A stretch of 64,000 nucleotides of DNA from Jiella pelagia (lineage in GTDB: Bacteria > Pseudomonadota > Alphaproteobacteria > Rhizobiales > Rhizobiaceae): the NCBI RefSeq assembly GCF_026898155.1, contig NZ_CP114028.1:62001-126000 (forward strand), given 5' to 3'. Of the stretch, positions 1-64,000 are shown piece by piece. Every line of letters starts with the position of its first letter. The stretch's first letter is position 1. Made by a program: the position numbers and the translations under genes. The notes below the pieces were generated by a model, which had not been told where the DNA came from, did not search any database, and saw nothing but the letters and a program-made list of their open reading frames with translations.

Positions 1-95
1 GAAAAGCCTGCTCATCATCGCCTCCGTCACAAAACCACGGCAGGGAATCCGATTTACTACAAACCTTCAACAGCCTGATTGGGTTTTGAACCTAG

Positions 96-1529
96 TACTA
101 CAGTTGCGCATTGTTTGTTCATGTGATTCCGTGGGTTCGGCGACGGGAGGATGAGCGATGGCGGTGGCCGAATGGACTGGAACGCTGGTCGATTGGAGGG
201 CGGAGCTTGCGCGGCTGAAGGGTTTCATTGCTTCGGCCCTGGGCCGGTCGGAAACGCGGGAGGCGGCGAGCGCCTTCATCGATGGATTGTTGTCGTCGGC
301 GGAGCGCAAGACGGGGTGGATGCTGGCGGAAGAAGCAGGACTTGAGCGGCCTTATCGCATCCAGTCGCGGCTCGGCCGAAGCTTGTGGTCCGCCGATGAT
401 CTGCGAGACCGCGTGCGCGAATATATCAACCAAGCGCTCGGCGACGAGGGTGGCGTGTTGGTGATCGATGAGACGGGGTTCCTGAAGAAGGGCAAACATT
501 CGGTCGGGGTCGGCCGTCAGTATTCCGGGACCGCCGGACGGATCGAGAACTGCCAGATTGGCGTGTCCGCTGCCTATGCCAGCCGCTACGGCCACGCGCT
601 CGTCGACCGGCGGCTCTACCTGCCGAAGGATTGGGCCGAGAACGAGGAAAGGCGCAGGAAGGCGTGCGTCCCGGACGAGGTGGTTTTCGCGACCAAGCCG
701 GCCATGGCCAGGGAGATGATCGCGCGCACGCTCGACACGGGACTGCCCTGCGCCTGGGTCTTGGCGGATGCGCTTTACGGTTCGGACCACCAATTGCGGC
801 GCATGCTGGAAAAGCGCGGGCAGCCCTACGTCCTTGCCGTGCCGTGCGCTCGAACCACACGCTTCGCTTCTTTGAGAACGGGCATCTGATCCAGACCGAT
901 CCTTTGACCATGACGGAAGCATTCGAGGATGATCAGTGGGTCTCGCTCACCGCCGGTGAGGGCTCGAAGGGTCCGAGGCTCTACGATTGGGTCCGGGTGC
1001 CGCTCGGCTGGGAACAGGATGAAGGCTTCGAACGCTGGCTGCTCGTGCGTCGAAGCCGGCGCGATCCCGAGGCGCTCGCCTATTTCTTCGCCAACGCGCC
1101 GCAAGGCACCAGCCTCGCCGAACTCGCCGGCGCTGCCGGCCTTCGATGGACGATCGAGGAGTGCTTCCTGCGCGCCAAGGACGATCTCGGCCTTGACCAC
1201 TGCGAGGCGCGCTCCTGGCACGGATGGCACCGGCATATGAGCCTCGTCATGGCTGCGGCCGCCTTTCTCGTCAGACTCTCCGCCGATCAACGCCGCAGCG
1301 CCTTCGGCAAACGGGACAAAACGAGTCCAGAGGTCCTTGCGGCGGCATGACCCTGGCTCTCGCCAGGCTTCTGACCACGCCGGAGATCCACGCGCTCATC
1401 GCCAAGCTCCTCCTGTCGCCAACAACGCATCCGGCCTTCGTCTCGGCATGGTCACGATGGCGACGCGATCATCAAGCCGTCGCAGCTTGCCAGCCATCGG
1501 AAGAAACGCTCACATGCGCAACTGTAGTA
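96..1529 (+). mobile_element. IS701-family insertion sequence, structurally complete
   Basis: The ends carry a perfect terminal inverted repeat of at least 16 bp (96-111 and 1514-1529, beginning TACTACAGTTGCGCAT). They are flanked by the 4-bp direct repeat CTAG at 92-95 and 1530-1533, the YTAR-type duplication known for IS701. The right flank is the minus-strand methylase-helicase remnant, so the element interrupts or abuts that gene. It carries one transposase gene that is frameshifted, so this copy is probably not autonomous as written. Confidence 0.9.
158..1350 (+). pseudogene. IS701 family transposase, frameshifted by a 5-bp tandem duplication
   Basis: The product is a DDE transposase. 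The N-terminal part (158 to about 836) contains the catalytic-core context VLVIDETGFLKKG and ADALYGSD. The C-terminal part (about 847-1350) contains WTIEECFLRAKDDLGLDHCE, where the last catalytic Glu is expected. The two halves are in different frames. The cause is visible: CCGTG occurs twice in tandem at 837-846, and removing one copy gives the expected continuous reading AVRSNHTLRF. The start at 158 lies just inside the left inverted repeat. As written the protein would stop after about 243 residues. Confidence 0.85.
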
Positions 1530-1574
1530 CTAGGACTGCGCGCGCGGCATCACAGACCGGGATCAGCTTCCTGA
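1347..1574 (+). CDS. small ORF following the IS701 transposase
   Basis: The start codon overlaps the transposase stop (ATGA at 1347-1350). The frame encodes a basic segment with SAWSRWRRDHQAVA, a type of tail I associate with IS701-like elements of alphaproteobacteria. It reads through the right inverted repeat and terminates outside the element at 1574, so its natural end is uncertain. It may be a C-terminal part or accessory ORF of the transposase, or spurious. Confidence 0.35.
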   Translation: MTLALARLLTTPEIHALIAKLLLSPTTHPAFVSAWSRWRRDHQAVAACQPSEETLTCATVVLGLRARHHRPGSAS

Positions 1575-2630
1575 CGATGTTGATTTGCTTCTCCGAAAAC
1601 CCCTCGCCCGACCGGCCCTTGCGGACGGGAACCGGAGCGGGCTTGCCGTCGAGAACCTGCATGAGGCCTTTCGATGGGTCGAAGACAAAGCTGCCTTCGC
1701 GAATATGAGCGTCCTCGGGCTCGGCGAGATCGCTGAGCATTCCGCCACGCTCAAGATCGAAATCGATCGTTTCGGGTTCGCCGTCATAGATGGCGTCCGG
1801 AAGGCAGAGTATGGCGGCGTTCAAATCCGCCTCAAGGTCGCCGTCACCCCGCAGGCGGGTGTAACTCTCGCCGAAAGGACCGGTGGTGGTTCCATGGCGG
1901 CGGAGTACATGGTCGGGATGATCTGCAAACCAGCGATTGACGCGGAAGACTTCACTGTCTTCGCTGGCCGGAATGACCTGGGTCAGGTCCAGCCACGCGG
2001 CGTCGCTCCGGGACTCGCCGGGCTTGCGCTTGCGGAAGAACAGGATGTCGACGACGACGTCCGTTCCCGCATCCTGCCGGAAGCTGCCTTCGGGCAGGCG
2101 GAGCGCGGCGATCAGATCGGCGGATCTGGCGATGTGCTCGCGGGCCGTGGCGTCCGCCTTGTCCATTGTGCCCGACGATGTGACGAACGCGGCGAGCGCG
2201 CCCGGCTTCAGGAGATCGATCGACCGTGCAATGAAATAGTCATGCAGCCGCAGGCCCATTGACCGGTAGGCGCGGTCGGAGCGGACGGTCCTGTCCGAAA
2301 ACGGCGGGTTGCCGATGGCGAGATCGAAATGCGCCGGCAAATCGATGCGCGCGAAATCGCCTTCGATAGTACAGGCGACCGGCTGCAGGAGGCGAGCGAT
2401 CCGGGCAGTGACCGGATCGAGCCTCGACACCGGTAACAAAGGACACATCCCGGAAGATCTCCGGCATCAACGCGGGGAACAGCCCCGTGCCGACGCCCGG
2501 TTCGAGGACGCGGCCGCCGCGCCAGCCGAGCCGTTCGAGCCCTTTCCAGATCGCCCGGACGATGAACTCCGGCGTGAAATGAGCATATTGCGTGCAGCGG
2601 GCAAGCGAAGCGTAGTCCGCCTCGTTCACG
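1535..2630 (-). pseudogene. N-6 DNA methylase/helicase-like gene, first copy, truncated at both ends
   Basis: This minus-strand remnant matches the second copy near 28590-29640 almost codon for codon. It contains the adenine-methylase motif NPPF within AIGNPPFSDRTVR, preceded by the SAM-binding-like segment VLEPGVGTGLFPALMPE. In reading direction it starts abruptly near 2630, where an IS256 end begins, and is cut at 1535 by IS701. The reading frame shifts at 2419-2425 (GAGCCTC). Deleting one base restores VTGV-ELDPVTARIARLL across the junction, and the same extra base is present in the second copy. In intact relatives the gene is a very large plasmid-borne methylase plus SNF2-like helicase. 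Only part of the methylase half remains here. Confidence 0.8.
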
Positions 2631-2642
2631 CATGCCTGCAGC

Positions 2643-2800
2643 TCTCGTCGGTCATCGTCATCTCCGTTTCAGGTTCCAGGTGTTGCAACCCGAACCTTCT
2701 CGAAGATCGGCGATGACCGCCAGCGTCACCGTCGGCCGCGCGCTGCGCTACGCCGAAGGCTCCGCGCGCGGCCTCCTACACCACCACCAGGGACACGGCC
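2643..2800 (-). mobile_element. IS256-family end fragment
   Basis: About 158 bp nearly identical to 47321-47478, the right end plus transposase start of the IS256 element in trbJ. It includes the first codons of the transposase on the minus strand and the terminal GGACACGGCC. The rest of the element is missing and the fragment abuts the methylase remnant at its left, so this is a deletion scar rather than an active element. Confidence 0.8.
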
Positions 2801-2934
2801 ACGACGACACCGTCCGAACCCAAGGAGATTGCCCGGCTGATGCTGGAGCGCGTGGTGCTTTCGATCGAAGGCGGCAGCGAGCGCACCACGCTGGTTTGCA
2901 ACCCCGTCCAGGGGCAGCCAAAAGACGCTGATCT
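2801..2934 (+). other. short unassigned coding-like stretch between two IS scraps
   Basis: An open frame runs through this stretch (residues such as EPKEIARLMLERVVLSIEGG, with a possible Met at 2840) and then fuses in frame to the IS5 transposase fragment. It does not look like the usual IS5 N-terminus and I do not recognise it. It may be a piece of a former chromosomal or plasmid gene. No ribosome binding site was evident. Confidence 0.3.
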
Positions 2935-3441
2935 CAGGGTCTTCAGCCTGCATGCCCCCGAGGTCGAATGCATCGGCAAGGGCAAGGCTCACCGGCCTTA
3001 CGAGTTCGGCGTCAAGGTCTCTGTCGCCATCTCGCTGAAGCGCTCCAAGGGTGGCCAGTTCGTCACCCATATCGCAGCGCTGCCGGGCAAGCCATATGAT
3101 GGGCACACGCTGGCCAGCGTCATTCCCGCCATTGAGGCCCAGGTCGGCGCGACCCTCAACCGGATCATCGCCGATGCCGGCTACAAGGGCCACAACGCGC
3201 CGCAAAGCACCGCTTCAGGGCCTATACCTCGGGCCAGAAGCGCGGCATGACCGACGCCATCCGCCGCGAAATGCGAAGGCGGGCGGCCGTCGAACCCGTC
3301 ATCGGCCATCTGAAGGCCGACCACCGGATGAGCCGCAATCATCTCGCCCACGCCATCGGCGATGCCGCCAACGCCATCCTCGCCGCCGTCGGCTACAACT
3401 TCCGCCGCATCCTCGCCTGGCTGAAGCTTTTTGCCGCCTAA
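2935..3441 (+). pseudogene. IS5 family transposase, 3' fragment with frameshift
   Basis: The segment encodes the C-terminal part of an IS5-type transposase: FSLHAPEVECIGKGKAHRPY, then RIIADAGYKGHNAP, and in another frame RRRAAVEPVIGHLKADHRM. The latter holds the E of the DDE triad. The N-terminal half is missing. Between the two parts one A appears to be lost from an A-run at 3204-3206: four As would give a continuous NAPQKHRFRAYTSGQKRGM. It ends at 3441. No inverted repeats were located, so this is a remnant. Confidence 0.8.
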
Positions 3442-3544
3442 TCGAAGCTGCGATCATTAGCTTATTTGCAGCCACCAAACTCGCCGTCGCCGGTTAGCGG
3501 GCATTCTTCACGCTCGACGCACTGCTAGAGAACCGATCTATCGT

Positions 3545-4034
3545 CCCGGCACGCCTTATGGCTGAGCGCACAGGCGAGCCAATTCTTCCTGACCCTGATC
3601 GCCACGGCCAGGCTCAACGACGTAGATCCACACGCTTGGCTCGCCGACGTCCTCGCCCGCACCGCCGACACGCCGCAGACCCGCCTCGACGAGCTGCTGC
3701 CGTGGAACTGGCAACAGGCGATGTATCCGACGAACGGGCTGCCTGACGCAGCTCATGCGTCACGCCGTACGCACCAAACCCCTCAACACCCCCGTTACTC
3801 CTACATACGCCGTGACGCTTTTGATCTTCCGGGAAAGTGTTATGCGGTTTGTTCCCGGCTATCGGTTGCAAAGATACCACAATGGACCGCAACTCGCGGA
3901 AGACCTGCCCCTACCCCACCGGCACCTTGTCCATGACCTCGCCACAACTCGCCAGCGGGTAAAGCAGGAAGACGCAAGCCAAAATCGCTCGAAACAGAAA
4001 AAATCAGCTTCCCGCTGACTACGCGGAGGCGTAC
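3545..4034 (+). mobile_element. IS66-family right-end remnant
   Basis: The sequence parallels 18290-18785 of the complete IS66. It holds the last ~65 codons of TnpC (FFLTLIATARLNDVDPHAWL, then DELLPWNW), followed by the same ~300-bp non-coding tail and a degenerate right inverted repeat ending GCGTAC near 4034. One G is missing in the WNW-ATGD segment relative to the complete copy. The left part of the element is gone. Confidence 0.75.
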
Positions 4035-4059
4035 TCTTCTGTTGCCATCGGTAACCCCT

Positions 4060-5172
4060 CTACTTTAGGAAGCCTCGAAATCTGCGCAGCGCCAGCCAGA
4101 ACAGCACGGTCCCGATCAGCCCCAGCGCCGCGAACTGAGGCCAGACGACATCAATACCGGCGCCCCGGAACAGGATCGCCTGCGACAGAATGACGAAATG
4201 GGTGTTGGGCGCCGCCAGCATGATGAACTGAATGATCTCGGGCATGGATTCGCGCGGCGTCAGCGCGCCCGACAGCACCTGCAACGGCAGCAGGACCATC
4301 ATCATCAAAAGAGCGAACTGGGGCATGGTGCCGGCCACGGTCGCCATGAAGATGCCGAGCGACGTCATCGCGAACAGCATCAGCACCGCCCCCGCCAGGA
4401 ACAGCGGAACCGATCCGGCGACAGGCACCGCCATCAGCGCCTCGACGACGATCACCAGTGAAAAAGCCGATCCGAGCAGCACCACAAGCCCCATGGACCA
4501 GACCTTGGACAGCATGATCTCGGTCGCCGTCACCGGCATGACCAGGAGATGCTCGACCGTGCCATGCTCCTTTTCCCGGATGAGAGCCGCCCCGGTCAGA
4601 ATCAGCGACAGCATGGTGATCGACTGGATCACGCTGGAAATCGCGCCGAACCAGGTCGGATCGAGGGACGGATTGTAGCGTGCTCGCAAAGACAGCCCCA
4701 CCGGCGTTGCCGCTTGCGCGCGGTGGCCTGCGGCAAATTCAGACACCTCGCTGGACACGATCTGGCTGACATAGCCGGCGCCGGTAAACGCCTGGCTCAT
4801 GCGCGTGGCGTCGATATTAAGTTGGACCGCGGGCGATTTGCCCGCCAGCACGTCGCGCTCGAAATCCGGCGGAATGTTCAGCGCGAAGGTATCGAGACCC
4901 GCATCCATCCGGCGGTCGACCTCGGCCGCCGAAATGATGTGCGGCGGTACGAAATAGGGCGGATAGAAGGCCGACAGAATGCGCGACGACAGATGCGACT
5001 GGTCCTCGTCGACAATGGAGATGGCGGCCTTGCTTAGCGTTTCGGGGCTGGAATTTGCCGAAGTCCACACCGACAGGCTGAAGGAATAGGCGATCAGAAA
5101 CAGCATCATCCAGTCGCGCGAAAGCCCGCGCAACTCCTTCACCCCGAGATTCCGCACGTTATCGAGCTTCAT
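4060..5172 (-). CDS. ABC-2 type transporter permease (YhhJ-like)
   Basis: This 370-residue inner-membrane protein has one N-terminal membrane segment (about 24-45), a large extracytoplasmic part and about five C-terminal membrane segments, the ABC-2 permease plan. The motif [18 protein letters not shown] is characteristic of drug-export ABC-2 permeases. It starts 4 bp after the end of the fused ATPase gene, so the two are translationally linked. With the HlyD and ATPase genes it would form an RbbA/YhiI/YhhJ-type exporter; the substrate cannot be told from sequence. Confidence 0.9.
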
Positions 5173-5176
5173 GGCG

Positions 5177-7925
5177 TTACCCCTCCTGCTTCTTCAGAAA
5201 GATCACGCAGAATCCCAGGATGACTGGGACCGACAGCGCCATCGCCAACATCGGCTGGATCATTTGGGCGAGGTCGAAGGACTTCGAAAAAGCGCCGCGA
5301 GCCGCGGTGACGAACCGGGTGGTCGGGTAGATCTCGCCGATCACCCGCCCGAACCCTTGCAGGGACGACACCGGATCGATCACACCGGAATACTGCACCG
5401 CCGGAATCATGGTCAGAAGCGCTGTGGCGAAGAGAGCCGCCACCTGGCTGGAGATGAAGACGGAAACGAGGAAGCCGAGCGCGGTGCTGGCCGTGACATA
5501 GATCAGCGCGGAAAGGGCAAAGCCGAAGAAACTGCCGGTAAACGGCACCTGGAAGACAAAAACCGCCATCGCCATCATCAAAAGGAAGTTGACCATGGCG
5601 AGCGCGATGTAGGGTAGTTGCTTGCCAAAAAGGAATTCTAGGCGCGTCACCGGTGTGACGTAGAAGTTGATGATCGAGCCGAGGCTCCTTTTCCCGGGCG
5701 ACCGACAGCGTCGTCAGGATCGCCGGGATCATCAGAAGCAGGATGGGCAGCACCGCCGGCACCATCGCGACGATGCTCTTGACGTCCGGATTGTATCGGT
5801 AGCGGGTGACAAGCTCGAAATTGCCGCTGAGAGCCGCTGAGCCCAAGGCTTCGCGCATCTTGCCGGAGATCCAGTCGGCGTGCATTCCCTGGATATAGCC
5901 CTGAACCGTGTTCGCGCGGTTCGGATTGGCGCCGTCGAACCAGGCGCCGATTTCCACCTTGCGGCCGCGCGCGACGTCGGCTGCGAAGCCGGGCGGAATC
6001 TCGATCGCCAGATTGATCTCGCCCGATTGCATTCTTGCGTCTATATTGGCATAGCTTTGAAGCGGAGGCCGTTCGATGAAATAGCGCGAACCGGCGATAT
6101 CCGCGATATAGCCTCGGCTCACGGTGGTCTGGTCACGGTCGAGAGCCGCGAAGGTCAGGTCTTCGACATCGAGGTTGATGCCGAGGCCGATGACGACCAT
6201 CAGGATCAGGCTGCCGACGAGCGCCATCGCCAGTCGGATCGGATCGCGCCGCAGCTGCAGGCTTTCAAGGCGCGAATAGCTGAGCAGACGGCGCAGGCTG
6301 AAGCCCTGCTTCTGCTCGAGCGCGGATGCAGGACCGCCGGCGCCAGCGGGTCTCACCGTTTCATCGGGCTCGGCCGAGCCGCCGGCGTTCATGGCCTCCT
6401 TCAGATAGGCGATAAACGCTTCTTCGAGGGTGTCGAGGCCCTTCGACGCCTTGATCGCCTCCGCCGTGTCGCTGACCAGCACCTTGCCAGCATGCATCAG
6501 CGAGATGCGGTCGCACCATTCCGCTTCGTTCATGAAATGGGTCGACACGAAGATGGTCACGCCGTCCTTGCGCGACAACTCACCCAGAATGCGCCAGAAT
6601 CCGTTGCGGGCGACGGGGTCGACGCCGGAGGTCGGCTCGTCGAGGATCAGGATCTCCGGGCCGTGGATGAGCGCGACCGCAAGGGACAGGCGCTGGCGGA
6701 TGCCGAGCGGCAAGGCCTGGGGCAGCGCGTGCTCCACGTCTTCAAGACCGAACCTCTCGATCATCTCCTCCACGCGGGCGGGGATCCGGGCTTCCTCCAG
6801 CGAAAAGAGCCGGGCGTGCAGTTCCAGATTCTGGCGAACCGTCAGTTCGGAATAGAGCGAGAAGGCCTGGCTCATGAAGCCGACCCTGCGGCGCACCGCC
6901 ATGTCGCTGGCATCGACCTCCTGGCCGAACAATTTGGCCGTTCCATTGGTGGGCTCCAACAGGCCGGTCAGCATCTTCATCGTCGTTGTCTTGCCGCAGC
7001 CATTGGAGCCGAGAAACCCGAAGATCTCGCCCTTGGCGATGCGGAAGCTGACGTCGTCGACCGCGACGAAGTCCCCGAATTTCTGGGTTAGATTTTCGGC
7101 CTCGATGGCGATCTCGCTCTCGCCTGGATCACGCGGCGGAATCACGACGCCCCGGTCGCCGTCGCCAGCCTCACCCGGCAGAAGCGCGATGAAGGCGCGG
7201 TCGAGATCGGGGGCGCCGGTGCGTTCCAGAAGGTCGGCGGCCGTGCCCGTCGCCAGCACCTCCCCGGCATTCATCGCCACCAGCCAGTCGAAACGGGCCG
7301 CCTCCTCCAGATAGGCCGTGGCCGTTATGACGCTCATGGTGGGGCGCGACAGGCGGATGCTGTCGATCAGGTCCCAGAACTGGCGGCGCGACAGAGGGTC
7401 GACGCCCGTCGTCGGCTCGTCGAGGATCAACAGATCGGGGTCGTGGATCAGGGCGCAGCACAGGCCGAGCTTCTGCTTCATGCCGCCCGAGAGCTTTGCG
7501 GCCGGTCGATCGCGGAAAGACGCCATCCCGGTCGCCGCCAAAAGCTCGGTGATGCGACGCTCCCGTTCGGCTTCGTCATGGCCGAAGAGGCTGCCGAAGA
7601 AGGTGAGATTCTCTTCGACCGAAAGCGTGGAATAGAGGTTCTTGCCCAGACCCTGCGGCATATAGGCGATGCGCGGGCAGACCAGACGCCGGTGCCCGGC
7701 GTCTCGCATGTCGCCGCCCAGTACCGAAACGGTCCCGTCCTGAATTTCGCGTGCACCGGCCAGAAGAGATAGAAGGCTGGACTTTCCCACGCCGTCGGGG
7801 CCGATCAGCCCGACCATGATCCCGGCGGGTATGTCCAGCGTCACATGCTTCAGCGCCGTGACCTTGCCGTAGCGCAAAGTCAGACCCGCAACCGACGCGA
7901 CGGAGCGATGGTCTGCCTCCGTCAT
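5177..7925 (-). CDS. fused ABC exporter ATPase-ATPase-permease (RbbA/YhiH-like), with one frameshift
   Basis: Two ABC ATPase domains are followed by an ABC-2 membrane domain. The first Walker A is GPDGVGKSS (about 42-50) with signature LSGGMKQKL. The second Walker A is [10 protein letters not shown] (about 310) with DEPTSGVDP. The membrane domain has its outer loop between the first and later segments. The frame breaks at 5681-5687 (GAGGCTC on the plus strand). Removing one base rejoins [19 protein letters not shown] and gives 915 residues, close to E. coli RbbA. The chosen start at 7925 overlaps the HlyD stop by ATGA; an in-frame Met at 7955 lies inside the HlyD gene. Confidence 0.88.
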
Positions 7926-8986
7926 TGTGCGACATTGGCAAGAGTTTCCGGCCACTCGGCGGAGGGATCGAGCCGCAGATAGGCCATGCCGGGCAGGCCG
8001 GTCTTGACGTAATCGATGTAGCGGGTGAGCAGTTTCGGATCGATCCTCGCACGGACTCGGAACATGAGCTTTTCGCGCTCGTCGGCGGTTTCGACCGTCT
8101 TCGGGGTGAACTGTGCGACGTCCGCCACGTAGCTGACCACCGCCGGGATGACGATGTCGGGCGCGGCATCGAGGACCAGTCGCACCTCGGATCCGAGCTG
8201 CAGCCGACCGGCCTCGGAGGTGGGAAGAAAAATCGTCATGTAGACATCGGTGAGGTCGACGAGGCTGAGGATACGGCCACCCGAGGCGACGATCTCGCCT
8301 TCCTGTGCGATGCGGTACTGGATCCGACCGTCACGGGGTGACACCAGCGTCGCATCGTCGATCGAGGCGGTGATCGAGTCGATCGATGCCTGCGCGGCCT
8401 CGACCGCGGCTTCGGCGTCGATCTTCTGCGCCTCGGCGAAATTGATCCCGGCCTGAGCGGCGGCATCCGAAGCCTCGGCCGAGGCAATGCCCGCCTTTGC
8501 CTGACGATCCCGCGCCTCGTCGTCGTCGACCGTCTGCTGGGAGGTCGCGTTCGTCTGAAGAAGACGCCGAGAGCGCGACAGTTTCTGCGCCGCCGCGTAG
8601 GCGACCGCTTTCGCCTGATCGACGTTGGCGACGGCGGCACGCTTCTCCGCTTTGGCCTTGGTGATCATTGTCCTGGCCGTGTCGACCGCGATCCTGGCGC
8701 GGCGCAACTGTGCCTCGGCTTCGCGCTTCTGGGCGTTGAGCTGGATGACGTCCATTTGGACGAGAACGGCGCCAGCCTTGACGAAGTCCCCCTCATTCGC
8801 CGTGATCTCGGCAATCCGCCCCCCTGTCAGGGCCGCGATATCGATTTCCGTTGCCTCGATCCGGCCATTCGCACTGACAATCCCCTCGGGCAATGCGGGT
8901 GCATTGACGCGATCCCAGGCGAAATAGGCGGCGACGGCCGCAATCAGAACAATCGCCGCAAGGACGTATGTGGGCCCTCTCTTCAC
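7922..8986 (-). CDS. HlyD/EmrA-type membrane fusion protein
   Basis: This 354-residue periplasmic adaptor has an N-terminal membrane anchor (about 7-25), a biotinyl-lipoyl-like strand pair around [19 protein letters not shown], and a long alanine-rich coiled-coil hairpin (about 75-215). A beta-barrel segment near [21 protein letters not shown] follows. It is first in the three-gene exporter operon and overlaps the next gene by 4 bp. It would bridge the inner-membrane ABC exporter toward an outer-membrane channel not encoded here. Confidence 0.9.
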
Positions 8987-9279
8987 TGATATTCCCTTCG
9001 CTGGGCTTGCCTTCGAACCGTCCCGTTGAGTCCGAAACTACCGATGCGGATACCCGCAAAAAAGTAAGTTTTATATACGATAAATAGGACTATGGATGAG
9101 CATCGCCTTGGCGGCTGAAACGCCGAGACGAGTCTCGCATGTTTGTGCTCACGCCACTTTGTCAGCTTGATCAGTCCGGCGAATTGATCGAGGTCAATGC
9201 CACCACGGGCATGGGTAGACGAGTGTAGGCGCCATGAAGAGCCGGCGCATTCGCTGCCGGCCATCCGTGGAGAGCAGCC
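8987..9279 (+). promoter_or_regulatory. divergent intergenic region with an AT-rich palindrome
   Basis: This gap separates the minus-strand exporter operon from the plus-strand dehydrogenase. An AT-rich inverted repeat TTTAT-ATACG-ATAAA lies at 9070-9084, the only such feature in an otherwise G+C-rich gap, and is a plausible operator or promoter for the exporter. No regulator gene is adjacent. I see no other coding or RNA feature. Confidence 0.35.
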
Positions 9280-10353
9280 ATGACGATGATGAAAGCGGCC
9301 GTCTTCGTCGAGCCGAACCGAATCGTGCTGGAAGACAAGATAATCCCGGACGTCGGCCCGCTCGACGCCCTGATCCGGATCACGACCACCACGATCTGCG
9401 GCACCGACGTACACATCCTGAAAGGCGAATATCCCGTCCAACGGGGTCTCACCATCGGCCACGAGCCGGTCGGCGTGATCGAGAAGCTCGGCTCTGCCGT
9501 TGCCGGCTATACCGAAGGCCAGCGCGTGATCGCGGGCGCGATTACGCCGAGCGGTCACTCCAACGCCTGCCTGTGCGGCTGCCATTCCCAGGACGGCGCG
9601 GGGACGAGGCACGGCTTCAAGCCGATGGGCGGCTGGCGCTTCGGCAATACGATCGACGGCGCTCAGGCCGAGTATCTTCTGGTCCCGGACGCAATGACCA
9701 ATCTTGCGCCGATCCCGGACGGCCTGACCGACGAACAGGTTCTGATGTGTCCGGACATCATGTCGACGGGCTTTTCCGGCGCCGAGAGCGGCACGGTGAA
9801 GATCGGCGACACGGTGGCCGTCTTTGCTCAGGGTCCGATTGGTCTCTGCGCGACAGCCGGTGCCAAGCTGATGGGCGCGACGACGATCATCGCCGTGGAA
9901 TCGGTTCCGGCCCGCATGGAGATCTCTCGCAAGATGGGCGCCGACCACGTGGTCGACTTCACCAAGGGCGACGTGGTGGAGCAGATCATGGCACTGACAG
10001 ACGGTCGCGGCGTCGACGTCGCGATCGAGGCGCTCGGCCGCCAGGAAACCTTCGAGGGTGCGTTGCGGATCCTGCGTCCCGGCGGGACGCTTGCCTCGCT
10101 CGGCGTCTATTCCTCGGACCTCGTGATCCCGCTCGGAGCATTCGCCGCCGGGCTCGGCGACCACAAGATCGTGACCACGCTCTGCCCAGGCGGCAAGGAG
10201 CGCATGCGACGGCTGATGTCGGTCATCGCATCCTCGCGGCTCGACACGCGGCCGCTCGTGACCCATCGTTACAAGCTGGAAGATATCGAGGAGGCCTACT
10301 ACCTTTTCGCCAACCAGCGCGACGGCGTCCTCAAAGTGGCGATCACCCCGTGA
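9280..10353 (+). CDS. zinc-dependent alcohol dehydrogenase (NAD(P)-dependent)
   Basis: A 357-residue medium-chain dehydrogenase. Catalytic zinc ligands are visible in TICGTDVHILKGEYP (Cys about 40) and GHEPVGVIE (His about 62). The Rossmann segment around AQGPIGLCATAGAKLMGA lies near 185-205. This pattern fits secondary-alcohol/isopropanol-type dehydrogenases. The usual structural-zinc cysteine cluster is replaced by CLCGC (about 100-105) and is not clearly the four-Cys form. It stands alone downstream of the divergent exporter; an IS5 scrap begins right at its stop. Confidence 0.88.
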   Translation: MTMMKAAVFVEPNRIVLEDKIIPDVGPLDALIRITTTTICGTDVHILKGEYPVQRGLTIGHEPVGVIEKLGSAVAGYTEGQRVIAGAITPSGHSNACLCGCHSQDGAGTRHGFKPMGGWRFGNTIDGAQAEYLLVPDAMTNLAPIPDGLTDEQVLMCPDIMSTGFSGAESGTVKIGDTVAVFAQGPIGLCATAGAKLMGATTIIAVESVPARMEISRKMGADHVVDFTKGDVVEQIMALTDGRGVDVAIEALGRQETFEGALRILRPGGTLASLGVYSSDLVIPLGAFAAGLGDHKIVTTLCPGGKERMRRLMSVIASSRLDTRPLVTHRYKLEDIEEAYYLFANQRDGVLKVAITP

Positions 10354-10584
10354 GTGCGCCGGATCGACAAGGAGGAAGGCTTCAAGGTCGTGCCCCGCCG
10401 ATGGGTGGTCGAACGGACCCTCGGATGGATGATCCGCTGGCGAAGCCTCGTGCGTGACTACGAACAGGGCATCGACATCTCCGACGCCATGATCCACGTC
10501 GCCATGGGAAGCATCCTGCTGCGCCGCATCAGCCATGGAGACCATTCTCAAACGGACTCTGTTGAGAATCATTTCAACATTTGA
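10354..10584 (+). pseudogene. IS5 family transposase C-terminal fragment
   Basis: The segment begins immediately after the dehydrogenase stop and encodes VPRRWVVERTLGWMIRWRSL. That is the conserved C-terminal region of IS5-type transposases with the catalytic Glu in WVVERT. It lacks everything upstream and runs into the 3' end of the EAL gene. It is a scrap of an element unrelated to the one at 2935. Confidence 0.75.
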
Positions 10585-10935
10585 CATGACGAATCGGTCA
10601 GCCGCAACACATCAGGCAGAGCCATGGGGCGGCCTAGAAAATAGCCTTGCCCTCTCGGGACACCCAAGACACGCAAAGTGTCAAGTTCAGCTTGTGTTTC
10701 GATCCCTTCCGCCACGATAACGCATCCCGTTTCATGTCCGAAAAAAATCAAAGCCGAAGCGAGAGCCCGGCGTGCGGGATCTATATCCACGGAGCGAGTA
10801 AGCGCCATGTCCAACTTGATGATGTCTGGGTTTAGATGCAAGATATGCTGAAGGCTTGAATAACCCGCACCAGCATCATCGATGGCAAGGCGAATGCCCT
10901 TGGCTCTCAGCTCATCGATTGCCCGCCGCAGCTTC

Positions 10936-12311
10936 GGTAGTGTCCGCGCTGGTGGTGGAAAATCGGACGTCAGAAGGTGTGACGGAGGTGGCCACCGGAT
11001 TGGCCGGCTAAGGTGGAGTTGCGAGACTTCAACCTGACCGGAGCACCCGATGACCGAGGACAGACTACCGCTTGCCGAGCTTCTGGCGAAAGCGGGAGAC
11101 GGCGATTTCCTGAGGACGATTGCCGAGAGTGTTATGCAGCTTCTGATGGAGGCCGACGTGGAGGGCATGATCGGCGCCGGGCGTCATGAACGCACCCTGG
11201 AGCGGGCGACCTATCGCAACGGCTACCGGGACCGTTCGCTCGACACGCGGCTCGGCTCCTTACAGCTTCGTATCCCCAAGCTTCGGCAGGGCAGCTACTT
11301 CCCGCCGTTTCTGGAACCGAGGAAGCTCTCGGAGAAGGCCTTGGTCGCAGTCATCCAGGAGGCCTGGATCAGCGGCGTCTCGACTCGCAGGGTCGACGAT
11401 CTGGTGCAGGCCATGGGGCTGTCGGGGATCGGCAAGAGCACGGTATCGAAGCTGTGCAAGGACATCGACGAGCGCGTCGGCGGCTTCCTCGATCGCCCGC
11501 TTGCCGGCGACTGGCCCTATCTCTGGCTGGACGCGACCTATTTGAAGCAGCGCGAAGGCGGAAGGATCATCTCGGTCGCGGCGATAATCGCCGTGGCGGT
11601 GAACACGGACGGCAAGCGCGAGATCGTGGGCCTCCACATCGGCCCGTCGGAAGCGGAGACCTTCTGGTCGACCTTCCTCAAGAGCCTGGTGCGCCGCGGC
11701 CTGTCCGGCGTGAAGCTGGTGATCTCGGATGCCCACGAAGGGCTGAAGGCGGCCATCCGCCGGGTGTTCAGCGCCTCCTGGCAGCGCTGCCGCGTCCACT
11801 GGATGCGCAACGCCCTGTCCTATGTCCCGAAGGCGCAGCAGAGCATGGCGGCGGCGGCGCTACGCCAGGCTTTCATCCAGCCCGATCGCGCCGGCGCCGC
11901 CCAAGCGCTGCGCCAAGTCGCCGACCAACTCCGGGGAAAATGCCCCAAGCTCGGCGGCTTCATCGACGACAGCGAGACCGACGTGCTGGCGCATCTGGAC
12001 TTCCCCAGCCAGCACCGGACCCGGATCCATTCGACCAATTCCCTGGAGCGCCTGAACAAGGAGGTGAAGCGGCGCGCCGATGTCGTCGGCATCTTCCCGA
12101 ACGAAGGCTCGATCATCCGCCTCATCGGCGCCGTTCTGCTCGAGGCCAATGACGAGTGGCAGACGCAGAACCGCTACATGCAGACCGAGCCCATGGCCGA
12201 ACTCATGGCCGCCAGAACTAAACCCGAAACCGCACGTATTTCCACCGCAGCCGCCTGAAACGGAGCCGCTTCAGTTACACCGCAATTTCCACCACGTTGA
12301 CGGACACGACC
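10936..12311 (+). mobile_element. IS256-family element inserted in the EAL gene
   Basis: Imperfect terminal repeats pair GGTAGTGTCCG at 10936 with the complement of the sequence ending at 12311 (GGTCGTGTCCG). They are flanked by the 8-bp duplication GCAGCTTC at 10928-10935 and 12312-12319. The transposase frame is intact, so this copy could be active. Its ends resemble those of the IS256 in trbJ, but the coding sequences are clearly different. Confidence 0.88.
11050..12258 (+). CDS. IS256 family transposase
   Basis: A 402-residue mutator-type transposase, full length for the family. It shows the DDE-region signatures [10 protein letters not shown] (first Asp), VKLVISDAHEGLKAA (second Asp) and TNSLERLNKEVKRR (Glu), plus the RCRVHWMRN segment. 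The start at 11050 follows the left inverted repeat by about 110 bp. No lesions were seen. Confidence 0.93.
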   Translation: MTEDRLPLAELLAKAGDGDFLRTIAESVMQLLMEADVEGMIGAGRHERTLERATYRNGYRDRSLDTRLGSLQLRIPKLRQGSYFPPFLEPRKLSEKALVAVIQEAWISGVSTRRVDDLVQAMGLSGIGKSTVSKLCKDIDERVGGFLDRPLAGDWPYLWLDATYLKQREGGRIISVAAIIAVAVNTDGKREIVGLHIGPSEAETFWSTFLKSLVRRGLSGVKLVISDAHEGLKAAIRRVFSASWQRCRVHWMRNALSYVPKAQQSMAAAALRQAFIQPDRAGAAQALRQVADQLRGKCPKLGGFIDDSETDVLAHLDFPSQHRTRIHSTNSLERLNKEVKRRADVVGIFPNEGSIIRLIGAVLLEANDEWQTQNRYMQTEPMAELMAARTKPETARISTAAA

Positions 12312-13421
12312 GCAGCTTCGTGTAATCATCGACTAAGGCATGCTCTGTGACCTCTACGACTAGACGATGATTTGGTTGGTCGATGAATAATTTTTGAAAC
12401 GCATCGCTCATGATGGTCTCTGGAGAGGCATTGATGGATAGAAACGTATCTTCAGGAAGTGCGTGAAGAGCGTTCAAGGCCTTGCCGATCGCAGCCATCT
12501 CTAATCTTGCTCCACAACCCACCTCGGCGGCATCATGAAACCATAGGTCGGGTGTTCGGTAGGGTTCGGCGGTAAAGCGGCAAAGCGCCTCAAACCCGAC
12601 CGGGCGTGATGATCGAAAGTTCCAGATCGGTTGGTAGAGAAATTTGTAATCGTCGCCGTGGATAATCTTCTCGATGCTGAACCGCTTTTGATCAATTTCA
12701 CGCTGGACATTGATACTGCGGCTTATCTGATTTGCAGCCATGTCTGCAAACACCCGCATCACCTGCAGATCGCGTTCGTTGAGAGATTTATTCGGATGGG
12801 GACTTAGACAGCAAAACATCCCGAACGGCTCCCCATCATAATGACGTAAAGGGACGCTCATATTGGCTCGTATTGGAAGTACGTGAGTAATCGGCAACGA
12901 TTGCGCAATTGGATGATCAGCCGTATCTCTGATGAGTTCCGGGAGGTGACCATCGAGGACATGCTGGCAATAGCTGCTGTCGAGTGGGTAGGAATTCCCG
13001 ACTTGGACCAGGTGCTCAAATCCAGGCGCATCAACATGCCTGAGAATAACCCGTCCCTCCACCACTTCGGAGATATACGCGACCTCCATCCCCATATGGC
13101 AGCGCAAAGCTGCAAGGGCCTTCGTTATGGCATCTTCGGCGGCCTCCCCATTTTTTCCTGTGAGGATATTTCCAAACACTGCGTACTCCAGAGATGCAAA
13201 TTCGGCTTTGGATGGTAGCTTAATTTATGCATAACTCTGCAATCTTTGATGTTAACAACAGGTTGCAAAAATTTCCGGATCGCAAATTTGTGATGCCGGT
13301 TTTACAATTAGCCAGACATGATTGTCGTAACTCCATCTTATTAAATTCTGGCATCGCCTAATTAGAATTGATTAAGAAGTGTTCATATATTGCTTGAATC
13401 CTTAGATAGAAGGATCATGGA

Positions 13422-14543
13422 ATGATGCTGGCATTCATGCCGGGAGGCGACCATCTCGCTCTGGTCCACGGCGTAGCAATGCTGGCTTTGGTGACGTTGA
13501 CCTACGGCTTCATGATCCGAGCGCCGGCTTCGGTACTCTCTCGCGGGATCGCCATCGGGCTCACATTTGGTTCCGGCGCAGTGCTGGCCATGGTTGATCC
13601 TTTGAAGATAGATCCCGGCATAATCCTTGACGGTCGCGGCGTGATCCTCGTGCTCGTGGGTGCATTTGGCGGCCCTCTGGCTGCTGGTGTCGCCTCTGCA
13701 TGCGCGCTTGTCTACCGGATTTGGCTCGGTGGCGCGGGCATGCCGGTTGGCGTTCTGACGATCATGGCCGCCGCCGCGACTGGAGTAATCTTCGCTAATT
13801 TTGTTCCGCGCATACAGGGCGGCTATGACATGAAGCGGCTGAGCGCCCTGGCTGCCGTCGGCAGCGTCCATAGCATCTTTCTTGCGCTCGTGCCGCTGTT
13901 CGTGACCGGGTCCAGTATTCTGGCGACGATCCCGCTTCACATGATTATGAACTTCCTCGGCATTCTCGTTCTGGGTCACTTTCTGTCATCGGAGGAAAAT
14001 CGGCGGCATGCAATTCGGCTCCTGCAACGCGAGGCCGAGACGGACCCTTTGACGGGGCTTTTAAACCGGCGCGTGCTGGATCGATCTACCGAGGTGCTTT
14101 TTGACCACTGCCGTCGAGCAGGCCGTCCGGTGTCATTGCTAATGATCGATGTGGATCGCTTTAAAGTAATCAACGACCGCTGGGGGCACAGCGTCGGCGA
14201 CCGGATGCTGCGCCAAGTCGCAGATACCGTCCGCGCGAATAGCCGCTCCAACGACATCATCGCGCGCTATGGCGGCGAAGAAATCGTCATGCTGATGCCT
14301 GATGCATCGGGCAATTTTGCTGTAGAGATTGCCGAGCGCATCCGCAGCGCAATAGACACAGATGTTTTTCATCTCTCCCGTGACATCGCAAACGTCACCG
14401 TCAGCATCGGTGTTGCGACGGCTTGCGAAAACCACGACTTTGGGAAGCTTTTTGTTGAGGCAGACAGCGCGGTGTATCGCGCTAAGGCCTTTGGACGGAA
14501 TCAAGTGATTCCATTCAGTGGGCTTCTTCCGGCAGCGGCATAA
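13422..14543 (+). CDS. membrane diguanylate cyclase (5TM-GGDEF)
   Basis: A 373-residue protein. The N-terminal half has about five to six membrane segments resembling a 5TM-LYT sensor, with the core DGRGVILVLVGAFGGPLAAG around 67-86. The C-terminal GGDEF domain starts near DPLTGLLNRR. The active site is RYGGEE (about 282-287), and RSND nearby fits an RxxD inhibitory site, so both catalysis and feedback inhibition look intact. It would make c-di-GMP at the membrane. The 242-bp gap to the divergent EAL gene should hold both promoters. Confidence 0.92.
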   Translation: MMLAFMPGGDHLALVHGVAMLALVTLTYGFMIRAPASVLSRGIAIGLTFGSGAVLAMVDPLKIDPGIILDGRGVILVLVGAFGGPLAAGVASACALVYRIWLGGAGMPVGVLTIMAAAATGVIFANFVPRIQGGYDMKRLSALAAVGSVHSIFLALVPLFVTGSSILATIPLHMIMNFLGILVLGHFLSSEENRRHAIRLLQREAETDPLTGLLNRRVLDRSTEVLFDHCRRAGRPVSLLMIDVDRFKVINDRWGHSVGDRMLRQVADTVRANSRSNDIIARYGGEEIVMLMPDASGNFAVEIAERIRSAIDTDVFHLSRDIANVTVSIGVATACENHDFGKLFVEADSAVYRAKAFGRNQVIPFSGLLPAAA

Positions 14544-14708
14544 TCGTAAGCGCCATCGCTATCCCATCTTGCTCATCGCGGCGTAGCCCGCGAGTTCGGG
14601 CCTTTCGGACGAGGGGAAAGGCTTGGAGCCATGTCAATGTCATGTGCTGAGTAAGCACCCGGCAGGAACCGCCTTGCATGGAGCGTTGGCCGGTAGCTGA
14701 CTGTCGGT

Positions 14709-15110
14709 ATGGATATTCATACTGACAGTCATCGTGTTCGACTGTTCGACGGCTCGAGATCGTCGAGACTGGGCGGCGGCGGCGCTGGTCTTCGGAAGAG
14801 AAGATCAGGATTGTCGAGGAGAGCCTGGCAGAGCCACGGCTGGCCTCGTCGACGGCGCGTCGACATGGGATTTCGAACACAGCTCATATTCGCCTGGCGC
14901 CGCGCCTATCGCGAAGGCCGGCTTGGCGACTGTGGGGCGACGGGGTTCGTGCCGGCGATCATGGCACCAGAGTTGCCCGACATAAAGGCGGGGCACAGCA
15001 GTGGCCGCGTGGAGGTGGTGACGATCAATGGTCGCCGCATCATCGCTGATCCGAACGTTGACGTGGTGGCGCTGGTGCGGATCGTGCAGGCACTGGAGAG
15101 CTTGGCATGA
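14709..15110 (+). pseudogene. tnpA: IS66 TnpA, decayed
   Basis: TnpA is the small helix-turn-helix protein of IS66. Its expected sequence is scattered over frames. One frame holds RRLEIVETGRRRRWSSEEK and ASSTARRHGISN. Another, from about 14885, holds FAWRRAYREGRLGDCG through the stop at 15110. The start region seems to lack a base after ATGG, there is a TGA where Arg is expected in the YSY-QSSCSTV segment, and the frame shifts again at about 14882. Several lesions make this a true pseudogene. Confidence 0.7.
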
Positions 15111-15454
15111 TCCCGATCCCGAGCGGTGTTCGGGTCTGGCTGGCGACGGGGCATGTCGATATGCGCAAGGGCTTTCCCGGCCTGTCGCTGCTGGTCCAGG
15201 AGACGCTGAAGGGCGATCCGATGGGCGGCCACCTGTTCGTATTCCGCGGCCGACGTGGCGATCTGATCAAGGTAATCTGGCACGATGGCCAGGGCGCCTG
15301 CCTGTTCACGAAGCGGCTGGAGCGGGGCCGCTTCGTCTGGCCTTCGCCGGCGGACGGCACGGTGACGATCTCGCCGGCGCAGCTCGGCTATCTGTTGGAA
15401 GGGATCGACTGGCGTCATCCCCAGAGAACCTGGCGTCCGAGTGCGGTTGGATAG
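15107..15454 (+). CDS. tnpB: IS66 family accessory protein TnpB
   Basis: A 115-residue protein of normal length, with GVRVWLATGHVDMRKGFPGL at the start and the conserved LFVFRGRRGDLIKVIWHDGQ core. Its ATGA start overlaps the tnpA stop, the standard IS66 arrangement. No lesion. Confidence 0.92.
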   Translation: MIPIPSGVRVWLATGHVDMRKGFPGLSLLVQETLKGDPMGGHLFVFRGRRGDLIKVIWHDGQGACLFTKRLERGRFVWPSPADGTVTISPAQLGYLLEGIDWRHPQRTWRPSAVG

Positions 15455-15826
15455 TTAAAAGCCTTGTATTGCAGGGGTTTTGTGGCAGAATCGATGGCAG
15501 TCATCAACTGCTTCGGGCCTTCCTCCATGGCCGCCGCGCCGGACGACATCGCCGCCCTGAAAGCCGCCCTCGCGGCGGCCGAACGCGAGCGTGACGAGGC
15601 CGTGGCGGACGCCGCCCGCGCTAAGGCGGCGGCATCAGGTGCCGAAGCCCTGATCGCGCATCTGACGCTGGAGATCGAGAAGCTCAAGCGCGAGGCTCTA
15701 TGGGACGCGTTCGGAGAAGAAGGCGCGTCTCCTCGACCAGTTGGAGATGCAACTCGATGACGCCCAGGCGGCCGCGACCGAGGACGAGCTTGCCGCCGAG
15801 CAGGCCGCGGCGAAGACGACGGTCGT

Positions 15827-17148
15827 GGGACTGTCAGGAATTCCGTGTGTGGGCGGGCTTTTTAACATTGTCAGGCCATGGCCCGTGTGAAGCGCTCTCC
15901 GTAGATTATGGCGAACTGCGCCTTGGCCATCGCCCACTCACGCGGCGCCATCTTCCACTCCTTCTCGGCCCGGTTCAAGACAAGAAAGAGGAGCTTCATT
16001 GCCGCGTCGTCGCTCGGGAAATGGCCGCGGGCGCGGACAGCCCGGCGAAGCTTGGAGTTCAGTGCTTCGATAGCGTTCGTCGTGTAGACGATTTTGCGAA
16101 CTTCCTCGGGGAAGGCGAAGAACGGGACGACCTCGGCCCAGGCCCGGCGCCAGCTCTGGCCGATGGCTTTGTATTTCTGACCCCATTCACCCTCCTCGAA
16201 CGCCGTCAGGGCCTTCTCGGCAGTCCCGGCATTGCTCGCCCGATAGATCTCCTTCAGCGCGGCCGCGACGGCCTTGCGGTCTTTGTAGGAGGTGAAGTCG
16301 AGGCTGTGGCGCAGGAGGTGGACGATGCAGGTCTGAACCGTCGCGTCGGGAAAGACCGCGGTGATCGCCTCGGGAAAGCCCTTCAGGCCGTCGACGACAG
16401 CGAGGAGGACGTCCTCGACACCGCGGTTCTTCATCTCGTTCATGACCCGAAGCCAGAACTTCGCGCCCTCATTCTGCTCCAGCCAGAGGCCGAGGATCTC
16501 CTTCGTGCCGTCGGCCCGGACGCCGAGGGCGATGTGCACCGCCTTGTTGCGGACGAAGCCTTCGTCCCGGATTTTGACCCTCAGTGCGTCAAAGAAGACA
16601 AGGGGATAGACTGGCTCGAGCGGCCGGGCCTGCCAGGCGGCGACCTCGTCCAGAACGGCATCCGTCACGGCCGAGATCAGATCCGGCGAAACGTCGACGC
16701 CGTAAAGGTCGTGGAGATGCCCGACGATCTCGCGGTTGCTCATGCCGCGGGCGTACATCGAGACGACCTTCTCGTCGAAGCCGGGGAAACGACGTTGGTA
16801 TTTGGCGATGAGCTGCGGGTCGAAGCTCGACTGGCGATCCCGCGGGACGGCGAGCTTGAACTTGCCGCTCTCCGTCGTCACCGTCTTCTTGCCGTAGCCG
16901 TTGCGGCCGTTTCCAGCGCCGCTCTCGCCGGCAAGATGATGATCCATCTCGGCATTCAGCGCCCGTTCGGCGAGCGCCTTCTTCAACCCATCGAGCAACC
17001 CACCGGGATCAAAGGCGGTCTTGGCATCGGCGCCGGACAGAAGCTGGTCGAGAAGCGCGTCAGGGATACTGGGTTCTTTGCGGCGGGCCATGGGTGATCT
17101 CCTTCGGTCCCATTATGCCCGCCCACACACGGAATTCCTGACAGTCCC
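15827..17148 (-). mobile_element. IS256-family element nested in IS66 tnpC
   Basis: The ends are a perfect 32-bp inverted repeat beginning GGGACTGTCAGGAATTCCGT, with the 9-bp target duplication GACGGTCGT at 15818-15826 and 17149-17157. The element is 1322 bp with an intact transposase on the minus strand. The perfect repeats and clean duplication indicate a recent insertion. It is a different subtype from the other IS256 elements here. Confidence 0.92.
15871..17091 (-). CDS. IS256 family transposase
   Basis: A 406-residue mutator-type transposase. Signatures are PLVFFDALRVKIRD (first Asp), VLLAVVDGLKGFPEAI (second Asp), QTCIVHLLRHSLDF, and TTNAIEALNSKLRRAVRARG (Glu). The start at 17091 lies 57 bp inside the element. 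The frame is open throughout. Confidence 0.93.
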   Translation of the reverse strand: MARRKEPSIPDALLDQLLSGADAKTAFDPGGLLDGLKKALAERALNAEMDHHLAGESGAGNGRNGYGKKTVTTESGKFKLAVPRDRQSSFDPQLIAKYQRRFPGFDEKVVSMYARGMSNREIVGHLHDLYGVDVSPDLISAVTDAVLDEVAAWQARPLEPVYPLVFFDALRVKIRDEGFVRNKAVHIALGVRADGTKEILGLWLEQNEGAKFWLRVMNEMKNRGVEDVLLAVVDGLKGFPEAITAVFPDATVQTCIVHLLRHSLDFTSYKDRKAVAAALKEIYRASNAGTAEKALTAFEEGEWGQKYKAIGQSWRRAWAEVVPFFAFPEEVRKIVYTTNAIEALNSKLRRAVRARGHFPSDDAAMKLLFLVLNRAEKEWKMAPREWAMAKAQFAIIYGERFTRAMA

Positions 17149-18829
17149 GACGGTCGTCGAGGCCTTCACCCGCAAGCGCCCCTCGAAGAAGCCGTTCCCG
17201 GAGCATCTGCCGCGGGAACGGGTGGTCGTGCCGGCGCCGACCTCTTGCTCCTGCTGTGGTTCTGCTCGATTGTCGAAGCTCGGAGAGGCCATCACCGAGA
17301 CGCTGGAGCGTGATCCCGCGCCAGTGGAAGGTCATCCAGACCGTCAGGGAGAAGTTTATCTGCCGGGACTGCGAGACGATCATCCAGCCGCCGGCGCCGT
17401 TTTATCCCACGCCCCGCGGCTTCCTCGGTCCGAGCCTCCTGGCGATGATCCTGTTCGAGAAGTACGGACAACATCAGCCGCTCAATCGGCAGTCGGAGCG
17501 CTATGCCCACGAGAGGATCGACCTCAGCCTGTCGACCCTCGCCGACCAGGTCGGCGCCTGCGTCTATGCCCTGCGTCCTCTGCACGATCTGATCGAGCGT
17601 CATGTCCTTGCCGCCGAGCGGCTGCACGGTGACGACACAACTGTCCCGATCCTTGCCAAGGGCAGGACGGTAACCGGCCGGGTCTGGGTCTATGTCCGCG
17701 ATGATCGGCCGTTCGGGGGCCCGGCACCGCCGGCAGCCGTGTTCTACGCCTCCCGAGATCGCACGGCCGAGCATCCCGAGCGCCATCTCGCCGGCTATGG
17801 CGGGATCCTCCAGGCTGACGCCTATCCGGGTTACGGCGGTCTGTACTCCATCGATCGATGTCCCGGGCCGATAACCGAGGCGCCGTGTTGGGCCCATTCA
17901 CGCCGCAAGTTCTTCGAACTCGCCGATATCGCCAAGAGTGCGCGGCGGGGAAAGAACGCGGCACCGATCTCGCCACTAGCGCTGGAGGCGGTGAAGCGCA
18001 TCGACGTCCTGTTCGACATCGAGCGCGAGGTACACGGCCGCTCGGCCGAAGAGCGTCTCGCCGTTCGGCAAGAACGGAGCATCCCTGTTCTCGCCGCCCT
18101 GGAGGACTGGATGCGGACCGAGCGGGCGCGCCTGTCGCGCCATGCTCCGGTCGCCAAGGCCATGGATTACATGCTGACGCGCTGGGAGGGCTTCGCCCGC
18201 TTCACCGCCGACGGCAGAATCTGTCTTACGAACAACGCTGCCGAGCGAGCGATCCGCGGCCTGGCCCTCGGGCGCAAGTCCTGGCTCTTCGCCGGCTCCG
18301 ATCGGGGCGCCGACCGCTGCGCCTTCATGCTGATCCTGATCGCCACCGCCAGGCTGAACGACATCGACCCGCAGGCCTGGCTCGCCGACGTTCTCACCCG
18401 CATCGCCGATCTTCCGCAGTCCCGGCTCGGCGAACTCCTGCCATGGAATTGGGCAACAGGCGATGCGTCGGACGAACGGGTCGCTGCCTGACGCAGCTCA
18501 TGCGTCACGCCGTACGCACCAACCCCCTCAACACCCCCGTTATGCCTACATACGCCGTGACGGTTTTGAACTTCCGGAAAAGTGTTATGCGGCCTGCTCC
18601 CGGTCGATCGGTTGCAAATGATGCCACAATGGACCGTAGCTCGTGGGCGAGGTGCCCGGACCTCACCGGCACCTCGCCTATGAGTTCGCCACAACTCGCC
18701 AGCGGGTCAAGCCGAAAGACGCAAGCCGGAAAAATCAATCGAAAAGAAGAAAATCAGCCTCCCGCGGTCCACGCCGGATGCGTACTGTGCTGATACTCGC
18801 ACGAAGCCAGCTCGGCGGTTTGATTAGCA

Positions 18830-19816
18830 CTATCGACCCGCTCGTATTGACTTCGAATAATCGTCATCCGGCGAAAGTCTTCCGGCTTTTGCAGTGATCG
18901 CGGCACGTTGACGCAGCGCCCCAATTGAACCCTCCCAGGGCAACACTTTCTGGTCACGCAGATAGCCCGGCAGGTAACCGGACAGAAGGATTCGCCAGTC
19001 GGTTGGCAAGCCGGGTCCGATCATCTTCGCCAGATCGAACACGACCGTCGTGCAGTTGGCTGTCAGCGTGTTGTAGAAGGCGGGGTTCCATGTCAGATCG
19101 TTACCCTCATCGACATACTCCACGAAGAGCGTCTGCATCGCTTTCCGAGGGATGTCGATAGGATAGAGATAGACGTCCTCTTTGCGGATGTTCGTGCGCA
19201 GGTAAAGGATGTCCCGCTCCGTGGCTGCGATCAGCGCCAACTCGTAGGACTTGAAGAACCCGGCAAGGGAGGAAAACTCTTCGTCCCATTGGCGCCGGAT
19301 CTCGACCGAAAAAACGACATGGCGACCGTCCGAGAAGCCAAAACTCACCAGCGTATGCGCGATTGCATCGATGCCCCAGTAGGACAAAGTGACGTCCATG
19401 CTCGACAAGTCAGCGAGATCGTAGTGTTCCGTCGTCCATCTCTCGACGAAGACATCGCGGCTCGTCCAGTCGAAATCACGGACATTCTCCAGCGTGGCGA
19501 TTCGGCCTTCGTGTCGACCGGTCACGATGCGCGAGACGTCCGCTGCCCATTTGCGGTCATTGCGTGGCTCGATCGACCACCACCAGGCGGAAAAGCCGAC
19601 GAACAGTAAGGCGATCATAGCCCAGCAGAGCCGAGGATATCTCCATCTGAGCGATGAGGCGACGGCGATCATGGCGAGCCAAGACGCCACGAGCGCGAAG
19701 CGACTGGCGAGGGGTTCCCCGGCATGGTACCAGAGAGCCATCGCGCTCCACGCCAGGAAAGCAAGGGCGACAACGGCGAGCACCCCCAGGGCAAGCCAAC
19801 GTCCAGCACGCATCAT
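18830..19816 (-). CDS. DUF4105 (Lnb N-terminal periplasmic) membrane protein
   Basis: A 328-residue protein with two to three N-terminal membrane segments (about 8-30, 37-57, 63-82) and a periplasmic domain. The region ITGRHEGRIATLENVRDFDW, then SYWGIDAIAHTLVSFGFSDG and NPAFYNTLTANCTTVVFD matches the DUF4105 family. Its Cys/His pattern suggests a papain-like or lipoprotein-transacylase-type fold, but function is unproven. The IS66 right end lies only 37 bp beyond the stop; the protein end looks natural. The lipoprotein gene follows upstream with an 8-bp gap, so the two are probably co-transcribed. Confidence 0.82.
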   Translation of the reverse strand: MMRAGRWLALGVLAVVALAFLAWSAMALWYHAGEPLASRFALVASWLAMIAVASSLRWRYPRLCWAMIALLFVGFSAWWWSIEPRNDRKWAADVSRIVTGRHEGRIATLENVRDFDWTSRDVFVERWTTEHYDLADLSSMDVTLSYWGIDAIAHTLVSFGFSDGRHVVFSVEIRRQWDEEFSSLAGFFKSYELALIAATERDILYLRTNIRKEDVYLYPIDIPRKAMQTLFVEYVDEGNDLTWNPAFYNTLTANCTTVVFDLAKMIGPGLPTDWRILLSGYLPGYLRDQKVLPWEGSIGALRQRAAITAKAGRLSPDDDYSKSIRAGR

Positions 19817-19823
19817 GGCCGCG

Positions 19824-21077
19824 TCACTGACCGGTCGCGGTCTGCAGGGAACCGGTCAAGCTGCGGCCAGCGCCTTCGAGCTGATCGCGAAACCGCAAGC
19901 GGCTGTTCGGATCCACGACCGCAGCCGGCACCGAGGCGGCGGCGCCGATCACCGAGCCGACGCCCTGCGCGGTGCCGACGGCAGTGGCGCCGATCGCCTC
20001 GGCAAGGTTCACCCGTGAATCCGAAACCCGATCTCCCGCAATCAGCCGCTGGCCGATCGCCTGCACGACGAAGGGGCTCTCGGCGAATTTCGTGTGATTG
20101 AGACTGTCGCCCGCCTGGACATCGCTGAGGTCGACGACATTGACTCCGCGCCTGGCGAAGAACGTCAGCATCAGCGGGTTGTCGAGATCAATCGATCCAA
20201 GCCTTTGGACGCCGCCGGCAAGCCGCCGGGACACCTGCAGGGCGTAATCGTCCTGAGATGTGAATATGGTGATGCGATCTTGAGCCGGACCGAGTTCGTC
20301 GAGCTGTTGGCGAAAGACGTCGATGTCGAGATCGGGAGCGGCCAGAACGATGTTCCGGAGTTTTGCGGGCACTCGGCCCCGGCGGATGGTGAGCTGCCGG
20401 ACCGCCTCCATCGCTAGCCAGCTTCCCATGGAATGAGCCATCAGCGTGATCTCGTCGACATTCGGGCTGTCGGCCGCCTGGGCGATGATCGTCTCGAGGC
20501 TGCTCCGCGAGTAATTGGCGCTTTCGCGATCGTAGAGATAGTCGAAGATGCTGCCGCGCGAAGGCCAGGTGAAGAGGATCGGCGCGGCGTTGACGCCGGT
20601 GTCGTGGCTGATCTGGGCGAAGCGGAAGACCGCCTCCTCATAGGTGGAGTTGAAGCCGTGAACGAAAATGAGAACGCGCTTCTTCGGGCCGGTTACATTG
20701 CGATACCAGGCCAGGGCATCTTGCTCCGCCATGGGCGCGATCTTGAGCGTGACGAATTCCTTGGATGGGTCACCCGGATTGGCCGTCGGATAGATTACCG
20801 TTCCGGGCTTGCGCACGTTGTCGGGGGGAATGGAGACGACGATGTTTTCGACCGAAAGGCCCGGTCCACGCTCACCGCTGAAGACCACACCCGGAACACG
20901 GGAGGGCTGACGCGTCGAGGCGACGAGCATGTTGACGATGTGCGCGCCACGCACCGTGCCGGACACCGGAATCAGCGTCGCGTAAGGCCGCGCGGCACAG
21001 CCCGTGAGCGCTAGGAGCGTCACGGCGAGCAACGCGAAAACGGTCCGCGCGGGAAATGGCCCGGCAGAGTGCTTCAT
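19824..21077 (-). CDS. alpha/beta hydrolase lipoprotein (DUF900)
   Basis: A 417-residue protein with a lipoprotein signal: hydrophobic stretch then LTGC (Cys about 27). The DUF900 hydrolase core has FVHGFNSTYEEA (about 137-148) and the nucleophile elbow AHSMGSW (about 218). A strand ending VLAAPDLDIDVF and a late His in SLNHTKF are candidates for the Asp and His of the triad. A Gly/Ala-rich C-terminal part follows. It is likely outer- or inner-membrane anchored facing the periplasm; the substrate is unknown. It probably heads a short operon with the DUF4105 gene. Confidence 0.85.
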   Translation of the reverse strand: MKHSAGPFPARTVFALLAVTLLALTGCAARPYATLIPVSGTVRGAHIVNMLVASTRQPSRVPGVVFSGERGPGLSVENIVVSIPPDNVRKPGTVIYPTANPGDPSKEFVTLKIAPMAEQDALAWYRNVTGPKKRVLIFVHGFNSTYEEAVFRFAQISHDTGVNAAPILFTWPSRGSIFDYLYDRESANYSRSSLETIIAQAADSPNVDEITLMAHSMGSWLAMEAVRQLTIRRGRVPAKLRNIVLAAPDLDIDVFRQQLDELGPAQDRITIFTSQDDYALQVSRRLAGGVQRLGSIDLDNPLMLTFFARRGVNVVDLSDVQAGDSLNHTKFAESPFVVQAIGQRLIAGDRVSDSRVNLAEAIGATAVGTAQGVGSVIGAAASVPAAVVDPNSRLRFRDQLEGAGRSLTGSLQTATGQ

Positions 21078-21168
21078 TCAAAGATTCCAATCTGTCCCGG
21101 GACAGTCACATCGATCGCGAAGGGAAGCGGTGTGGCGACACGGAGCAAGCCCGATGCGAGAGCTACCG

Positions 21169-21753
21169 TCAATACCGATAAACCAGTCGCAGACCTGTCG
21201 ATTCTAGGCCATCGTTCGAGTCGGCGATATTGGCGTTGGAGACGTGGTTCAGGTAGATCTGCGCACCGAGATTGCGGGTGAAATCGTAGCCGGCGCTGGC
21301 CTGCAGGTGAAAGAGGATCGGAGAGCCGAGATCCCTGACCTCCCCCTCGTCGTTGCCCACCTTGCTGTCGCTGTTGACCGAGCCGCCGAGGCTGAAGCCG
21401 AGATAGAAGGCGTCGGTGAGATAGGCCTCCCAGTTGAGGCCGGCATAGAAGACGTGGATTGGGTCGTTCGATATCGCAGTGTCCGTGCCCAGATAGGGGC
21501 GTGGCGATCCGATGGCGGCGAGGAAATCCGGCGATGGCAGAAGCACTTCTGCGTTAACGGTGCCGCCCGAGAAGGAATCGGGTGTAAACGGGCCTGTGTC
21601 GTACAGGCCGCCTCCGAGGCGCCATTCCATCAAGTCGGCGTTCTTCCCAATGACGATGCCGCCAAGGGCCATGCGGGAGCTCTCTTGAGCCACCGCCGGG
21701 AGCGCGATCGAAGCAAATGCGGCAGCCAATATGAATCTCAGCATTGTCTCCAA
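21169..21753 (-). CDS. PagL-like lipid A 3-O-deacylase / acyloxyacyl hydrolase family outer-membrane protein
   Basis: About 191-194 residues with a signal peptide (MLRFILAAAFASIALPAVAQ, start Met at 21744 more likely than 21753). Alternating beta-barrel strands follow, ending in Tyr as outer-membrane barrels do. The C-terminal HVSNANIADSNDGLESTGLR carries the His-Ser pair and downstream Glu typical of PagL. It would remove an acyl chain from lipid A in the outer membrane. An uninterrupted GAGCTC lies in this gene at 21677-21682, one of only two in the window. Confidence 0.8.
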   Translation of the reverse strand: METMLRFILAAAFASIALPAVAQESSRMALGGIVIGKNADLMEWRLGGGLYDTGPFTPDSFSGGTVNAEVLLPSPDFLAAIGSPRPYLGTDTAISNDPIHVFYAGLNWEAYLTDAFYLGFSLGGSVNSDSKVGNDEGEVRDLGSPILFHLQASAGYDFTRNLGAQIYLNHVSNANIADSNDGLESTGLRLVYRY

Positions 21754-22098
21754 TCACCAACCTTGTGTTCCGTCGCCACACGAGACCCGAGAATGCCGGC
21801 TACGGAGAGTGTTCACTCGGCCTCGAGGACACCTGAAGCACGACGATTCGTCAGCGAGGTCAGAAGAGCAAAAGTACGGGTTCGTATCAATATGCTGCAT
21901 CGAACTTGATGGCGTTGTGATGCTGGTGCAACAGTCCCAATGCACCTCGATCCTCTCCGGGATCACGGTCGCCATTTCGTGAGGCCTGCGCTCCACGGCG
22001 GAAGGGAACGACGTGCGGTCGACTATCGATAGCGATCGGAACGGCGCGTGCCGCCGGTGCCGCAAGCCGGAATGACGCCGCCGGATTACGTTCCGCCC
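21754..22098. other. intergenic, no feature seen
   Basis: About 345 bp between the PagL-like gene and the TetR gene. The short open frames here lack recognisable similarity or ribosome binding sites. I see no repeat, RNA gene or clear terminator. Confidence 0.4.
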
Positions 22099-22768
22099 TT
22101 ACCTCACCTTTGATGTAAGGGGGTGGTAGCCCCGGATGAAGAACTCGACGTAGTCACGCACTCCTGCCTTGTCCGCCTCGGTGACGGTAGGCTCTCTGAG
22201 CCCGAGATGGACCCTGTCGATGTGTGGGGAAACGGTTCCGTCGAAAAACCGGCGGCTTGCTACCAAGGTGTCCATGGGACGTAGCTCGCCCGCGACGACG
22301 GCCTCGTCGAGAATGCGGGCCAGTGGCTGATGAAGCTGTTCGGTCGCTTTATTGACCGCCGCGATAACCCCGGGAATCGTCGAGCCTCATGACGAGCAAG
22401 TTGTGGTAGAAGGTCGTGATCTCGGGCTGAAGAGCCTGTTCCAGAAGTTGCAGCGCCACGGTCTCCAGACGCTCGGCGAGATCGCCGCCTTCGACCATGG
22501 AAAATCCCGCGCCGACGAAACGCTCCTCGACGATCTGTAGGCAGACGGCCTCGAACAACTCGTCCTTGTTGGCAAAGCGGGCATAGAAGGTCTTCTTGGA
22601 GATCTTTGCCTGATGCACGATCAGATCAATGCTGGTTTCTCCGTAGCCCAGCGTCATGAAGTTCTGGCGCGCGAGCGAGATGATGAGCCTGGTCAGCTCC
22701 CTCGAACGATCCGGCGACGGACGCCCCCGGCTCCGTGCTGCTACAGTGTTCGGCAGTCGTTTGACCAT
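22099..22768 (-). CDS. TetR/AcrR family regulator, one frameshift
   Basis: The N-terminal helix-turn-helix is intact: LARQNFMTLGYGETSIDLI then KISKKTFYARFANKDELFEAV (about 30-75). The frame breaks at 22382-22388 (GAGCCTC on the plus strand). Removing one base continues NLLVM-SSTIPGVIAAVNKA to a stop at 22099, giving 222 residues, normal for the family. As written it would end early after ~139 residues. It is divergent from the dehydrogenase at 22907, so it probably represses that gene and itself from the 138-bp gap. Confidence 0.85.
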
Positions 22769-22906
22769 TCTGCGTCATGGCATGGGGGTGATTCACCGCG
22801 ACCGACGTGAATTATCTTCAATCGATGGATCTCCAACTGGTCCATTCTGCCATCTGCTACAGGTAGTCGAGCTTGAAGGCAACTGAGTTCAGAAAGGAAG
22901 TATTTG

Positions 22907-24077
22907 ATGCGCGCGATCACTTGGCACGGCAAGCATGACATGCGCTGCGAGAGCGTGCCCGATCCCGAGGTCGAGCACGGCCGCGACGCCATCATCAAGG
23001 TCACGAGCTGCGCCATCTGCGGCTCGGACCTGCACTTCTACGACGGCTTCATGCCGGGCATGGAATCGGGTGATATCGTCGGCCACGAGTTCATGGGCGA
23101 GGTTATGGAAGTGGGCCGCGACAACAAGAAGCTCAAGGTCGGCGACCGGGTCGTCGTGCCGTTCACCATCGTCTGCGGTGAATGCGACCAGTGCCGCGCC
23201 GGACGTTTTTCGGTCTGCGAGCGGTCGAACCGCAACGCTGATACTGCCGCCAAGATGTTCGGTCATACCAGCGCGGGGCTTTTCGGTTATTCGCATCTGA
23301 CCGGGGGTTATGCTGGCGGACAAGCGGAATTCGTGCGTGTGCCCTTCGCCGACGCCGGTCCGGTCAAAGTGCCCTCGACGCTTACCGACGAACAGGTCCT
23401 CTTCCTCGGCGACATCCTGCCGACCGGTTGGCAGGGCGCAGCTGAATGCGAGATCAAGCCGACGGACACGGTGGCCATCTGGGGCGCCGGTCCCGTCGGG
23501 CTCTTCGCCCTGCAGAGCGCGAAGATCATGGGCGCACGCCAGGTCATCGTCATTGATGAGGTGCCCGAGCGCCTCGCCATCGCCGAGCGCATGGGTGCAA
23601 TCACCATCGACTTCTCCAAGGAGTCGACCGTAGAGCGGCTGAACGAGCTGACCGACAACAAGGGCCCGGAATGCTGCATCGACTGCGTCGGCATGGAGGC
23701 CCATTCCGGCTACAGCGTCGAGCATGCCTATGACCGCATCAAGCAAACGGTGATGGCTGAGACCGATCGCCCGCACGTCCTGCGCGAGATGATCTATGTC
23801 TGCCGTCCGGGCGGCACGATCTCAGTGCCGGGGGTCTATGGCGGCATCGTCGACAAGATCCCGTTCGGCGCGGCGATGAACAAGTCGTTGACTTTCAAGA
23901 TGGGGCAGACGCACGTCAACAAATGGGCCGACGACCTTCTGCGGCGGATCGAGGAGGGTCAGTTCGACACGACGTCGTTCATCTCCCATCGCGGCACGCT
24001 CGAAGACGCGCCGGAGCCTCTACAAGACGTTTCGAGACAAGGCGGATGGCTGCACCAAAGTGGTACTGACCCCCTGA
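22907..24077 (+). CDS. zinc-dependent dehydrogenase (formaldehyde dehydrogenase-like), frameshift near the 3' end
   Basis: A medium-chain dehydrogenase with a good ribosome binding site (AAAGGAAG) before ATG at 22907. Catalytic zinc motif CAICGSDLHFYDG (Cys about 37), GHEFMGEV (His about 65), and the four structural-zinc cysteines CGECDQCRAGRFSVC (about 92-106). The cofactor motif is WGAGPVGLFALQSAKIMGA. The frame shifts at 24014-24020 (GAGCCTC). Removing one base restores the normal tail EDAPE-LYKTFRDKADGC to a stop at 24077 (389 residues). Likely substrates are formaldehyde or alcohols. The divergent TetR gene is its probable regulator. Confidence 0.87.
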
Positions 24078-24531
24078 CACTTCGGATCAGCCCGACATTC
24101 TTTTGTGAAGTTCGTGGCTGGCTTATCGACATGCTCGGGTTGCCGATCCCAATTCTCAGAACGGCAACCCATTGCACACGTTTCAGCAGGCAGACACCGT
24201 GCTTGCGGCGGCTCCGTTGCGAAAACCGATAAGGGCCGCAGTGATCCCCTTCTGTTCTTCTCTGATTGGGGTCGTTAAGGTCAAGCTCCCTGTTTTCTTC
24301 GCCGCCGGATCATGTCGCCCCGTGAGCCGCATGCTTCTCTTCGCGGTCGGCGTTCGAGCCGCCGCATGATGGGGTCCAGAAGGCTTGGTGTCTCAATCTG
24401 TTTCACGACCTGATCGGCCTTTGCCGATGGGTCCAGAATTGAAGCGAAATCACCCAACCTCTCGTCCCCACGGGAACGATCCGGTTTACCCTTGCGGGCG
24501 TGTCAGTGTGCCTTTCCCTTTCGTGGGCTGA
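24078..24531. other. non-coding region between dehydrogenase and IS110
   Basis: About 450 bp with only short unsupported frames. It may include the right-hand end of the IS110 element, whose boundaries I could not fix because IS110 elements often lack inverted repeats. No other feature was seen. Confidence 0.35.
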
Positions 24532-25578
24532 TTATGAGGCGACTGCGACGCTGGCGCTCGGCTCTTTTCCAAAGCGAAAGTCTTCGCCCTCGCTCCACAT
24601 CCGGTGCAGGATGACAGCGAGCTTTCTGGCGACTGCAACACGCGCCCGCGCCATGCCGCGGCGCCGGGCGATCTGCATGCCCCAAGCTTTCAGGCTCGAC
24701 CATTTCTTCGAGCGCACGAGCAGCGAGTGGGCCGCTTCGTAAAGAACGGAGCGAGTCAATTCGTCGCCGCATCGGCTGATCCGGCCCTGGATGTCGGTTT
24801 CGCCCGATTGATAGCGTGACGGGGTCAGTCCGAGGTGGACGCCGACATCCCTGGAATGACGGAAACGCTCCGGCCGATCGATGGTGGCGCGGAAGGCGAG
24901 CGCCGTGATCGGACCGACGCCTGGAACGCTCATCAGCCGTCGGCACGTCTCCTCACTTTTGACGATGTCGAGAACCTGCTTCGTCAGCGTGGCGAGCTGC
25001 TCCATCATCGTCTTCAGGACGGTGAGAAGCGGTCTGATCAAGTCCATGACATCGGTATCGCTCGCCGCCATCTCGCGAACTCGTTGGTCGAATGCAGTGC
25101 GACTTGGCTTGCCGAGTTTGATGCCGGCTTCGCGCAGGATCGCGCGCACGACATTCTCGATCGAACCCATCTCGCTCAGGATCGTGCGGCGGGCCACGAG
25201 AAGCGAGCGCCAAAGACGGGATTGCCGCGATTTGACATGAACCTCGCGAAACCAACCCGTGCGCATGATCTGCGCCAGAGCGCGGGCGTCATTGCGATCG
25301 GTCTTATTGGGCATCGTCTTCATCGCCGCATTGGCCTTGCGCGTTTCGATGCAGATCGCCGGCCATCCGGCATCGCGCAGCCCATCATGGAGCCAGGCCG
25401 AGAGCGGGCATGCGTCGAGGCCGATCCGTTCAAGGCGGAGGTCGACAGTTCGCAACGAAATGACAAGGGCTTCGGGTTCGCTCGCCGATCGTAGTTCTTT
25501 GACGATCTCGCCATTCTCGTCGACGACGCAGATCGACGTCTCTTCCAGCGAGACGTCCAGTCCTGCATAGTATCTCAT
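24532..25578 (-). CDS. IS110 family transposase
   Basis: About 348 residues from the Met of MRYYAGLDVSLEETS, the typical IS110 start; an upstream in-frame Met lies at 25614. The N-terminal DEDD-type domain includes YAGLDVSLEETS and NKTDRNDARALAQIMRTGW. The C-terminal domain has RRLMSVPGVGPITALAFRAT and the serine-containing tail SRYQSGETDIQGRISRCGD. The frame is intact. The boundaries of the element probably extend to roughly 24.2-25.7 kb. Confidence 0.92.
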   Translation of the reverse strand: MRYYAGLDVSLEETSICVVDENGEIVKELRSASEPEALVISLRTVDLRLERIGLDACPLSAWLHDGLRDAGWPAICIETRKANAAMKTMPNKTDRNDARALAQIMRTGWFREVHVKSRQSRLWRSLLVARRTILSEMGSIENVVRAILREAGIKLGKPSRTAFDQRVREMAASDTDVMDLIRPLLTVLKTMMEQLATLTKQVLDIVKSEETCRRLMSVPGVGPITALAFRATIDRPERFRHSRDVGVHLGLTPSRYQSGETDIQGRISRCGDELTRSVLYEAAHSLLVRSKKWSSLKAWGMQIARRRGMARARVAVARKLAVILHRMWSEGEDFRFGKEPSASVAVAS

Positions 25579-25706
25579 GGCTGCTTCCTCTCGATGCTTG
25601 TGGCCGATCAACACGGACCACGTTTTACCATCTTGAAGGGAGCAGCCGCCGCTGCGGCCGAGACCCCAATCACCCCATCTGTTTCAAATCTGCAAATTTC
25701 ACCCGG

Positions 25707-26024
25707 ATGAACGTCGACGGGAGATCCCCTCCCATCTTGACTAGCCGCCTAAATATACGCAATTTTGGATCATGTAGGCAGCTAATTGGACTGTTTGCGA
25801 TGGGCTCTAATCGGCAGGCGGATTCTTCAATGAAAGTGGGCCGTCTCATGGAACTGCGGCGTGGTCCCAAATCAGGAATGATTGCTATCATTGAAGATAT
25901 AAAGGGAAATAAGCACGACCCTTTCTATATCGGCAAGCTTATATCCTGTAACCGACAAGTCATCTGGCACTGGAAGTCAGTCCTTCCCGCCCAGAAAGCC
26001 GATGAAGAAAATCATCCAGAATGA
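25707..26024 (+). CDS. hypothetical protein
   Basis: A 105-residue frame in a stretch with visibly lower G+C than its surroundings. The second half (MELRRGPKSGMIAIIEDIKG, then KLISCNRQVIWHWKSV) looks like a compact soluble domain. I do not recognise it. A Met at about 25831 or 25846 may be the true start. It overlaps the convergent minus-strand gene by about a dozen bases. Confidence 0.4.
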   Translation: MNVDGRSPPILTSRLNIRNFGSCRQLIGLFAMGSNRQADSSMKVGRLMELRRGPKSGMIAIIEDIKGNKHDPFYIGKLISCNRQVIWHWKSVLPAQKADEENHPE

Positions 26025-26257
26025 ATTTCTTGCTTTTCCTTGACAGCCTCCTGGATCGGATGGCCTAGCATCACCGGCATACACCGGCGGGACGCTTCAC
26101 TAAGCAATCCGCGCTCCACCAGGGCGTACATCACTTCACCCGAACCGCCTATGCTTGAGACGACACGCTTGGCTGAATCGCCGAGAACTAAAGCCATTCC
26201 GCTATGGTGAGAGCGTTCAATTTCGGCGTCGATCGCTTCCTTTAGAGCCCTATTCAT
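26012..26257 (-). CDS. hypothetical protein
   Basis: 81 residues from the Met at 26257 (MNRALKEAIDAEIERSHHSG), with no recognised domain. The helical N-terminus followed by VVSSIGGSGEVMYALVERGL is coding-like. An upstream Met at 26296 would add 13 residues. It is convergent with the hypothetical gene at 25707. Low G+C suggests acquisition with that neighbour. Confidence 0.4.
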   Translation of the reverse strand: MNRALKEAIDAEIERSHHSGMALVLGDSAKRVVSSIGGSGEVMYALVERGLLSEASRRCMPVMLGHPIQEAVKEKQEIHSG

Positions 26258-26444
26258 CCACTTGCTCCTTCCGAGCAGAAAAAACCCGCCTATCATATCA
26301 AGGCCGCCTGAAAGCGAAACTGTCTTTTTCGTCGATGCCGACTTACGCGTGTTTCAATATAGGGCGCTGAACTGCTTGCAAGCCGACATCCTGCCGGTTG
26401 CCCTATATGGTGAAGACGGCGAAAAACAGGGCTCCAGGATACGG

Positions 26445-26720
26445 ATGAAGAAGCAGAAGCGGCGGCAACAAGTGGCGGCGTTGCCGTATTGGATTGATCC
26501 AGATGGCAAGCTGAAACTGCTCCTCGTCACTTCGCGCGATACCGGCCGATGGGTGCTGCCGAAAGGCTGGCCGATGAAAGGTCGCCGTCCTCATAAGGCC
26601 GCGCAAATCGAAGCGTTCGAGGAGGCTGGCATTGATGGAAAATCCCGGAAGCGAGCGATTGGCACCTACGACTATGACAAGGACGGCCAGATTCCTTGCC
26701 GCGTTCAGGTGCGTCGAATT
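26445..26720 (+). pseudogene. NUDIX hydrolase, 3' truncated
   Basis: The frame begins at ATG 26445 and encodes VAALPYWIDPDGKLKLLLVT then RWVLPKGWPMKGRRPHKAAQ and EAFEEAGIDG. This matches the family's beta strands and Nudix box (GX5-EX7-REUXEEXGU), although the expected Arg of the box is not obvious. After about 90 residues the similarity stops near 26716 and the frame continues into antisense of the helicase gene. The C-terminal third is lost at that junction. Confidence 0.75.
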
Positions 26721-29700
26721 CATGCAGCCCCCGTTCCCTGAGAGCCTCGAATCCGAGGAAGCGCTGCACCGCGAACATTTCGCCGAGCGTATTGGTGATC
26801 GGCGTGCCGGAGGCGAGCACGAGCGCCCGGCCGGGGTTCTTCGTCTCGATGAACCGCGACTTCACATAGAGGTCCCACGCGCGCTGCGAGCCGTTCGGAT
26901 CAACGCCCTTGAGCGTCGACATATTGGTGGCGAAGGAGAGCCTTCTGAACTCCTGCGCCTCGTCGACGATGATCTGGTCGACGCCGATCTCCGAAATCGT
27001 CAAGAGGTCGTCCTTGACCGAGCCGAGCGCCTCAAGCCGATTGCGCAATCCCTCCTTCAGCCGCTCAAGACGCTTGCGCGACACCCGGTCGTCGCTTTCG
27101 ACCCGGGTGAGCAGCTCCTCGTAGAGCGTGAGCCTCATCCTCGATCATCTGCTTTTCGAACGCGGCGGGAACGGAGATGAACTTGAAGGCGGAATGGGTG
27201 ATGATGATCGCGTCCCAGGTCGCTATCGCGGCACGCGACAGAAACCGGTGGCGTTTGTCTTTGGTGAAGTTGGTTTCATCGGCGACGAGAATGCGGGCGG
27301 TCGGATAAAGCGCCAGGAACTCGCGGGCCGCCTGCGCTAAGCAATGGCCGGGCACGACCAGCATGGCTTTCGAGATCAGGCCGAGCCGGCGTTGTTCCAT
27401 GACCGCGGCTGCCATCGTCATGGTCTTGCTGGCGCCGACGGCGTGGGCGAGATAGGTCGCCCCCGAAGAAATGATCCGCCAGATGCCCCGTTTCTGGTGG
27501 CCATAAAGAACAAAGGCGCCAGAGGCGCCCGGTAGCTGGAGATGGTCCCCATCGAAGGATCGGGGCGCGATATTGTTGAAGGTATCGTTGTAGACCCGCG
27601 CCAGCCGGTCGGTCCGGTCGGGATCGGACCAGACCCATGTCTGGAAAGCGGTGTTGAACTTGGTCAGCTTCTCCTTGGCCGCCTCGGTATCGACGACATT
27701 GAGGACCCTGCGCTCGCTGTCCCCGTCTTTCACCGTATCGAAGATCTGCGGGATACGGCTGTTCAGGGCATCCGCGAGGAGCCTCACCGGCGTGCCGGCG
27801 CTTGGTGCCCCATTCGGACGTGCCCTCGGCGCGATAGGCAAGCATGCGCCCATCGACCCTCCAGGAGGCGAGTTCCGGCATGTGACGGATGCGAATCTCG
27901 GTCCCCATTGTCTCCTTGACGAAGTCGACGACATCGCAGGCGGGAATCCAGGGGGCGCCAAGCCGCGCGGTGATCTCGGAAGGGCTGAGATCGGCCGGTT
28001 GCACCGCCTCGAGGCCTCGACATTCCGTTCATAGGCCGGATCAAGCTCGGTCGCAGCTTCCGCTGTGGCCAGCTTGTCGCGCACGGGGCCGGAAAGATAA
28101 GCGTCGGAAGTCTGCCACGAGCCATCCGCCGGATCGCGGTAGATTGCGCTGCCCAACTCCTCGATGACCGTCTCCCGATCTTCATGCAGCAGCTCGGCAA
28201 TATGGTCGATGTCGACATGGCCGCGTTCGTTGAGGACGACGGCAAGCGCATCGGCCGCACTGGTGATCACGGGCGGTGACGGCGGCGCGATGACCCGTTC
28301 AGAAAAGATCGGGCCGGGCTTCGCGGTATCCGTATCGAGATCGTAGGTCTCGATGGAAGCGACTAGCCAGCAATCGGGATCGTTGAGGAAGGGCTGCAGG
28401 TTCGGTCGGCGATGCGTCTCGCGCGTCTCGCCGGTTTCCCCGTTCTCGGTGATCGACACCTTGGTGTGATTGATCGGCCCGAAGTCGCGCACGAAGCTCG
28501 ACCAGGCGATGCGGAGCTTCACCTGAAGGTCACGCCAAGGCTGATCGGTCTCCTGGGCCTTAAGGACCGCGCGCGCGGCGTCGCGGACCGGGATCAGCTT
28601 CCCGACGATGTCGATCTGCTTCTCCGAAAACCCCTCTCCGGACCGGCCCTTGCGGACGGGAACCGGCGCGGGTTTGCCGTCGAGCACCTGCATGAGGTTC
28701 CTCGACGCGTCGATGACAAAACTTCCCTCGCGAACTTGCGAATCCTCAGGTCTGACGACATCGGGCGGGGTCGTCCAAAATTCGAGATCGACATCGATTG
28801 CGTCGGGTTCGCCGTTATAAATGGCGTCCGGAAGAGTGAGGACGGCATCGTCCAAGTCGGCTTCGAGATCGCCGTCATCGGCCAGGCAGGTATAGGTTTC
28901 GCCGAAGGGGCCGGATGTCGTGGCGTGGCGGCCGAGCACATTAGCTGGATGGTCGGCGAACCAGCGGTTGACCCTGATGGCCTCGCGGCCCTCGGCAGCA
29001 GGAATGACCTCCCTCAGATCGAGCCAGGTCGAGTCGCCGGGAGCCTCTCCCGGCTTGCGCTTGCGGAAGAACAGAATGTCGACAACGACATCCGTGCCTG
29101 CATCCTGCCGGAAGCTGCCCTCGGGCAGGCGGATCGCGGCGACGAGATCGGCCGACCTGGCAATGTGCTCGCGGGGCGTGGCATCGGCCTTGTCCATGGT
29201 GCCGGACGATGTGACGAAGGCGGCGAGCGCTCCGGGTTTCAGAAGATCGATCGACCGCACGATGAAATAGTCATGCAGCCGCAGTACCATCAATCGGTAG
29301 GCGCGGTCGGACCGGACGGTCCGGTCCGAAAACGGCGGATTGCCGATAGCGAGATCGAAATGCGCCGGCAGATCGGTGCGCGCGAAATCGCCCTCGATGA
29401 TGCGGGCAACCGGCTGCAGGAGGCGGGCGATGCGCGCGGTGACCGGATCGAGCCTCGATGCCGGTAACAAAGGACGCATCCCGGAATGCCTCCGGCATCA
29501 GCGCGGGAAACAACCCCGTCCCGATGCCCGGTTCGAGGACGCGGCCGCCGCGCCAGCCGAGGCGTTCGAGCCCTTTCCAGGTCGCCTTGATGATGAACTC
29601 GGGCGTGAAATGGGCATATTGCGTGCAGCGGGCGAGCGAGGCGTAATCGGCCTCGCTTACGGCCTCCCGCAAGTCCGCGCCAAGGTCCTCCCATCCCTTG

Positions 29701-30122
29701 CGGAACCCGTTCTTACCGGGCCGGGCGAAGACAGCGTTCGCCAGATCGGAGGCGCCGAAGCCGTTGAACCGGATGAGACGAGCCTGTTCCTGCGCGGTTG
29801 CGGGCCGATCCTCGGCCGCGATCGTCGCGGCGAGCGAGATGGCGGCGAGATTGTCCCGCGCCCGGGCCTTCCAGCCTTTGGCGAGTCCGCGGCTTCCGGG
29901 AAGATGGAAATTGCTGCCGCGCGCCGCGTCATCGGGCTTAGGCTTGGGCGGAGGAGCCGCCGGGACCTGGCTGTTGACCTGGGCGTCGGATGGAGGATGG
30001 GGGTCGGTCGTTTCGGGTTTCGGACTGTCGACGAAGGCGGTCACGCTGAGGCCAAACCCGGAACTGAGCGCGCTGCGTGAACTGCCGAAGATGTCGAGGG
30101 TAGAGGGATCGTGGTCGGACAT
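26716..30122 (-). pseudogene. plasmid methylase-helicase (N-6 adenine methylase + SNF2-like helicase), second copy, frameshifted and 3' truncated
   Basis: The gene starts at 30122. An N-terminal linker is followed by the methylase region (VLEPGIGTGLFPALMPE, then AIGNPPFSDRTVR). The helicase region has YLAHAVGASKTMTMAAAVME (Walker A-like), DQIIVDEAQEFRRLSF (DEAQ box) and LVLASGTPITNTLGE. Frame breaks: 29450-29456, 27779-27785 and 27130-27136, all GAGCCTC on the plus strand and repaired by removing one base (for example IEDE-LTLYEELLTR). A fourth, near 28011-28020, looks like a one-base deletion. The end is missing: similarity stops at LHEFDA next to the broken NUDIX gene. Intact relatives occur on rhizobial plasmids; the role is unproven. 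Confidence 0.82.
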
Positions 30123-30215
30123 TAGCTAGTTGTGGCTTCTCCTGTGATGCGGGCGCACGGAGCCGCGCCGCCGGGCGAACCGGCAGCGTCGAGACGCGCG
30201 GAATTGGAAGGGCGG

Positions 30216-30341
30216 TTAACGGGTGATCAGCGAGAGCGAGATTTCGAACTCGCGCGCCTTCGTGCCATCGGTTGGATTGACGAGGTCCCCATTTGCGGTC
30301 GCGTGTTCTTCGCCGCGCGCGGTGACCTTGCACACCGCCAT
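30216..30341 (-). CDS. 41-residue conserved-looking small protein
   Basis: A short frame from ATG 30341 to TAA 30216, reading MAVCKVTARGEEHATANG then LVNPTDGTKAREFEISLSL. It lies just upstream of the methylase-helicase on the same strand and ends about 94 bp before its start, so the two are probably co-transcribed. The composition is that of a real protein rather than a frame shadow. I have no function for it. The opposite-strand frame at 30132-30347 is the less convincing alternative. Confidence 0.5.
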   Translation of the reverse strand: MAVCKVTARGEEHATANGDLVNPTDGTKAREFEISLSLITR

Positions 30342-30366
30342 TATTGAGTGATGAGCATCGCGCCGC

Positions 30367-30962
30367 TCATGCAGCTTCAGGCAGTGGCAGGTGGCGGAGG
30401 TGGACGGGCAGCTTTTCTGAAATCTGCTGATCGGTCAGGCGGTCGAGCAGCTGGAAGCTGGTACCTATGTTGCCATAGATGACGATAGTGCGCTTGCCGC
30501 GGTGCTCTGGCGGGAACCCATCGCCGGCATAGCCCCGAAATCGTCTTGAGTGTCGCTCCAGATATGCTCGATCCGTTCCTCTTGGGTCATAGCTTTGATC
30601 GGGCGGCTCTCCCGCTCGATAATCGCTTGGCGCGTCTCGATCGGGGACGATGGATCGGCGAGATCGCAATAGGCATGGAAGTACCGGAGCGTGCCGTCGA
30701 TGCTGAGCGTATAGAAGACGCTTGTGATGCTGTCGGTCAGGAATTCGCGCATGGCGAACATCTCCCCGCGCATCCAGAGCGGCGGTAGGATTTCGAACAT
30801 GTAATCGTGCTGGGCTTCGGCGATCTCGAACCACTCGCCGGCGTAGAGCGCGTTCGTAGCGCAAGCCCAACGATCGGGCCGCCCTGCGTGACGATCGAAG
30901 AGACGAAACATCTGACGACGGTCGGTCACGCCGAAATAGATCTTGCGGATGGGAGAGGTCAT
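30367..30962 (-). CDS. DUF1419 family protein, one frameshift
   Basis: From ATG 30962 (MTSPIRKIYFGVTDRRQMFR) the frame covers FEILPPLWMRGEMFAMREF and AIIERESRPIKAMTQEERIE, typical of DUF1419 proteins of rhizobial plasmids. Near 30535-30541 one C or T seems missing (DDF-RGYAGDGFPPEHRGKR). Adding it gives 198 residues ending at 30367. The function is unknown. It sits upstream of the 41-aa gene and methylase-helicase as part of a plasmid backbone cluster. Confidence 0.75.
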
Positions 30963-31214
30963 GGCGGGCTCCTGTGAGGCCTGTCCAGGCAGAAGCGCGG
31001 TGAACCTTGTTGATCTCACCATCCTCTTCAGCCCTTCCGGACCCCTCCCCTGCGGCCGCCTCTCCGTCTGGCCGGGTCAAGGGCCGGCGTCAGCCGGGCG
31101 AAGCGTCACCCTTGAGGCGGACGACGGACATGCGGCAGGTAGCTTTCGTTCTTGCCTCTTGTTGCTGCTTGCCCCTCTATCGCTATCATTGAGCCCAATG
31201 AGATCCTTCGGAGT

Positions 31215-31460
31215 ATGACCTTGGCTGGCAATCTGCATGTCCGCAATCTCGACGACGATCTGATCGCGAAACTGAAGCTTCGGGCCGCCCGCCATGGACG
31301 GTCCGCAGAAGCGGAGCATCGCGAAATTCTGCGTCAAGCACTGGAGTTCGAGGTAGAACCATCCTTCGACAAACTGGCAGACGAACTTCGCAGATTGACC
31401 GCGTCGAGAAAGCAGACTCCGTCTGAGATTTTAATGCGTGAGGGACGTGACGAGCGCTGA
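31215..31460 (+). CDS. vapB: VapB/FitA-type antitoxin
   Basis: An 81-residue ribbon-helix-helix protein: LHVRNLDDDLIAKLKLRAAR then HGRSAEAEHREILRQALE, the FitA-like DNA-binding fold. The C-terminal tail would wrap the toxin. Its stop overlaps the vapC start by one base (31458-31462, TGATG), the usual TA coupling. It would neutralise VapC and repress its own promoter. Confidence 0.85.
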   Translation: MTLAGNLHVRNLDDDLIAKLKLRAARHGRSAEAEHREILRQALEFEVEPSFDKLADELRRLTASRKQTPSEILMREGRDER

Positions 31461-31922
31461 TGGAGACGCTCGTCATCGACGTCAGTATTGCGGTGAAATG
31501 GGTCGTCGAAGAAGAATGAACTGCTGAAGCGCTAGCTTTACGAACGCAGTTTCGTTTCGTTGCACCGGAGCTGATGATCGCCGAGTGCGCCAACATTTTG
31601 TGGAAGAAGGTGCAGCGCGGCGAGCTGATGCCCGACGAAGCGAAGATGGCTAGCCAATTGCTCGAGCGGGCCGGCATCGAAACCGTCAGCATGCACGGAA
31701 TGCTGCAGTGGGCAACTGAGTCTCGCTGTCAGTTTTTTGCATCCGGCCTATGACTGCCTCTATTTGACCGTCGCGATGAAAAGAGGCCTTCGTTTCGTCA
31801 CCGCTGATCGGCGGCTCCTTCGCGCCGTCTCGGAACGTGGAACCGACGACCTCAAGCGGCTTTGCATGTCGCTGCCGAAGCAAAACTCCCCAGAAGTGCC
31901 GTTTGAATCTTCCCCAGTTTAG
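31460..31922 (+). pseudogene. vapC: VapC-type PIN-domain toxin with nonsense codon, frameshift and IS21-derived tail
   Basis: The PIN domain starts METLVIDVSIAVKWVVEEE, with the first acidic residue in VIDVS. A TGA at 31517 stands where Gly or similar is expected. APELMIAECANILWKKVQRGE carries the next conserved acidic residue. At 31718-31724 (GAGTCTC) the frame shifts; removing one base gives WATE-LAVSFLHPAYDCLYL and then VTADRRLLRAV. The last ~12 codons lie within the IS21 left end. The frameshift may be artefactual, but the stop codon and the altered tail argue for an inactive toxin. Confidence 0.8.
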
Positions 31923-31978
31923 CGCTGTCGCCGGTCTTCCGGGGCGCGCCCCGGAAGACCGGCGGCGCGTGATCGCCG

Positions 31979-33261
31979 ATGCTTCTCTCGATGGTCGAGA
32001 GAGGGATTTCGGTGATCAAGCTCGGGGAGATGATGATGATCCTGGATTTGCATCGGCAGGGCCTGTCGATATCGGAGATTGCCAGGCAGACCGGCACCGA
32101 TCGCAAGACGGTGCGCAAATATATCGAACGGGGACTGGAGGCGCCGGCCTACGGCCCACGCAAGCCGCGCCAGGCGGTGATCGATCCCTTCACGGCCTAT
32201 CTGCGTGAACGGGTCGCAGCCTATCCTGGTCTCACCGGGCGTCGGCTTTTCCGAGAGATCAAGGCGATCGGCTACACCGGCGGCTATACCGCCGTGACCG
32301 ACTTTCTGCGGGATGTCCGCCCGACACCGGAGCGCGGCTTCGAGGTCCGTTTCGAGACGCCACCGGGCGAGCAGGCCCAGGTCGACTTCGCGCAATTCCA
32401 CGTCGTCTTCACCGACGAGCCGACGACACCGCGGATCGTCTGGCTGTTCTCGCTGGTGCTCGGCTACAGCCGGCTGATCTGGGCGCGCTTCGTCGTCCAC
32501 CAGGATTTGCCAACGGTCCTGCGCTGCCACACGGCCGCCTTCGAGGCGCTGGGCGGTGCGCCTCGCGAGGTTCTCTACGACAGGATGAAGACCGCGGTGA
32601 TCGGCGAGGCCGAGACCGGCGGCATCGTCTACAATCGAGCATTGGTCGATCTCGCCCGCCACTACGGCTTTCATCCCAAAGCCTGCAGACCCTATCGGGC
32701 CAAGACCAAGGGGAAGGTCGAGCGGCCCTTCCGCTATATCCGAGAAGACTTCTTCTTGGCCCGCTCCTTCCGCAATCTCGACGATCTGAACGCGCAGCTC
32801 CGCCATTGGCTGGAGACGGTCGCCAATCCAAGAGTTCACGCCACCACCCGGCGCGTCGTCAACGAGGCCTTCGCCGAAGAGCGGGCGCATCTGCGGCCGT
32901 TGCCGCTGGCCCCGTTCCGCTCGGTCCTGAAGCTGGAGAGGCGCATCAGCCGGGAAGGCATGGTCAGCGTCGGTGGTAATTTCTACAGCGTGCCCGATGC
33001 TACGCGACGAAGGACCGTCGAAGTCCATACGCTGGCCGACGAGGTCCGCATCTTCGAAGACGGCACGCTGATCGCCGCCCATCCGGCCCTCGAGGGGCGC
33101 CACCAGCGCCGCGTCGAGCCCGGCCATCGCCGGCCCCAGTCGCGACCACGGCGCCAAGGCTCCAGCGACGGCATTGTCATTCACGGCGCCGGCGACACGG
33201 TAGCGCAGCGGCCGCTCGCCTTTTACGAGGCCGTCGGTCGAGCGATCGCGGAGGTCCGCTC

Positions 33262-33265
<4 letters not shown>
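31979..33265 (+). CDS. istA: IS21 transposase IstA
   Basis: A 428-residue transposase. The helix-turn-helix is ISEIARQTGTDRKTVRKYIE (about 32-51). The catalytic core begins EQAQVDFAQFHV (first Asp), with LYDRMKTAVIG (second Asp) and KGKVERPFRYIREDFF (Glu). GTG at 32009 is a possible alternative start. It overlaps istB by 4 bp (ATGA-like GTGA at 33262). Confidence 0.92.
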
Positions 33266-34135
<870 letters not shown>

Positions 34136-34233
34136 GCGGCCAATCTGGGGAATTTTACTTCGGCGCTTCTGGGGAAAATTCACGCGGCATTGACACTTTG
34201 CAAGTCGCTTTATGACTTGGACGGCGTGTCGCA

Positions 34234-35130
34234 TTAGCGGCCACCCATACGAAGATCCTCGTTCCAGTCCTCGGAAGATGGCCGCAGACGCTGCCAGTTG
34301 CAGCCCTCCTCATCCGCCAGCGCCCGCAGGCGCTCGGCGAACGTCTCGCCCTGGTCATTGTTGTCGGTGGCGGCGACGAGGAGGACATCCGGGCGTGCGA
34401 TGAGCCCGCGTAGAGCGGCTTCCGTCGATGGTGACCAGCCTCCGCCTGTGCTGAGGTAAAGCGAGCCGAGCCGAAGCCTTTCAATCGCGGCAAGGCTCAT
34501 CGCGTCGATCGCGGCCTCGGTGACGCAAAGCCGCTGCGCATCCGCGGGCCCTAGCCGGAACAGGACCTTGGCGCCAGCGGTCGCGAACCCACGCCATTCA
34601 GAACCCCGTTCCTCCCAGCCGGTGACCTGACCTGCCGCATTGAAATGGCCGGCCCACATGCTGCCTTGAGGGCCTTCGCGCAGGGTATCGGCGGCAATCG
34701 CCCGCTGCAGAGCCGTTTCGGGTATGCCCCGCGTCTCGCTGAGATAACGCCAAGTCGCCGAGCCGCGCCACGGCTTGCGGCGCTGTCGCCAGCGTTGCGG
34801 CACGGTCTGATCCGGCGCCTTCTCCCTGGCCTGGCGAGTCCAAGCGAGCTTTGACGGCCTGAAGCCGATGAGGTCTGCGACGACGTAGAGGGCAGCAGCA
34901 AACGGTAGCCCATCGAGATGCTCGACAAGGCTGAAGACGTCGCCCTTGGCGTCGGACAATGGATCGAACCACCCCTGCCCGTCATGAATGACGATGATGA
35001 TGTCGGCGCCCCGGCGGTATTTGATCGCCTTGCGGGTGCTCTCCTTCGAATCAACCGCAAAGCCAGCGGTTTCCAGCACGGCCCCGCAGGCGACTCTTTT
35101 TCTCAGCTCTTCAAGGTCGGCTTTTTCCAT
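34234..35130 (-). CDS. DUF3991/TOPRIM-domain protein
   Basis: A 298-residue protein. The N-terminal part (LEELRKRVACGAVLETAGFAV then YRRGADIIIVIHDGQGWFDP) matches DUF3991-like zinc-poor primase-type domains of rhizobial plasmids. The C-terminal TOPRIM core has LCVTEAAIDAMSLAAIE (Glu) and VLLVAATDNNDQGE (acidic pair, DxD variant DNND). It probably acts on DNA during plasmid replication or transfer. The frame is intact. It belongs with the methylase-helicase and DUF1419 genes to a plasmid backbone. Confidence 0.8.
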   Translation of the reverse strand: MEKADLEELRKRVACGAVLETAGFAVDSKESTRKAIKYRRGADIIIVIHDGQGWFDPLSDAKGDVFSLVEHLDGLPFAAALYVVADLIGFRPSKLAWTRQAREKAPDQTVPQRWRQRRKPWRGSATWRYLSETRGIPETALQRAIAADTLREGPQGSMWAGHFNAAGQVTGWEERGSEWRGFATAGAKVLFRLGPADAQRLCVTEAAIDAMSLAAIERLRLGSLYLSTGGGWSPSTEAALRGLIARPDVLLVAATDNNDQGETFAERLRALADEEGCNWQRLRPSSEDWNEDLRMGGR

Positions 35131-35578
35131 TCACTCTCCGCGTTGCGCGCGGTCCTCTGCCCGGGTTTCGGCTCCCTCAGTTTTCGGAGCGGAACCCGGA
35201 GGCCGCGAAGAGCAAGGCAGGACAAGGGCGCGGATGGCAAGTCGGCAGATGTGACGGGTCGCAGTTCTCACGGCCAAAAGCGGCTAAGCCTCCCTTGCCG
35301 GCTGCTGCGCGCAAGCGGCAACCAAGTACTTCCCCCACCTCGCTCGATGTCTCCCCGCACACACCGCGTCCGTGACGGCCACCCGTTTGGGGGAACTCCA
35401 CTTGCGGGTTTCAGCTTTGCCAACAGCCCAGGACACAGGGCAACGTCAAACACCCATCCAAGTGGTTTGCTAGCGAATTACGATAACTAAGAGGTATCGT
35501 GACCGCTTCAACTAATTTTGTTTATTCGAGACAGTAAAAATCTGGTCACGCCAACATGATTTTTTCTTAGAGCCGCAC
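35131..35578. other. intergenic, no gene supported
   Basis: About 450 bp between the TOPRIM gene and the HipA-like gene. The short frames (for example 34918-35490 on the plus strand) run antisense into the TOPRIM gene and look spurious. The right part (35440-35580) is A+T-richer and may hold a promoter for the TOPRIM gene. No repeat or RNA gene was recognised. Confidence 0.4.
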
Positions 35579-37427
35579 TCATTCGAACGCGTCAATCCGC
35601 CCGACAACGATATCCTTTACCCTCTCAATTGCCGCTCGACCACTTTCTCGATCAACGGCCATGTCCGGCGGCGTTGTTGCATCTACGGCGTCTCGGAGAG
35701 CAGCGGTGATGCTTGCCATCGCTGCTTCGGCGCGCGCGATGGGCAGTTCGATCGTGCGTGCCAGAGTGAGAAAATCTCGAGGTGTCAGCCGATCGTCCTT
35801 CCCGGTCAGCTTCAACGCCATCCGGTCGCCTCCGAGGCCAGGAAACACGCGCGTCGTGACAGCGTCGTAGAGTGGGGCGAACCGGACGCTGTCGAACCTT
35901 CGACTGCCTGGTGAGGCCATCTTTACCAGCGCAAGGTTCTTGAGGTGCATGTCGCCGTCAGCGATGAGCCATGCGAACACCGCCCGACAAAATAGGATCT
36001 CTAGGTCTTCATCTGGATTGGTCGAGAGTGGTCGCAGCCCCCTCGCCACGCGCTCGATTGTCCCATCGTATTTGGCGGTGGCCGGTAGATCGAGAACGGA
36101 ACAGAAATCTTCGAGCGCGAAACGACGCCTGTCGTCAGGCGCAACCCTGATATCGAAGCGCTCGACGACCAGCGCGGGCGCCATGCCGTCGGGCATACCG
36201 ACAAGCGCTGCATCGGGCACCACGAACCCCGCTGCTCGACCTAACTCCAGAGACAGCCATTCGACGACTGGCAATGCCTCGAAGCCGGCCATACCAGCTG
36301 GTTTGAGAATGTGTGTGAATGGCACGTCGACGGCGGCGATCATTGCTCCATCGGAAGTCAAGCACATCGGCGCTTTGACTTGCACGCCGGATAGACGGGG
36401 CGTTTCCGCACGCTCAAATAGCTGAGCTAGTTTCTCCTCGAAGCTGTGCTCCAGCTCGCCCCTTGATGGACCGACATACCGTCCAGTGAATTCCCCGCCC
36501 TTGGCGTACTGAGCGAGAGGCGCTTGCAGGACGTCGAGCGGCAGTGCTTCGAGCCTCCTTCCTGTCTGCAAAGACTGCGACGTTCGACATGAACCGCTTG
36601 CCGTGCCGAATGGCATCACGATCATCCCGCTCGTGAAGCACTTGAGCGAGCCAACCTTCCGGTAAGAGCGATTCCACAAAAGGGGGGAGCTTACCGGGCG
36701 CTGTCTGGCGGACCAGCGGCGGCGCCTTATTCGCCGTTACCCTCCAGCGCCATTCGAAGCCGTCATGTGTCAGACGGCCGAAAGGCTCGCCATGCCAAGC
36801 GACGATCCGCTCGAGCGCCGCCTTGTTTGCGGCCACCTTTCCGGCGGAGGGGCGCGTGGTCAGGTAGCGCTCTGCCCCTTCCCCCTCGCGATACCAGCCA
36901 TTCTCGCGAGCCAGTGCCCAGACGGCATCCGCCGCCGCTTGCGGTGATCCAAACTCGTTGATCAGCCGTGCCGCCATATCCGCACGAAGCTTGTCAGTAA
37001 TGGCGCTGGCATGCTCGCTTCGGAGCCGGAAGGCCTCCAGAAACCGCTGGCGCGGTGATGACACCTCGATCCTGATCTCACCTTGATCGTCGCCCACGAT
37101 CGCTGGCGCTGTCGATGGATGATCGGGCGCTTCGTTTTGGACGATCTCAAGCGTGCGGATTCTGGTTCGCTGGTTGCGACGCCCACTCAGGAACAGTCGT
37201 CCATCCAAGGTTGGTCCAAGGAGTACGGCCGATGCGGAGGATAAATAGGCAGCTGGATAAAGGTACTGCGCGATGCGTACCGCGTGCGTGAGCACTGCTG
37301 CCTCAATATCTACGTCCGCTTGCACATAGACGCCGCGGACCAGCTGGATGAGTTCGCCTGCCGCAGCTTTCACGTGCGCGCGTCGTCGGTCAATTGTTTC
37401 ACCAACTAGGTCTATAACCACGGACAT
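35579..37427 (-). CDS. HipA-family kinase with an AbiEi-like N-terminal domain, one frameshift
   Basis: Reading from 37427, residues ~1-190 resemble the AbiEi antitoxin-like fold, with VRGVYVQADVDIEAAVLTHA and AQYLYPAAYLSSASAVLLG. The rest is HipA: FGRLTHDGFEWRW, SGVQVKAPMCL (P-loop-like), KPAGMAGFEALPVVEWLSLE, the catalytic loop IADGDMHLKNLALV and APLYDAVTT. The frame shifts at 36551-36557 (GAGCCTC). Removing one base joins VAVFADRKE-LEALPLDVLQ and gives 615 residues. Kinase residues look intact. There is no separate hipB gene next to it, so the N-terminal part may serve as built-in antitoxin or DNA-binding module. Confidence 0.78.
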
Positions 37428-37511
37428 TCTCGCATTTCAGATGCACTAAAGTCCGACTTTTGAAGATCAATGTCAAAGACATTCTCGCATTTCACATACG
37501 GAAAAGTCCGA
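37423..37511 (-). repeat. two 34-bp direct repeats at the start of the HipA-like gene
   Basis: 37423-37456 and 37478-37511 match at 29 of 34 positions by eye, both beginning GACATTCTCGCATTTCA and ending AAGTCCGA, 55 bp apart. The first contains the start codon of the HipA-like gene. Placement fits operator sites for autoregulation. Confidence 0.7.
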
Positions 37512-37654
37512 TATGGATGCCGCTCCAAGACCTGCTTGCGCTCTGAACGCAGCTGCCCGTGGATCCGGCGACGAAGTTCAGCTCAAACGCGGTAAGCACG
37601 CCCGGCTGGACAATCGCTAAGAATTAATTTGATGCGCTTGACCGTCGCGCTGCA

Positions 37655-38967
37655 TCACGATTTCGGCTTCTTGAGTGTCTTGAGAAGGGCATCAGATACC
37701 TCCCAGCCCCCTTCCCTGCCTCCGGCTTCCTGCGTCGCGGCTCTGGCCTGAGACGCCTTCTTGTCCACATCGAGTTTGGCGCGCAGAAGCGCCATAACCA
37801 TCGGCCATGTCGAGAATTGACCCTCCCTCGCCTTGTCGGTCAAGCTGCGCAAATAGCCGCCGGCGCTGCTGATCTGGTCTGACCGCTGCAGGATCGCCGC
37901 CAGCGTAATTGCTGCCTGCACCTCACCCATGGCTTCGTAGGCTTCGCGCCAGGCGCTCAGGCTGACCCCCAGCATCGGCCGGGCCACCTCCGCGGCCGCC
38001 AAAAGGTCCCGCCAATGGCGTATCCCACCACCCTGGGCCATATCCACGATGTCGGGGCAAGCATCCAGCACTATCCCCAAAGGCAGCTCGCGCTTCGGCA
38101 AGCTCCGCAGATTGTCGTTTTCCTCGGCGGTGTCGTTCGTTTCTTTTTTTCTCGATTGCGCTGTTCAAATTCAGAAATAGAGTCTGGTTTTGAATTCTGT
38201 GTGTGGCGCCCAGAATGGGACTCATTGGCATCCAGATTCTGTGTTTTCGTGAATGATGCCAATATGTCATGCACTTCATTCCACAACATCTGAAGCTCTT
38301 CGCCCACCGACTCCAAAATTTGGCGTGGCGCCGAGCGTGGTAAGCGGGCGATACTCTTTTGATAGAGGCAGGCCATCCTCCCCCAGTCCCCCGAAACCCC
38401 CTCTTCAATCCCCGCATCGATCATTTTCACGATGTCTCGGCGCAACAGTGTGAGGCGCTCCTTCGCGACCTTGAAGGCATTCTTCTCGAACCGAACCGCG
38501 TCCGCGAGTTGTTCAAGCTCCTCTGCGCGGGCGACGATTGGAGAAAGGTCAAAGCCGTAAGCCTGTTCGACATCCCCTCCCCGGCCCTTCCGCGCGAAGC
38601 GTTTGCCATTCGGGCTGTCCCTGCGAATGATCAATCCGCAATCGACCAGCACGGTGAGATGCCGACGCAGCGTCGTTGGTGACATGCCATTGGCACGCGC
38701 CATCAGCTGCTCATTGGACGGCCATACGATCAACCCGCCATCACCGGACAGTTCACCATCGGGATGAAACGACAAAAGCGCGTTGAGAATGGCGAGGGAG
38801 CGGTCTGTGGCACCGATGAGTTCCCGGGCCTCCCGAATAGACCGGAACACCTTCCACTTATCGACCGTCAGGCCGCTAGGCATAGAGTTTGCGGTGATTT
38901 GGCTTGCCATTTGGCCAAGCGTCATCGGCCGCCGCCCAAAGGGCGTCGTTGTCACATGTGTCTGCAT
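37655..38967 (-). CDS. repC: replication initiator RepC, one homopolymer frameshift
   Basis: RepC initiates replication of repABC plasmids, with the origin inside its own gene. The N-terminal part is MTLGQMASQITANSMPSGLTV region, followed by the winged-helix core LMARANGMSPTTLRRHLTVL (about 88-107). The C-terminal part has LVLDAC-type IVLDACPDIVDMAQGGGI and WREAYEAMGEVQAAITLAAI. The two halves are in different frames. The break lies in an A-rich stretch (T-run at 38144-38150 on the plus strand), where one extra A would rejoin them to 437 residues, the usual RepC size. A replicating plasmid must have an intact RepC, so this is probably a read error. Confidence 0.88.
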
Positions 38968-39070
38968 TTTCTTTCACCTATCGCTAGGCAACAGAAAACG
39001 GCTCGCCGAAAGGGCGCTCTTGGCTCGAAAGAGCCTTGACTGTGATTCTCGGAAGTGCGATTCTTTAGCT

Positions 39071-39118
39071 GCTTAGACTAAGAAGGGGCTTCCGGAAGCG
39101 ATTTCGGTGGCCTTTTTC
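39071..39118 (+). ncRNA. counter-transcribed RNA regulating repC (RepE-type)
   Basis: In the repB-repC gap, antisense to repC. A promoter is visible on the plus strand: TTGACT at 39036-39041, 17-bp spacing, GATTCT at 39059-39064. The predicted transcript of about 48 nt ends in a hairpin at 39087-39112 followed by TTTTT. Position, strand and size match the small antisense RNAs known to control repC in repABC plasmids. Endpoints are inferred. Confidence 0.7.
39087..39117 (+). terminator. intrinsic terminator of the antisense RNA
   Basis: An imperfect stem GGC-CCG-AA closed by TT-CGG-GCC around a short loop, followed by five T residues at 39113-39117. Confidence 0.65.
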
Positions 39119-39158
39119 TTTGCCGAATTTCCTCTGGCCGTGAGTTCCGGCCGCTGAT

Positions 39159-40154
39159 TCAGTCGCTGCCCTCCTCTCCGTTTTCCTGAAATTCCAGATA
39201 CAGGCGCTCTAGTCTCTTCGAGAGATAGGCGCCGAACTGCGAGGCGTCTTTGGACTTCACGGCCAAGGTGAATGCCTTCCCGCTGTCCCTGGTGGAAACC
39301 TTCACGGCGTCGCCGGATAGGCTCCAGGCTTTCTCGGCGGATGGCTGCTTCTTAGGTTTCCTGGTGCCTGAGGCCTTGAGCCTCTCAATGAGAAAACCAA
39401 AGCGATCGCCTTCCTCCATCTGCGCAAATGCATCCGATTGAATCAGCTCCAATGCCCGCGCAGATTTCGCCGGGACCTGTACGATCTTCTTGAGATCTTC
39501 CCAGCGATCACGCCCCACGCCCTTCGCCGCTCCTAGAGAGTCGAGCACCGGTCCCGGGATCGCTTCGGCAACCGAGAGCATCCTGGACAGCAAAGTGTCG
39601 TCTACGGTGAGAGCGCTCTTGATCGTGCCTTTGTCGATTCCAGACTCTTGTAGTCGTCTTGCGTAAAGCGATTTTTCGATAAAACTGAGATCGTGTCTGG
39701 CTGAATTTTCCTGGCCTTGCGCGATCACATGCGCGATCTCTTCGAGAGGCTTGATGACCGCTCTGACTTTCTGGCCAAGCCTTTTGGCAATACGCACCCT
39801 GCGATGCCCGAACACAATGATATGACGGGCACTGTTACTAGGGTTCGGTCGAACCAGTACAGGCTGATGTTGGCCAGCTTCCTTAATCGCTTCTAGGAGT
39901 TCCTGGTCCTTGACCGGATCCTCGCCAATTCGGTCCTGATAGGGGGAGGGGTCCAGAGTTTCTGGATCCAGTGAAACGACTACATCGCCCTCGAGTACCC
40001 GCATCGAGTTCTCTGCCAGGTCATCAAGCGACTGCATCATTGAACGCGATGCGCCACGACGCGCGTAATCCACGCGCGAGTCCCCTTTCTGAATGGGCTC
40101 TGTTGGTTTTGTCGGTTGCACACCGATGTTCGCGAGAAGATGCTTCCTAGCCAT
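39159..40154 (-). CDS. repB: plasmid partition protein RepB (ParB family)
   Basis: 331 residues from the Met of MARKHLLANIGVQ (40154), the conserved RepB start; an upstream frame to 40208 is less likely. The ParB N-terminal domain has VLVRPNPSNSARHIIVFGHR then RRVRIAKRLGQKVRAVI. The DNA-binding part is around ARHDLSFIEKSLYARRLQESG and SALTVDDTLLSRMLSVAEAI. It would bind parS sites and partner RepA. It lies in the repABC operon about 78 bp after repA and upstream of the antisense RNA gap. Confidence 0.93.
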   Translation of the reverse strand: MARKHLLANIGVQPTKPTEPIQKGDSRVDYARRGASRSMMQSLDDLAENSMRVLEGDVVVSLDPETLDPSPYQDRIGEDPVKDQELLEAIKEAGQHQPVLVRPNPSNSARHIIVFGHRRVRIAKRLGQKVRAVIKPLEEIAHVIAQGQENSARHDLSFIEKSLYARRLQESGIDKGTIKSALTVDDTLLSRMLSVAEAIPGPVLDSLGAAKGVGRDRWEDLKKIVQVPAKSARALELIQSDAFAQMEEGDRFGFLIERLKASGTRKPKKQPSAEKAWSLSGDAVKVSTRDSGKAFTLAVKSKDASQFGAYLSKRLERLYLEFQENGEEGSD

Positions 40155-40232
40155 TGGTCCTACCCGAAATCGCAGATAGCTCGTTGAACTGGCTCTGCTT
40201 TTTGGCAATTTGCACGGCTGTCAAATTTGGGG

Positions 40233-41447
40233 TCATTTGCGACCCCACGCCTTGTGAACGAGAGCGGTGATCTCGCCATTCACAGCGTTCAGAGACTCGA
40301 CCGCTCGGTCATAGGTCGCTCGCACGAACTGAACACGCTCGACTTCGTAGACTGTCTGCTTCGTGATGCCGGCGTCGGATATGGCTGTAGACTTCACCAT
40401 TTGATTGTTCAGCATTCTCTTGTTGAACATAGCCTGCATGAAGCCAACCATTTGTGCCTGGGGCCCGTCGGTCGCTTCATATCTCGTCACGAGAAAGCGG
40501 AACCAATCGAGTTTGACCTTGGCTCCAGCACTCTTGATGGATTGCAGGATCCCGCCGAGCATCAGCAGGAACTGACTCATGCTCATGATGTCCAGCATTT
40601 GGGGATGCACGGTGATGAGCACTGCGGTGGAGGCCGTCAAAGCGGTCAGCGTCAAGTAGCCAAGCTGGGGGGGGCAATCGATCACGACCACATCGTATTC
40701 GTGGTCAACTTCCTTCAGGGCTTTGGAGATGCGGGTAAAGAACAGACGCCCCTCGGGCGAATTGGCGGCGGCGAGGGGGGTCTCGTATTCGTACTCCTGC
40801 AGCTCCAAGTTCGCGGGGACAATATCCAGCCCAGGAAAGTTCGTCGGTTGGATTATGTCCTTGATTGAGCGGCGCTCATTGTCATAGCGCAGTGCTTCAA
40901 ACAGGGAGGGGTTCTTGTCAAGCTCAGGCTGAACACCGTGAAGCGCCGTCAGCGACGCTTGCGGATCCAGATCGATGGCCAGAACGCGGTGTCCCGTGAG
41001 GGCAAGATATTGAGCGAGATGAGCGGCGGTCGTGGTCTTTCCCGAACCGCCCTTGAAATTGACAACTGAGATTATCTGCAGGTGCTCGCCATCACGTCGG
41101 CGCGGCACGTAGTTCTTCACGTCGCTGCGGCCATGCTTGTCGAGATACTCGCGCAGTTCGAGCATTTGCTCAGCGGTGTAGGAGCGCCGACCCGACGCCG
41201 ATACCGCGGGTGCCGGGCCCTTCCCATCAAGGTGGAGCTTCTTGATGTGATTTTGTGTTACACCGATGAAATCTGCAACTTCGGCAAGCGAGAACAGTCG
41301 CAGCCCTTTTTGTGCGTCAGGCGGGTACTGTTCCAGACGGAGCATGTTCAATCGGTCAGAGATCAACTCACCCTGCTGGATGATCTCTTCGTCGAAATCC
41401 AACTCGTCTAGCTCTGTGACCGGCACCACCGAATTCTCGCCTTCCAT
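40233..41447 (-). CDS. repA: plasmid partition ATPase RepA (ParA family)
   Basis: 404 residues from the Met of MEGENSVVPVTELDELDF (41447). A Met at 41474 also exists, but it would place a strong inverted repeat (41451-41489) inside the gene. An N-terminal helix-turn-helix (FSLAEVADFIGVTQNHIKKL) is followed by the deviant Walker A of ParA, VVNFKGGSGKTTTAAHLAQY, then RVLAIDLDPQASLTALHG and VVVIDCPPQLGYLTLTAL. It drives plasmid segregation and, with RepB, represses the repABC operon. Confidence 0.95.
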   Translation of the reverse strand: MEGENSVVPVTELDELDFDEEIIQQGELISDRLNMLRLEQYPPDAQKGLRLFSLAEVADFIGVTQNHIKKLHLDGKGPAPAVSASGRRSYTAEQMLELREYLDKHGRSDVKNYVPRRRDGEHLQIISVVNFKGGSGKTTTAAHLAQYLALTGHRVLAIDLDPQASLTALHGVQPELDKNPSLFEALRYDNERRSIKDIIQPTNFPGLDIVPANLELQEYEYETPLAAANSPEGRLFFTRISKALKEVDHEYDVVVIDCPPQLGYLTLTALTASTAVLITVHPQMLDIMSMSQFLLMLGGILQSIKSAGAKVKLDWFRFLVTRYEATDGPQAQMVGFMQAMFNKRMLNNQMVKSTAISDAGITKQTVYEVERVQFVRATYDRAVESLNAVNGEITALVHKAWGRK

Positions 41448-41450
41448 GAA

Positions 41451-41489
41451 ATAACGCTTTTCCCACGACACCACGCAGGAAAGCGTTAT
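41451..41489. promoter_or_regulatory. inverted repeat at the repA start, probable RepA/RepB operator
   Basis: ATAACGCTTTTCC (41451-41463) faces GGAAAGCGTTAT (41478-41489), a 12-bp match with one extra base in the left arm and a 14-bp spacer. It lies just upstream of the preferred repA start. repABC operons are autorepressed by RepA/RepB at the repA promoter, so an operator role is likely. Confidence 0.55.
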
Positions 41490-41946
41490 TAGTATGTGCG
41501 ATTCCGAAGGTGGCGCAAGCGGTTTTTGGTTAATGAGGCCTTAATGCGAGGCGGGCCGGCATGGCCACCGCGCTCAATGTCAAACCGATTATAAATTTGT
41601 TTTCAAATATTTAACCGATGTACGCAGCCGGTGTTGGTCCGAAACTTGTCCCGGCAGTTTTGACGGGGGAGGGGGAGAAGAAACCGGCAATATAGCCGAA
41701 CTCGTCCGAAATTTGCAGAAATCAGCCAATTTTGCCCCGACTCAGTGAATTGAGTCGCATCAAAGCCCCGGCCAGGGCCGTTTAGAGGACTGAACAGGGA
41801 TTGATCCCGGCAGAACTGCCGGGATGACCAGATCCTCCGCATGCGGCAAATACCGCAACTCAGCCATGAGTAGTGTAGGCGGATGAAATGCAGAGCATGG
41901 TAGGACAAGTCGGTGGTGCGCAGATTGCGCCGGCAGTAGGAACTCT
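41490..41946. promoter_or_regulatory. divergent repA-trbB control region
   Basis: This gap separates the minus-strand repABC operon from the plus-strand trb operon, the arrangement of Ti-type plasmids. In those, traI is the first gene before trbB, but no AHL synthase gene is present here. A perfect hairpin ATCCCGGCAG-AA-CTGCCGGGAT lies at 41804-41825. A short palindrome GCGCA-GAT-TGCGC at 41918-41930, close to the trbB start, loosely resembles a tra-box core. A-T-rich sequence at 41590-41620 may hold promoters. Confidence 0.5.
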
Positions 41947-42918
41947 ATGACCGCGTCGCCCTCCCGGTCACGGCTAATCCGCAAACTGCGCGAGGCCCTG
42001 GGCGAGACAATCTGTGCCGCGCTCGAAGACGCGAACGTCGTCGAGGTGATGCTCAATCCGGACGGCCGCCTATTCGTCGAACGGCTGGGGGAGGGGATTG
42101 AGCGCATCGGTGAACTCAAGCCAGGCGCGACCGAAATCATTGTTGGCAGCGTTGCCCATGCCCTGCAAACGGAGGTCGACGAGGATCAACCGATCATCTC
42201 CGGTGAGTTACCGATCGACGGCCACCGCTTCGAAGGCCTGCTTCCGCCGGTAGTCAGCGCACCGAGCTTCACAATCCGTCGGCGCGCGTCCCGCCTGATC
42301 CCACTGTCGGACTATGTGTCCAGCGGTGTCATGACCAAGCTGCAGGCTAGCCTGATCCGGCATGCAGTGCATGATCGCCTCAACATTGTTGTCTCAGGTG
42401 GAACCGGGTCGGGCAAAACAACGCTGGCTAACGCGGTGATTGCCGAAATCGTCAGCGAAACGCCCGCACACCGTCTGCTCATTCTCGAAGATACGGCCGA
42501 GATCCAATGCGCCGCCGAAAACGCCGTCGCGCTGCACACTATGGACACGGTCGACATGGGCCGGCTCCTCAAAAGCACGATGCGCCTGCGCCCCGATCGC
42601 ATCATCGTCGGCGAGGTACGGGACGGTGCGGCGCTGACATTGCTCAAGGCCTGGAACACCGGCCATCCCGGCGGCATAACCACGATCCACGCCAACTCCG
42701 CTCATTCCGCTTTGCGCCGGCTCGAACAGCTGACGGCCGAGGCAAGTCAGCAGCCGATGCGCGAGGTGATTGGCGAGGCAGTCGATCTCGTCGTCTCGAT
42801 CGAACGGACGGCCACAGGCCGCCGGATCCGCGATGTCATGCGCGTCAGCGGTTTCGACGGGAATCGCTACGAGACGGACCACCATTCACAAATCGACGAG
42901 AACAGTCATGCTGCATAG
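41947..42918 (+). CDS. trbB: conjugal transfer ATPase TrbB (VirB11-like)
   Basis: A 323-residue hexameric ATPase of the mating-pair system. The N-terminal part has [20 protein letters not shown]. Walker A is [17 protein letters not shown] (about 150-166), the Asp box [12 protein letters not shown], and [20 protein letters not shown] completes the secretion-ATPase signature. It works at the inner membrane to power pilus assembly and transfer. It is first in the trb operon; its end overlaps trbC by 11 bp. Confidence 0.95.
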
Positions 42919-43285
42919 GTGCCATCGACCCGCCAAACTGGGCTTCTCCATCGGACTGATCGCCGTTGTCGCGGCATCCCCCGCTCTTGCCAGCTCGGGT
43001 GGCGGGCTGCCATGGGAAGGGCCACTTCAGCAAATCCAGGAGTCGATCACGGGTCCCGTCGCCGGGTTTATCGCCTTGGCAGCCGTTGCCGTGGCCGGGG
43101 GCATGCTGATCTTCGGCGGCGAACTCAACGATTTCGCACGACGGCTCATGTATGTGGTCCTGGTTGCCGGCATTCTTCTCGGGGCGACGCAGATCGTCGG
43201 TCTGTTCGGCGCCTCGGGCGCATCGATCGGGCTGTCCAGCGAATCGGCGGAACTCGGCGGAGCAGGGGCGGGGAGCGATGGCTGA
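42908..43285 (+). CDS. trbC: conjugal transfer pilin TrbC (VirB2-like)
   Basis: 125 residues. The signal region [20 protein letters not shown] ends at a likely cleavage site. Two further membrane segments follow ([20 protein letters not shown] and [20 protein letters not shown]), the layout of prepilins. The Ser/Gly-rich tail is longer than usual. The start at 42908 overlaps the end of trbB; trbD starts 8 bp before its stop. Confidence 0.92.
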
Positions 43286-43577
43286 CGCGGTCACTCCTCT
43301 TGCCACCTCGCGCTTCCATCGCGCGCTGTCGCGGCCGAGCCATTTGATGGGGGCGGATCGCGAGCTCGTGCTGATGACCGGTCTCGCGACGGTCATCCTG
43401 ATCTTCGTCGTCCTCACCTGGTATTCCGCCCTTCTTGGGGTTGCGATCTGGATCACCGTTGTCGCCGGATTGCGCGTGATGGCCAAAGCCGATCCGATGA
43501 TGCGGCAGGTCTATCTGCGCTACATCCGGTATCGGCCCTCCTATCGCCCGACGTCGGCACCGTGGCGAAGATACTGA
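43278..43577 (+). CDS. trbD: conjugal transfer protein TrbD (VirB3-like)
   Basis: 99 residues with two adjacent hydrophobic stretches around [20 protein letters not shown] and [12 protein letters not shown] and the family start [20 protein letters not shown]. It is an inner-membrane component that works with TrbE. The second uninterrupted GAGCTC (43362-43367) is here, in frame as Glu-Leu. It overlaps trbC and ends 7 bp before trbE. Confidence 0.92.
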
Positions 43578-43584
43578 TCCGTCC

Positions 43585-46029
43585 ATGGTCGCGCTGAAGC
43601 ACTTCCGAAACACCGACCCGTCCTTTTCCGACCTCTTGCCCTATGCGGGCTTGGTCGCGGATGGCGTCATCCTCCTTAAGGACGGCTCGCTGATGGCGGG
43701 CTGGTACTTTGCCGGCCCGGACTCGGAGAGTTCGACCAATAGAGAACGCAATGAGGTCTCTCGCCAGATCAATGCGATCCTCTCCCGCCTTGGCTCCGGC
43801 TGGATGATCCAGGTCGAGGCGGTTCGCGTTCCGACCACGGCCTATCCCGGCCGAGAGAGTTGTCGTTTCCCCGATCCCGTCACGCGGGCCATCGACGAGG
43901 AACGCCGTGCCCACTTCATGGCTGAGCGCGGACATTACGAAAGCCAGCACGCGCTCATCCTCACCTATCGTCCGCCGGAGCCGCGACGCTCGGCCATGGC
44001 GCGGTACGTCTATTCGGACGAGGGCAGCCGCTCGCAGACCTATGCCGATGGCGTCCTCAACATTTTTCAGGCGTCGGTCCGCGAGTTCGAACAGTATCTC
44101 GGGAACGTCCTGATTATCCGCCGCATGGTGACGCGCACGATCATTCATCCGGAGAGCGATGACGAAGCGCGCTACGATGAACTTTTCCAGTTCATCCGCT
44201 TCTGCATTCTCGGGGAGAACCACCCAGTCCGGCTGCCCGCGATCCCGATGTATCTCGACTGGCTGGTTACGGCCGAGTTTCACCATGGCCTCTCGCCCAT
44301 GGTCGACAACAGCTATCTCGCTATTGTTGGAATTGACGGCTTCCCAGCCGAAAGCTGGCCTGGGATTCTCAATTCCCTCGATCTGATGCCGCTCACCTAT
44401 CGTTGGTCGAGCCGCTTCATCTTTCTGGACGATCAGGAGGCGCGGCAGAAGCTCGAGCGCACGCGGAAGAAGTGGCAACAGAAGGTGAGGCCGTTCTTCG
44501 ACCAGCTTTTCCAAACCCAGAGCCGCTCTGTGGATCAGGACGCCATGACAATGGTCGCAGAGACGGAAGATGCGATCGCAGAGGCATCCTCCCAGCTCGT
44601 CGCCTACGGCTATTACACCCCGGTGATCGTCATGTTCGACACAGACGAAGCCCGCCTTCGCAGCCAGGCCGAGGCGGTCAGGCGGCTCGTCCAGGCCGAA
44701 GGTTTCGGCGCCCGGATCGAAACGCTCAATGCGACGGAGGCCTATCTCGGCAGCTTGCCGGGCAACAGCTACGCCAATGTCCGCGAGCCGCTGGTCAACA
44801 CGCGCAATCTCGCCGATCTGATCCCGGTGAATTCCGTTTGGGCGGGCAGCCCCACGGCACCATGTCCCTTCTATCCGCCACACGCTCCGCCGCTGATGCA
44901 AGTCGCCAGCGGCTCGTCACCCTTTCGCTTGAACCTTCATAGCGACGATGTCGGTCATACGCTGATCTTCGGGCCGACCGGATCAGGCAAGTCGACCCTG
45001 CTGGCGCTGATCGCTGCCCAGTTCCGACGCTACGAGGACGCGCAGATTTTTGCCTTCGACAAGGGTAGGTCGCTTTATCCGCTCACGCTCGCCGCGGGCG
45101 GCGATCATTACGAGATCGGGGCAGGGGAGGGCACGCTTGCCTTCTGTCCGTTGAGCGAACTGTCCACTGACGGTGATCGGGCCTGGGCAAGTGAATGGAT
45201 CGAGACCCTGATCTCCATGCAGAGCGTGACGATCACGCCTGATCATCGCAACGCGATTTCTCGCCAGATCGGCCTGATGGCCTCGGCTCGCGGCCGGTCG
45301 CTGTCCGATTTCGTGAGCGGCGTGCAGATGCGCGAGATCAAGACGGCCTTGCAGCACTACACGGTCGACGGCCCCATGGGACAGCTCCTCGATGCCGAAA
45401 AGGACGGGCTGGCGCTTGGGACGTTCCAGACCTTCGAGGTCGAAGAGCTAATGCAAATGGGCGAGCGCAATCTCGTTCCCGTCCTCATATATCTCTTCCG
45501 CCGGATCGAGAAACGCCTGACAGGTGCGCCCAGCCTGATCATCCTCGACGAGGCCTGGCTGATGCTCGGCCATGCGACCTTCCGGGACAAGATCCGAGAA
45601 TGGCTGAAGGTTCTGCGCAAGGCCAATTGCGCGGTCATCCTTGCCACGCAGTCGATTTCGGATGCGGAGCAGTCGGGCATCATCGACGTCCTGAAGGAAA
45701 GTTGCCCAACGAAAATCTGCCTGCCGAACGGCGCGGCGCGGGAATCCGGCACGCGCGAATTCTACGAGCGCATCGGCTTCAACGAGCGGCAGATCGAAAT
45801 CGTCGCAACCGCGATCCCGAAGCGTGAATATTACGTCTCGTCCCCGGAAGGCCGGCGCCTGTTCGATATGACGTTGGGTCCAGTTGCGCTCGCCTTCGTT
45901 GGCGCCTCAGGCAAGGATGATCTCAAACGCGTTCATGAACTTAGCCTGCGTCACGGGGCGGAATGGCCGGTCCATTGGCTCGAAGAAAGGGGCGTTGATG
46001 ATGCCGGACACCTTCTCTCGAACGGTTAG
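43585..46029 (+). CDS. trbE: conjugal transfer ATPase TrbE (VirB4-like)
   Basis: An 814-residue secretion ATPase, full length. The N-terminal CagE/TrbE domain begins HFRNTDPSFSDLLPYAGLVA. Walker A is IFGPTGSGKSTLLALIA (about 460-476), Walker B SLIILDEAWLMLGH (about 650), then LRKANCAVILATQSISDAEQ. It energises pilus assembly at the inner membrane. The trbJ start lies inside its last 32 bases. Confidence 0.95.
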   Translation: MVALKHFRNTDPSFSDLLPYAGLVADGVILLKDGSLMAGWYFAGPDSESSTNRERNEVSRQINAILSRLGSGWMIQVEAVRVPTTAYPGRESCRFPDPVTRAIDEERRAHFMAERGHYESQHALILTYRPPEPRRSAMARYVYSDEGSRSQTYADGVLNIFQASVREFEQYLGNVLIIRRMVTRTIIHPESDDEARYDELFQFIRFCILGENHPVRLPAIPMYLDWLVTAEFHHGLSPMVDNSYLAIVGIDGFPAESWPGILNSLDLMPLTYRWSSRFIFLDDQEARQKLERTRKKWQQKVRPFFDQLFQTQSRSVDQDAMTMVAETEDAIAEASSQLVAYGYYTPVIVMFDTDEARLRSQAEAVRRLVQAEGFGARIETLNATEAYLGSLPGNSYANVREPLVNTRNLADLIPVNSVWAGSPTAPCPFYPPHAPPLMQVASGSSPFRLNLHSDDVGHTLIFGPTGSGKSTLLALIAAQFRRYEDAQIFAFDKGRSLYPLTLAAGGDHYEIGAGEGTLAFCPLSELSTDGDRAWASEWIETLISMQSVTITPDHRNAISRQIGLMASARGRSLSDFVSGVQMREIKTALQHYTVDGPMGQLLDAEKDGLALGTFQTFEVEELMQMGERNLVPVLIYLFRRIEKRLTGAPSLIILDEAWLMLGHATFRDKIREWLKVLRKANCAVILATQSISDAEQSGIIDVLKESCPTKICLPNGAARESGTREFYERIGFNERQIEIVATAIPKREYYVSSPEGRRLFDMTLGPVALAFVGASGKDDLKRVHELSLRHGAEWPVHWLEERGVDDAGHLLSNG

Positions 46030-46079
46030 GCTCGGATTGGCTGCACTCGCGACCTTGTCGATGCTCCGTGCCCCTGATG

Positions 46080-47478
46080 GATCATGTCCCCGGGGATGGT
46101 GTATGAGCGCCGACCTTCGGAGAAGTCCGAGGCTGATCAGGCTGCCACGGCGGGCAGTCTGATGGTAGGATTGTCGGTGATGCGGGCCAGCGTTTCAAGG
46201 CTCATGTAGCGTCGCGCCACGGCCCACTCGTCGTTCGTCTCGAGCATCAGGGCGCCGACGAGGCGGACGATGGCCTCGTCGTTGGGAAAGATTCCGATGA
46301 CGTCGGACCGCCGTTTCACCTCGCGGTTCACCCGTTCCAGTGGGTTCGTCGACGCGATCTGGGCCCAGTGCTCGCGTGGGAAGGACATATAGGCCAGCAC
46401 GTCGTCGCGGGAGGCGTCCATCAAGGCTCCGAGCTTGGGCTGTTTCTCCCGGAGAGCGTCGGCAACGACTTCCCACTGGTTCTCGGCGTCGGCCTTGGTT
46501 TCCTGGGCGAAGATCGTCTTCAGCATCGCCGCCACCGCCATGCGCTGCTTCGTCGGCGCATGGGCAAGCGCGTTCCTCATCCAGTGAATGCGGCAACGCT
46601 GGTGGGTGGCGTTGAACACCCGGCGGGCGGCGGCGCGCAGGCCCTTGTGGTCGTCAGCAATGACCAGCTTCACGCCGCGCAGGCCGCGGTCGGCCAGAGA
46701 TCGCAGGAACTCGGTCCAAAACGTCTCGGCTTCGGACGGGCCGGTCGCGACGCCCAAGACCTCGCGCTTGCCGTCGTTGTTGACCGCCACGGCGATTATC
46801 ACGGCACGGCTGACGATCCTGCCGCCCTCGCGCACCTTCACATAGGTCGCGTCGAGCCAGAGATAGGGCCAGGCGCCTTCCAGCGGCCGCGAGAGGAAGA
46901 CGTTCACCCGTTCGTCGATGTCGGCGCAGAGGCGACTGACTTGGCTCTTCGACATCCCACCGGCGCCCATGGCCTTTACCAGATCGTCGACCGAGCGTGT
47001 CGAGATGCCTTGGACATAGGCTTCCTGGATCACGGCCACCAAAGCCTTCTCGGCTGTCCTGCGTGGTTCGAGAAAGCTCGGGAAGTAGCTCCCCTTGCGC
47101 AGCTTCGGGATCTCCAGCGCGATCCTTCCGGCGCGGGTATCCCAGTCGCGATCCCGATAGCCGTTCCGCTGAACCTCGCGCAACGGCGAACGCGCTCCCT
47201 TCGCGGCGCCCGTGCGCGCTTCCACTTCCATCTCCATGATGCGATCGGCAGCGAAGGCCAGCATGTCGCGGACGAAGTCGCTGTCGGCCTGCTTCTCAAT
47301 CAGCTCGATCAGCGCCATTCTCTCGTCGGTCATCGTCGTCTCCGTTTCAGGTTCCAGGTGTTGCAACCCGAACCTTCTCGAAGATCGGCGATGACCGCCA
47401 GCGCTACCGTCGGCCGCGCGCTGCGCTACGCCGAAGGCTCCGCACGCGGCCTCCTACACCACCACCAAGGACACGGCC
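46080..47478 (-). mobile_element. IS256-family element inserted in trbJ
   Basis: Imperfect ends (GATCATGTCCCC at 46080; complement of the right end GGCCGTGTCCTT at 47478) are flanked by the 8-bp duplication CCCTGATG at 46072-46079 and 47479-47486. The element is 1399 bp. Its right end is the source type of the fragment at 2643-2800. Confidence 0.9.
46137..47333 (-). CDS. IS256 family transposase
   Basis: 398 residues from the Met of [15 protein letters not shown] (47333); an upstream Met at 47366 falls in the terminal region and is less likely. Mutator-type signatures: [15 protein letters not shown] (first Asp), [15 protein letters not shown] (second Asp), [16 protein letters not shown], and [14 protein letters not shown] (Glu). 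The frame is intact. It is related to the transposase at 11050 but clearly different in sequence. Confidence 0.93.
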
Positions 47479-48208
47479 CCCTGATGCCTTCGCCGGATCG
47501 GCGACAGGTGGAGCAACGGAATGGACCCAGCTCCTCAACAATTCCGAGGCTCGTCAGTCTGGTCGGGCAGTCGACCGAGCAGATCAACAATCAGGTGACG
47601 CAAATCACCCAGCTGGCGGAACAGATTCAAAACCAGCTCAAGATCTACGAGAACATGCTGCAGAATACGCTGACCCTGCCAAACCATGTTTGGGGCCAGG
47701 TCGAGAGCGACCTCGACCGGCTACGCTCTCTGGTCAATCAAGGCCAGTCGATCGCCTTCTCGATGGGCAATGCCGACGATGTGCTTCGGCAGCGCTTCCA
47801 GAGCTTTGCCGATTTCAAGAGCGGGCTGGCCAATGGCGAGACCTTCTCGACGAGCTATCAGAATTGGTCGGACACCAATCGCGACACGATCGCGGCGACT
47901 CTGAAGGCCGCCAGTCTGACCGCAGATCAGTTCTCGTCCGAAGAAGCAACGATGAGCCAATTGCGCTCCATGTCACAAAGCGCGGTCGGCCAGATGCAGG
48001 CGCTTCAGGTCGGCCACGAGCTTGCAGCCCAACAGGTGGCCCAGGCCCAGAAGCTGCGCGGCCTCGTGTCTCAACAGACGACAATGATGGGAGCTTGGTA
48101 CCAATCGGAGCAGGCGGCGAAGGACCTCGCGCAAAACCGGAGAGAGACGTTCTTCGACGCCACGCCACCCTCGACGTCGGGCGGTCAGATGATGGAGCCC
48201 CGCTGGTG

Positions 48209-48415
48209 ATGAGGATTCTCGTCTTTGCCGCTGTCGGAATCGCAACCGCGGTCGTCGGAGCGTTGTCGTGGACCGTCGCCGGGTCGCCGGGCGCCAACCA
48301 ATCCAACGCAGCGACGGAGCCTGACCGGAAAACATACGACACAACCGGCGGCCAAGAGATGAGGCCTCGTTGGAACACCAACAGGGGGAAGGCTGATGGC
48401 AAAGAAAGCAACTAG
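48209..48415 (+). CDS. trbK: TrbK-like small protein (entry exclusion type)
   Basis: 68 residues from ATG 48209, which overlaps the trbJ stop (TGATG). A hydrophobic N-terminus (ILVFAAVGIATAVVGALSWT) is followed by a polar tail with [15 protein letters not shown]. Position between trbJ and trbL matches trbK, whose product limits entry of like plasmids. It lacks the lipoprotein Cys of IncP TrbK, as do the alternative rhizobial forms. Confidence 0.7.
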   Translation: MRILVFAAVGIATAVVGALSWTVAGSPGANQSNAATEPDRKTYDTTGGQEMRPRWNTNRGKADGKESN

Positions 48416-49562
48416 CCTCGCCGCACTTGGCCTTGCCGTCGTCGTCGCTTCTGCTGTCCCGGCGTTTGCTCAAGAGGGCGCGCTGTTGACGCAGCTCGAA
48501 AACGAGATCGCCGCCGCCGCGAACGGGTGGCAGACCACCGTCATGAATGCGGCCCGGTCGCTCTTCTGGATCCTGGCCGGAATCGAGGTCGGGATTGCTG
48601 CCGTTTGGCTCGCAATCTCGGCGGCGGCGCTTGACGCCTGGTTTGCAGAGTTGGTGCGCCGGATCATGTTCATCGGCCTTTTCGTCTTCATCTTGGAGCA
48701 GGGGCCGGACTTCGCGAAAGCCGTGGTCGACAGCCTGTTTCAGATCGGCGCCGGCGGCGGCTCGGCCTCGCCCGCAAACGTCTTCAATGCAGGCCTGCAG
48801 GTCGCAAGCGAAATGTCGAATAAGGCGCAGTTCGGTTTGTTTGAAGACAATGCGCTGGCGATCGCAGCCGTGTTCGCCATGGTCGTGGTGGTGATCGCCT
48901 TTAGTCTCGTGGCCGCGATCTTCGTTTCGGTCATGGTCGAAATGTATGTCGGTTTGCTCGCTGGCATGATCATGCTCGGCCTCGGTGGCTCCAGCTACAC
49001 CAAGGACTTTTCCGTTCGTTATCTCGTCTACGCGTTTTCGGTGGGCATGAAGCTGATGGCGCTGGTGATGATCGCCAAGATCGGTTCCGAAGTCCTGATT
49101 GGACTCGCCAACACGCCGTCGAATGGCGACGAGTTCCTCTCGACGCTCGCGATCGCCGGAATCTCAGTCGTGGTCTTCGTCATCGCCATGTATGTCCCGA
49201 ACATCGTCCAGGGCATGGTCCAAGGTGTTTCCGTTACCGGCGGGATGGAGACGATCCGCCATGGCGCGCAAGCCGCAAGCTTTGCAGCCGGCGGCGCCGC
49301 TCTGGCCGCGGGCGGCGCAAGGGCAGGCGCGGCCGCCTTTTCCAATGCCCGAGCTGCCGGAAATTCATTCGGATCGGCGGCCCTGAAGGGCATGACGAGC
49401 GGGGCGGGTGCCGCGGGCGGCGCTGTGGCGTCGGCTGCTCGCGACAAGGCCATCGGAGTGCCCGGCACTTGGGGTGCTTCCACGCTCGGACTTGCTAACG
49501 CCAAGCTTGATCAGAGCCAAGGAAGATCGATGGCACGGCCCTCCAGCGACGACAAGGCGTGA
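48396..49562 (+). CDS. trbL: conjugal transfer protein TrbL (VirB6-like)
   Basis: A 388-residue polytopic inner-membrane protein. A signal-like N-terminus ([20 protein letters not shown]) is followed by membrane segments such as [34 protein letters not shown] and [20 protein letters not shown]. The Ala/Gly-rich C-terminal tail (from about 300) is typical. It forms part of the transfer channel. It overlaps trbK by 20 bp. Confidence 0.92.
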
Positions 49563-49569
49563 ATGCGAG

Positions 49570-50232
49570 ATGGCGAAAACGTCAATCCCCGACAATCCAT
49601 ACCTCGCAGCACGCCAGGAATGGAATGAGCGCTATGGCTCCTATGTGAGGGCCGCGGTTGCCTGGCGCATTGTTGGCATCACCGGGATGGTCATGGCCGT
49701 CATCGGCTTTTCCTACGCGCTCTATCAAAGCACCCAGGTGAAGCTCGTCCCCTATATCGTCGAGGTTGACAAGCTCGGCACGGCCGCTTCGGTCGGTTAC
49801 CCGGAGCAGATCGAATATGCCGATCCGCGCGTGGTGCGGGCGACGCTTGGCAGCTTTGTGACGAACTTCCGGTCGGTGACGCCCGACACGGTCGTCCAGA
49901 AGCAGTATATCGACCGCGCCTATGCGCTGCTGCGCTCCTCCGACCCGGCGACTGAGAAGGTCAATGCCTGGTTCCGAAACAATTCGCCGTTCGACCGGGC
50001 GCGGACCATGACGGCCGCCATCGAGGTCACCAACATCGTACCGCTCTCCAACCAGAGCTATCAGCTCGACTGGACGGAATACGAACGCGATCGGCAGGGA
50101 AAGGAGCTGGCGACCCGCCGGTTTCGCGGCGTCGCGACTGTGACGCTGACGCCTCCGCAGGACGAGGCCGTCATCCGCCTCAACCCCATCGGTCTTTACC
50201 TGAAGGACTTCGACTGGACGGCGCAGCTGTGA
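49570..50232 (+). CDS. trbF: conjugal transfer protein TrbF (VirB8-like)
   Basis: 220 residues from ATG 49570 ([20 protein letters not shown]), a conserved TrbF start; a longer upstream frame overlaps trbL and is rejected. A single membrane anchor (about 36-54) precedes the VirB8-like periplasmic domain with [35 protein letters not shown] and [18 protein letters not shown]. It scaffolds the envelope-spanning complex. Confidence 0.94.
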
Positions 50233-50252
50233 GTGCATGAGGGGATAGTCGA

Positions 50253-51077
50253 ATGATGAGAATGAAACGCCGCAGCAGAATGCTTTGCGCCGGCGTCATG
50301 CTTGCAGCAACGGGATTGCCCGCCTCTGCGCAGCAGCTGAACAGAAATGAGGTTCGCGGTACGCAGTTGTCCAGCGAATGGCAGCACCGACATGGCCTGG
50401 TCACCCGCGGGCCGGACGGCAAGGTCGTCTTCCTCTATGGCGAGGTCCAGCCCTCGGTCGTGTGCTCGCCGCTGCAGGTCTGCGATATCGAATTGCAGGC
50501 CGGCGAGATCGTTCGCGATGTGCTTGTCGGCGATACGGTTCGCTGGAAGGTCGAGCCGGCGACCTCCGGTGCGCCAAGCGGGCAGGCGATCCACCTGATC
50601 GTCAAGCCGTCCGAACCCGGCCTCGTCACCTCGATGGTCGTGACCACCTCGCGACGGACATACCATATCCAATTGAAGTCCGATCGCACCCGATACATGG
50701 CGCGCGTCGGCTTCGAATATCCCGAAGACGTCAACGCCCGATTTGCCGAAATCAATGCGAGGGTGGAAGCGAGCGTCGTCCCAGGCGCGGGCGTTCCGGC
50801 CGACCAGCTTGATTTCGGGTTCCGGGTCAGCGGTTCGGCGCGATGGCGGCCGACGCGCATCTATAGCGATGGCATGAAGACCTACATCCAGTTTCCCTCC
50901 TCGCTTTCGGGCCAGGACGCGCCGGTCCTGTTCGTCGTGTCCGGCGGCGAGAACCGGATCGTCAACTATCGGATGACGGGATCAATGATGGTTGTCGACT
51001 ACAATCTCGACCGCGCAATTCTCGTCTCCGGTGTCGGTCGCCAGCAGCAGAAAATCACCATCCGGCGGAAAGGGTAG
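50253..51077 (+). CDS. trbG: conjugal transfer protein TrbG (VirB9-like)
   Basis: 274 residues with an N-terminal signal peptide ([20 protein letters not shown]). VirB9-type features include [40 protein letters not shown] and the C-terminal [18 protein letters not shown]. It forms the outer part of the core complex with TrbI and TrbH. The start Met could be 50253 or 50259. Confidence 0.94.
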
Positions 51078-51080
51078 GGG

Positions 51081-51548
51081 ATGCGCCAACTTCGAACCTA
51101 CGCCGCTCCGCTTGCTCTCTCGGTCTGCCTGGGCCTCATCGCCGGTTGCCAGACAATGAGCGGTCCAGGTCTCGCCGAAAGCAGCGTTACAGCTCAGCTT
51201 TCTCCCGAGGTCGCAGCCGCGATCGCGGGGGACATGGTGGCTCCGCTGTCCGACCAGATCGGGCCGGGAAGCACGACCATCGTTCTTCGCGGACATGATG
51301 CCATCTTCGGCCCCGCCCTTGAGGCGTCCTTGCGCGGGCAAGGTTATGCGGTCGTCACCGATCAGGCAACGGATGGCACTGCGGTGGCAGCTCTGGCCTA
51401 CTCCGTCGATCCGTTCGAGGGCGGTGTGCTTGTCCGGCTCTCGACGGCCCGGGTCGAGCTGACACGGATGTACGCGGTCAATGCCAGCGATGCTGCACCG
51501 ACAAGTCCCTTGTCCCTCATGCAGCGGACGTCGGCGGGCACGGCATGA
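51081..51548 (+). CDS. trbH: conjugal transfer lipoprotein TrbH (VirB7-like role)
   Basis: 155 residues with a lipobox in LGLIAGCQTMSG (Cys about 23). A domain with VAAAIAGDMVAPLSDQIGPG, then FGPALEASLRGQGYAVVTD follows, typical of TrbH. It is anchored in the outer membrane to stabilise TrbG. It starts 3 bp after trbG and overlaps trbI by 4 bp. Confidence 0.9.
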   Translation: MRQLRTYAAPLALSVCLGLIAGCQTMSGPGLAESSVTAQLSPEVAAAIAGDMVAPLSDQIGPGSTTIVLRGHDAIFGPALEASLRGQGYAVVTDQATDGTAVAALAYSVDPFEGGVLVRLSTARVELTRMYAVNASDAAPTSPLSLMQRTSAGTA

Positions 51549-52855
51549 CGGTGTCTCTCAAACTCGGAGCGGCCGCATCGCAGGACGGCCCAAAAATCCG
51601 GCGCCTCAATCGCCTGCCGATTGTCGCCGCGGTCCTGCTCGTCGTGCTGTTTTTCGCGGTGATCTTCTATGGCCTGTCGTCGCGCGGTCTGCGTTTCGGC
51701 GGCGACCCACAGATCGCTCCGTCATCGGCGCCACCGGCGTCGAGCGATGCGGAGCGCCTGAAGCGCGGCGTCCCGGATGGGATCATTGCCGATCCAGAGC
51801 GGTCGCCGTATCAGCCGACGCCACCGGCCAAACAAAAGCCAGCCGCGAACCCCCTCACACCGGAAGGAAAACCCGAACGGTCTGCCCAACCGTCTCAGGC
51901 TCCAGCTCCGGCGCTCGGACCCGAAGCCGACTGGCGCGACCAACTTAAGCGGGAGCAGGACGAGCAACTCCTTCGCGAATATCACCGCCAGGAGATGGCG
52001 AGCGTGCAAGCCATGGAAGCGGCCGCCAATTCGCCGATCGCGGTGAGCCTGAAAAATCTCGACACGAATGACACTGCATCGACACCGCAACCATCACGGC
52101 CCGGCTCTACGGCAAGTCAGCCGCAAAGCGCGATGGATCTCTATGGGGCCGCGCTGCAGGCAGGTCTCGGTCGGCAAAACGGCGATCCAAACAGACAGGG
52201 CGGAAAAGAGCAGTTTTTCAATCAGGATATTGCCGATCTCGGCTATCTCCCGAATTCCGTCGTCGTTCAGATGTCACCGTTCGAACTGAAGCGCGGATCT
52301 GTGATCCCGGCAACACTCGTCACCGGTATCAATTCCGATCTTCCCGGCCGCATCACAGCCCAAGTGTCCCAGAACGTGTATGACAGCGCGACCGGCCAAC
52401 GTCTGCTCATTCCGCAGGGCTCTAAGCTCTTCGGCCGCTACGATTCGAAGGTGACTTTCGGCCAGAGCCGAGTGCTCGTGGTCTGGACCGACATCATCTT
52501 CCCAAATGGCTCGACCCTGCAGATCGGCGGCATGGCTGGGACCGATGCGGCCGGTTACGGCGGCTTCCGCGATCAGATTGACAACCACTATCTTAAGACA
52601 TTCGGCTCGGCGATCCTGGTGGCAGTGATCGGCGCTGGAACCGACATGCTTCTGCCGCAGGACGGCATCAGTACGGGGACAACGAACAGCGCGGCCGATG
52701 CCGCCCGTCGGTCCTTCGCCGAAACCTTCGGAGAAATCTCGCAGCAGACGGTTTCGAAGAACCTCGACATCCAGCCGACCCTCAAAATCCGGCCGGGGTA
52801 TCGATTCAACGTCCTGGTCGATCAGGACATCATCTTTCCGGGGGCGTATCGGTGA
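51545..52855 (+). CDS. trbI: conjugal transfer protein TrbI (VirB10-like)
   Basis: 436 residues. A short cytoplasmic N-terminus precedes one membrane segment (LPIVAAVLLVVLFFAVIFYG, about 24-43) and a Pro-rich periplasmic stretch. The VirB10 barrel domain has VIPATLVTGINSDLPGRITA, LLIPQGSKLFGRYDSKVTFG and the end RPGYRFNVLVDQDIIFPGAY. It links inner and outer membrane parts of the secretion system. It is the last structural trb gene. Confidence 0.95.
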   Translation: MTVSLKLGAAASQDGPKIRRLNRLPIVAAVLLVVLFFAVIFYGLSSRGLRFGGDPQIAPSSAPPASSDAERLKRGVPDGIIADPERSPYQPTPPAKQKPAANPLTPEGKPERSAQPSQAPAPALGPEADWRDQLKREQDEQLLREYHRQEMASVQAMEAAANSPIAVSLKNLDTNDTASTPQPSRPGSTASQPQSAMDLYGAALQAGLGRQNGDPNRQGGKEQFFNQDIADLGYLPNSVVVQMSPFELKRGSVIPATLVTGINSDLPGRITAQVSQNVYDSATGQRLLIPQGSKLFGRYDSKVTFGQSRVLVVWTDIIFPNGSTLQIGGMAGTDAAGYGGFRDQIDNHYLKTFGSAILVAVIGAGTDMLLPQDGISTGTTNSAADAARRSFAETFGEISQQTVSKNLDIQPTLKIRPGYRFNVLVDQDIIFPGAYR

Positions 52856-52935
52856 TGCTGAGGACCGTGGCCCACTCGGAGACTTGGCGTAGCGCACTCC
52901 CTCGCAACGCCGCCATTAGCCGGAATTGCATAGCA

Positions 52936-53640
52936 GTGGATGAGTTGCTCTTACATTTGATCGATACGCTGTCGCTTCCCCTCGAAGAGCGTGCGGCGCG
53001 CCGTGCCCTGCGGGACTTTTCCGCGGATGCGGGGTTTGACTATTATGCCTATCTGCACCTTCGCGGCCCCGAGAGCTTCACCGTTTCGAACTACCCGCGC
53101 GAATGGCAGGACATCTACGTTCGCAACAACTATCTTCGCGTCGATCCCGTTGTCACGAACGCCAAGCACGGCCCGTCAATCTTCTCCTGGTCGGCAGCGG
53201 ACGCCAAGCGTTCCGGTCGTCGAGACGTCACACAGTTTTATTCAGACGCGAGCCGGTTCGGAATCCTTTCTGGTCTCTCGGTTTCCGTGCCGGTTGGCTT
53301 CAAGGATCGGATGGTCTTCACCTTGGCATCCGACAATCCAAGGGTCCGCATCGACAGCGAACCCGACCCCGTGACCGCAGCAGTCGCGGTTGCCTTCGTG
53401 CATTCCCGCCTTGGCGCCGCGAGCCATGATGCGACCATGGCCGCGGACATCCATCTTTCCCCAAGAGAGGCAGAATGTTTGCGTTGGTTCGCGGATGGCA
53501 TGTCGATGCCAGATATCGCCGAGACGATCGGCATTGGATATCGCTCGGTACGCTCCTATCTCGACGCCGCCACACGCAAGCTTGGCGCCTCCAACAGCCG
53601 GCAGGCGACGTCCATCGCAATTCGGCTTGGCATGATCTAG
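52936..53640 (+). CDS. traR: TraR-type LuxR family quorum-sensing regulator
   Basis: GTG at 52936 gives 234 residues, the length of Agrobacterium TraR; ATG at 52852 would add 28 residues and overlaps the trbI stop. The autoinducer-binding domain has the family pattern YAYLHLRGPESFTVSNYPRE with Trp, DPVVTNAKHGPSIFSW, and FYSDASRFGILSGLSVSVPV. The GerE helix-turn-helix is LSPREAECLRWFADGMSMPD then IAETIGIGYRSVRSYLDAAT. It should activate tra/trb genes in response to an acyl-homoserine lactone. No traI or traM is in the window. Confidence 0.88.
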   Translation: MDELLLHLIDTLSLPLEERAARRALRDFSADAGFDYYAYLHLRGPESFTVSNYPREWQDIYVRNNYLRVDPVVTNAKHGPSIFSWSAADAKRSGRRDVTQFYSDASRFGILSGLSVSVPVGFKDRMVFTLASDNPRVRIDSEPDPVTAAVAVAFVHSRLGAASHDATMAADIHLSPREAECLRWFADGMSMPDIAETIGIGYRSVRSYLDAATRKLGASNSRQATSIAIRLGMI

Positions 53641-53868
53641 TCTAGAAATGGCGATCCAAGATCCCATCCGACGAAACTACTTACGGAGTTGGAGCAATCG
53701 ACCGCTTCCACGCAATAATCTGCAGCCGGGCAGAAGGAGATCTCCCGCGCTGGATCCACGACGCCGAGGCGACCCTGCTCGCAGCGTGGTTTGGCCGGTC
53801 GAGTGAGCCGAGAACCTCATCTTCCCGCCTCTTGCCGTGTGGCAGTGAGGAATTATGTTGGGGGTATT
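53641..53868. other. intergenic downstream of traR
   Basis: About 230 bp without a recognised gene; only short antisense frames. A ribosome-binding-like TTGGGGG precedes the small gene at 53869. Confidence 0.4.
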
Positions 53869-53997
53869 ATGTCGAAAGCTCAAGCCCCAACTGATGTAGT
53901 CTCGACTATCGCAATCGCTTTGGGCGCAGCAGTGGTAGTGCCCAGCTTGATTGCGTTGGCCTTCACGCTAAAGGCCGTTGTCTCCCTTGTCTTCTGA
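53869..53997 (+). CDS. 42-residue putative membrane protein
   Basis: From ATG 53869, preceded by a purine-rich GTTGGGGG ribosome binding site, to TGA 53997. The sequence is a polar start (MSKAQAPTDVV) followed by a long hydrophobic run including GAAVVVPSLIALAFTLKAVV. It could be one or two membrane segments. It lies between traR and the convergent ccoS gene; no family was recognised. Confidence 0.5.
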   Translation: MSKAQAPTDVVSTIAIALGAAVVVPSLIALAFTLKAVVSLVF

Positions 53998-54016
53998 CAT
54001 TAGCCGATGCTGGTGT

Positions 54017-54232
54017 TCATTTAGACTGCTTGTGTCGAGCGGACGACATCCGTTGCAGTGAAGCGGGATCGCGATTGGTAGGAGTGATCGGCCTGTCCTC
54101 ATCGATGAGGATGCGTTCGGCTGCGCCGTCGAGATCCCCGTATTGGCCGCTCCTGAGCGACCAGAGAAAAACGCGAAGCCCGACAAGTCCCATGCCGAGG
54201 GCGATCGGGACGAGATAGATCAGGCTGCTCAT
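54017..54232 (-). CDS. ccoS: cbb3 oxidase maturation protein CcoS/FixS
   Basis: 71 residues with an N-terminal membrane segment (SLIYLVPIALGMGLVGLRVF) followed by LWSLRSGQYGDLDGAAERIL, the conserved CcoS core (YDDLEG-like). It helps load cofactors into cbb3 oxidase. Its ATGA start overlaps the stop of ccoI, the standard fixIS arrangement, showing that the ccoI remnant upstream is in its original place. Confidence 0.88.
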   Translation of the reverse strand: MSSLIYLVPIALGMGLVGLRVFLWSLRSGQYGDLDGAAERILIDEDRPITPTNRDPASLQRMSSARHKQSK

Positions 54233-54568
54233 GTCATTGCCTCGACTGTGCGCCCGGAGTGGAGCACCTGCCTCTTCCCTTCAGCAGTATCACTACGGAA
54301 CTTGTAGCGGCCCAGCCGGATGGCGTTCGCAACCACCAGCAGGGACGATCCGGACATTGCGAGAGCCGCAATCAGGGCGTCACATAACCAAGCGCTGCAA
54401 ACGGGAACGCCACGGGATTATACGCAACCGCAAGAGCCAGGTTCTGCCGGATCAGCAGTCCCGCTTGCCGCGACAGCGCGATGGAGTGAGGTACGGCTTC
54501 GAGTGAGCGGTGCAGGAATACGAAGCCTGCCGCGCTGTGGCCGATCTCAGAGGTGGCCTCGGATTTTT
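54229..54568 (-). pseudogene. ccoI: CcoI/FixI copper P-type ATPase, 3' remnant
   Basis: The minus strand encodes the end of CcoI: EATSEIGHSAAGFVFLHRSL, LIRQNLALAVAYNPVAFPFA and, in the next frame, IAALAMSGSSLLVVANAIRL. One C seems missing in a C-run at 54375-54377 (GYVTP-LIAAL). The ISL3 element is joined at 54569. Only the last two membrane segments remain. The stop overlaps ccoS. CcoI would export copper for the oxidase active site. Confidence 0.82.
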
Positions 54569-56307
54569 GGCTCTTCCGCAGATTGTGTGGTCATGAGGCT
54601 TTGCGACTCTTTCTGACACCGCAGATGATGCGGTGGAGAAGGCATGCTTCAGATATCCATGGTTCCCGGCTGCCTCTGCGGTCGAATCCGGCGCGAAGGG
54701 CCGTCGGGATTATCCGTTTCTGCGCAGAGCCGGCGTAGCGGGGCAACATGCCCGGAATGTCAGCAGCGATCGACAATCATTCACGGGTACTATCACCGGC
54801 GTCCGTTGGATCTGCCCCTGATTGGTCGCCATGTCCGGCTCGATCTGCGGGTTCGGCGGTATGCCTGCCAGAACGCAAATTGCCGACGCCAAACTTTCGG
54901 AGAACGACTCCCGATGCTGATCGCGCCCTCGGCGCAACGGACCAAACGTCTGGCGAAGGCGCAGGCGAGGATCGGAGTGGCTCTCGGTGGCGCGGCAGGC
55001 AGCCGCCTTGCAGCGAAGATCGCCATGCCCGTGAGCGGCGACACGGTTCTGCGCCTGATCCGCCAGATGCCGCAGCCAGTCCTGCCGCCGGCCACGGTCA
55101 TCGGTATTGACGACTGGGCCATGAAGAAGCGTTTGCGTTACGGCACGATCATCGTCGATCTCGAGCGACATTGCCCGATCGACCTCCTACCAGATCGTAC
55201 GGCGGGAACGGTGACCGATTGGCTTCGCCAAAGGCCTGAGATCGAAATCGTCGCACGGGATCGCTCGACCGAATACCGTCGTGGGATCACGACGGGCGCT
55301 GCGAACGCCGTCCAGGTCGCCGATCGTTGGCATCTTCTCTCCAACATGCGGCAAATGGTCGAGCGATGGACTGCAGGCGCTCATGCGCGGCTTCGGAGTT
55401 TGCCGCCGCTCCAGAGCGTAGAGACGTCAGGAAAGGGCCGCACCAAGGCGTTTCCCCGCACGCGGTCGGACGCCACGAGTGCCGCCGATAGCCGAGGACG
55501 GCGCATGGCCCAGTATGAAGACATCCGCCGCCGCTATCTCGCGGGCGAGACGCTGATGGCGATGACCCGTTCGACCGGCCTGGCTCGAGCAACCGTGCGC
55601 AAGTTTGCTCATGCCGAAAGCTTTCCCGAACGCTCGGCTCGAGCGCCGCGGAGGAGCATCATCGACCCTTATCTGCCGATGCTCGAAGCGCGATTGGCAG
55701 AGGGCTGCGAGAACGGTCTTCGGCTTTGGCGTGAAGCCCGGGATCAGGGCTTTCCTGGAACGCCCAAGCAAATTCGGCGGTGGCTTCAGGATCGACGGAC
55801 CGGCCTCTCGAAGTTCACCACGCATCGTAACGGCGATCATGCTCGACCGCAGCAAGCCCCGCAACCACCGTCCCTGCGTTCGCCTCAGCAACTCGCGTGG
55901 ATGATCGTCAAGGCGCCCGAGACGAGATCGGTCGATGAAGTCGACGTGATCCGGCGGATCGGCCAGGACCGTGACGCCATCGTCCTGATCCATCTCGTCC
56001 GTCGATTTGTTGACCTCGTCCGCCGTGTCGGCACGAAAGCTCGCGATGCCGGCCCGGTCTTCGACACATGGCTTCTTGAAGCAAAAACGTGCGGCGTGCG
56101 TGCGATGGAAACCTTCGCCGCAGGGCTCGAACAGGACCGCAGCGCAGTCAACGCCGCTTTGCAAACCGGCTGGAGCAACGCGCAAACGGAAGGGCAGGTC
56201 ACCAAGCTCAAACTGTTCAAGCGTTCAATGTACGGACGCGGAAACCTCGATCTCCTTCGCCGACGGTTCCTCATGGCATCATGAACCACACAATCTGCGG
56301 AAGAGCC
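54569..56307 (+). mobile_element. ISL3-family element
   Basis: Terminal inverted repeats of about 28 bp, nearly perfect, begin GGCTCTTCCGCAGATTGTGT at 54569 and mirror at 56280-56307. The 8-bp target duplication GGATTTTT is at 54561-54568 and 56308-56315. It carries one intact transposase. It sits between the ccoI 3' remnant and an IS3 fragment. Confidence 0.92.
54644..56284 (+). CDS. ISL3 family transposase
   Basis: A 546-residue long-type ISL3 transposase. The N-terminal zinc finger is SGATCPECQQRSTIIHGYYH with the later YACQNANCRRQTFGE. The catalytic domain has VIGIDDWAMKKRLRYGTIIV (first Asp), IEIVARDRSTEYRRGI (second Asp) and an AWMIVKAPE region. The last segment TEGQVTKLKLFKRSMYGRGN carries the Glu. 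The frame is intact. Met at 54659 is an alternative start. Confidence 0.93.
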   Translation: MLQISMVPGCLCGRIRREGPSGLSVSAQSRRSGATCPECQQRSTIIHGYYHRRPLDLPLIGRHVRLDLRVRRYACQNANCRRQTFGERLPMLIAPSAQRTKRLAKAQARIGVALGGAAGSRLAAKIAMPVSGDTVLRLIRQMPQPVLPPATVIGIDDWAMKKRLRYGTIIVDLERHCPIDLLPDRTAGTVTDWLRQRPEIEIVARDRSTEYRRGITTGAANAVQVADRWHLLSNMRQMVERWTAGAHARLRSLPPLQSVETSGKGRTKAFPRTRSDATSAADSRGRRMAQYEDIRRRYLAGETLMAMTRSTGLARATVRKFAHAESFPERSARAPRRSIIDPYLPMLEARLAEGCENGLRLWREARDQGFPGTPKQIRRWLQDRRTGLSKFTTHRNGDHARPQQAPQPPSLRSPQQLAWMIVKAPETRSVDEVDVIRRIGQDRDAIVLIHLVRRFVDLVRRVGTKARDAGPVFDTWLLEAKTCGVRAMETFAAGLEQDRSAVNAALQTGWSNAQTEGQVTKLKLFKRSMYGRGNLDLLRRRFLMAS

Positions 56308-56315
56308 GGATTTTT

Positions 56316-56748
56316 GCACAGCGGGATAAGTGGATTGTCTGCCTGACGTCGGCCAGGATGGCCGTGAAGGAGAGACGATGACGAAGAGACCCCGCCGCAA
56401 TCACAGCGCGGCATTCAAGGCAAAGGTGGCGCTTGCCGCCGTGCGTGGCGAGAAGACGCTTGCCGAACTCTCGCAGCAGTATGACGTCCATCAGAACCAG
56501 ATCGGCCAATGGCGCGCTCAGCTTTTGGAGAAGGCGGCCGAGGTCTTCAGCTCGGCCTCGTCGTCGGCCGCCCCGCCGGCGGTCGATGTGAAGACGCTCC
56601 ACGCCAAGATCGGGGAGCTGACGCTGGCGAATGATTTTTTAGAGCATGCGCTCGACAGGGGCGGACGGTTGCCGAGCGCAAAGCGATGATCGACCGGTCC
56701 CACGCCCTTCCGCTCGTAGCGCAGGCCCGAGAACTGGAGATCAGCCGC
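56316..56748 (+). mobile_element. IS3-family 5' fragment
   Basis: The fragment contains the leader, complete OrfA and the first ~20 codons of OrfB (MIDRSHALPLVAQARELEIS). It then joins ccoI sequence near 56748. OrfB and the right end are missing, so the fragment cannot move. It was probably inserted in ccoI before the ISL3 insertion and a deletion removed its right part or the ccoI middle. Confidence 0.78.
56378..56689 (+). CDS. IS3 family transposase OrfA
   Basis: 103 residues from ATG 56378 (MTKRPRRNHSAAFKAKVALA). The helix-turn-helix LAELSQQYDVHQNQIGQWRA and a leucine-zipper-like end NDFLEHAL are typical of OrfA. Its stop overlaps the OrfB start (ATGA at 56686). OrfB is truncated, so this protein has no transposase partner here. 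Confidence 0.85.
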   Translation: MTKRPRRNHSAAFKAKVALAAVRGEKTLAELSQQYDVHQNQIGQWRAQLLEKAAEVFSSASSSAAPPAVDVKTLHAKIGELTLANDFLEHALDRGGRLPSAKR

Positions 56749-57223
56749 GGTGTGGCCGCCGAAATCCAGTGGAAGAGGTCGCGCGTGGCGGCGTCGGCGC
56801 CCCTCCACACGGACTTGGAAAGCAGCATGACGTTCATCGCTGCGAAGCCAGCCAGGGCAAGAGAGCGGAGCAACTCGTCGAGCCTTGGGTCGCGCTCATC
56901 CGCTCCGGTGTCCTGGAGATGTGCTTCGTAGCCTATCTAGGCCAGAGTTTGATGATCGCCGGCGGTCTCTCTCCGCGCCAGCGAACGGAAACCCGCCTGG
57001 TCGAAAGGTTGACCCGGGCCGCTTCGATTCCGGGCAAATCGGACAGGGCATCTTCGACAGCGCGGATGCAGGCGCCGCAGTGGATTGCGGGAACCGAAAG
57101 CGTCACTTGCCGCACGCCGTCAGCAACAACTCGGCTCGCGAGCAGCATCTCCTGTTCCGCAATGCACCCCAGGGACGGATCTTCGTCCAGAAGGAAACAG
57201 GCGTTCTGGGCGCAGCAGCTCAT
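56749..57223 (-). pseudogene. ccoI: CcoI/FixI copper P-type ATPase, 5' remnant
   Basis: From ATG 57223 (MSCCAQNACFLLDEDPS) the heavy-metal-associated domain VPAIHCGACIRAVEDALSDL is intact. Then the frame breaks at 56948-56950 (an A-run seems one short) and a TAG stands at 56937-56939. The next frame gives GYEAHLQDTGADERDPRLDE, then LRSLALAGFAAMNVMLLSKS and RDLFHWIS, the first membrane segment. Beyond this the gene is replaced by IS3. About 500 central codons (ATPase core) are missing, so this ccoI is dead regardless of read errors. Confidence 0.82.
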
Positions 57224-57234
57224 AGCCAGCTCAG

Positions 57235-58116
57235 TCACCGAGCAAGTTCGGCCGAGCCGCCGACGGGCGCCGCGGACGATGAAGCGTCGCTTTTCAAAAG
57301 GTCCGGACGGCAAATAGCTTTGTAGGCGTGCCACGTGGCATGGCCAAGCAGCGGGAACACCACGATCAGGCCCAAGAGCCCTGTCAGGAGGGCGATGGCT
57401 GATAATCCAAGGACGACGGCACCCCAGGCCATCATGACAGGCACGTTGTTCCAGACGAAAGCCATGCTGCGGCTCATTGCCGTCACGGCGTCGGTCCGCT
57501 CGTTCAGCAGCATGGGGATCGAGAAGGCTCCAGTCGCAAAGGAGAATGCGGCAAACAGGCCGCCGACGATCGTACCCGTGAAGAGCATTCCCCAGCCCGT
57601 CCCTGTCGTGAGGAGGACGGCGGTCATGTGGTCGAAGCCCGGAAACGGGAGATAACCAAAGAACAGGGCGTAGATCAGCACGGCGGCGCGTACCCAAAGG
57701 AGCATCACCAGGCAGAGAAGAACCCCGACGAAGAAGATCTGGCCAATCCCGGAACGGGCGCGAACGGCGAGCATGTCGTTGAGCGAAACCGGGACGTCCG
57801 TCTGGATTGCATGGCTCTTCTGGTAGAGGCCGACCGCGAGGACAGGGCCGACGACCAGAAAGCCTGCGAGCGCCGGAAAGAGAATCTGCCCCCAGCCATA
57901 GGAGAACAACCCCGAAACGACCAGGACGGAAACGAGGAATACCGCAAGACCATAGGCCAGGCTGGGACCCGGCTGCGCAATGAGGTCCCGCCAGCCTGCA
58001 CGCAGCCAGTTCAGAGCCGTGGCAGGCGGCAGATGGCGCTGCAGTTCTGGCGTGAGGGTTTCACTGACATCCGAGGTTTCGGTGAGGAGACCGTATCTCT
58101 TGTCGCTTTCGTTCAT
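57235..58116 (-). CDS. DUF2189 family membrane protein
   Basis: 293 residues with about six membrane segments, for example YGLAVFLVSVLVVSGLFSYG, ILFPALAGFLVVGPVLAVGL and LGLSAIALLTGLLGLIVVFP. The pattern GPSLAYGLAVFL and HATWHAYKAICRPD fits DUF2189. Such genes accompany cbb3 oxidase operons in Hyphomicrobiales; the role is unknown. It ends 11 bp before the ccoI start and is probably in the same transcript. Confidence 0.82.
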   Translation of the reverse strand: MNESDKRYGLLTETSDVSETLTPELQRHLPPATALNWLRAGWRDLIAQPGPSLAYGLAVFLVSVLVVSGLFSYGWGQILFPALAGFLVVGPVLAVGLYQKSHAIQTDVPVSLNDMLAVRARSGIGQIFFVGVLLCLVMLLWVRAAVLIYALFFGYLPFPGFDHMTAVLLTTGTGWGMLFTGTIVGGLFAAFSFATGAFSIPMLLNERTDAVTAMSRSMAFVWNNVPVMMAWGAVVLGLSAIALLTGLLGLIVVFPLLGHATWHAYKAICRPDLLKSDASSSAAPVGGSAELAR

Positions 58117-58157
58117 GTCTTCCTCCTCGGCGTGATGATGTCCGGATACGGCTGCCT

Positions 58158-58343
58158 TCAGCAGGCAGACTTTGCTGCCCGGAATTGTCCTGCTCGGCTA
58201 CTGGGCTCCTTCAGATGAGCCACGCAGCCGGGTTGCGAAGTCAATGCAACGTAGAACAGATGCGCGTTGGCTCCGGCGAAGATCAGCACGCCCGCCAGGA
58301 CGAGAAGAACGACCAGCGGCCGGATTGCGAAAAATTTGCGCAT
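58158..58343 (-). CDS. 61-residue membrane protein of cbb3 clusters
   Basis: One membrane segment (PLVVLLVLAGVLIFAGANAH) with the short tail LTSQPGCVAHLKEPSS. It follows ccoP by 19 bp on the same strand. Similar short proteins occur at this place in alphaproteobacterial cbb3 clusters, from memory; no function is assigned. It occupies the place where ccoG/ccoH would be expected. Confidence 0.65.
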   Translation of the reverse strand: MRKFFAIRPLVVLLVLAGVLIFAGANAHLFYVALTSQPGCVAHLKEPSSRAGQFRAAKSAC

Positions 58344-58362
58344 CGGATCGTCCGGTTCTGGG

Positions 58363-59245
58363 TTACGGCCGTGCGACGCTCAATGAACGCACGTAGAGCG
58401 CTAAGACCTTGATTTCGACGGGTGTCAGCCGCTCTTCCCAGGTGGGCATATGGCCTTGGCGTCCTCCGTGAACGCTGCTGATGATCGTCTGGAGATCGCC
58501 GCCGTATATCCACGCTTTGTCCGTGAGGTTGGGCGCCCCCATCTCTCGGGAGCCCAGGGCATCTTCACCATGGCATGCAGCGCAGGTCGTCGCGAAGACT
58601 TCATGCCCCGCCTCGATCCGATCGATGTTCTTGGCATTGGAATATTCGGGATGGCTGAGCGAATAGACATAGTGTGCCACGTTGACTACCTGGTTGCGAT
58701 CGAGCATCTGGTCGCGCCCGAAGGCTGGCATTTGGCCCAGCCGGGTTTCGCCATGGGGCGAGTTGATGCCGACACGCAGGGTTTCCGCGACGGTTTCCGG
58801 TTCGCCCCCCCAGATCCAGTCATCATCCGTCAGATCGGGATAGTTGCTGCCCCCCGTCGCGTCTGACCGGTGGCAGGCTGCGCAATTGTCGCCGAAGAGC
58901 TTGTGTCCGGACTGTCTGACGATGTTCATCAGTTGTTCGTTCGCTTGAATCTCGTCGAAGCTCAGCGAAGCGATCTTCTCTTCCCATGCCGATCTCGCGA
59001 CAGCCGCCTGTGCGAGTTGCTGTTCGACCCGTTCGTGCTGGTTCGTTCCCAGAAGGCCCTTGGTGTAGGTCCACCCCAACGGCCAGGCCGGCATCAGGAA
59101 CCACCAGATGATGGCGAACACGTGAGTCACGATGAGGAAGATGAGGATGCCCTTTGGGACGGGCGTATCGAGGCTCCTTGATCCCGTTCCATTCGTGACC
59201 GGTGGTCTCGCGGCCGCTGACGGGATCGCGTTCTCTGTCGGTCAT
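58363..59245 (-). CDS. ccoP: cbb3 oxidase diheme subunit CcoP/FixP, one frameshift
   Basis: From ATG 59245 (overlapping ccoQ) the first ~25 residues are cytoplasmic. The frame then breaks at 59170-59176 (GAGGCTC on the plus strand). Removing one base joins EWNGIKE-LDTPVPKGILIF and the membrane segment FLIVTHVFAIIWWFLMPAWP. Two cytochrome c sites follow: DNCAACHRSD (about 125) and TTCAACHGED (about 215), with axial Met in GQMPAF and GHMPTW. The total is 293 residues, normal length. It passes electrons to CcoO/CcoN. As written the protein would lack its start. Confidence 0.88.
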
Positions 59246-59412
59246 GGCCGGTCCTCCTTGTCCAGGATCGTCTTCTTGGCCCGGTCGAACCGTTTCTTGT
59301 TCGAGGGCCGGAAGGTGTAGATCAGGACGCCGATGCTGAGGGCGATCAGATAGAACAACCCCCAGCTCTTCGAGAAGGCGACGGCCGTGGCGTGGTCGAT
59401 GTCCATGTTCAT
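59242..59412 (-). CDS. ccoQ: cbb3 oxidase small subunit CcoQ/FixQ
   Basis: 56 residues from ATG 59412 to TGA 59242: MNMDIDHATAVAFSKSWG then the membrane segment LFYLIALSIGVLIYTFRPSN and a basic end KKRFDRAKKTILDKEDRP. It overlaps ccoO and ccoP by 4 bp each (ATGA), the tight coupling of ccoNOQP operons. It stabilises the complex. Confidence 0.9.
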   Translation of the reverse strand: MNMDIDHATAVAFSKSWGLFYLIALSIGVLIYTFRPSNKKRFDRAKKTILDKEDRP

Positions 59413-60197
59413 CGCCCTCCGGACGCAGTGGCGGATCCTGCTGCGAGATCCTCGGCGTCCGGCGCTTCTTCCGGTGCGACCGTGTTTTCGTACGCCGCAT
59501 CCGTCAGTGTTCCCAGAACCTGAAGATAGGCGACAAGAGCGTCCATCTCGGTCAGTTCCGTCGTCACCCCGTCGAAGGCACTGATCTGCGCCTCGTCCCC
59601 GTAGCGTTCCTGTACGCCGGCGGCGTAGTCGCTGTCGGGCAAGGCTTGTCCCAGCGCGTCCCGGGCAGCATTGGCGATCATCTCATCGGTGTATGGAACA
59701 CCGATCAGCTGCTGGGCCGCGAGATGAAGTCCAAGATCGTCGGTCCGCAGAGAGGTGCGGGCGAGCCAAGGATAGCTCGGCATGTTCGATTGGGGCACGA
59801 CGTCGCGCGGATTCGTCAGGTGGGCGACGTGCCAGATATCGGAATACTTGCCGCCGATGCGCGCCAGATCCGGCCCGGTTCGCTTCGATCCCCACAGCAT
59901 CGGATGGTCATAACGGGATTCCACTGCGAGGGAGTAAGGGCCGTAGCGATCGACGTCATCCCGCAGTGTGCGGATCATCTGCGAGTGGCACGCATAGCAT
60001 CCCTCCCGCATGTAGACGTTGCGGCCCGCCAGCTCGAGTGGCGTATATGGCCGCATGTCGGGAGCTTCCTCGACGGTCTCGTCGATCGTGAACAGAGGAG
60101 CGATCTCGATGATCCCGCCAACGCTCGCGGCCGCAATGATCGCCAGAACGAATCCGATGGCGGTTCGCTCGATCTTTCGGTGAAACAGTTCGGCCAT
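59409..60197 (-). CDS. ccoO: cbb3 oxidase monoheme subunit CcoO/FixO
   Basis: 262 residues. The N-terminal membrane anchor is AIGFVLAIIAAASVGGIIEI, with the heme c site REGCYACHSQMIRTL (Cys 67 to His 71) and conserved RYDHPMLWGSKRTGPDLARI. The axial Met is probably in SNMPSYPWL. It mediates electron flow to CcoN. It lies 4 bp after ccoN. Confidence 0.94.
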   Translation of the reverse strand: MAELFHRKIERTAIGFVLAIIAAASVGGIIEIAPLFTIDETVEEAPDMRPYTPLELAGRNVYMREGCYACHSQMIRTLRDDVDRYGPYSLAVESRYDHPMLWGSKRTGPDLARIGGKYSDIWHVAHLTNPRDVVPQSNMPSYPWLARTSLRTDDLGLHLAAQQLIGVPYTDEMIANAARDALGQALPDSDYAAGVQERYGDEAQISAFDGVTTELTEMDALVAYLQVLGTLTDAAYENTVAPEEAPDAEDLAAGSATASGGR

Positions 60198-60201
60198 GAC
60201 T

Positions 60202-61866
60202 TCACTCCGCCGGGGTGGTCGCCGTGCCTTCGGCCCAGCGGGCGTCCGGCAGGTCCTTGAGCGCTGTCTCGGCGGCTGCGGGGCTGGCCCGGACCGTCAT
60301 CCAGATGTTGTAACAACCGACGATCGCGCCGAGCAGGAACAGAAAGCCTCCGAGCGTTCGGGCGATGTAATAGGGGTACATGGCGACAAGGGAGTCGAGG
60401 AAAGAGTAGGCGAGGGTGCCGCTTTCCGTATAGGTGCGCCACATCAGCCCCTGGACGATCCCGGAGTTCCACATCGCGAAGACGTAGATCAGTGTGCCGA
60501 TCAGCGCGAGCCAGAAATGGACCTCGACCAGTGCTGCAGAATACATCCGTTCCCGCTTCCAGAGCGACGGCACCAGCGTATAGATCGAGCCAAACGTGAT
60601 GAGCGCAACCCAGCCGAGCGCCCCGGCATGCACATGTCCGACGGTCCAGTCCGTGTAGTGCGAGAGCGAATTCACGGGACGTATGGCGAGGAAGGATCCT
60701 TCGAACGTCGACAGCCCGTAAAACACGGCAGCAACGAACATGAAGCGCAGGGTCGCGTCGTTGCGGACCTTGTGCCACGCGCCGTTGAGGGTCAAGATCG
60801 CGTTGCCGGCAGAGGCCCACGACGGCACTAGCAGCATGATGGAAAATGTCATTCCGAGGGTCTGCACCCAGTGGGGCAGGGCAGTGTAGTGCAAGTGGTG
60901 AGAACCTGCCCACATGTAGAAGAAGGTGATCCCCCAGAAGCTGAGGATCGACAGGCGGTAGGAAAAAATCGGCCGTTCAGCCCGTTTCGGCAGATAATAG
61001 TACATCATGCCGAGGAAGCCGGCGGTCAGGAAGAAGGCCACGGCGTTGTGGCCATACCACCACTGCACCATTGCGTCCTGGACGCCCGACCAGATCGGAT
61101 AGCTCCAGGCGTGACCAAGCGACACCGGTATCGCGAGGTTATTGACGATGTGCAGGATCGCCACGACCACAATGAATGCCATGAAGTACCAGTTGGCGAC
61201 GTAGATGTGTGGTTCCTTTCGCCGGGCGATCGTCCGCAGATAGAGGACGAAGTACGTCACCCAGACGACAACCAGCCAGAGGTCGGCGTACCATTCAGGC
61301 TCAGCATACTCCTTCGACTGCGTCAGACCCATCAGGTAGCCGGTGACAGCTAGGAAGCAGAAAAGATTGTAGCCGAGGAGCACGAACCAGGGGCTGATCT
61401 GGCCCGCAAGCCGCGCCCGCGATGTCCGTTGCACGACATGGAAGGACGTGGCGATCAGGGCATTGCCGCCGAAACCGAAGATGACGCCGGTCGTGTGGGC
61501 CGGACGCAGGCGCCCGAAGCTCAGCCACGCCGTGTCGAAGTTGAGGGATGGCCAGGCAAGCTCCGCGGCAACCCAGACGCCGACGAACATGCCAAAGATG
61601 GCCCAGAGCATTGACAACGCGATACCGACCTTGATCGGGTCGTCGTAGTACTCCGACGGACGGCGGCTGACGTCTGGCTCCGGGCTATCGAGGCGGGACA
61701 GCAGAAAAGCGATCAGCGCGACGCTCCCGACGAGCACGAAGGCACCGTGGACGCCGAGAAGATCGTTGCGTCCCGCTATGGCGAGCGCCAGTCCGCACAG
61801 CGCAACTGCTGCTGCGATTAGGATGCTGCCTTGCCGTTCACCGCGGGTGAGTTGTGAAACCATCAT
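60202..61866 (-). CDS. ccoN: cbb3 oxidase catalytic subunit CcoN/FixN
   Basis: A 554-residue polytopic heme-copper oxidase subunit I. Histidine ligands are in RLRPAHTTGVIFGFGGNALI, SFHVVQRT, WYGHNAVAFFLTAGFLGMMY (Cu-B), SHHLHYTALP and the pair DWTVGHVHAGALGWVAL. It reduces oxygen at low concentration. It is first in the ccoNOQP operon. No clean FNR/FixK box (TTGAT-N4-ATCAA) was found in the upstream gap. Confidence 0.95.
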   Translation of the reverse strand: MMVSQLTRGERQGSILIAAAVALCGLALAIAGRNDLLGVHGAFVLVGSVALIAFLLSRLDSPEPDVSRRPSEYYDDPIKVGIALSMLWAIFGMFVGVWVAAELAWPSLNFDTAWLSFGRLRPAHTTGVIFGFGGNALIATSFHVVQRTSRARLAGQISPWFVLLGYNLFCFLAVTGYLMGLTQSKEYAEPEWYADLWLVVVWVTYFVLYLRTIARRKEPHIYVANWYFMAFIVVVAILHIVNNLAIPVSLGHAWSYPIWSGVQDAMVQWWYGHNAVAFFLTAGFLGMMYYYLPKRAERPIFSYRLSILSFWGITFFYMWAGSHHLHYTALPHWVQTLGMTFSIMLLVPSWASAGNAILTLNGAWHKVRNDATLRFMFVAAVFYGLSTFEGSFLAIRPVNSLSHYTDWTVGHVHAGALGWVALITFGSIYTLVPSLWKRERMYSAALVEVHFWLALIGTLIYVFAMWNSGIVQGLMWRTYTESGTLAYSFLDSLVAMYPYYIARTLGGFLFLLGAIVGCYNIWMTVRASPAAAETALKDLPDARWAEGTATTPAE

Positions 61867-62248
61867 CTGGTCTCCAGTGATTTGCTACCCTACAGGGCAT
61901 TCGCTGCGGATGGTGATCTGAAGTCGCCCCACGAATCGCCGCATGACCTTTCTAATGCAGGTGTTCAGGATCACAAAATTGCGATCTCAGGCTAGAAAGC
62001 CTAAGTATTTATAGCCGGTTTGAATGCAGATCTGCTTCGCTGCCCAGACGGGAACGACACTGATCGTTGATTGCTGCGATCAAGCAGCGAGTCTCATCTG
62101 CTGCCTATTCGGATTCCACCTTAACTTGCAGCGGCGATTTGCCGTTGTCGCTGCAGCAATTCATCGAAATTCAGAGGAGCTAGGGACAGCGGATGCTGCT
62201 ATGGACGATCGACGTGACTTGGACCGCCTTGAATCCGAGGCGAAGACG
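61867..62248. promoter_or_regulatory. ccoN upstream / hmp downstream region
   Basis: About 380 bp holding the ccoN promoter (minus strand) and the 3' side of hmp. Palindromic features: TGCAGATCTGC at 62025-62035 and TTGAT-N7-ATCAA near 62064-62080. The latter is not spaced like an FNR site. A plus-strand frame through here into the hmp antisense is not considered a gene. Confidence 0.4.
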
Positions 62249-63460
62249 TCAGGTCCCCAGGAGTTCGTCCGCAGGACCGAAGAATTCGTAGTGGATGCGG
62301 TCCTGCGCGACGCCGGCGAGCGCCAGCCCGTTGACGAAGGTGCGCAGGAAGCCCTTCGGGCCGCAGAGGTAATAATCCGCCTCGGCGACCGGCGTGTTCG
62401 CCTTCAGCCAGTCGAGCGAGATCGGACCCCCCTTGTCGAAGTCCCGGCCCCTGACATCTTCCGGGCGCGGCTCCAGATAGAAGGTCGTCGCGTCGACCGA
62501 GGACGTGGAGGATGCCAGATGCCGCACGTGGTCGCGCATCGCATGCGTCGCACCGTTCAACGCACCATGGACGTAGTGGACCGGCACATTCGCACCCGTT
62601 TTGGCGAGCGTCTCCAGCATCGCGATCATCGGCGTCAGCCCGACGCCGCCGCCGACGAGGACCACGGGCCGCTCTGGCTGGTGCTTGAGAAAGAACTCAC
62701 CCGCCGGCGCGGACACCTTCAGTACCGTGCCGACCTCGGCCAAATCGTGAAGCCAGTTCGAGGCAGAGCCCTGGGGCTCCCGCTTCACCGAAATGCGATA
62801 GGTCGCTCCGTTCGGGGCGGCCGAGATGCTGTAGTTGCGCTTCTGCGTTTGCTCGCCCGGCAGCTCGAGCCAGAAGGTCAGGTACTGCCCCGGCTTGTGG
62901 GCGAGGACGCGGCTTCCGTCCACCGGCCGCAGAACGAGGGAGGTGATGACCTCGCTCTCGCGGATCTTCGCCTCAACCCGGAAGGCACGCCAGCCGGACC
63001 AGCCGCCGTCGGCGTCGGCAATTGCCTGATACACCGCAGCCTCGCGGGCGATCAGGATGTCGGCGAGGAACCAGTAGGCTTCGCCCCAGGCGGCCAGCAC
63101 CTCTTCGCTCGCCGCATTGCCGAGCACGTCCTTGATCGCATCGAGGAGCGCTTCGGCGACATAGGGATAGTGCTCGGGCAGGATCTGCAGGCCGACATGC
63201 TTCTGGGCGATGCGTTCGACCGCCGCACCAAGAATGCCGAGATTGTCGATGTTCTGCGCATAGGCGAGGATTGCATTGGCGAGCGCCCGTGGCTGCGAGC
63301 CGGTCTCACCGTGATGCGACTGGTTAAACAGGCTCCGGATCATCGGGTTTTGGAACATACGGGCATACATTGCCTTGGTGATCTCCAGCCCGTGCGCCTC
63401 GAGGGCAGGCACCGTGGCCTTCACCGTGGCGATCGTCTGTGCGCTGAGTTGCGACGGCAT
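62249..63460 (-). CDS. hmp: flavohemoglobin Hmp (nitric oxide dioxygenase)
   Basis: 403 residues. The globin domain (1-140) has the distal Tyr in ITKAMYARMF (about 32) and proximal His in AQKHVGLQIL (about 88). The FAD domain has KPGQYLTFWLELPG and KRNYSISAAPNGATYRIS. The NAD(P)H domain has VVLVGGGVGLTPMIAML and YYLCGPKGFLRTFV. It converts NO with oxygen to nitrate in the cytoplasm. It follows the truncated hemoglobin gene by 38 bp on the same strand, so the two are likely one operon. Confidence 0.95.
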   Translation of the reverse strand: MPSQLSAQTIATVKATVPALEAHGLEITKAMYARMFQNPMIRSLFNQSHHGETGSQPRALANAILAYAQNIDNLGILGAAVERIAQKHVGLQILPEHYPYVAEALLDAIKDVLGNAASEEVLAAWGEAYWFLADILIAREAAVYQAIADADGGWSGWRAFRVEAKIRESEVITSLVLRPVDGSRVLAHKPGQYLTFWLELPGEQTQKRNYSISAAPNGATYRISVKREPQGSASNWLHDLAEVGTVLKVSAPAGEFFLKHQPERPVVLVGGGVGLTPMIAMLETLAKTGANVPVHYVHGALNGATHAMRDHVRHLASSTSSVDATTFYLEPRPEDVRGRDFDKGGPISLDWLKANTPVAEADYYLCGPKGFLRTFVNGLALAGVAQDRIHYEFFGPADELLGT

Positions 63461-63498
63461 TCTTATTGCTCCTTGGATGGAGTCGGTCGGGGAAAGGC

Positions 63499-63921
63499 TC
63501 AGGCCGAGCGCGCGGCCGGTCGCTGCGCGAGCGTAAGGTTCGGCCGGAAGAACAGGCCTGCCTTCAGGCTGTCGGCGATCCGGTCGGCCTTGAGCTGAAG
63601 GAGAGCTGCAACCTCCGGCGGGAAGCGGTCAGAGGTCGTCTCACGCCAGATCCCCAGCCAGCGCTCGAACATCGCCGGATCGATCGCGTCCCCATGGCGA
63701 AGGTGCGCCGCAAAGGGATTGCCTTTGTAGCGGCCGGTCCCCAGCAGGATCGACGACCAGAAAGCCGTCAGACGTTCCAGATGCGCCGGCCAGTCGCCGA
63801 TGGTGCCTTCGAATAGGGGGCCAACGACCGCATCGGCGCGCACCCGTGCGTAGAACGCAGATACGAGACCGCGAAGCGCCTCCTCGGTCAGGATTGCTGG
63901 TAGCTCGGATGGTTCCTGCAT
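63499..63921 (-). CDS. group III truncated hemoglobin
   Basis: 140 residues: LRGLVSAFYARVRADAVVGP, then HLERLTAFWSSILLGTGRYK and NPFAAHLRH, the typical group III pattern with proximal His around 73-76 and Trp in the G-helix region (MFERWLGIWRET). It is first gene of the presumed trHb-hmp operon behind the NsrR-like palindrome. It may bind NO or oxygen or assist the cbb3 oxidase; the precise role is not established for this group. Confidence 0.9.
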   Translation of the reverse strand: MQEPSELPAILTEEALRGLVSAFYARVRADAVVGPLFEGTIGDWPAHLERLTAFWSSILLGTGRYKGNPFAAHLRHGDAIDPAMFERWLGIWRETTSDRFPPEVAALLQLKADRIADSLKAGLFFRPNLTLAQRPAARSA

Positions 63922-63933
63922 GACGCCTCTCCA

Positions 63934-63956
63934 AACATGGATTTTTTTTACATGTT
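63934..63956. promoter_or_regulatory. NsrR-like operator upstream of the trHb-hmp operon
   Basis: The 23-bp sequence has arms AACATG and CATGTT with a T-rich centre. It matches the architecture of the NsrR site (AAGATGYATTT, one centre base, mirror arm). It lies 12 bp upstream of the trHb start codon on the minus strand. NsrR is the NO-sensing repressor of hmp in many proteobacteria, which suits this operon. Confidence 0.6.
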
Positions 63957-64000
63957 AAAGGCGCCTATCGCCTCTCGACAAAAGATGCAAGAGAAATACA

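Follow-up and report, generated by a model that had tools for sequence, protein, structure and literature searches.

The extra base that stands at GAGNCTC throughout the deposited genome of Jiella pelagia is very probably a systematic consensus error at GAGCTC, a palindrome predicted to be methylated, and most of these positions would be plain GAGCTC in the living genome. A motif-linked base-calling or assembly error was also favoured in a first-pass annotation of one stretch of this genome, and it is now supported by genome-wide counts, by the restriction of the effect to one palindrome, by the coexistence of GAGNCTC copies that stand in frame, and by what relatives read at the same places. 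Many of the apparently broken genes of the deposited genome are probably intact. The assembly is the representative genome of its species, and the estimated 1,200 extra bases in its three contigs probably inflate the pseudogene count and lower the completeness score, which is 85%; such a score in only three contigs fits widespread false breaks. Genomes of this kind feed pangenome, pseudogene and gene-loss studies.

Altered sites in the window

The window is the whole 64,000-nucleotide stretch analysed here, positions 62,001 to 126,000 (forward strand) of the plasmid-like contig NZ_CP114028.1 in assembly GCF_026898155.1. Plain GAGCTC occurs in it only twice, at the two places given by the first-pass annotation (Table 1), against 32.8 copies expected from dinucleotide shuffles, and its ratio of observed to expected copies is the lowest of all hexamer pairs in the window with an expectation above 5. 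The earlier figure of about 20 expected copies was a reasonable one, as a maximal-order Markov estimate gives 16.8 and the same-genus ratio (21 copies of CTCGAG x 0.67) gives 14. GAGNCTC is found 22 times against 28.8 expected, so that the window by itself shows no excess. All 13 sites previously listed as carrying an extra base at the centre of GAGCTC are among these 22, and the inserted letter is indeed C or G at 11 of them and T at two.

DNA alignment to named relatives covers eight of the 13 sites, and at all eight the window carries one surplus base within the motif; at six of them (all but 27779 and 29450) the protein of the relative switches reading frame no more than six bases from the motif centre. 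At 15692, 22382 and 36551 codon statistics place a phase change of +1 across the motif, and phase or domains support the alteration, while the evidence is weaker at the remaining two, 24014 and 31718. The claim of 13 altered centres held at every alignable site, and the share of GAGCTC affected in the window is 13 claimed, 11 of them well supported, out of 15. Four of the nine GAGNCTC copies outside the claim (26742, 29041, 39378 and 40292) are taken to be natural because they align to relatives without a gap, and another, at 975, keeps the coding phase. Codon phase had suggested 26742 as a fourteenth altered site, which its ungapped alignment to a relative ruled out.

Table 1. Altered and intact GAGCTC sites in the window (positions of the window).
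State	Reading	Position	Gene	Evidence
altered	GAGCCTC	2419..2425	N-6 DNA methylase copy 1	+1 base vs L082 (plasmid of Roseibium aggregatum), GAGCTC there; protein frame change
altered	GAGGCTC	5681..5687	rbbA-like ABC transporter gene	+1 base vs Paracoccus aminophilus pAMI8 L079; frame change 5685/5692
altered	GAGGCTC	15692..15698	IS66 tnpC	phase +1; weak IS66 leucine-zipper match starts in downstream frame; without DNA comparator
intact	GAGCTC	21677..21682		motif count
altered	GAGCCTC	22382..22388	tetR-type regulator gene	phase +1; N- and C-terminal Pfam domains TetR_N and TetR_C_7 in two frames
probably altered	GAGCCTC	24014..24020	3' part of zinc-type alcohol dehydrogenase gene	coding path stops at 24016; ADH domains upstream, in one frame
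altered	GAGCCTC	27130..27136	methylase-helicase copy 2	+1 base vs L082 (Roseibium aggregatum plasmid); frame change 27134/27132
altered	GAGCCTC	27779..27785	methylase-helicase copy 2	+1 base vs L082; phase +1
altered	GAGCCTC	29450..29456	methylase-helicase copy 2	+1 base vs L082, which reads GAGCTC; phase +1
probably altered	GAGTCTC	31718..31724	vapC-like PIN gene	coding path changes phase near motif; weak sub-threshold PIN C-terminal match on one side
altered	GAGTCTC	33697..33703	istB	+1 base vs relatives L083 and L085; frame change 33699/33701
altered	GAGCCTC	36551..36557	hipA-like gene	phase +1; coding path phase change; HipA_C in C-terminal-side frame
intact	GAGCTC	43362..43367		motif count; ungapped alignment to relatives L080 and L081
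altered	GAGGCTC	47546..47552	trbJ	+1 base vs relatives L080 and L081; frame change 47548/47550
altered	GAGGCTC	59170..59176	ccoP	+1 base vs relatives L084 and L086; L084 reads GAGCTC

Counts across the assembly

The genome-wide count proposed with the first-pass annotation was made with the reversed motif as control and nine same-genus genomes as the comparison set. The whole assembly holds 353 GAGCTC to 2349 controls, a ratio of 0.15 where the nine genomes range from 0.51 to 0.74. For GAGSCTC the counts are 2175 to 984 (2.21; genus 0.93–1.12) and for GAGWCTC 185 to 177 (1.05; genus 0.57–0.93). From the genus mean ratios, GAGCTC falls short by about 1,218 copies and GAGNCTC is in surplus by 1,148 + 56, or about 1,204; the missing copies match the surplus ones, and these counts support an error. 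When the surplus is returned to the 353 copies, the estimated original ratio is 0.66 against a genus mean of 0.67. By these counts about 77% of GAGCTC sites are altered genome-wide and about 23% are not. The annotation had held that many intact GAGCTC elsewhere in the assembly would remove the link to the motif; this reservation is borne out in part, with 353 copies left of an estimated 1,557–1,571. Selective avoidance of GAGCTC was considered and rejected, since restoring the surplus copies brings the count to the genus ratio, and GAGCTC is not depleted in genomes that carry relatives of the methylase described below.

The nine same-genus genomes are fragmented into 30–100 contigs, and for that reason absence of the methylase and sequencing platform are confounded in the genus comparison. 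Among 297 sampled genomes of the family, J. pelagia has the most GAGSCTC (2175; next 1430). Where the control count reaches 400 or more, the runner-up ratio, as read by eye, is 1.57 against its 2.21, and ratios above 2 do appear in family genomes with few control sites.

Coding phase and motif specificity

A coding-phase test on 1.264 Mb took in 495 GAGNCTC sites, of which 273 could be classified: 167 shift the phase by +1, seven by -1, and 99 keep it. In the chromosome sample +1 is the result at most classifiable GAGNCTC. The controls gave +1 at eight of 128 CTCSGAG and at one of 45 intact GAGCTC. Across 49 palindromic families with at least eight classified sites, the +1 fraction is 0.61 for GAGSCTC and 0.14 for the next family; nine one-letter neighbour patterns of the motif lie between 0.01 and 0.06, and the half-matching GAGSCCC/GGGSCTC shift in four of 272 cases. 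An unsupervised search near 214 same-strand +1 phase switches returned GAGCCTC/GAGGCTC as the top 7-mer (80 against 3.4 expected, z 40), and the switches that lack GAGNCTC yielded no comparable word (top z 5.7). A random draw picked 15 of 97 eligible chromosomal sites, and the first ten of these were scanned in their genes; the same NCBIfam profile runs on collinearly across the motif at three, a one-sided match was found at one, and no match at six.

A candidate methylase and a possible mechanism

The assembly was presumably built from native nanopore reads that short-read data did not effectively correct. Were GAGCTC to carry a cytosine modification on both strands, the base-caller may read its centre one base too long, usually with G or C, and the consensus would fail to repair the error where most reads are wrong alike. 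The best candidate modifier is the sole PF00145 cytosine-5 methylase gene of the assembly, an open reading frame on the minus strand (C1:1356649-1357947). Its PF00145 match scores 192 bits, and its translation contains FTGAGGLDLG, GGPPCQPFS, ENV, QLRRR and GNAVP, the canonical cytosine-5 methylase motifs. The adjoining gene is nuclease-like, with an MTaX1 domain, and the two genes may constitute a type II restriction-modification system specific to GAGCTC, one that was probably gained recently from a Sphingomonas-like donor. The nuclease-like gene itself switches frame, net +1, in a poorly conserved linker some 20–45 bases from the sole GAGNCTC of the locus, which places the break to a stretch near the motif and not to the motif itself; a second break in this gene lies off the motif. 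An orthologue of the methylase is absent from the nine same-genus genomes, four of which have PF00145 matches at about 30% identity. In genomes with relatives of the methylase (81%, 62% and 47% identity), the counts of GAGCTC to reversed control are an ordinary 890/1416, 3732/3519 and 1077/1768, and they bear neither for nor against a GAGCTC specificity.

The first-pass annotation had also called for a search for a GAGCTC methyltransferase or endonuclease and for ku. This produced the PF00145 candidate and a Ku gene; RE_SacI (PF09566) matched in none of ten genomes, and likewise in none of 14 controls, so that this search had no positive control. Literature searches gave no lead on a GAGCTC methylase, an assigned target for the MTaX1-associated restriction-modification family was not found, and Rfam and tRNA scans gave no lead. 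It is an evenly balanced matter whether the frameshifts preserve, like a fossil, a readout of the methylome that would assign GAGCTC, methylated at the inner C, to the MTaX1-associated family, with the specificity legible in the deposited consensus without reads. The affected motif gives a methylase specificity that can be tested. The imprint, a missing palindrome with a surplus of its one-base-expanded form and a shift of coding phase, is detectable from sequence alone, and other public assemblies can therefore be screened for it.

Comparison with known systems

Errors of a related kind have been described for nanopore consensus sequences. In Klebsiella pneumoniae, about 70% of consensus errors under default ONT models are reported to fall in Dcm (m5C) motifs (PMC6591954), and for Listeria whole-genome amplification is described as able to erase the errors that modification causes at GCWGC and GCTGG (PMC10687267). 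The errors in J. pelagia resemble these, as the reports present them, in striking one short methylase-type motif (there the Dcm CCWGG or GCWGC/GCTGG) over the whole genome and in surviving consensus. They differ in that the motif is GAGCTC and that platform and modification are inferred here, and also in form, being nearly always one central, frame-breaking insertion where the published errors are, by these accounts, mainly mismatches. No published report of insertions at GAGCTC was recognised in a literature search of titles and abstracts.

Cytosine methylation at GAGCTC is reported from marine viral genomes (PMC9516812), and in Propionibacterium freudenreichii 5mC methylation of GRGCYC, a motif that includes GAGCTC, is described with support from BanII and ApaI resistance (PMC11649196). 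Unlike that species, in which the degenerate motif is given as methylated, J. pelagia is unaffected at the half-matching GAGSCCC/GGGSCTC, and its specificity would thus be strict GAGCTC. The candidate cytosine-5 methylase gene and the nuclease-like gene beside it make a pair like that of the type II SacI and Ecl136II systems, whose target is GAGCTC; unlike SacI, the neighbour gene belongs to the MTaX1 family, and the RE_SacI profile found no match in the genome or in the 14 controls.

Alternative explanations

If the consensus error is one of modification, the modifier could still be another methylase of the genome, which we regard as a real but rather unlikely variant. The profile search covered PF00145 and PF01555, and two PF01555 genes were found; the CcrM-like one of the two scores 619 bits, where the equivalog cut-off of the family is 830. 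CcrM targets GANTC, however, a word absent from GAGCTC, and no cytosine-5 methylase other than the PF00145 enzyme was found. It is improbable, to a clearly greater degree, that the base-caller or polisher is weak at GAGCTC for reasons of sequence, the DNA being unmodified. Alteration does vary with the flanks, CGAGCTCG having 59 altered and 14 intact sites and GGAGCTCC one altered and six intact (p = 0.0008, with altered sites counted only where the phase is clear and intact sites counted in full), and all 13 phase-shifting T/A insertions read CGAGTCTC when oriented; one study also describes GGCC-linked errors without matching methylation (PMC12345217). Yet no long homopolymer is involved, J. 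pelagia tops the 297 family genomes in GAGSCTC, and the one-letter neighbours are spared, as expected of an enzyme recognition site.

The first-pass annotation had offered real +1 insertions at blunt GAG/CTC breaks mended by Ku/LigD-type end joining as its second option. Such breaks would be the work of a GAGCTC endonuclease and be filled in or sealed with a single extra base. The extra base does lie at the palindrome centre, where a blunt cutter such as an Ecl136II-type enzyme would cut GAGCTC, the genome has a Ku gene, and a nuclease-like gene adjoins its only PF00145 methylase. The scale excludes this in practice and leaves it a very slight probability: about 1,200 independent events would be needed at some 77% of sites, losses are nearly absent among the classified sites, the estimated original count agrees with the genus mean, and a cell with so many broken genes would hardly live. 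Genuine GAGNCTC read by a programmed +1 shift or by RNA editing is less credible still, next to negligible, even though a single motif is concerned and the change there is almost without exception +1. Genes on either strand contain altered sites, and a simple local decoding rule fails because the same seven letters also stand in frame, at 99 of the 273 classified sites and at the four window sites that align ungapped to relatives.

Frameshifts away from the motif

CAGSCTG was tried as a second error motif on the strength of -1 shifts at 10 of 66 classified sites in the first 464 kb, but over 1.26 Mb the count was 13 of 147, slightly above CTCGAG (14 of 283) and no outlier; 393 CAGCTG are present. 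In the window, the claim that all frameshifts sit at GAGNCTC did not stand, since at least three lie off it. Alignment places one-base losses near 28013, 30538 and 38148, where GAGNCTC is absent, and the loss near 38148 falls within repC, where seven T stand in a row.

Genome-wide Counts of the Motif

The window spans 62001–126000 of contig 2. The assembly (5,945,794 bases, three contigs, completeness 85%) contains 353 copies of GAGCTC against 2349 of the reversed string CTCGAG, a comparison that gives ratios of 0.51–0.74 in nine genomes of the same genus. GAGSCTC occurs 2175 times against 984 for its reversed control CTCSGAG (genus ratio 0.93–1.12), and GAGWCTC 185 times against 177 (0.57–0.93). 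Measured from the genus means, GAGCTC is short by 1,218, while there is a surplus of 1,148 GAGSCTC and 56 GAGWCTC, a match to about 1%; all of these are estimated, and the lowest and highest genus ratios would put the missing GAGCTC at 857 to 1,387 and the GAGSCTC excess at 1,075 to 1,259. The first-pass annotation had described thirteen frameshifts in the window, each with an extra base in the centre of GAGCTC; counting GAGCTC and GAGNCTC genome-wide bore this out on a larger scale than reported, at about 1,200 sites. With the altered sites restored, the GAGCTC ratio becomes 0.66, in line with the genus mean of 0.67, which gives no indication that the motif has been avoided over the long term. 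Among 297 sampled genomes of the family, GAGSCTC is highest in this one (2175; next 1430), and the next-highest ratio, read by eye among those with at least 400 control sites, is 1.57; the ratio alone is not diagnostic, since genomes with few control sites can also exceed 2. The window contains 2 GAGCTC against 32.8 expected from shuffling and 16.8 from a maximal-order Markov estimate, and 22 GAGNCTC against 28.8 by chance; within the window alone, the loss is visible and the excess is not.

Effect on Coding Phase

Codon statistics trained on the first 464 kb were applied to 1.264 Mb, made up of 60 chromosomal stretches and the window. Of 495 GAGNCTC sites, 273 could be classified, with 167 changing phase by +1, 7 by −1 and 99 not at all, and shifts were found at 8/128 CTCSGAG, 14/283 CTCGAG and 1/45 intact GAGCTC sites. 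Among 49 palindromic families GAGSCTC was the sole outlier, at 0.61 (next 0.14), and nine one-letter neighbours of the motif gave 0.01–0.06. In an unsupervised segmentation, GAGCCTC/GAGGCTC ranked first among the 7-mers around 214 same-strand +1 switches (80 vs. 3.4 expected, z 40); no comparable word appeared near the 117 +1 switches lacking GAGNCTC (top z 5.7) or the 148 −1 switches (top z 5.5), where several of the top words contain start or stop codons. Ten chromosomal genes, the first of 15 drawn at random from 97 eligible sites, were scanned with profiles, and in three (an aminotransferase, dctM and 8-oxoguanine deaminase) the same profile resumes collinearly past the motif; one matched on one side only and six not at all.

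Sites in the Window

Eight of the thirteen sites could be aligned to named plasmid relatives, and all eight carry one additional base inside the motif; at six of them the frame change relative to the relatives' proteins lies no more than 6 bases from the centre of the motif, and the relatives show plain GAGCTC at 2419, 29450 and 59170. Three further sites, 15692, 22382 and 36551, shift phase by +1, with the TetR domains at 22382 lying in two different frames, and the evidence for 24014 and 31718 as altered sites is only suggestive. Four of the nine unclaimed GAGNCTC of the window are natural by alignment. Both copies of the N-6 methylase/helicase gene carry the same alteration at the homologous site (2419 and 29450), as expected from a deterministic error.

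The statement that all frameshifts sit at one motif holds for the thirteen, not for the whole window, where three or more lie elsewhere, among them three one-base losses. The loss in repC is a typical homopolymer error, and random indels remain alongside the motif-linked ones.

Coordinates of features in the window and on the chromosome (C1)
Feature	Position	Remark
N-6 methylase/helicase gene, copy 1	1445–2662	
N-6 methylase/helicase gene, copy 2	26692–30056	
IS256-type transposase gene	about 15827–17150	inside the IS66 tnpC gene
Another frame change in tnpC	about 17316	no GAGNCTC close by
One-base loss vs. relatives (alignment)	near 28013	no GAGNCTC
One-base loss vs. relatives (alignment)	near 30538	no GAGNCTC
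One-base loss vs. relatives (alignment)	near 38148	no GAGNCTC; inside repC, run of seven T
repABC replication genes and trb conjugation cluster	37665–53640	kin among plasmids of Nitratireductor, Roseibium and Bradyrhizobium
Candidate cytosine-5 methylase (PF00145)	C1:1356649–1357947, minus	
Nuclease-like gene	L021 (stretch around methylase):2546–3875	frame also changes at about 2655, away from the motif
Ku-type end-joining protein (L090)	C1:2445048–2445599	186 bits

Error or Biology

Real insertions in the living cell would have to number some 1,200, at 77% of one motif and with hardly any losses, which is not credible. The identical string is also in frame, at the 99 unchanged sites and at four sites in the window, which excludes a decoding rule acting on the motif. 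The motif-linked base-calling or assembly error favoured at first is supported by the genome-wide counts, the in-frame copies of the string and relatives without the extra base, and the motif-linked frameshifts are very probably absent from the organism itself. Alteration also depends on the flanks: CGAGCTCG was altered 59 times and intact 14, and GGAGCTCC altered once and intact six times (p = 0.0008; altered sites counted where the phase was clear, intact sites all). The oriented context CGAGTCTC was present in 13 of 13 phase-shifting GAGWCTC sites, those with T/A inserted, in the sample from this assembly. A dependence on context of this kind would be expected from a signal-level caller. 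The T/A insertion at CGAGTCTC also generates a GANTC (CcrM) string.

Errors linked to motifs have precedents. In K. pneumoniae, Dcm motifs accounted for about 70% of the consensus errors made under ONT default models (PMC6591954), and whole-genome amplification could erase modification-mediated errors at GCWGC and GCTGG (PMC10687267). The relevant passages describe these mainly as mismatches, whereas here the error is nearly always one inserted base. A contrary case, of motif errors without matching methylation, is outlined in PMC12345217, and cytosine methylation at GAGCTC is reported for marine viral genomes in PMC9516812.

The Candidate Methylase and Its Neighbor

What remains of biology is a predicted methylation of GAGCTC and a candidate enzyme, the product of the only PF00145 gene in the assembly, a 432-codon frame carrying the standard motifs. 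PF00145 matches in four of the nine genus genomes are only about 30% identical to it, and in a sample of 385 genomes from the class, 3 have a strong match, one of them being this genome. Its close named relatives belong to Sphingomonas (81–84% identical), which suggests recent transfer of the gene. Genomes with relatives of the candidate have ordinary GAGCTC numbers, which speaks neither for nor against GAGCTC as its target, and across the genus its presence is confounded with sequencing platform, as the nine other genomes are in 30–100 contigs.

The gene upstream encodes an MTaX1 domain (PF20296), and an intact 403-residue relative has a C-terminal stretch (GADLRLRW...ECK) that by eye resembles a PD-(D/E)XK nuclease core. 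In this genome the nuclease-like gene changes frame (net +1) in a poorly conserved linker, some 20–45 bases away from the single GAGNCTC that the locus contains. Its second break may mean that the gene is truly a pseudogene, or may be a random indel.
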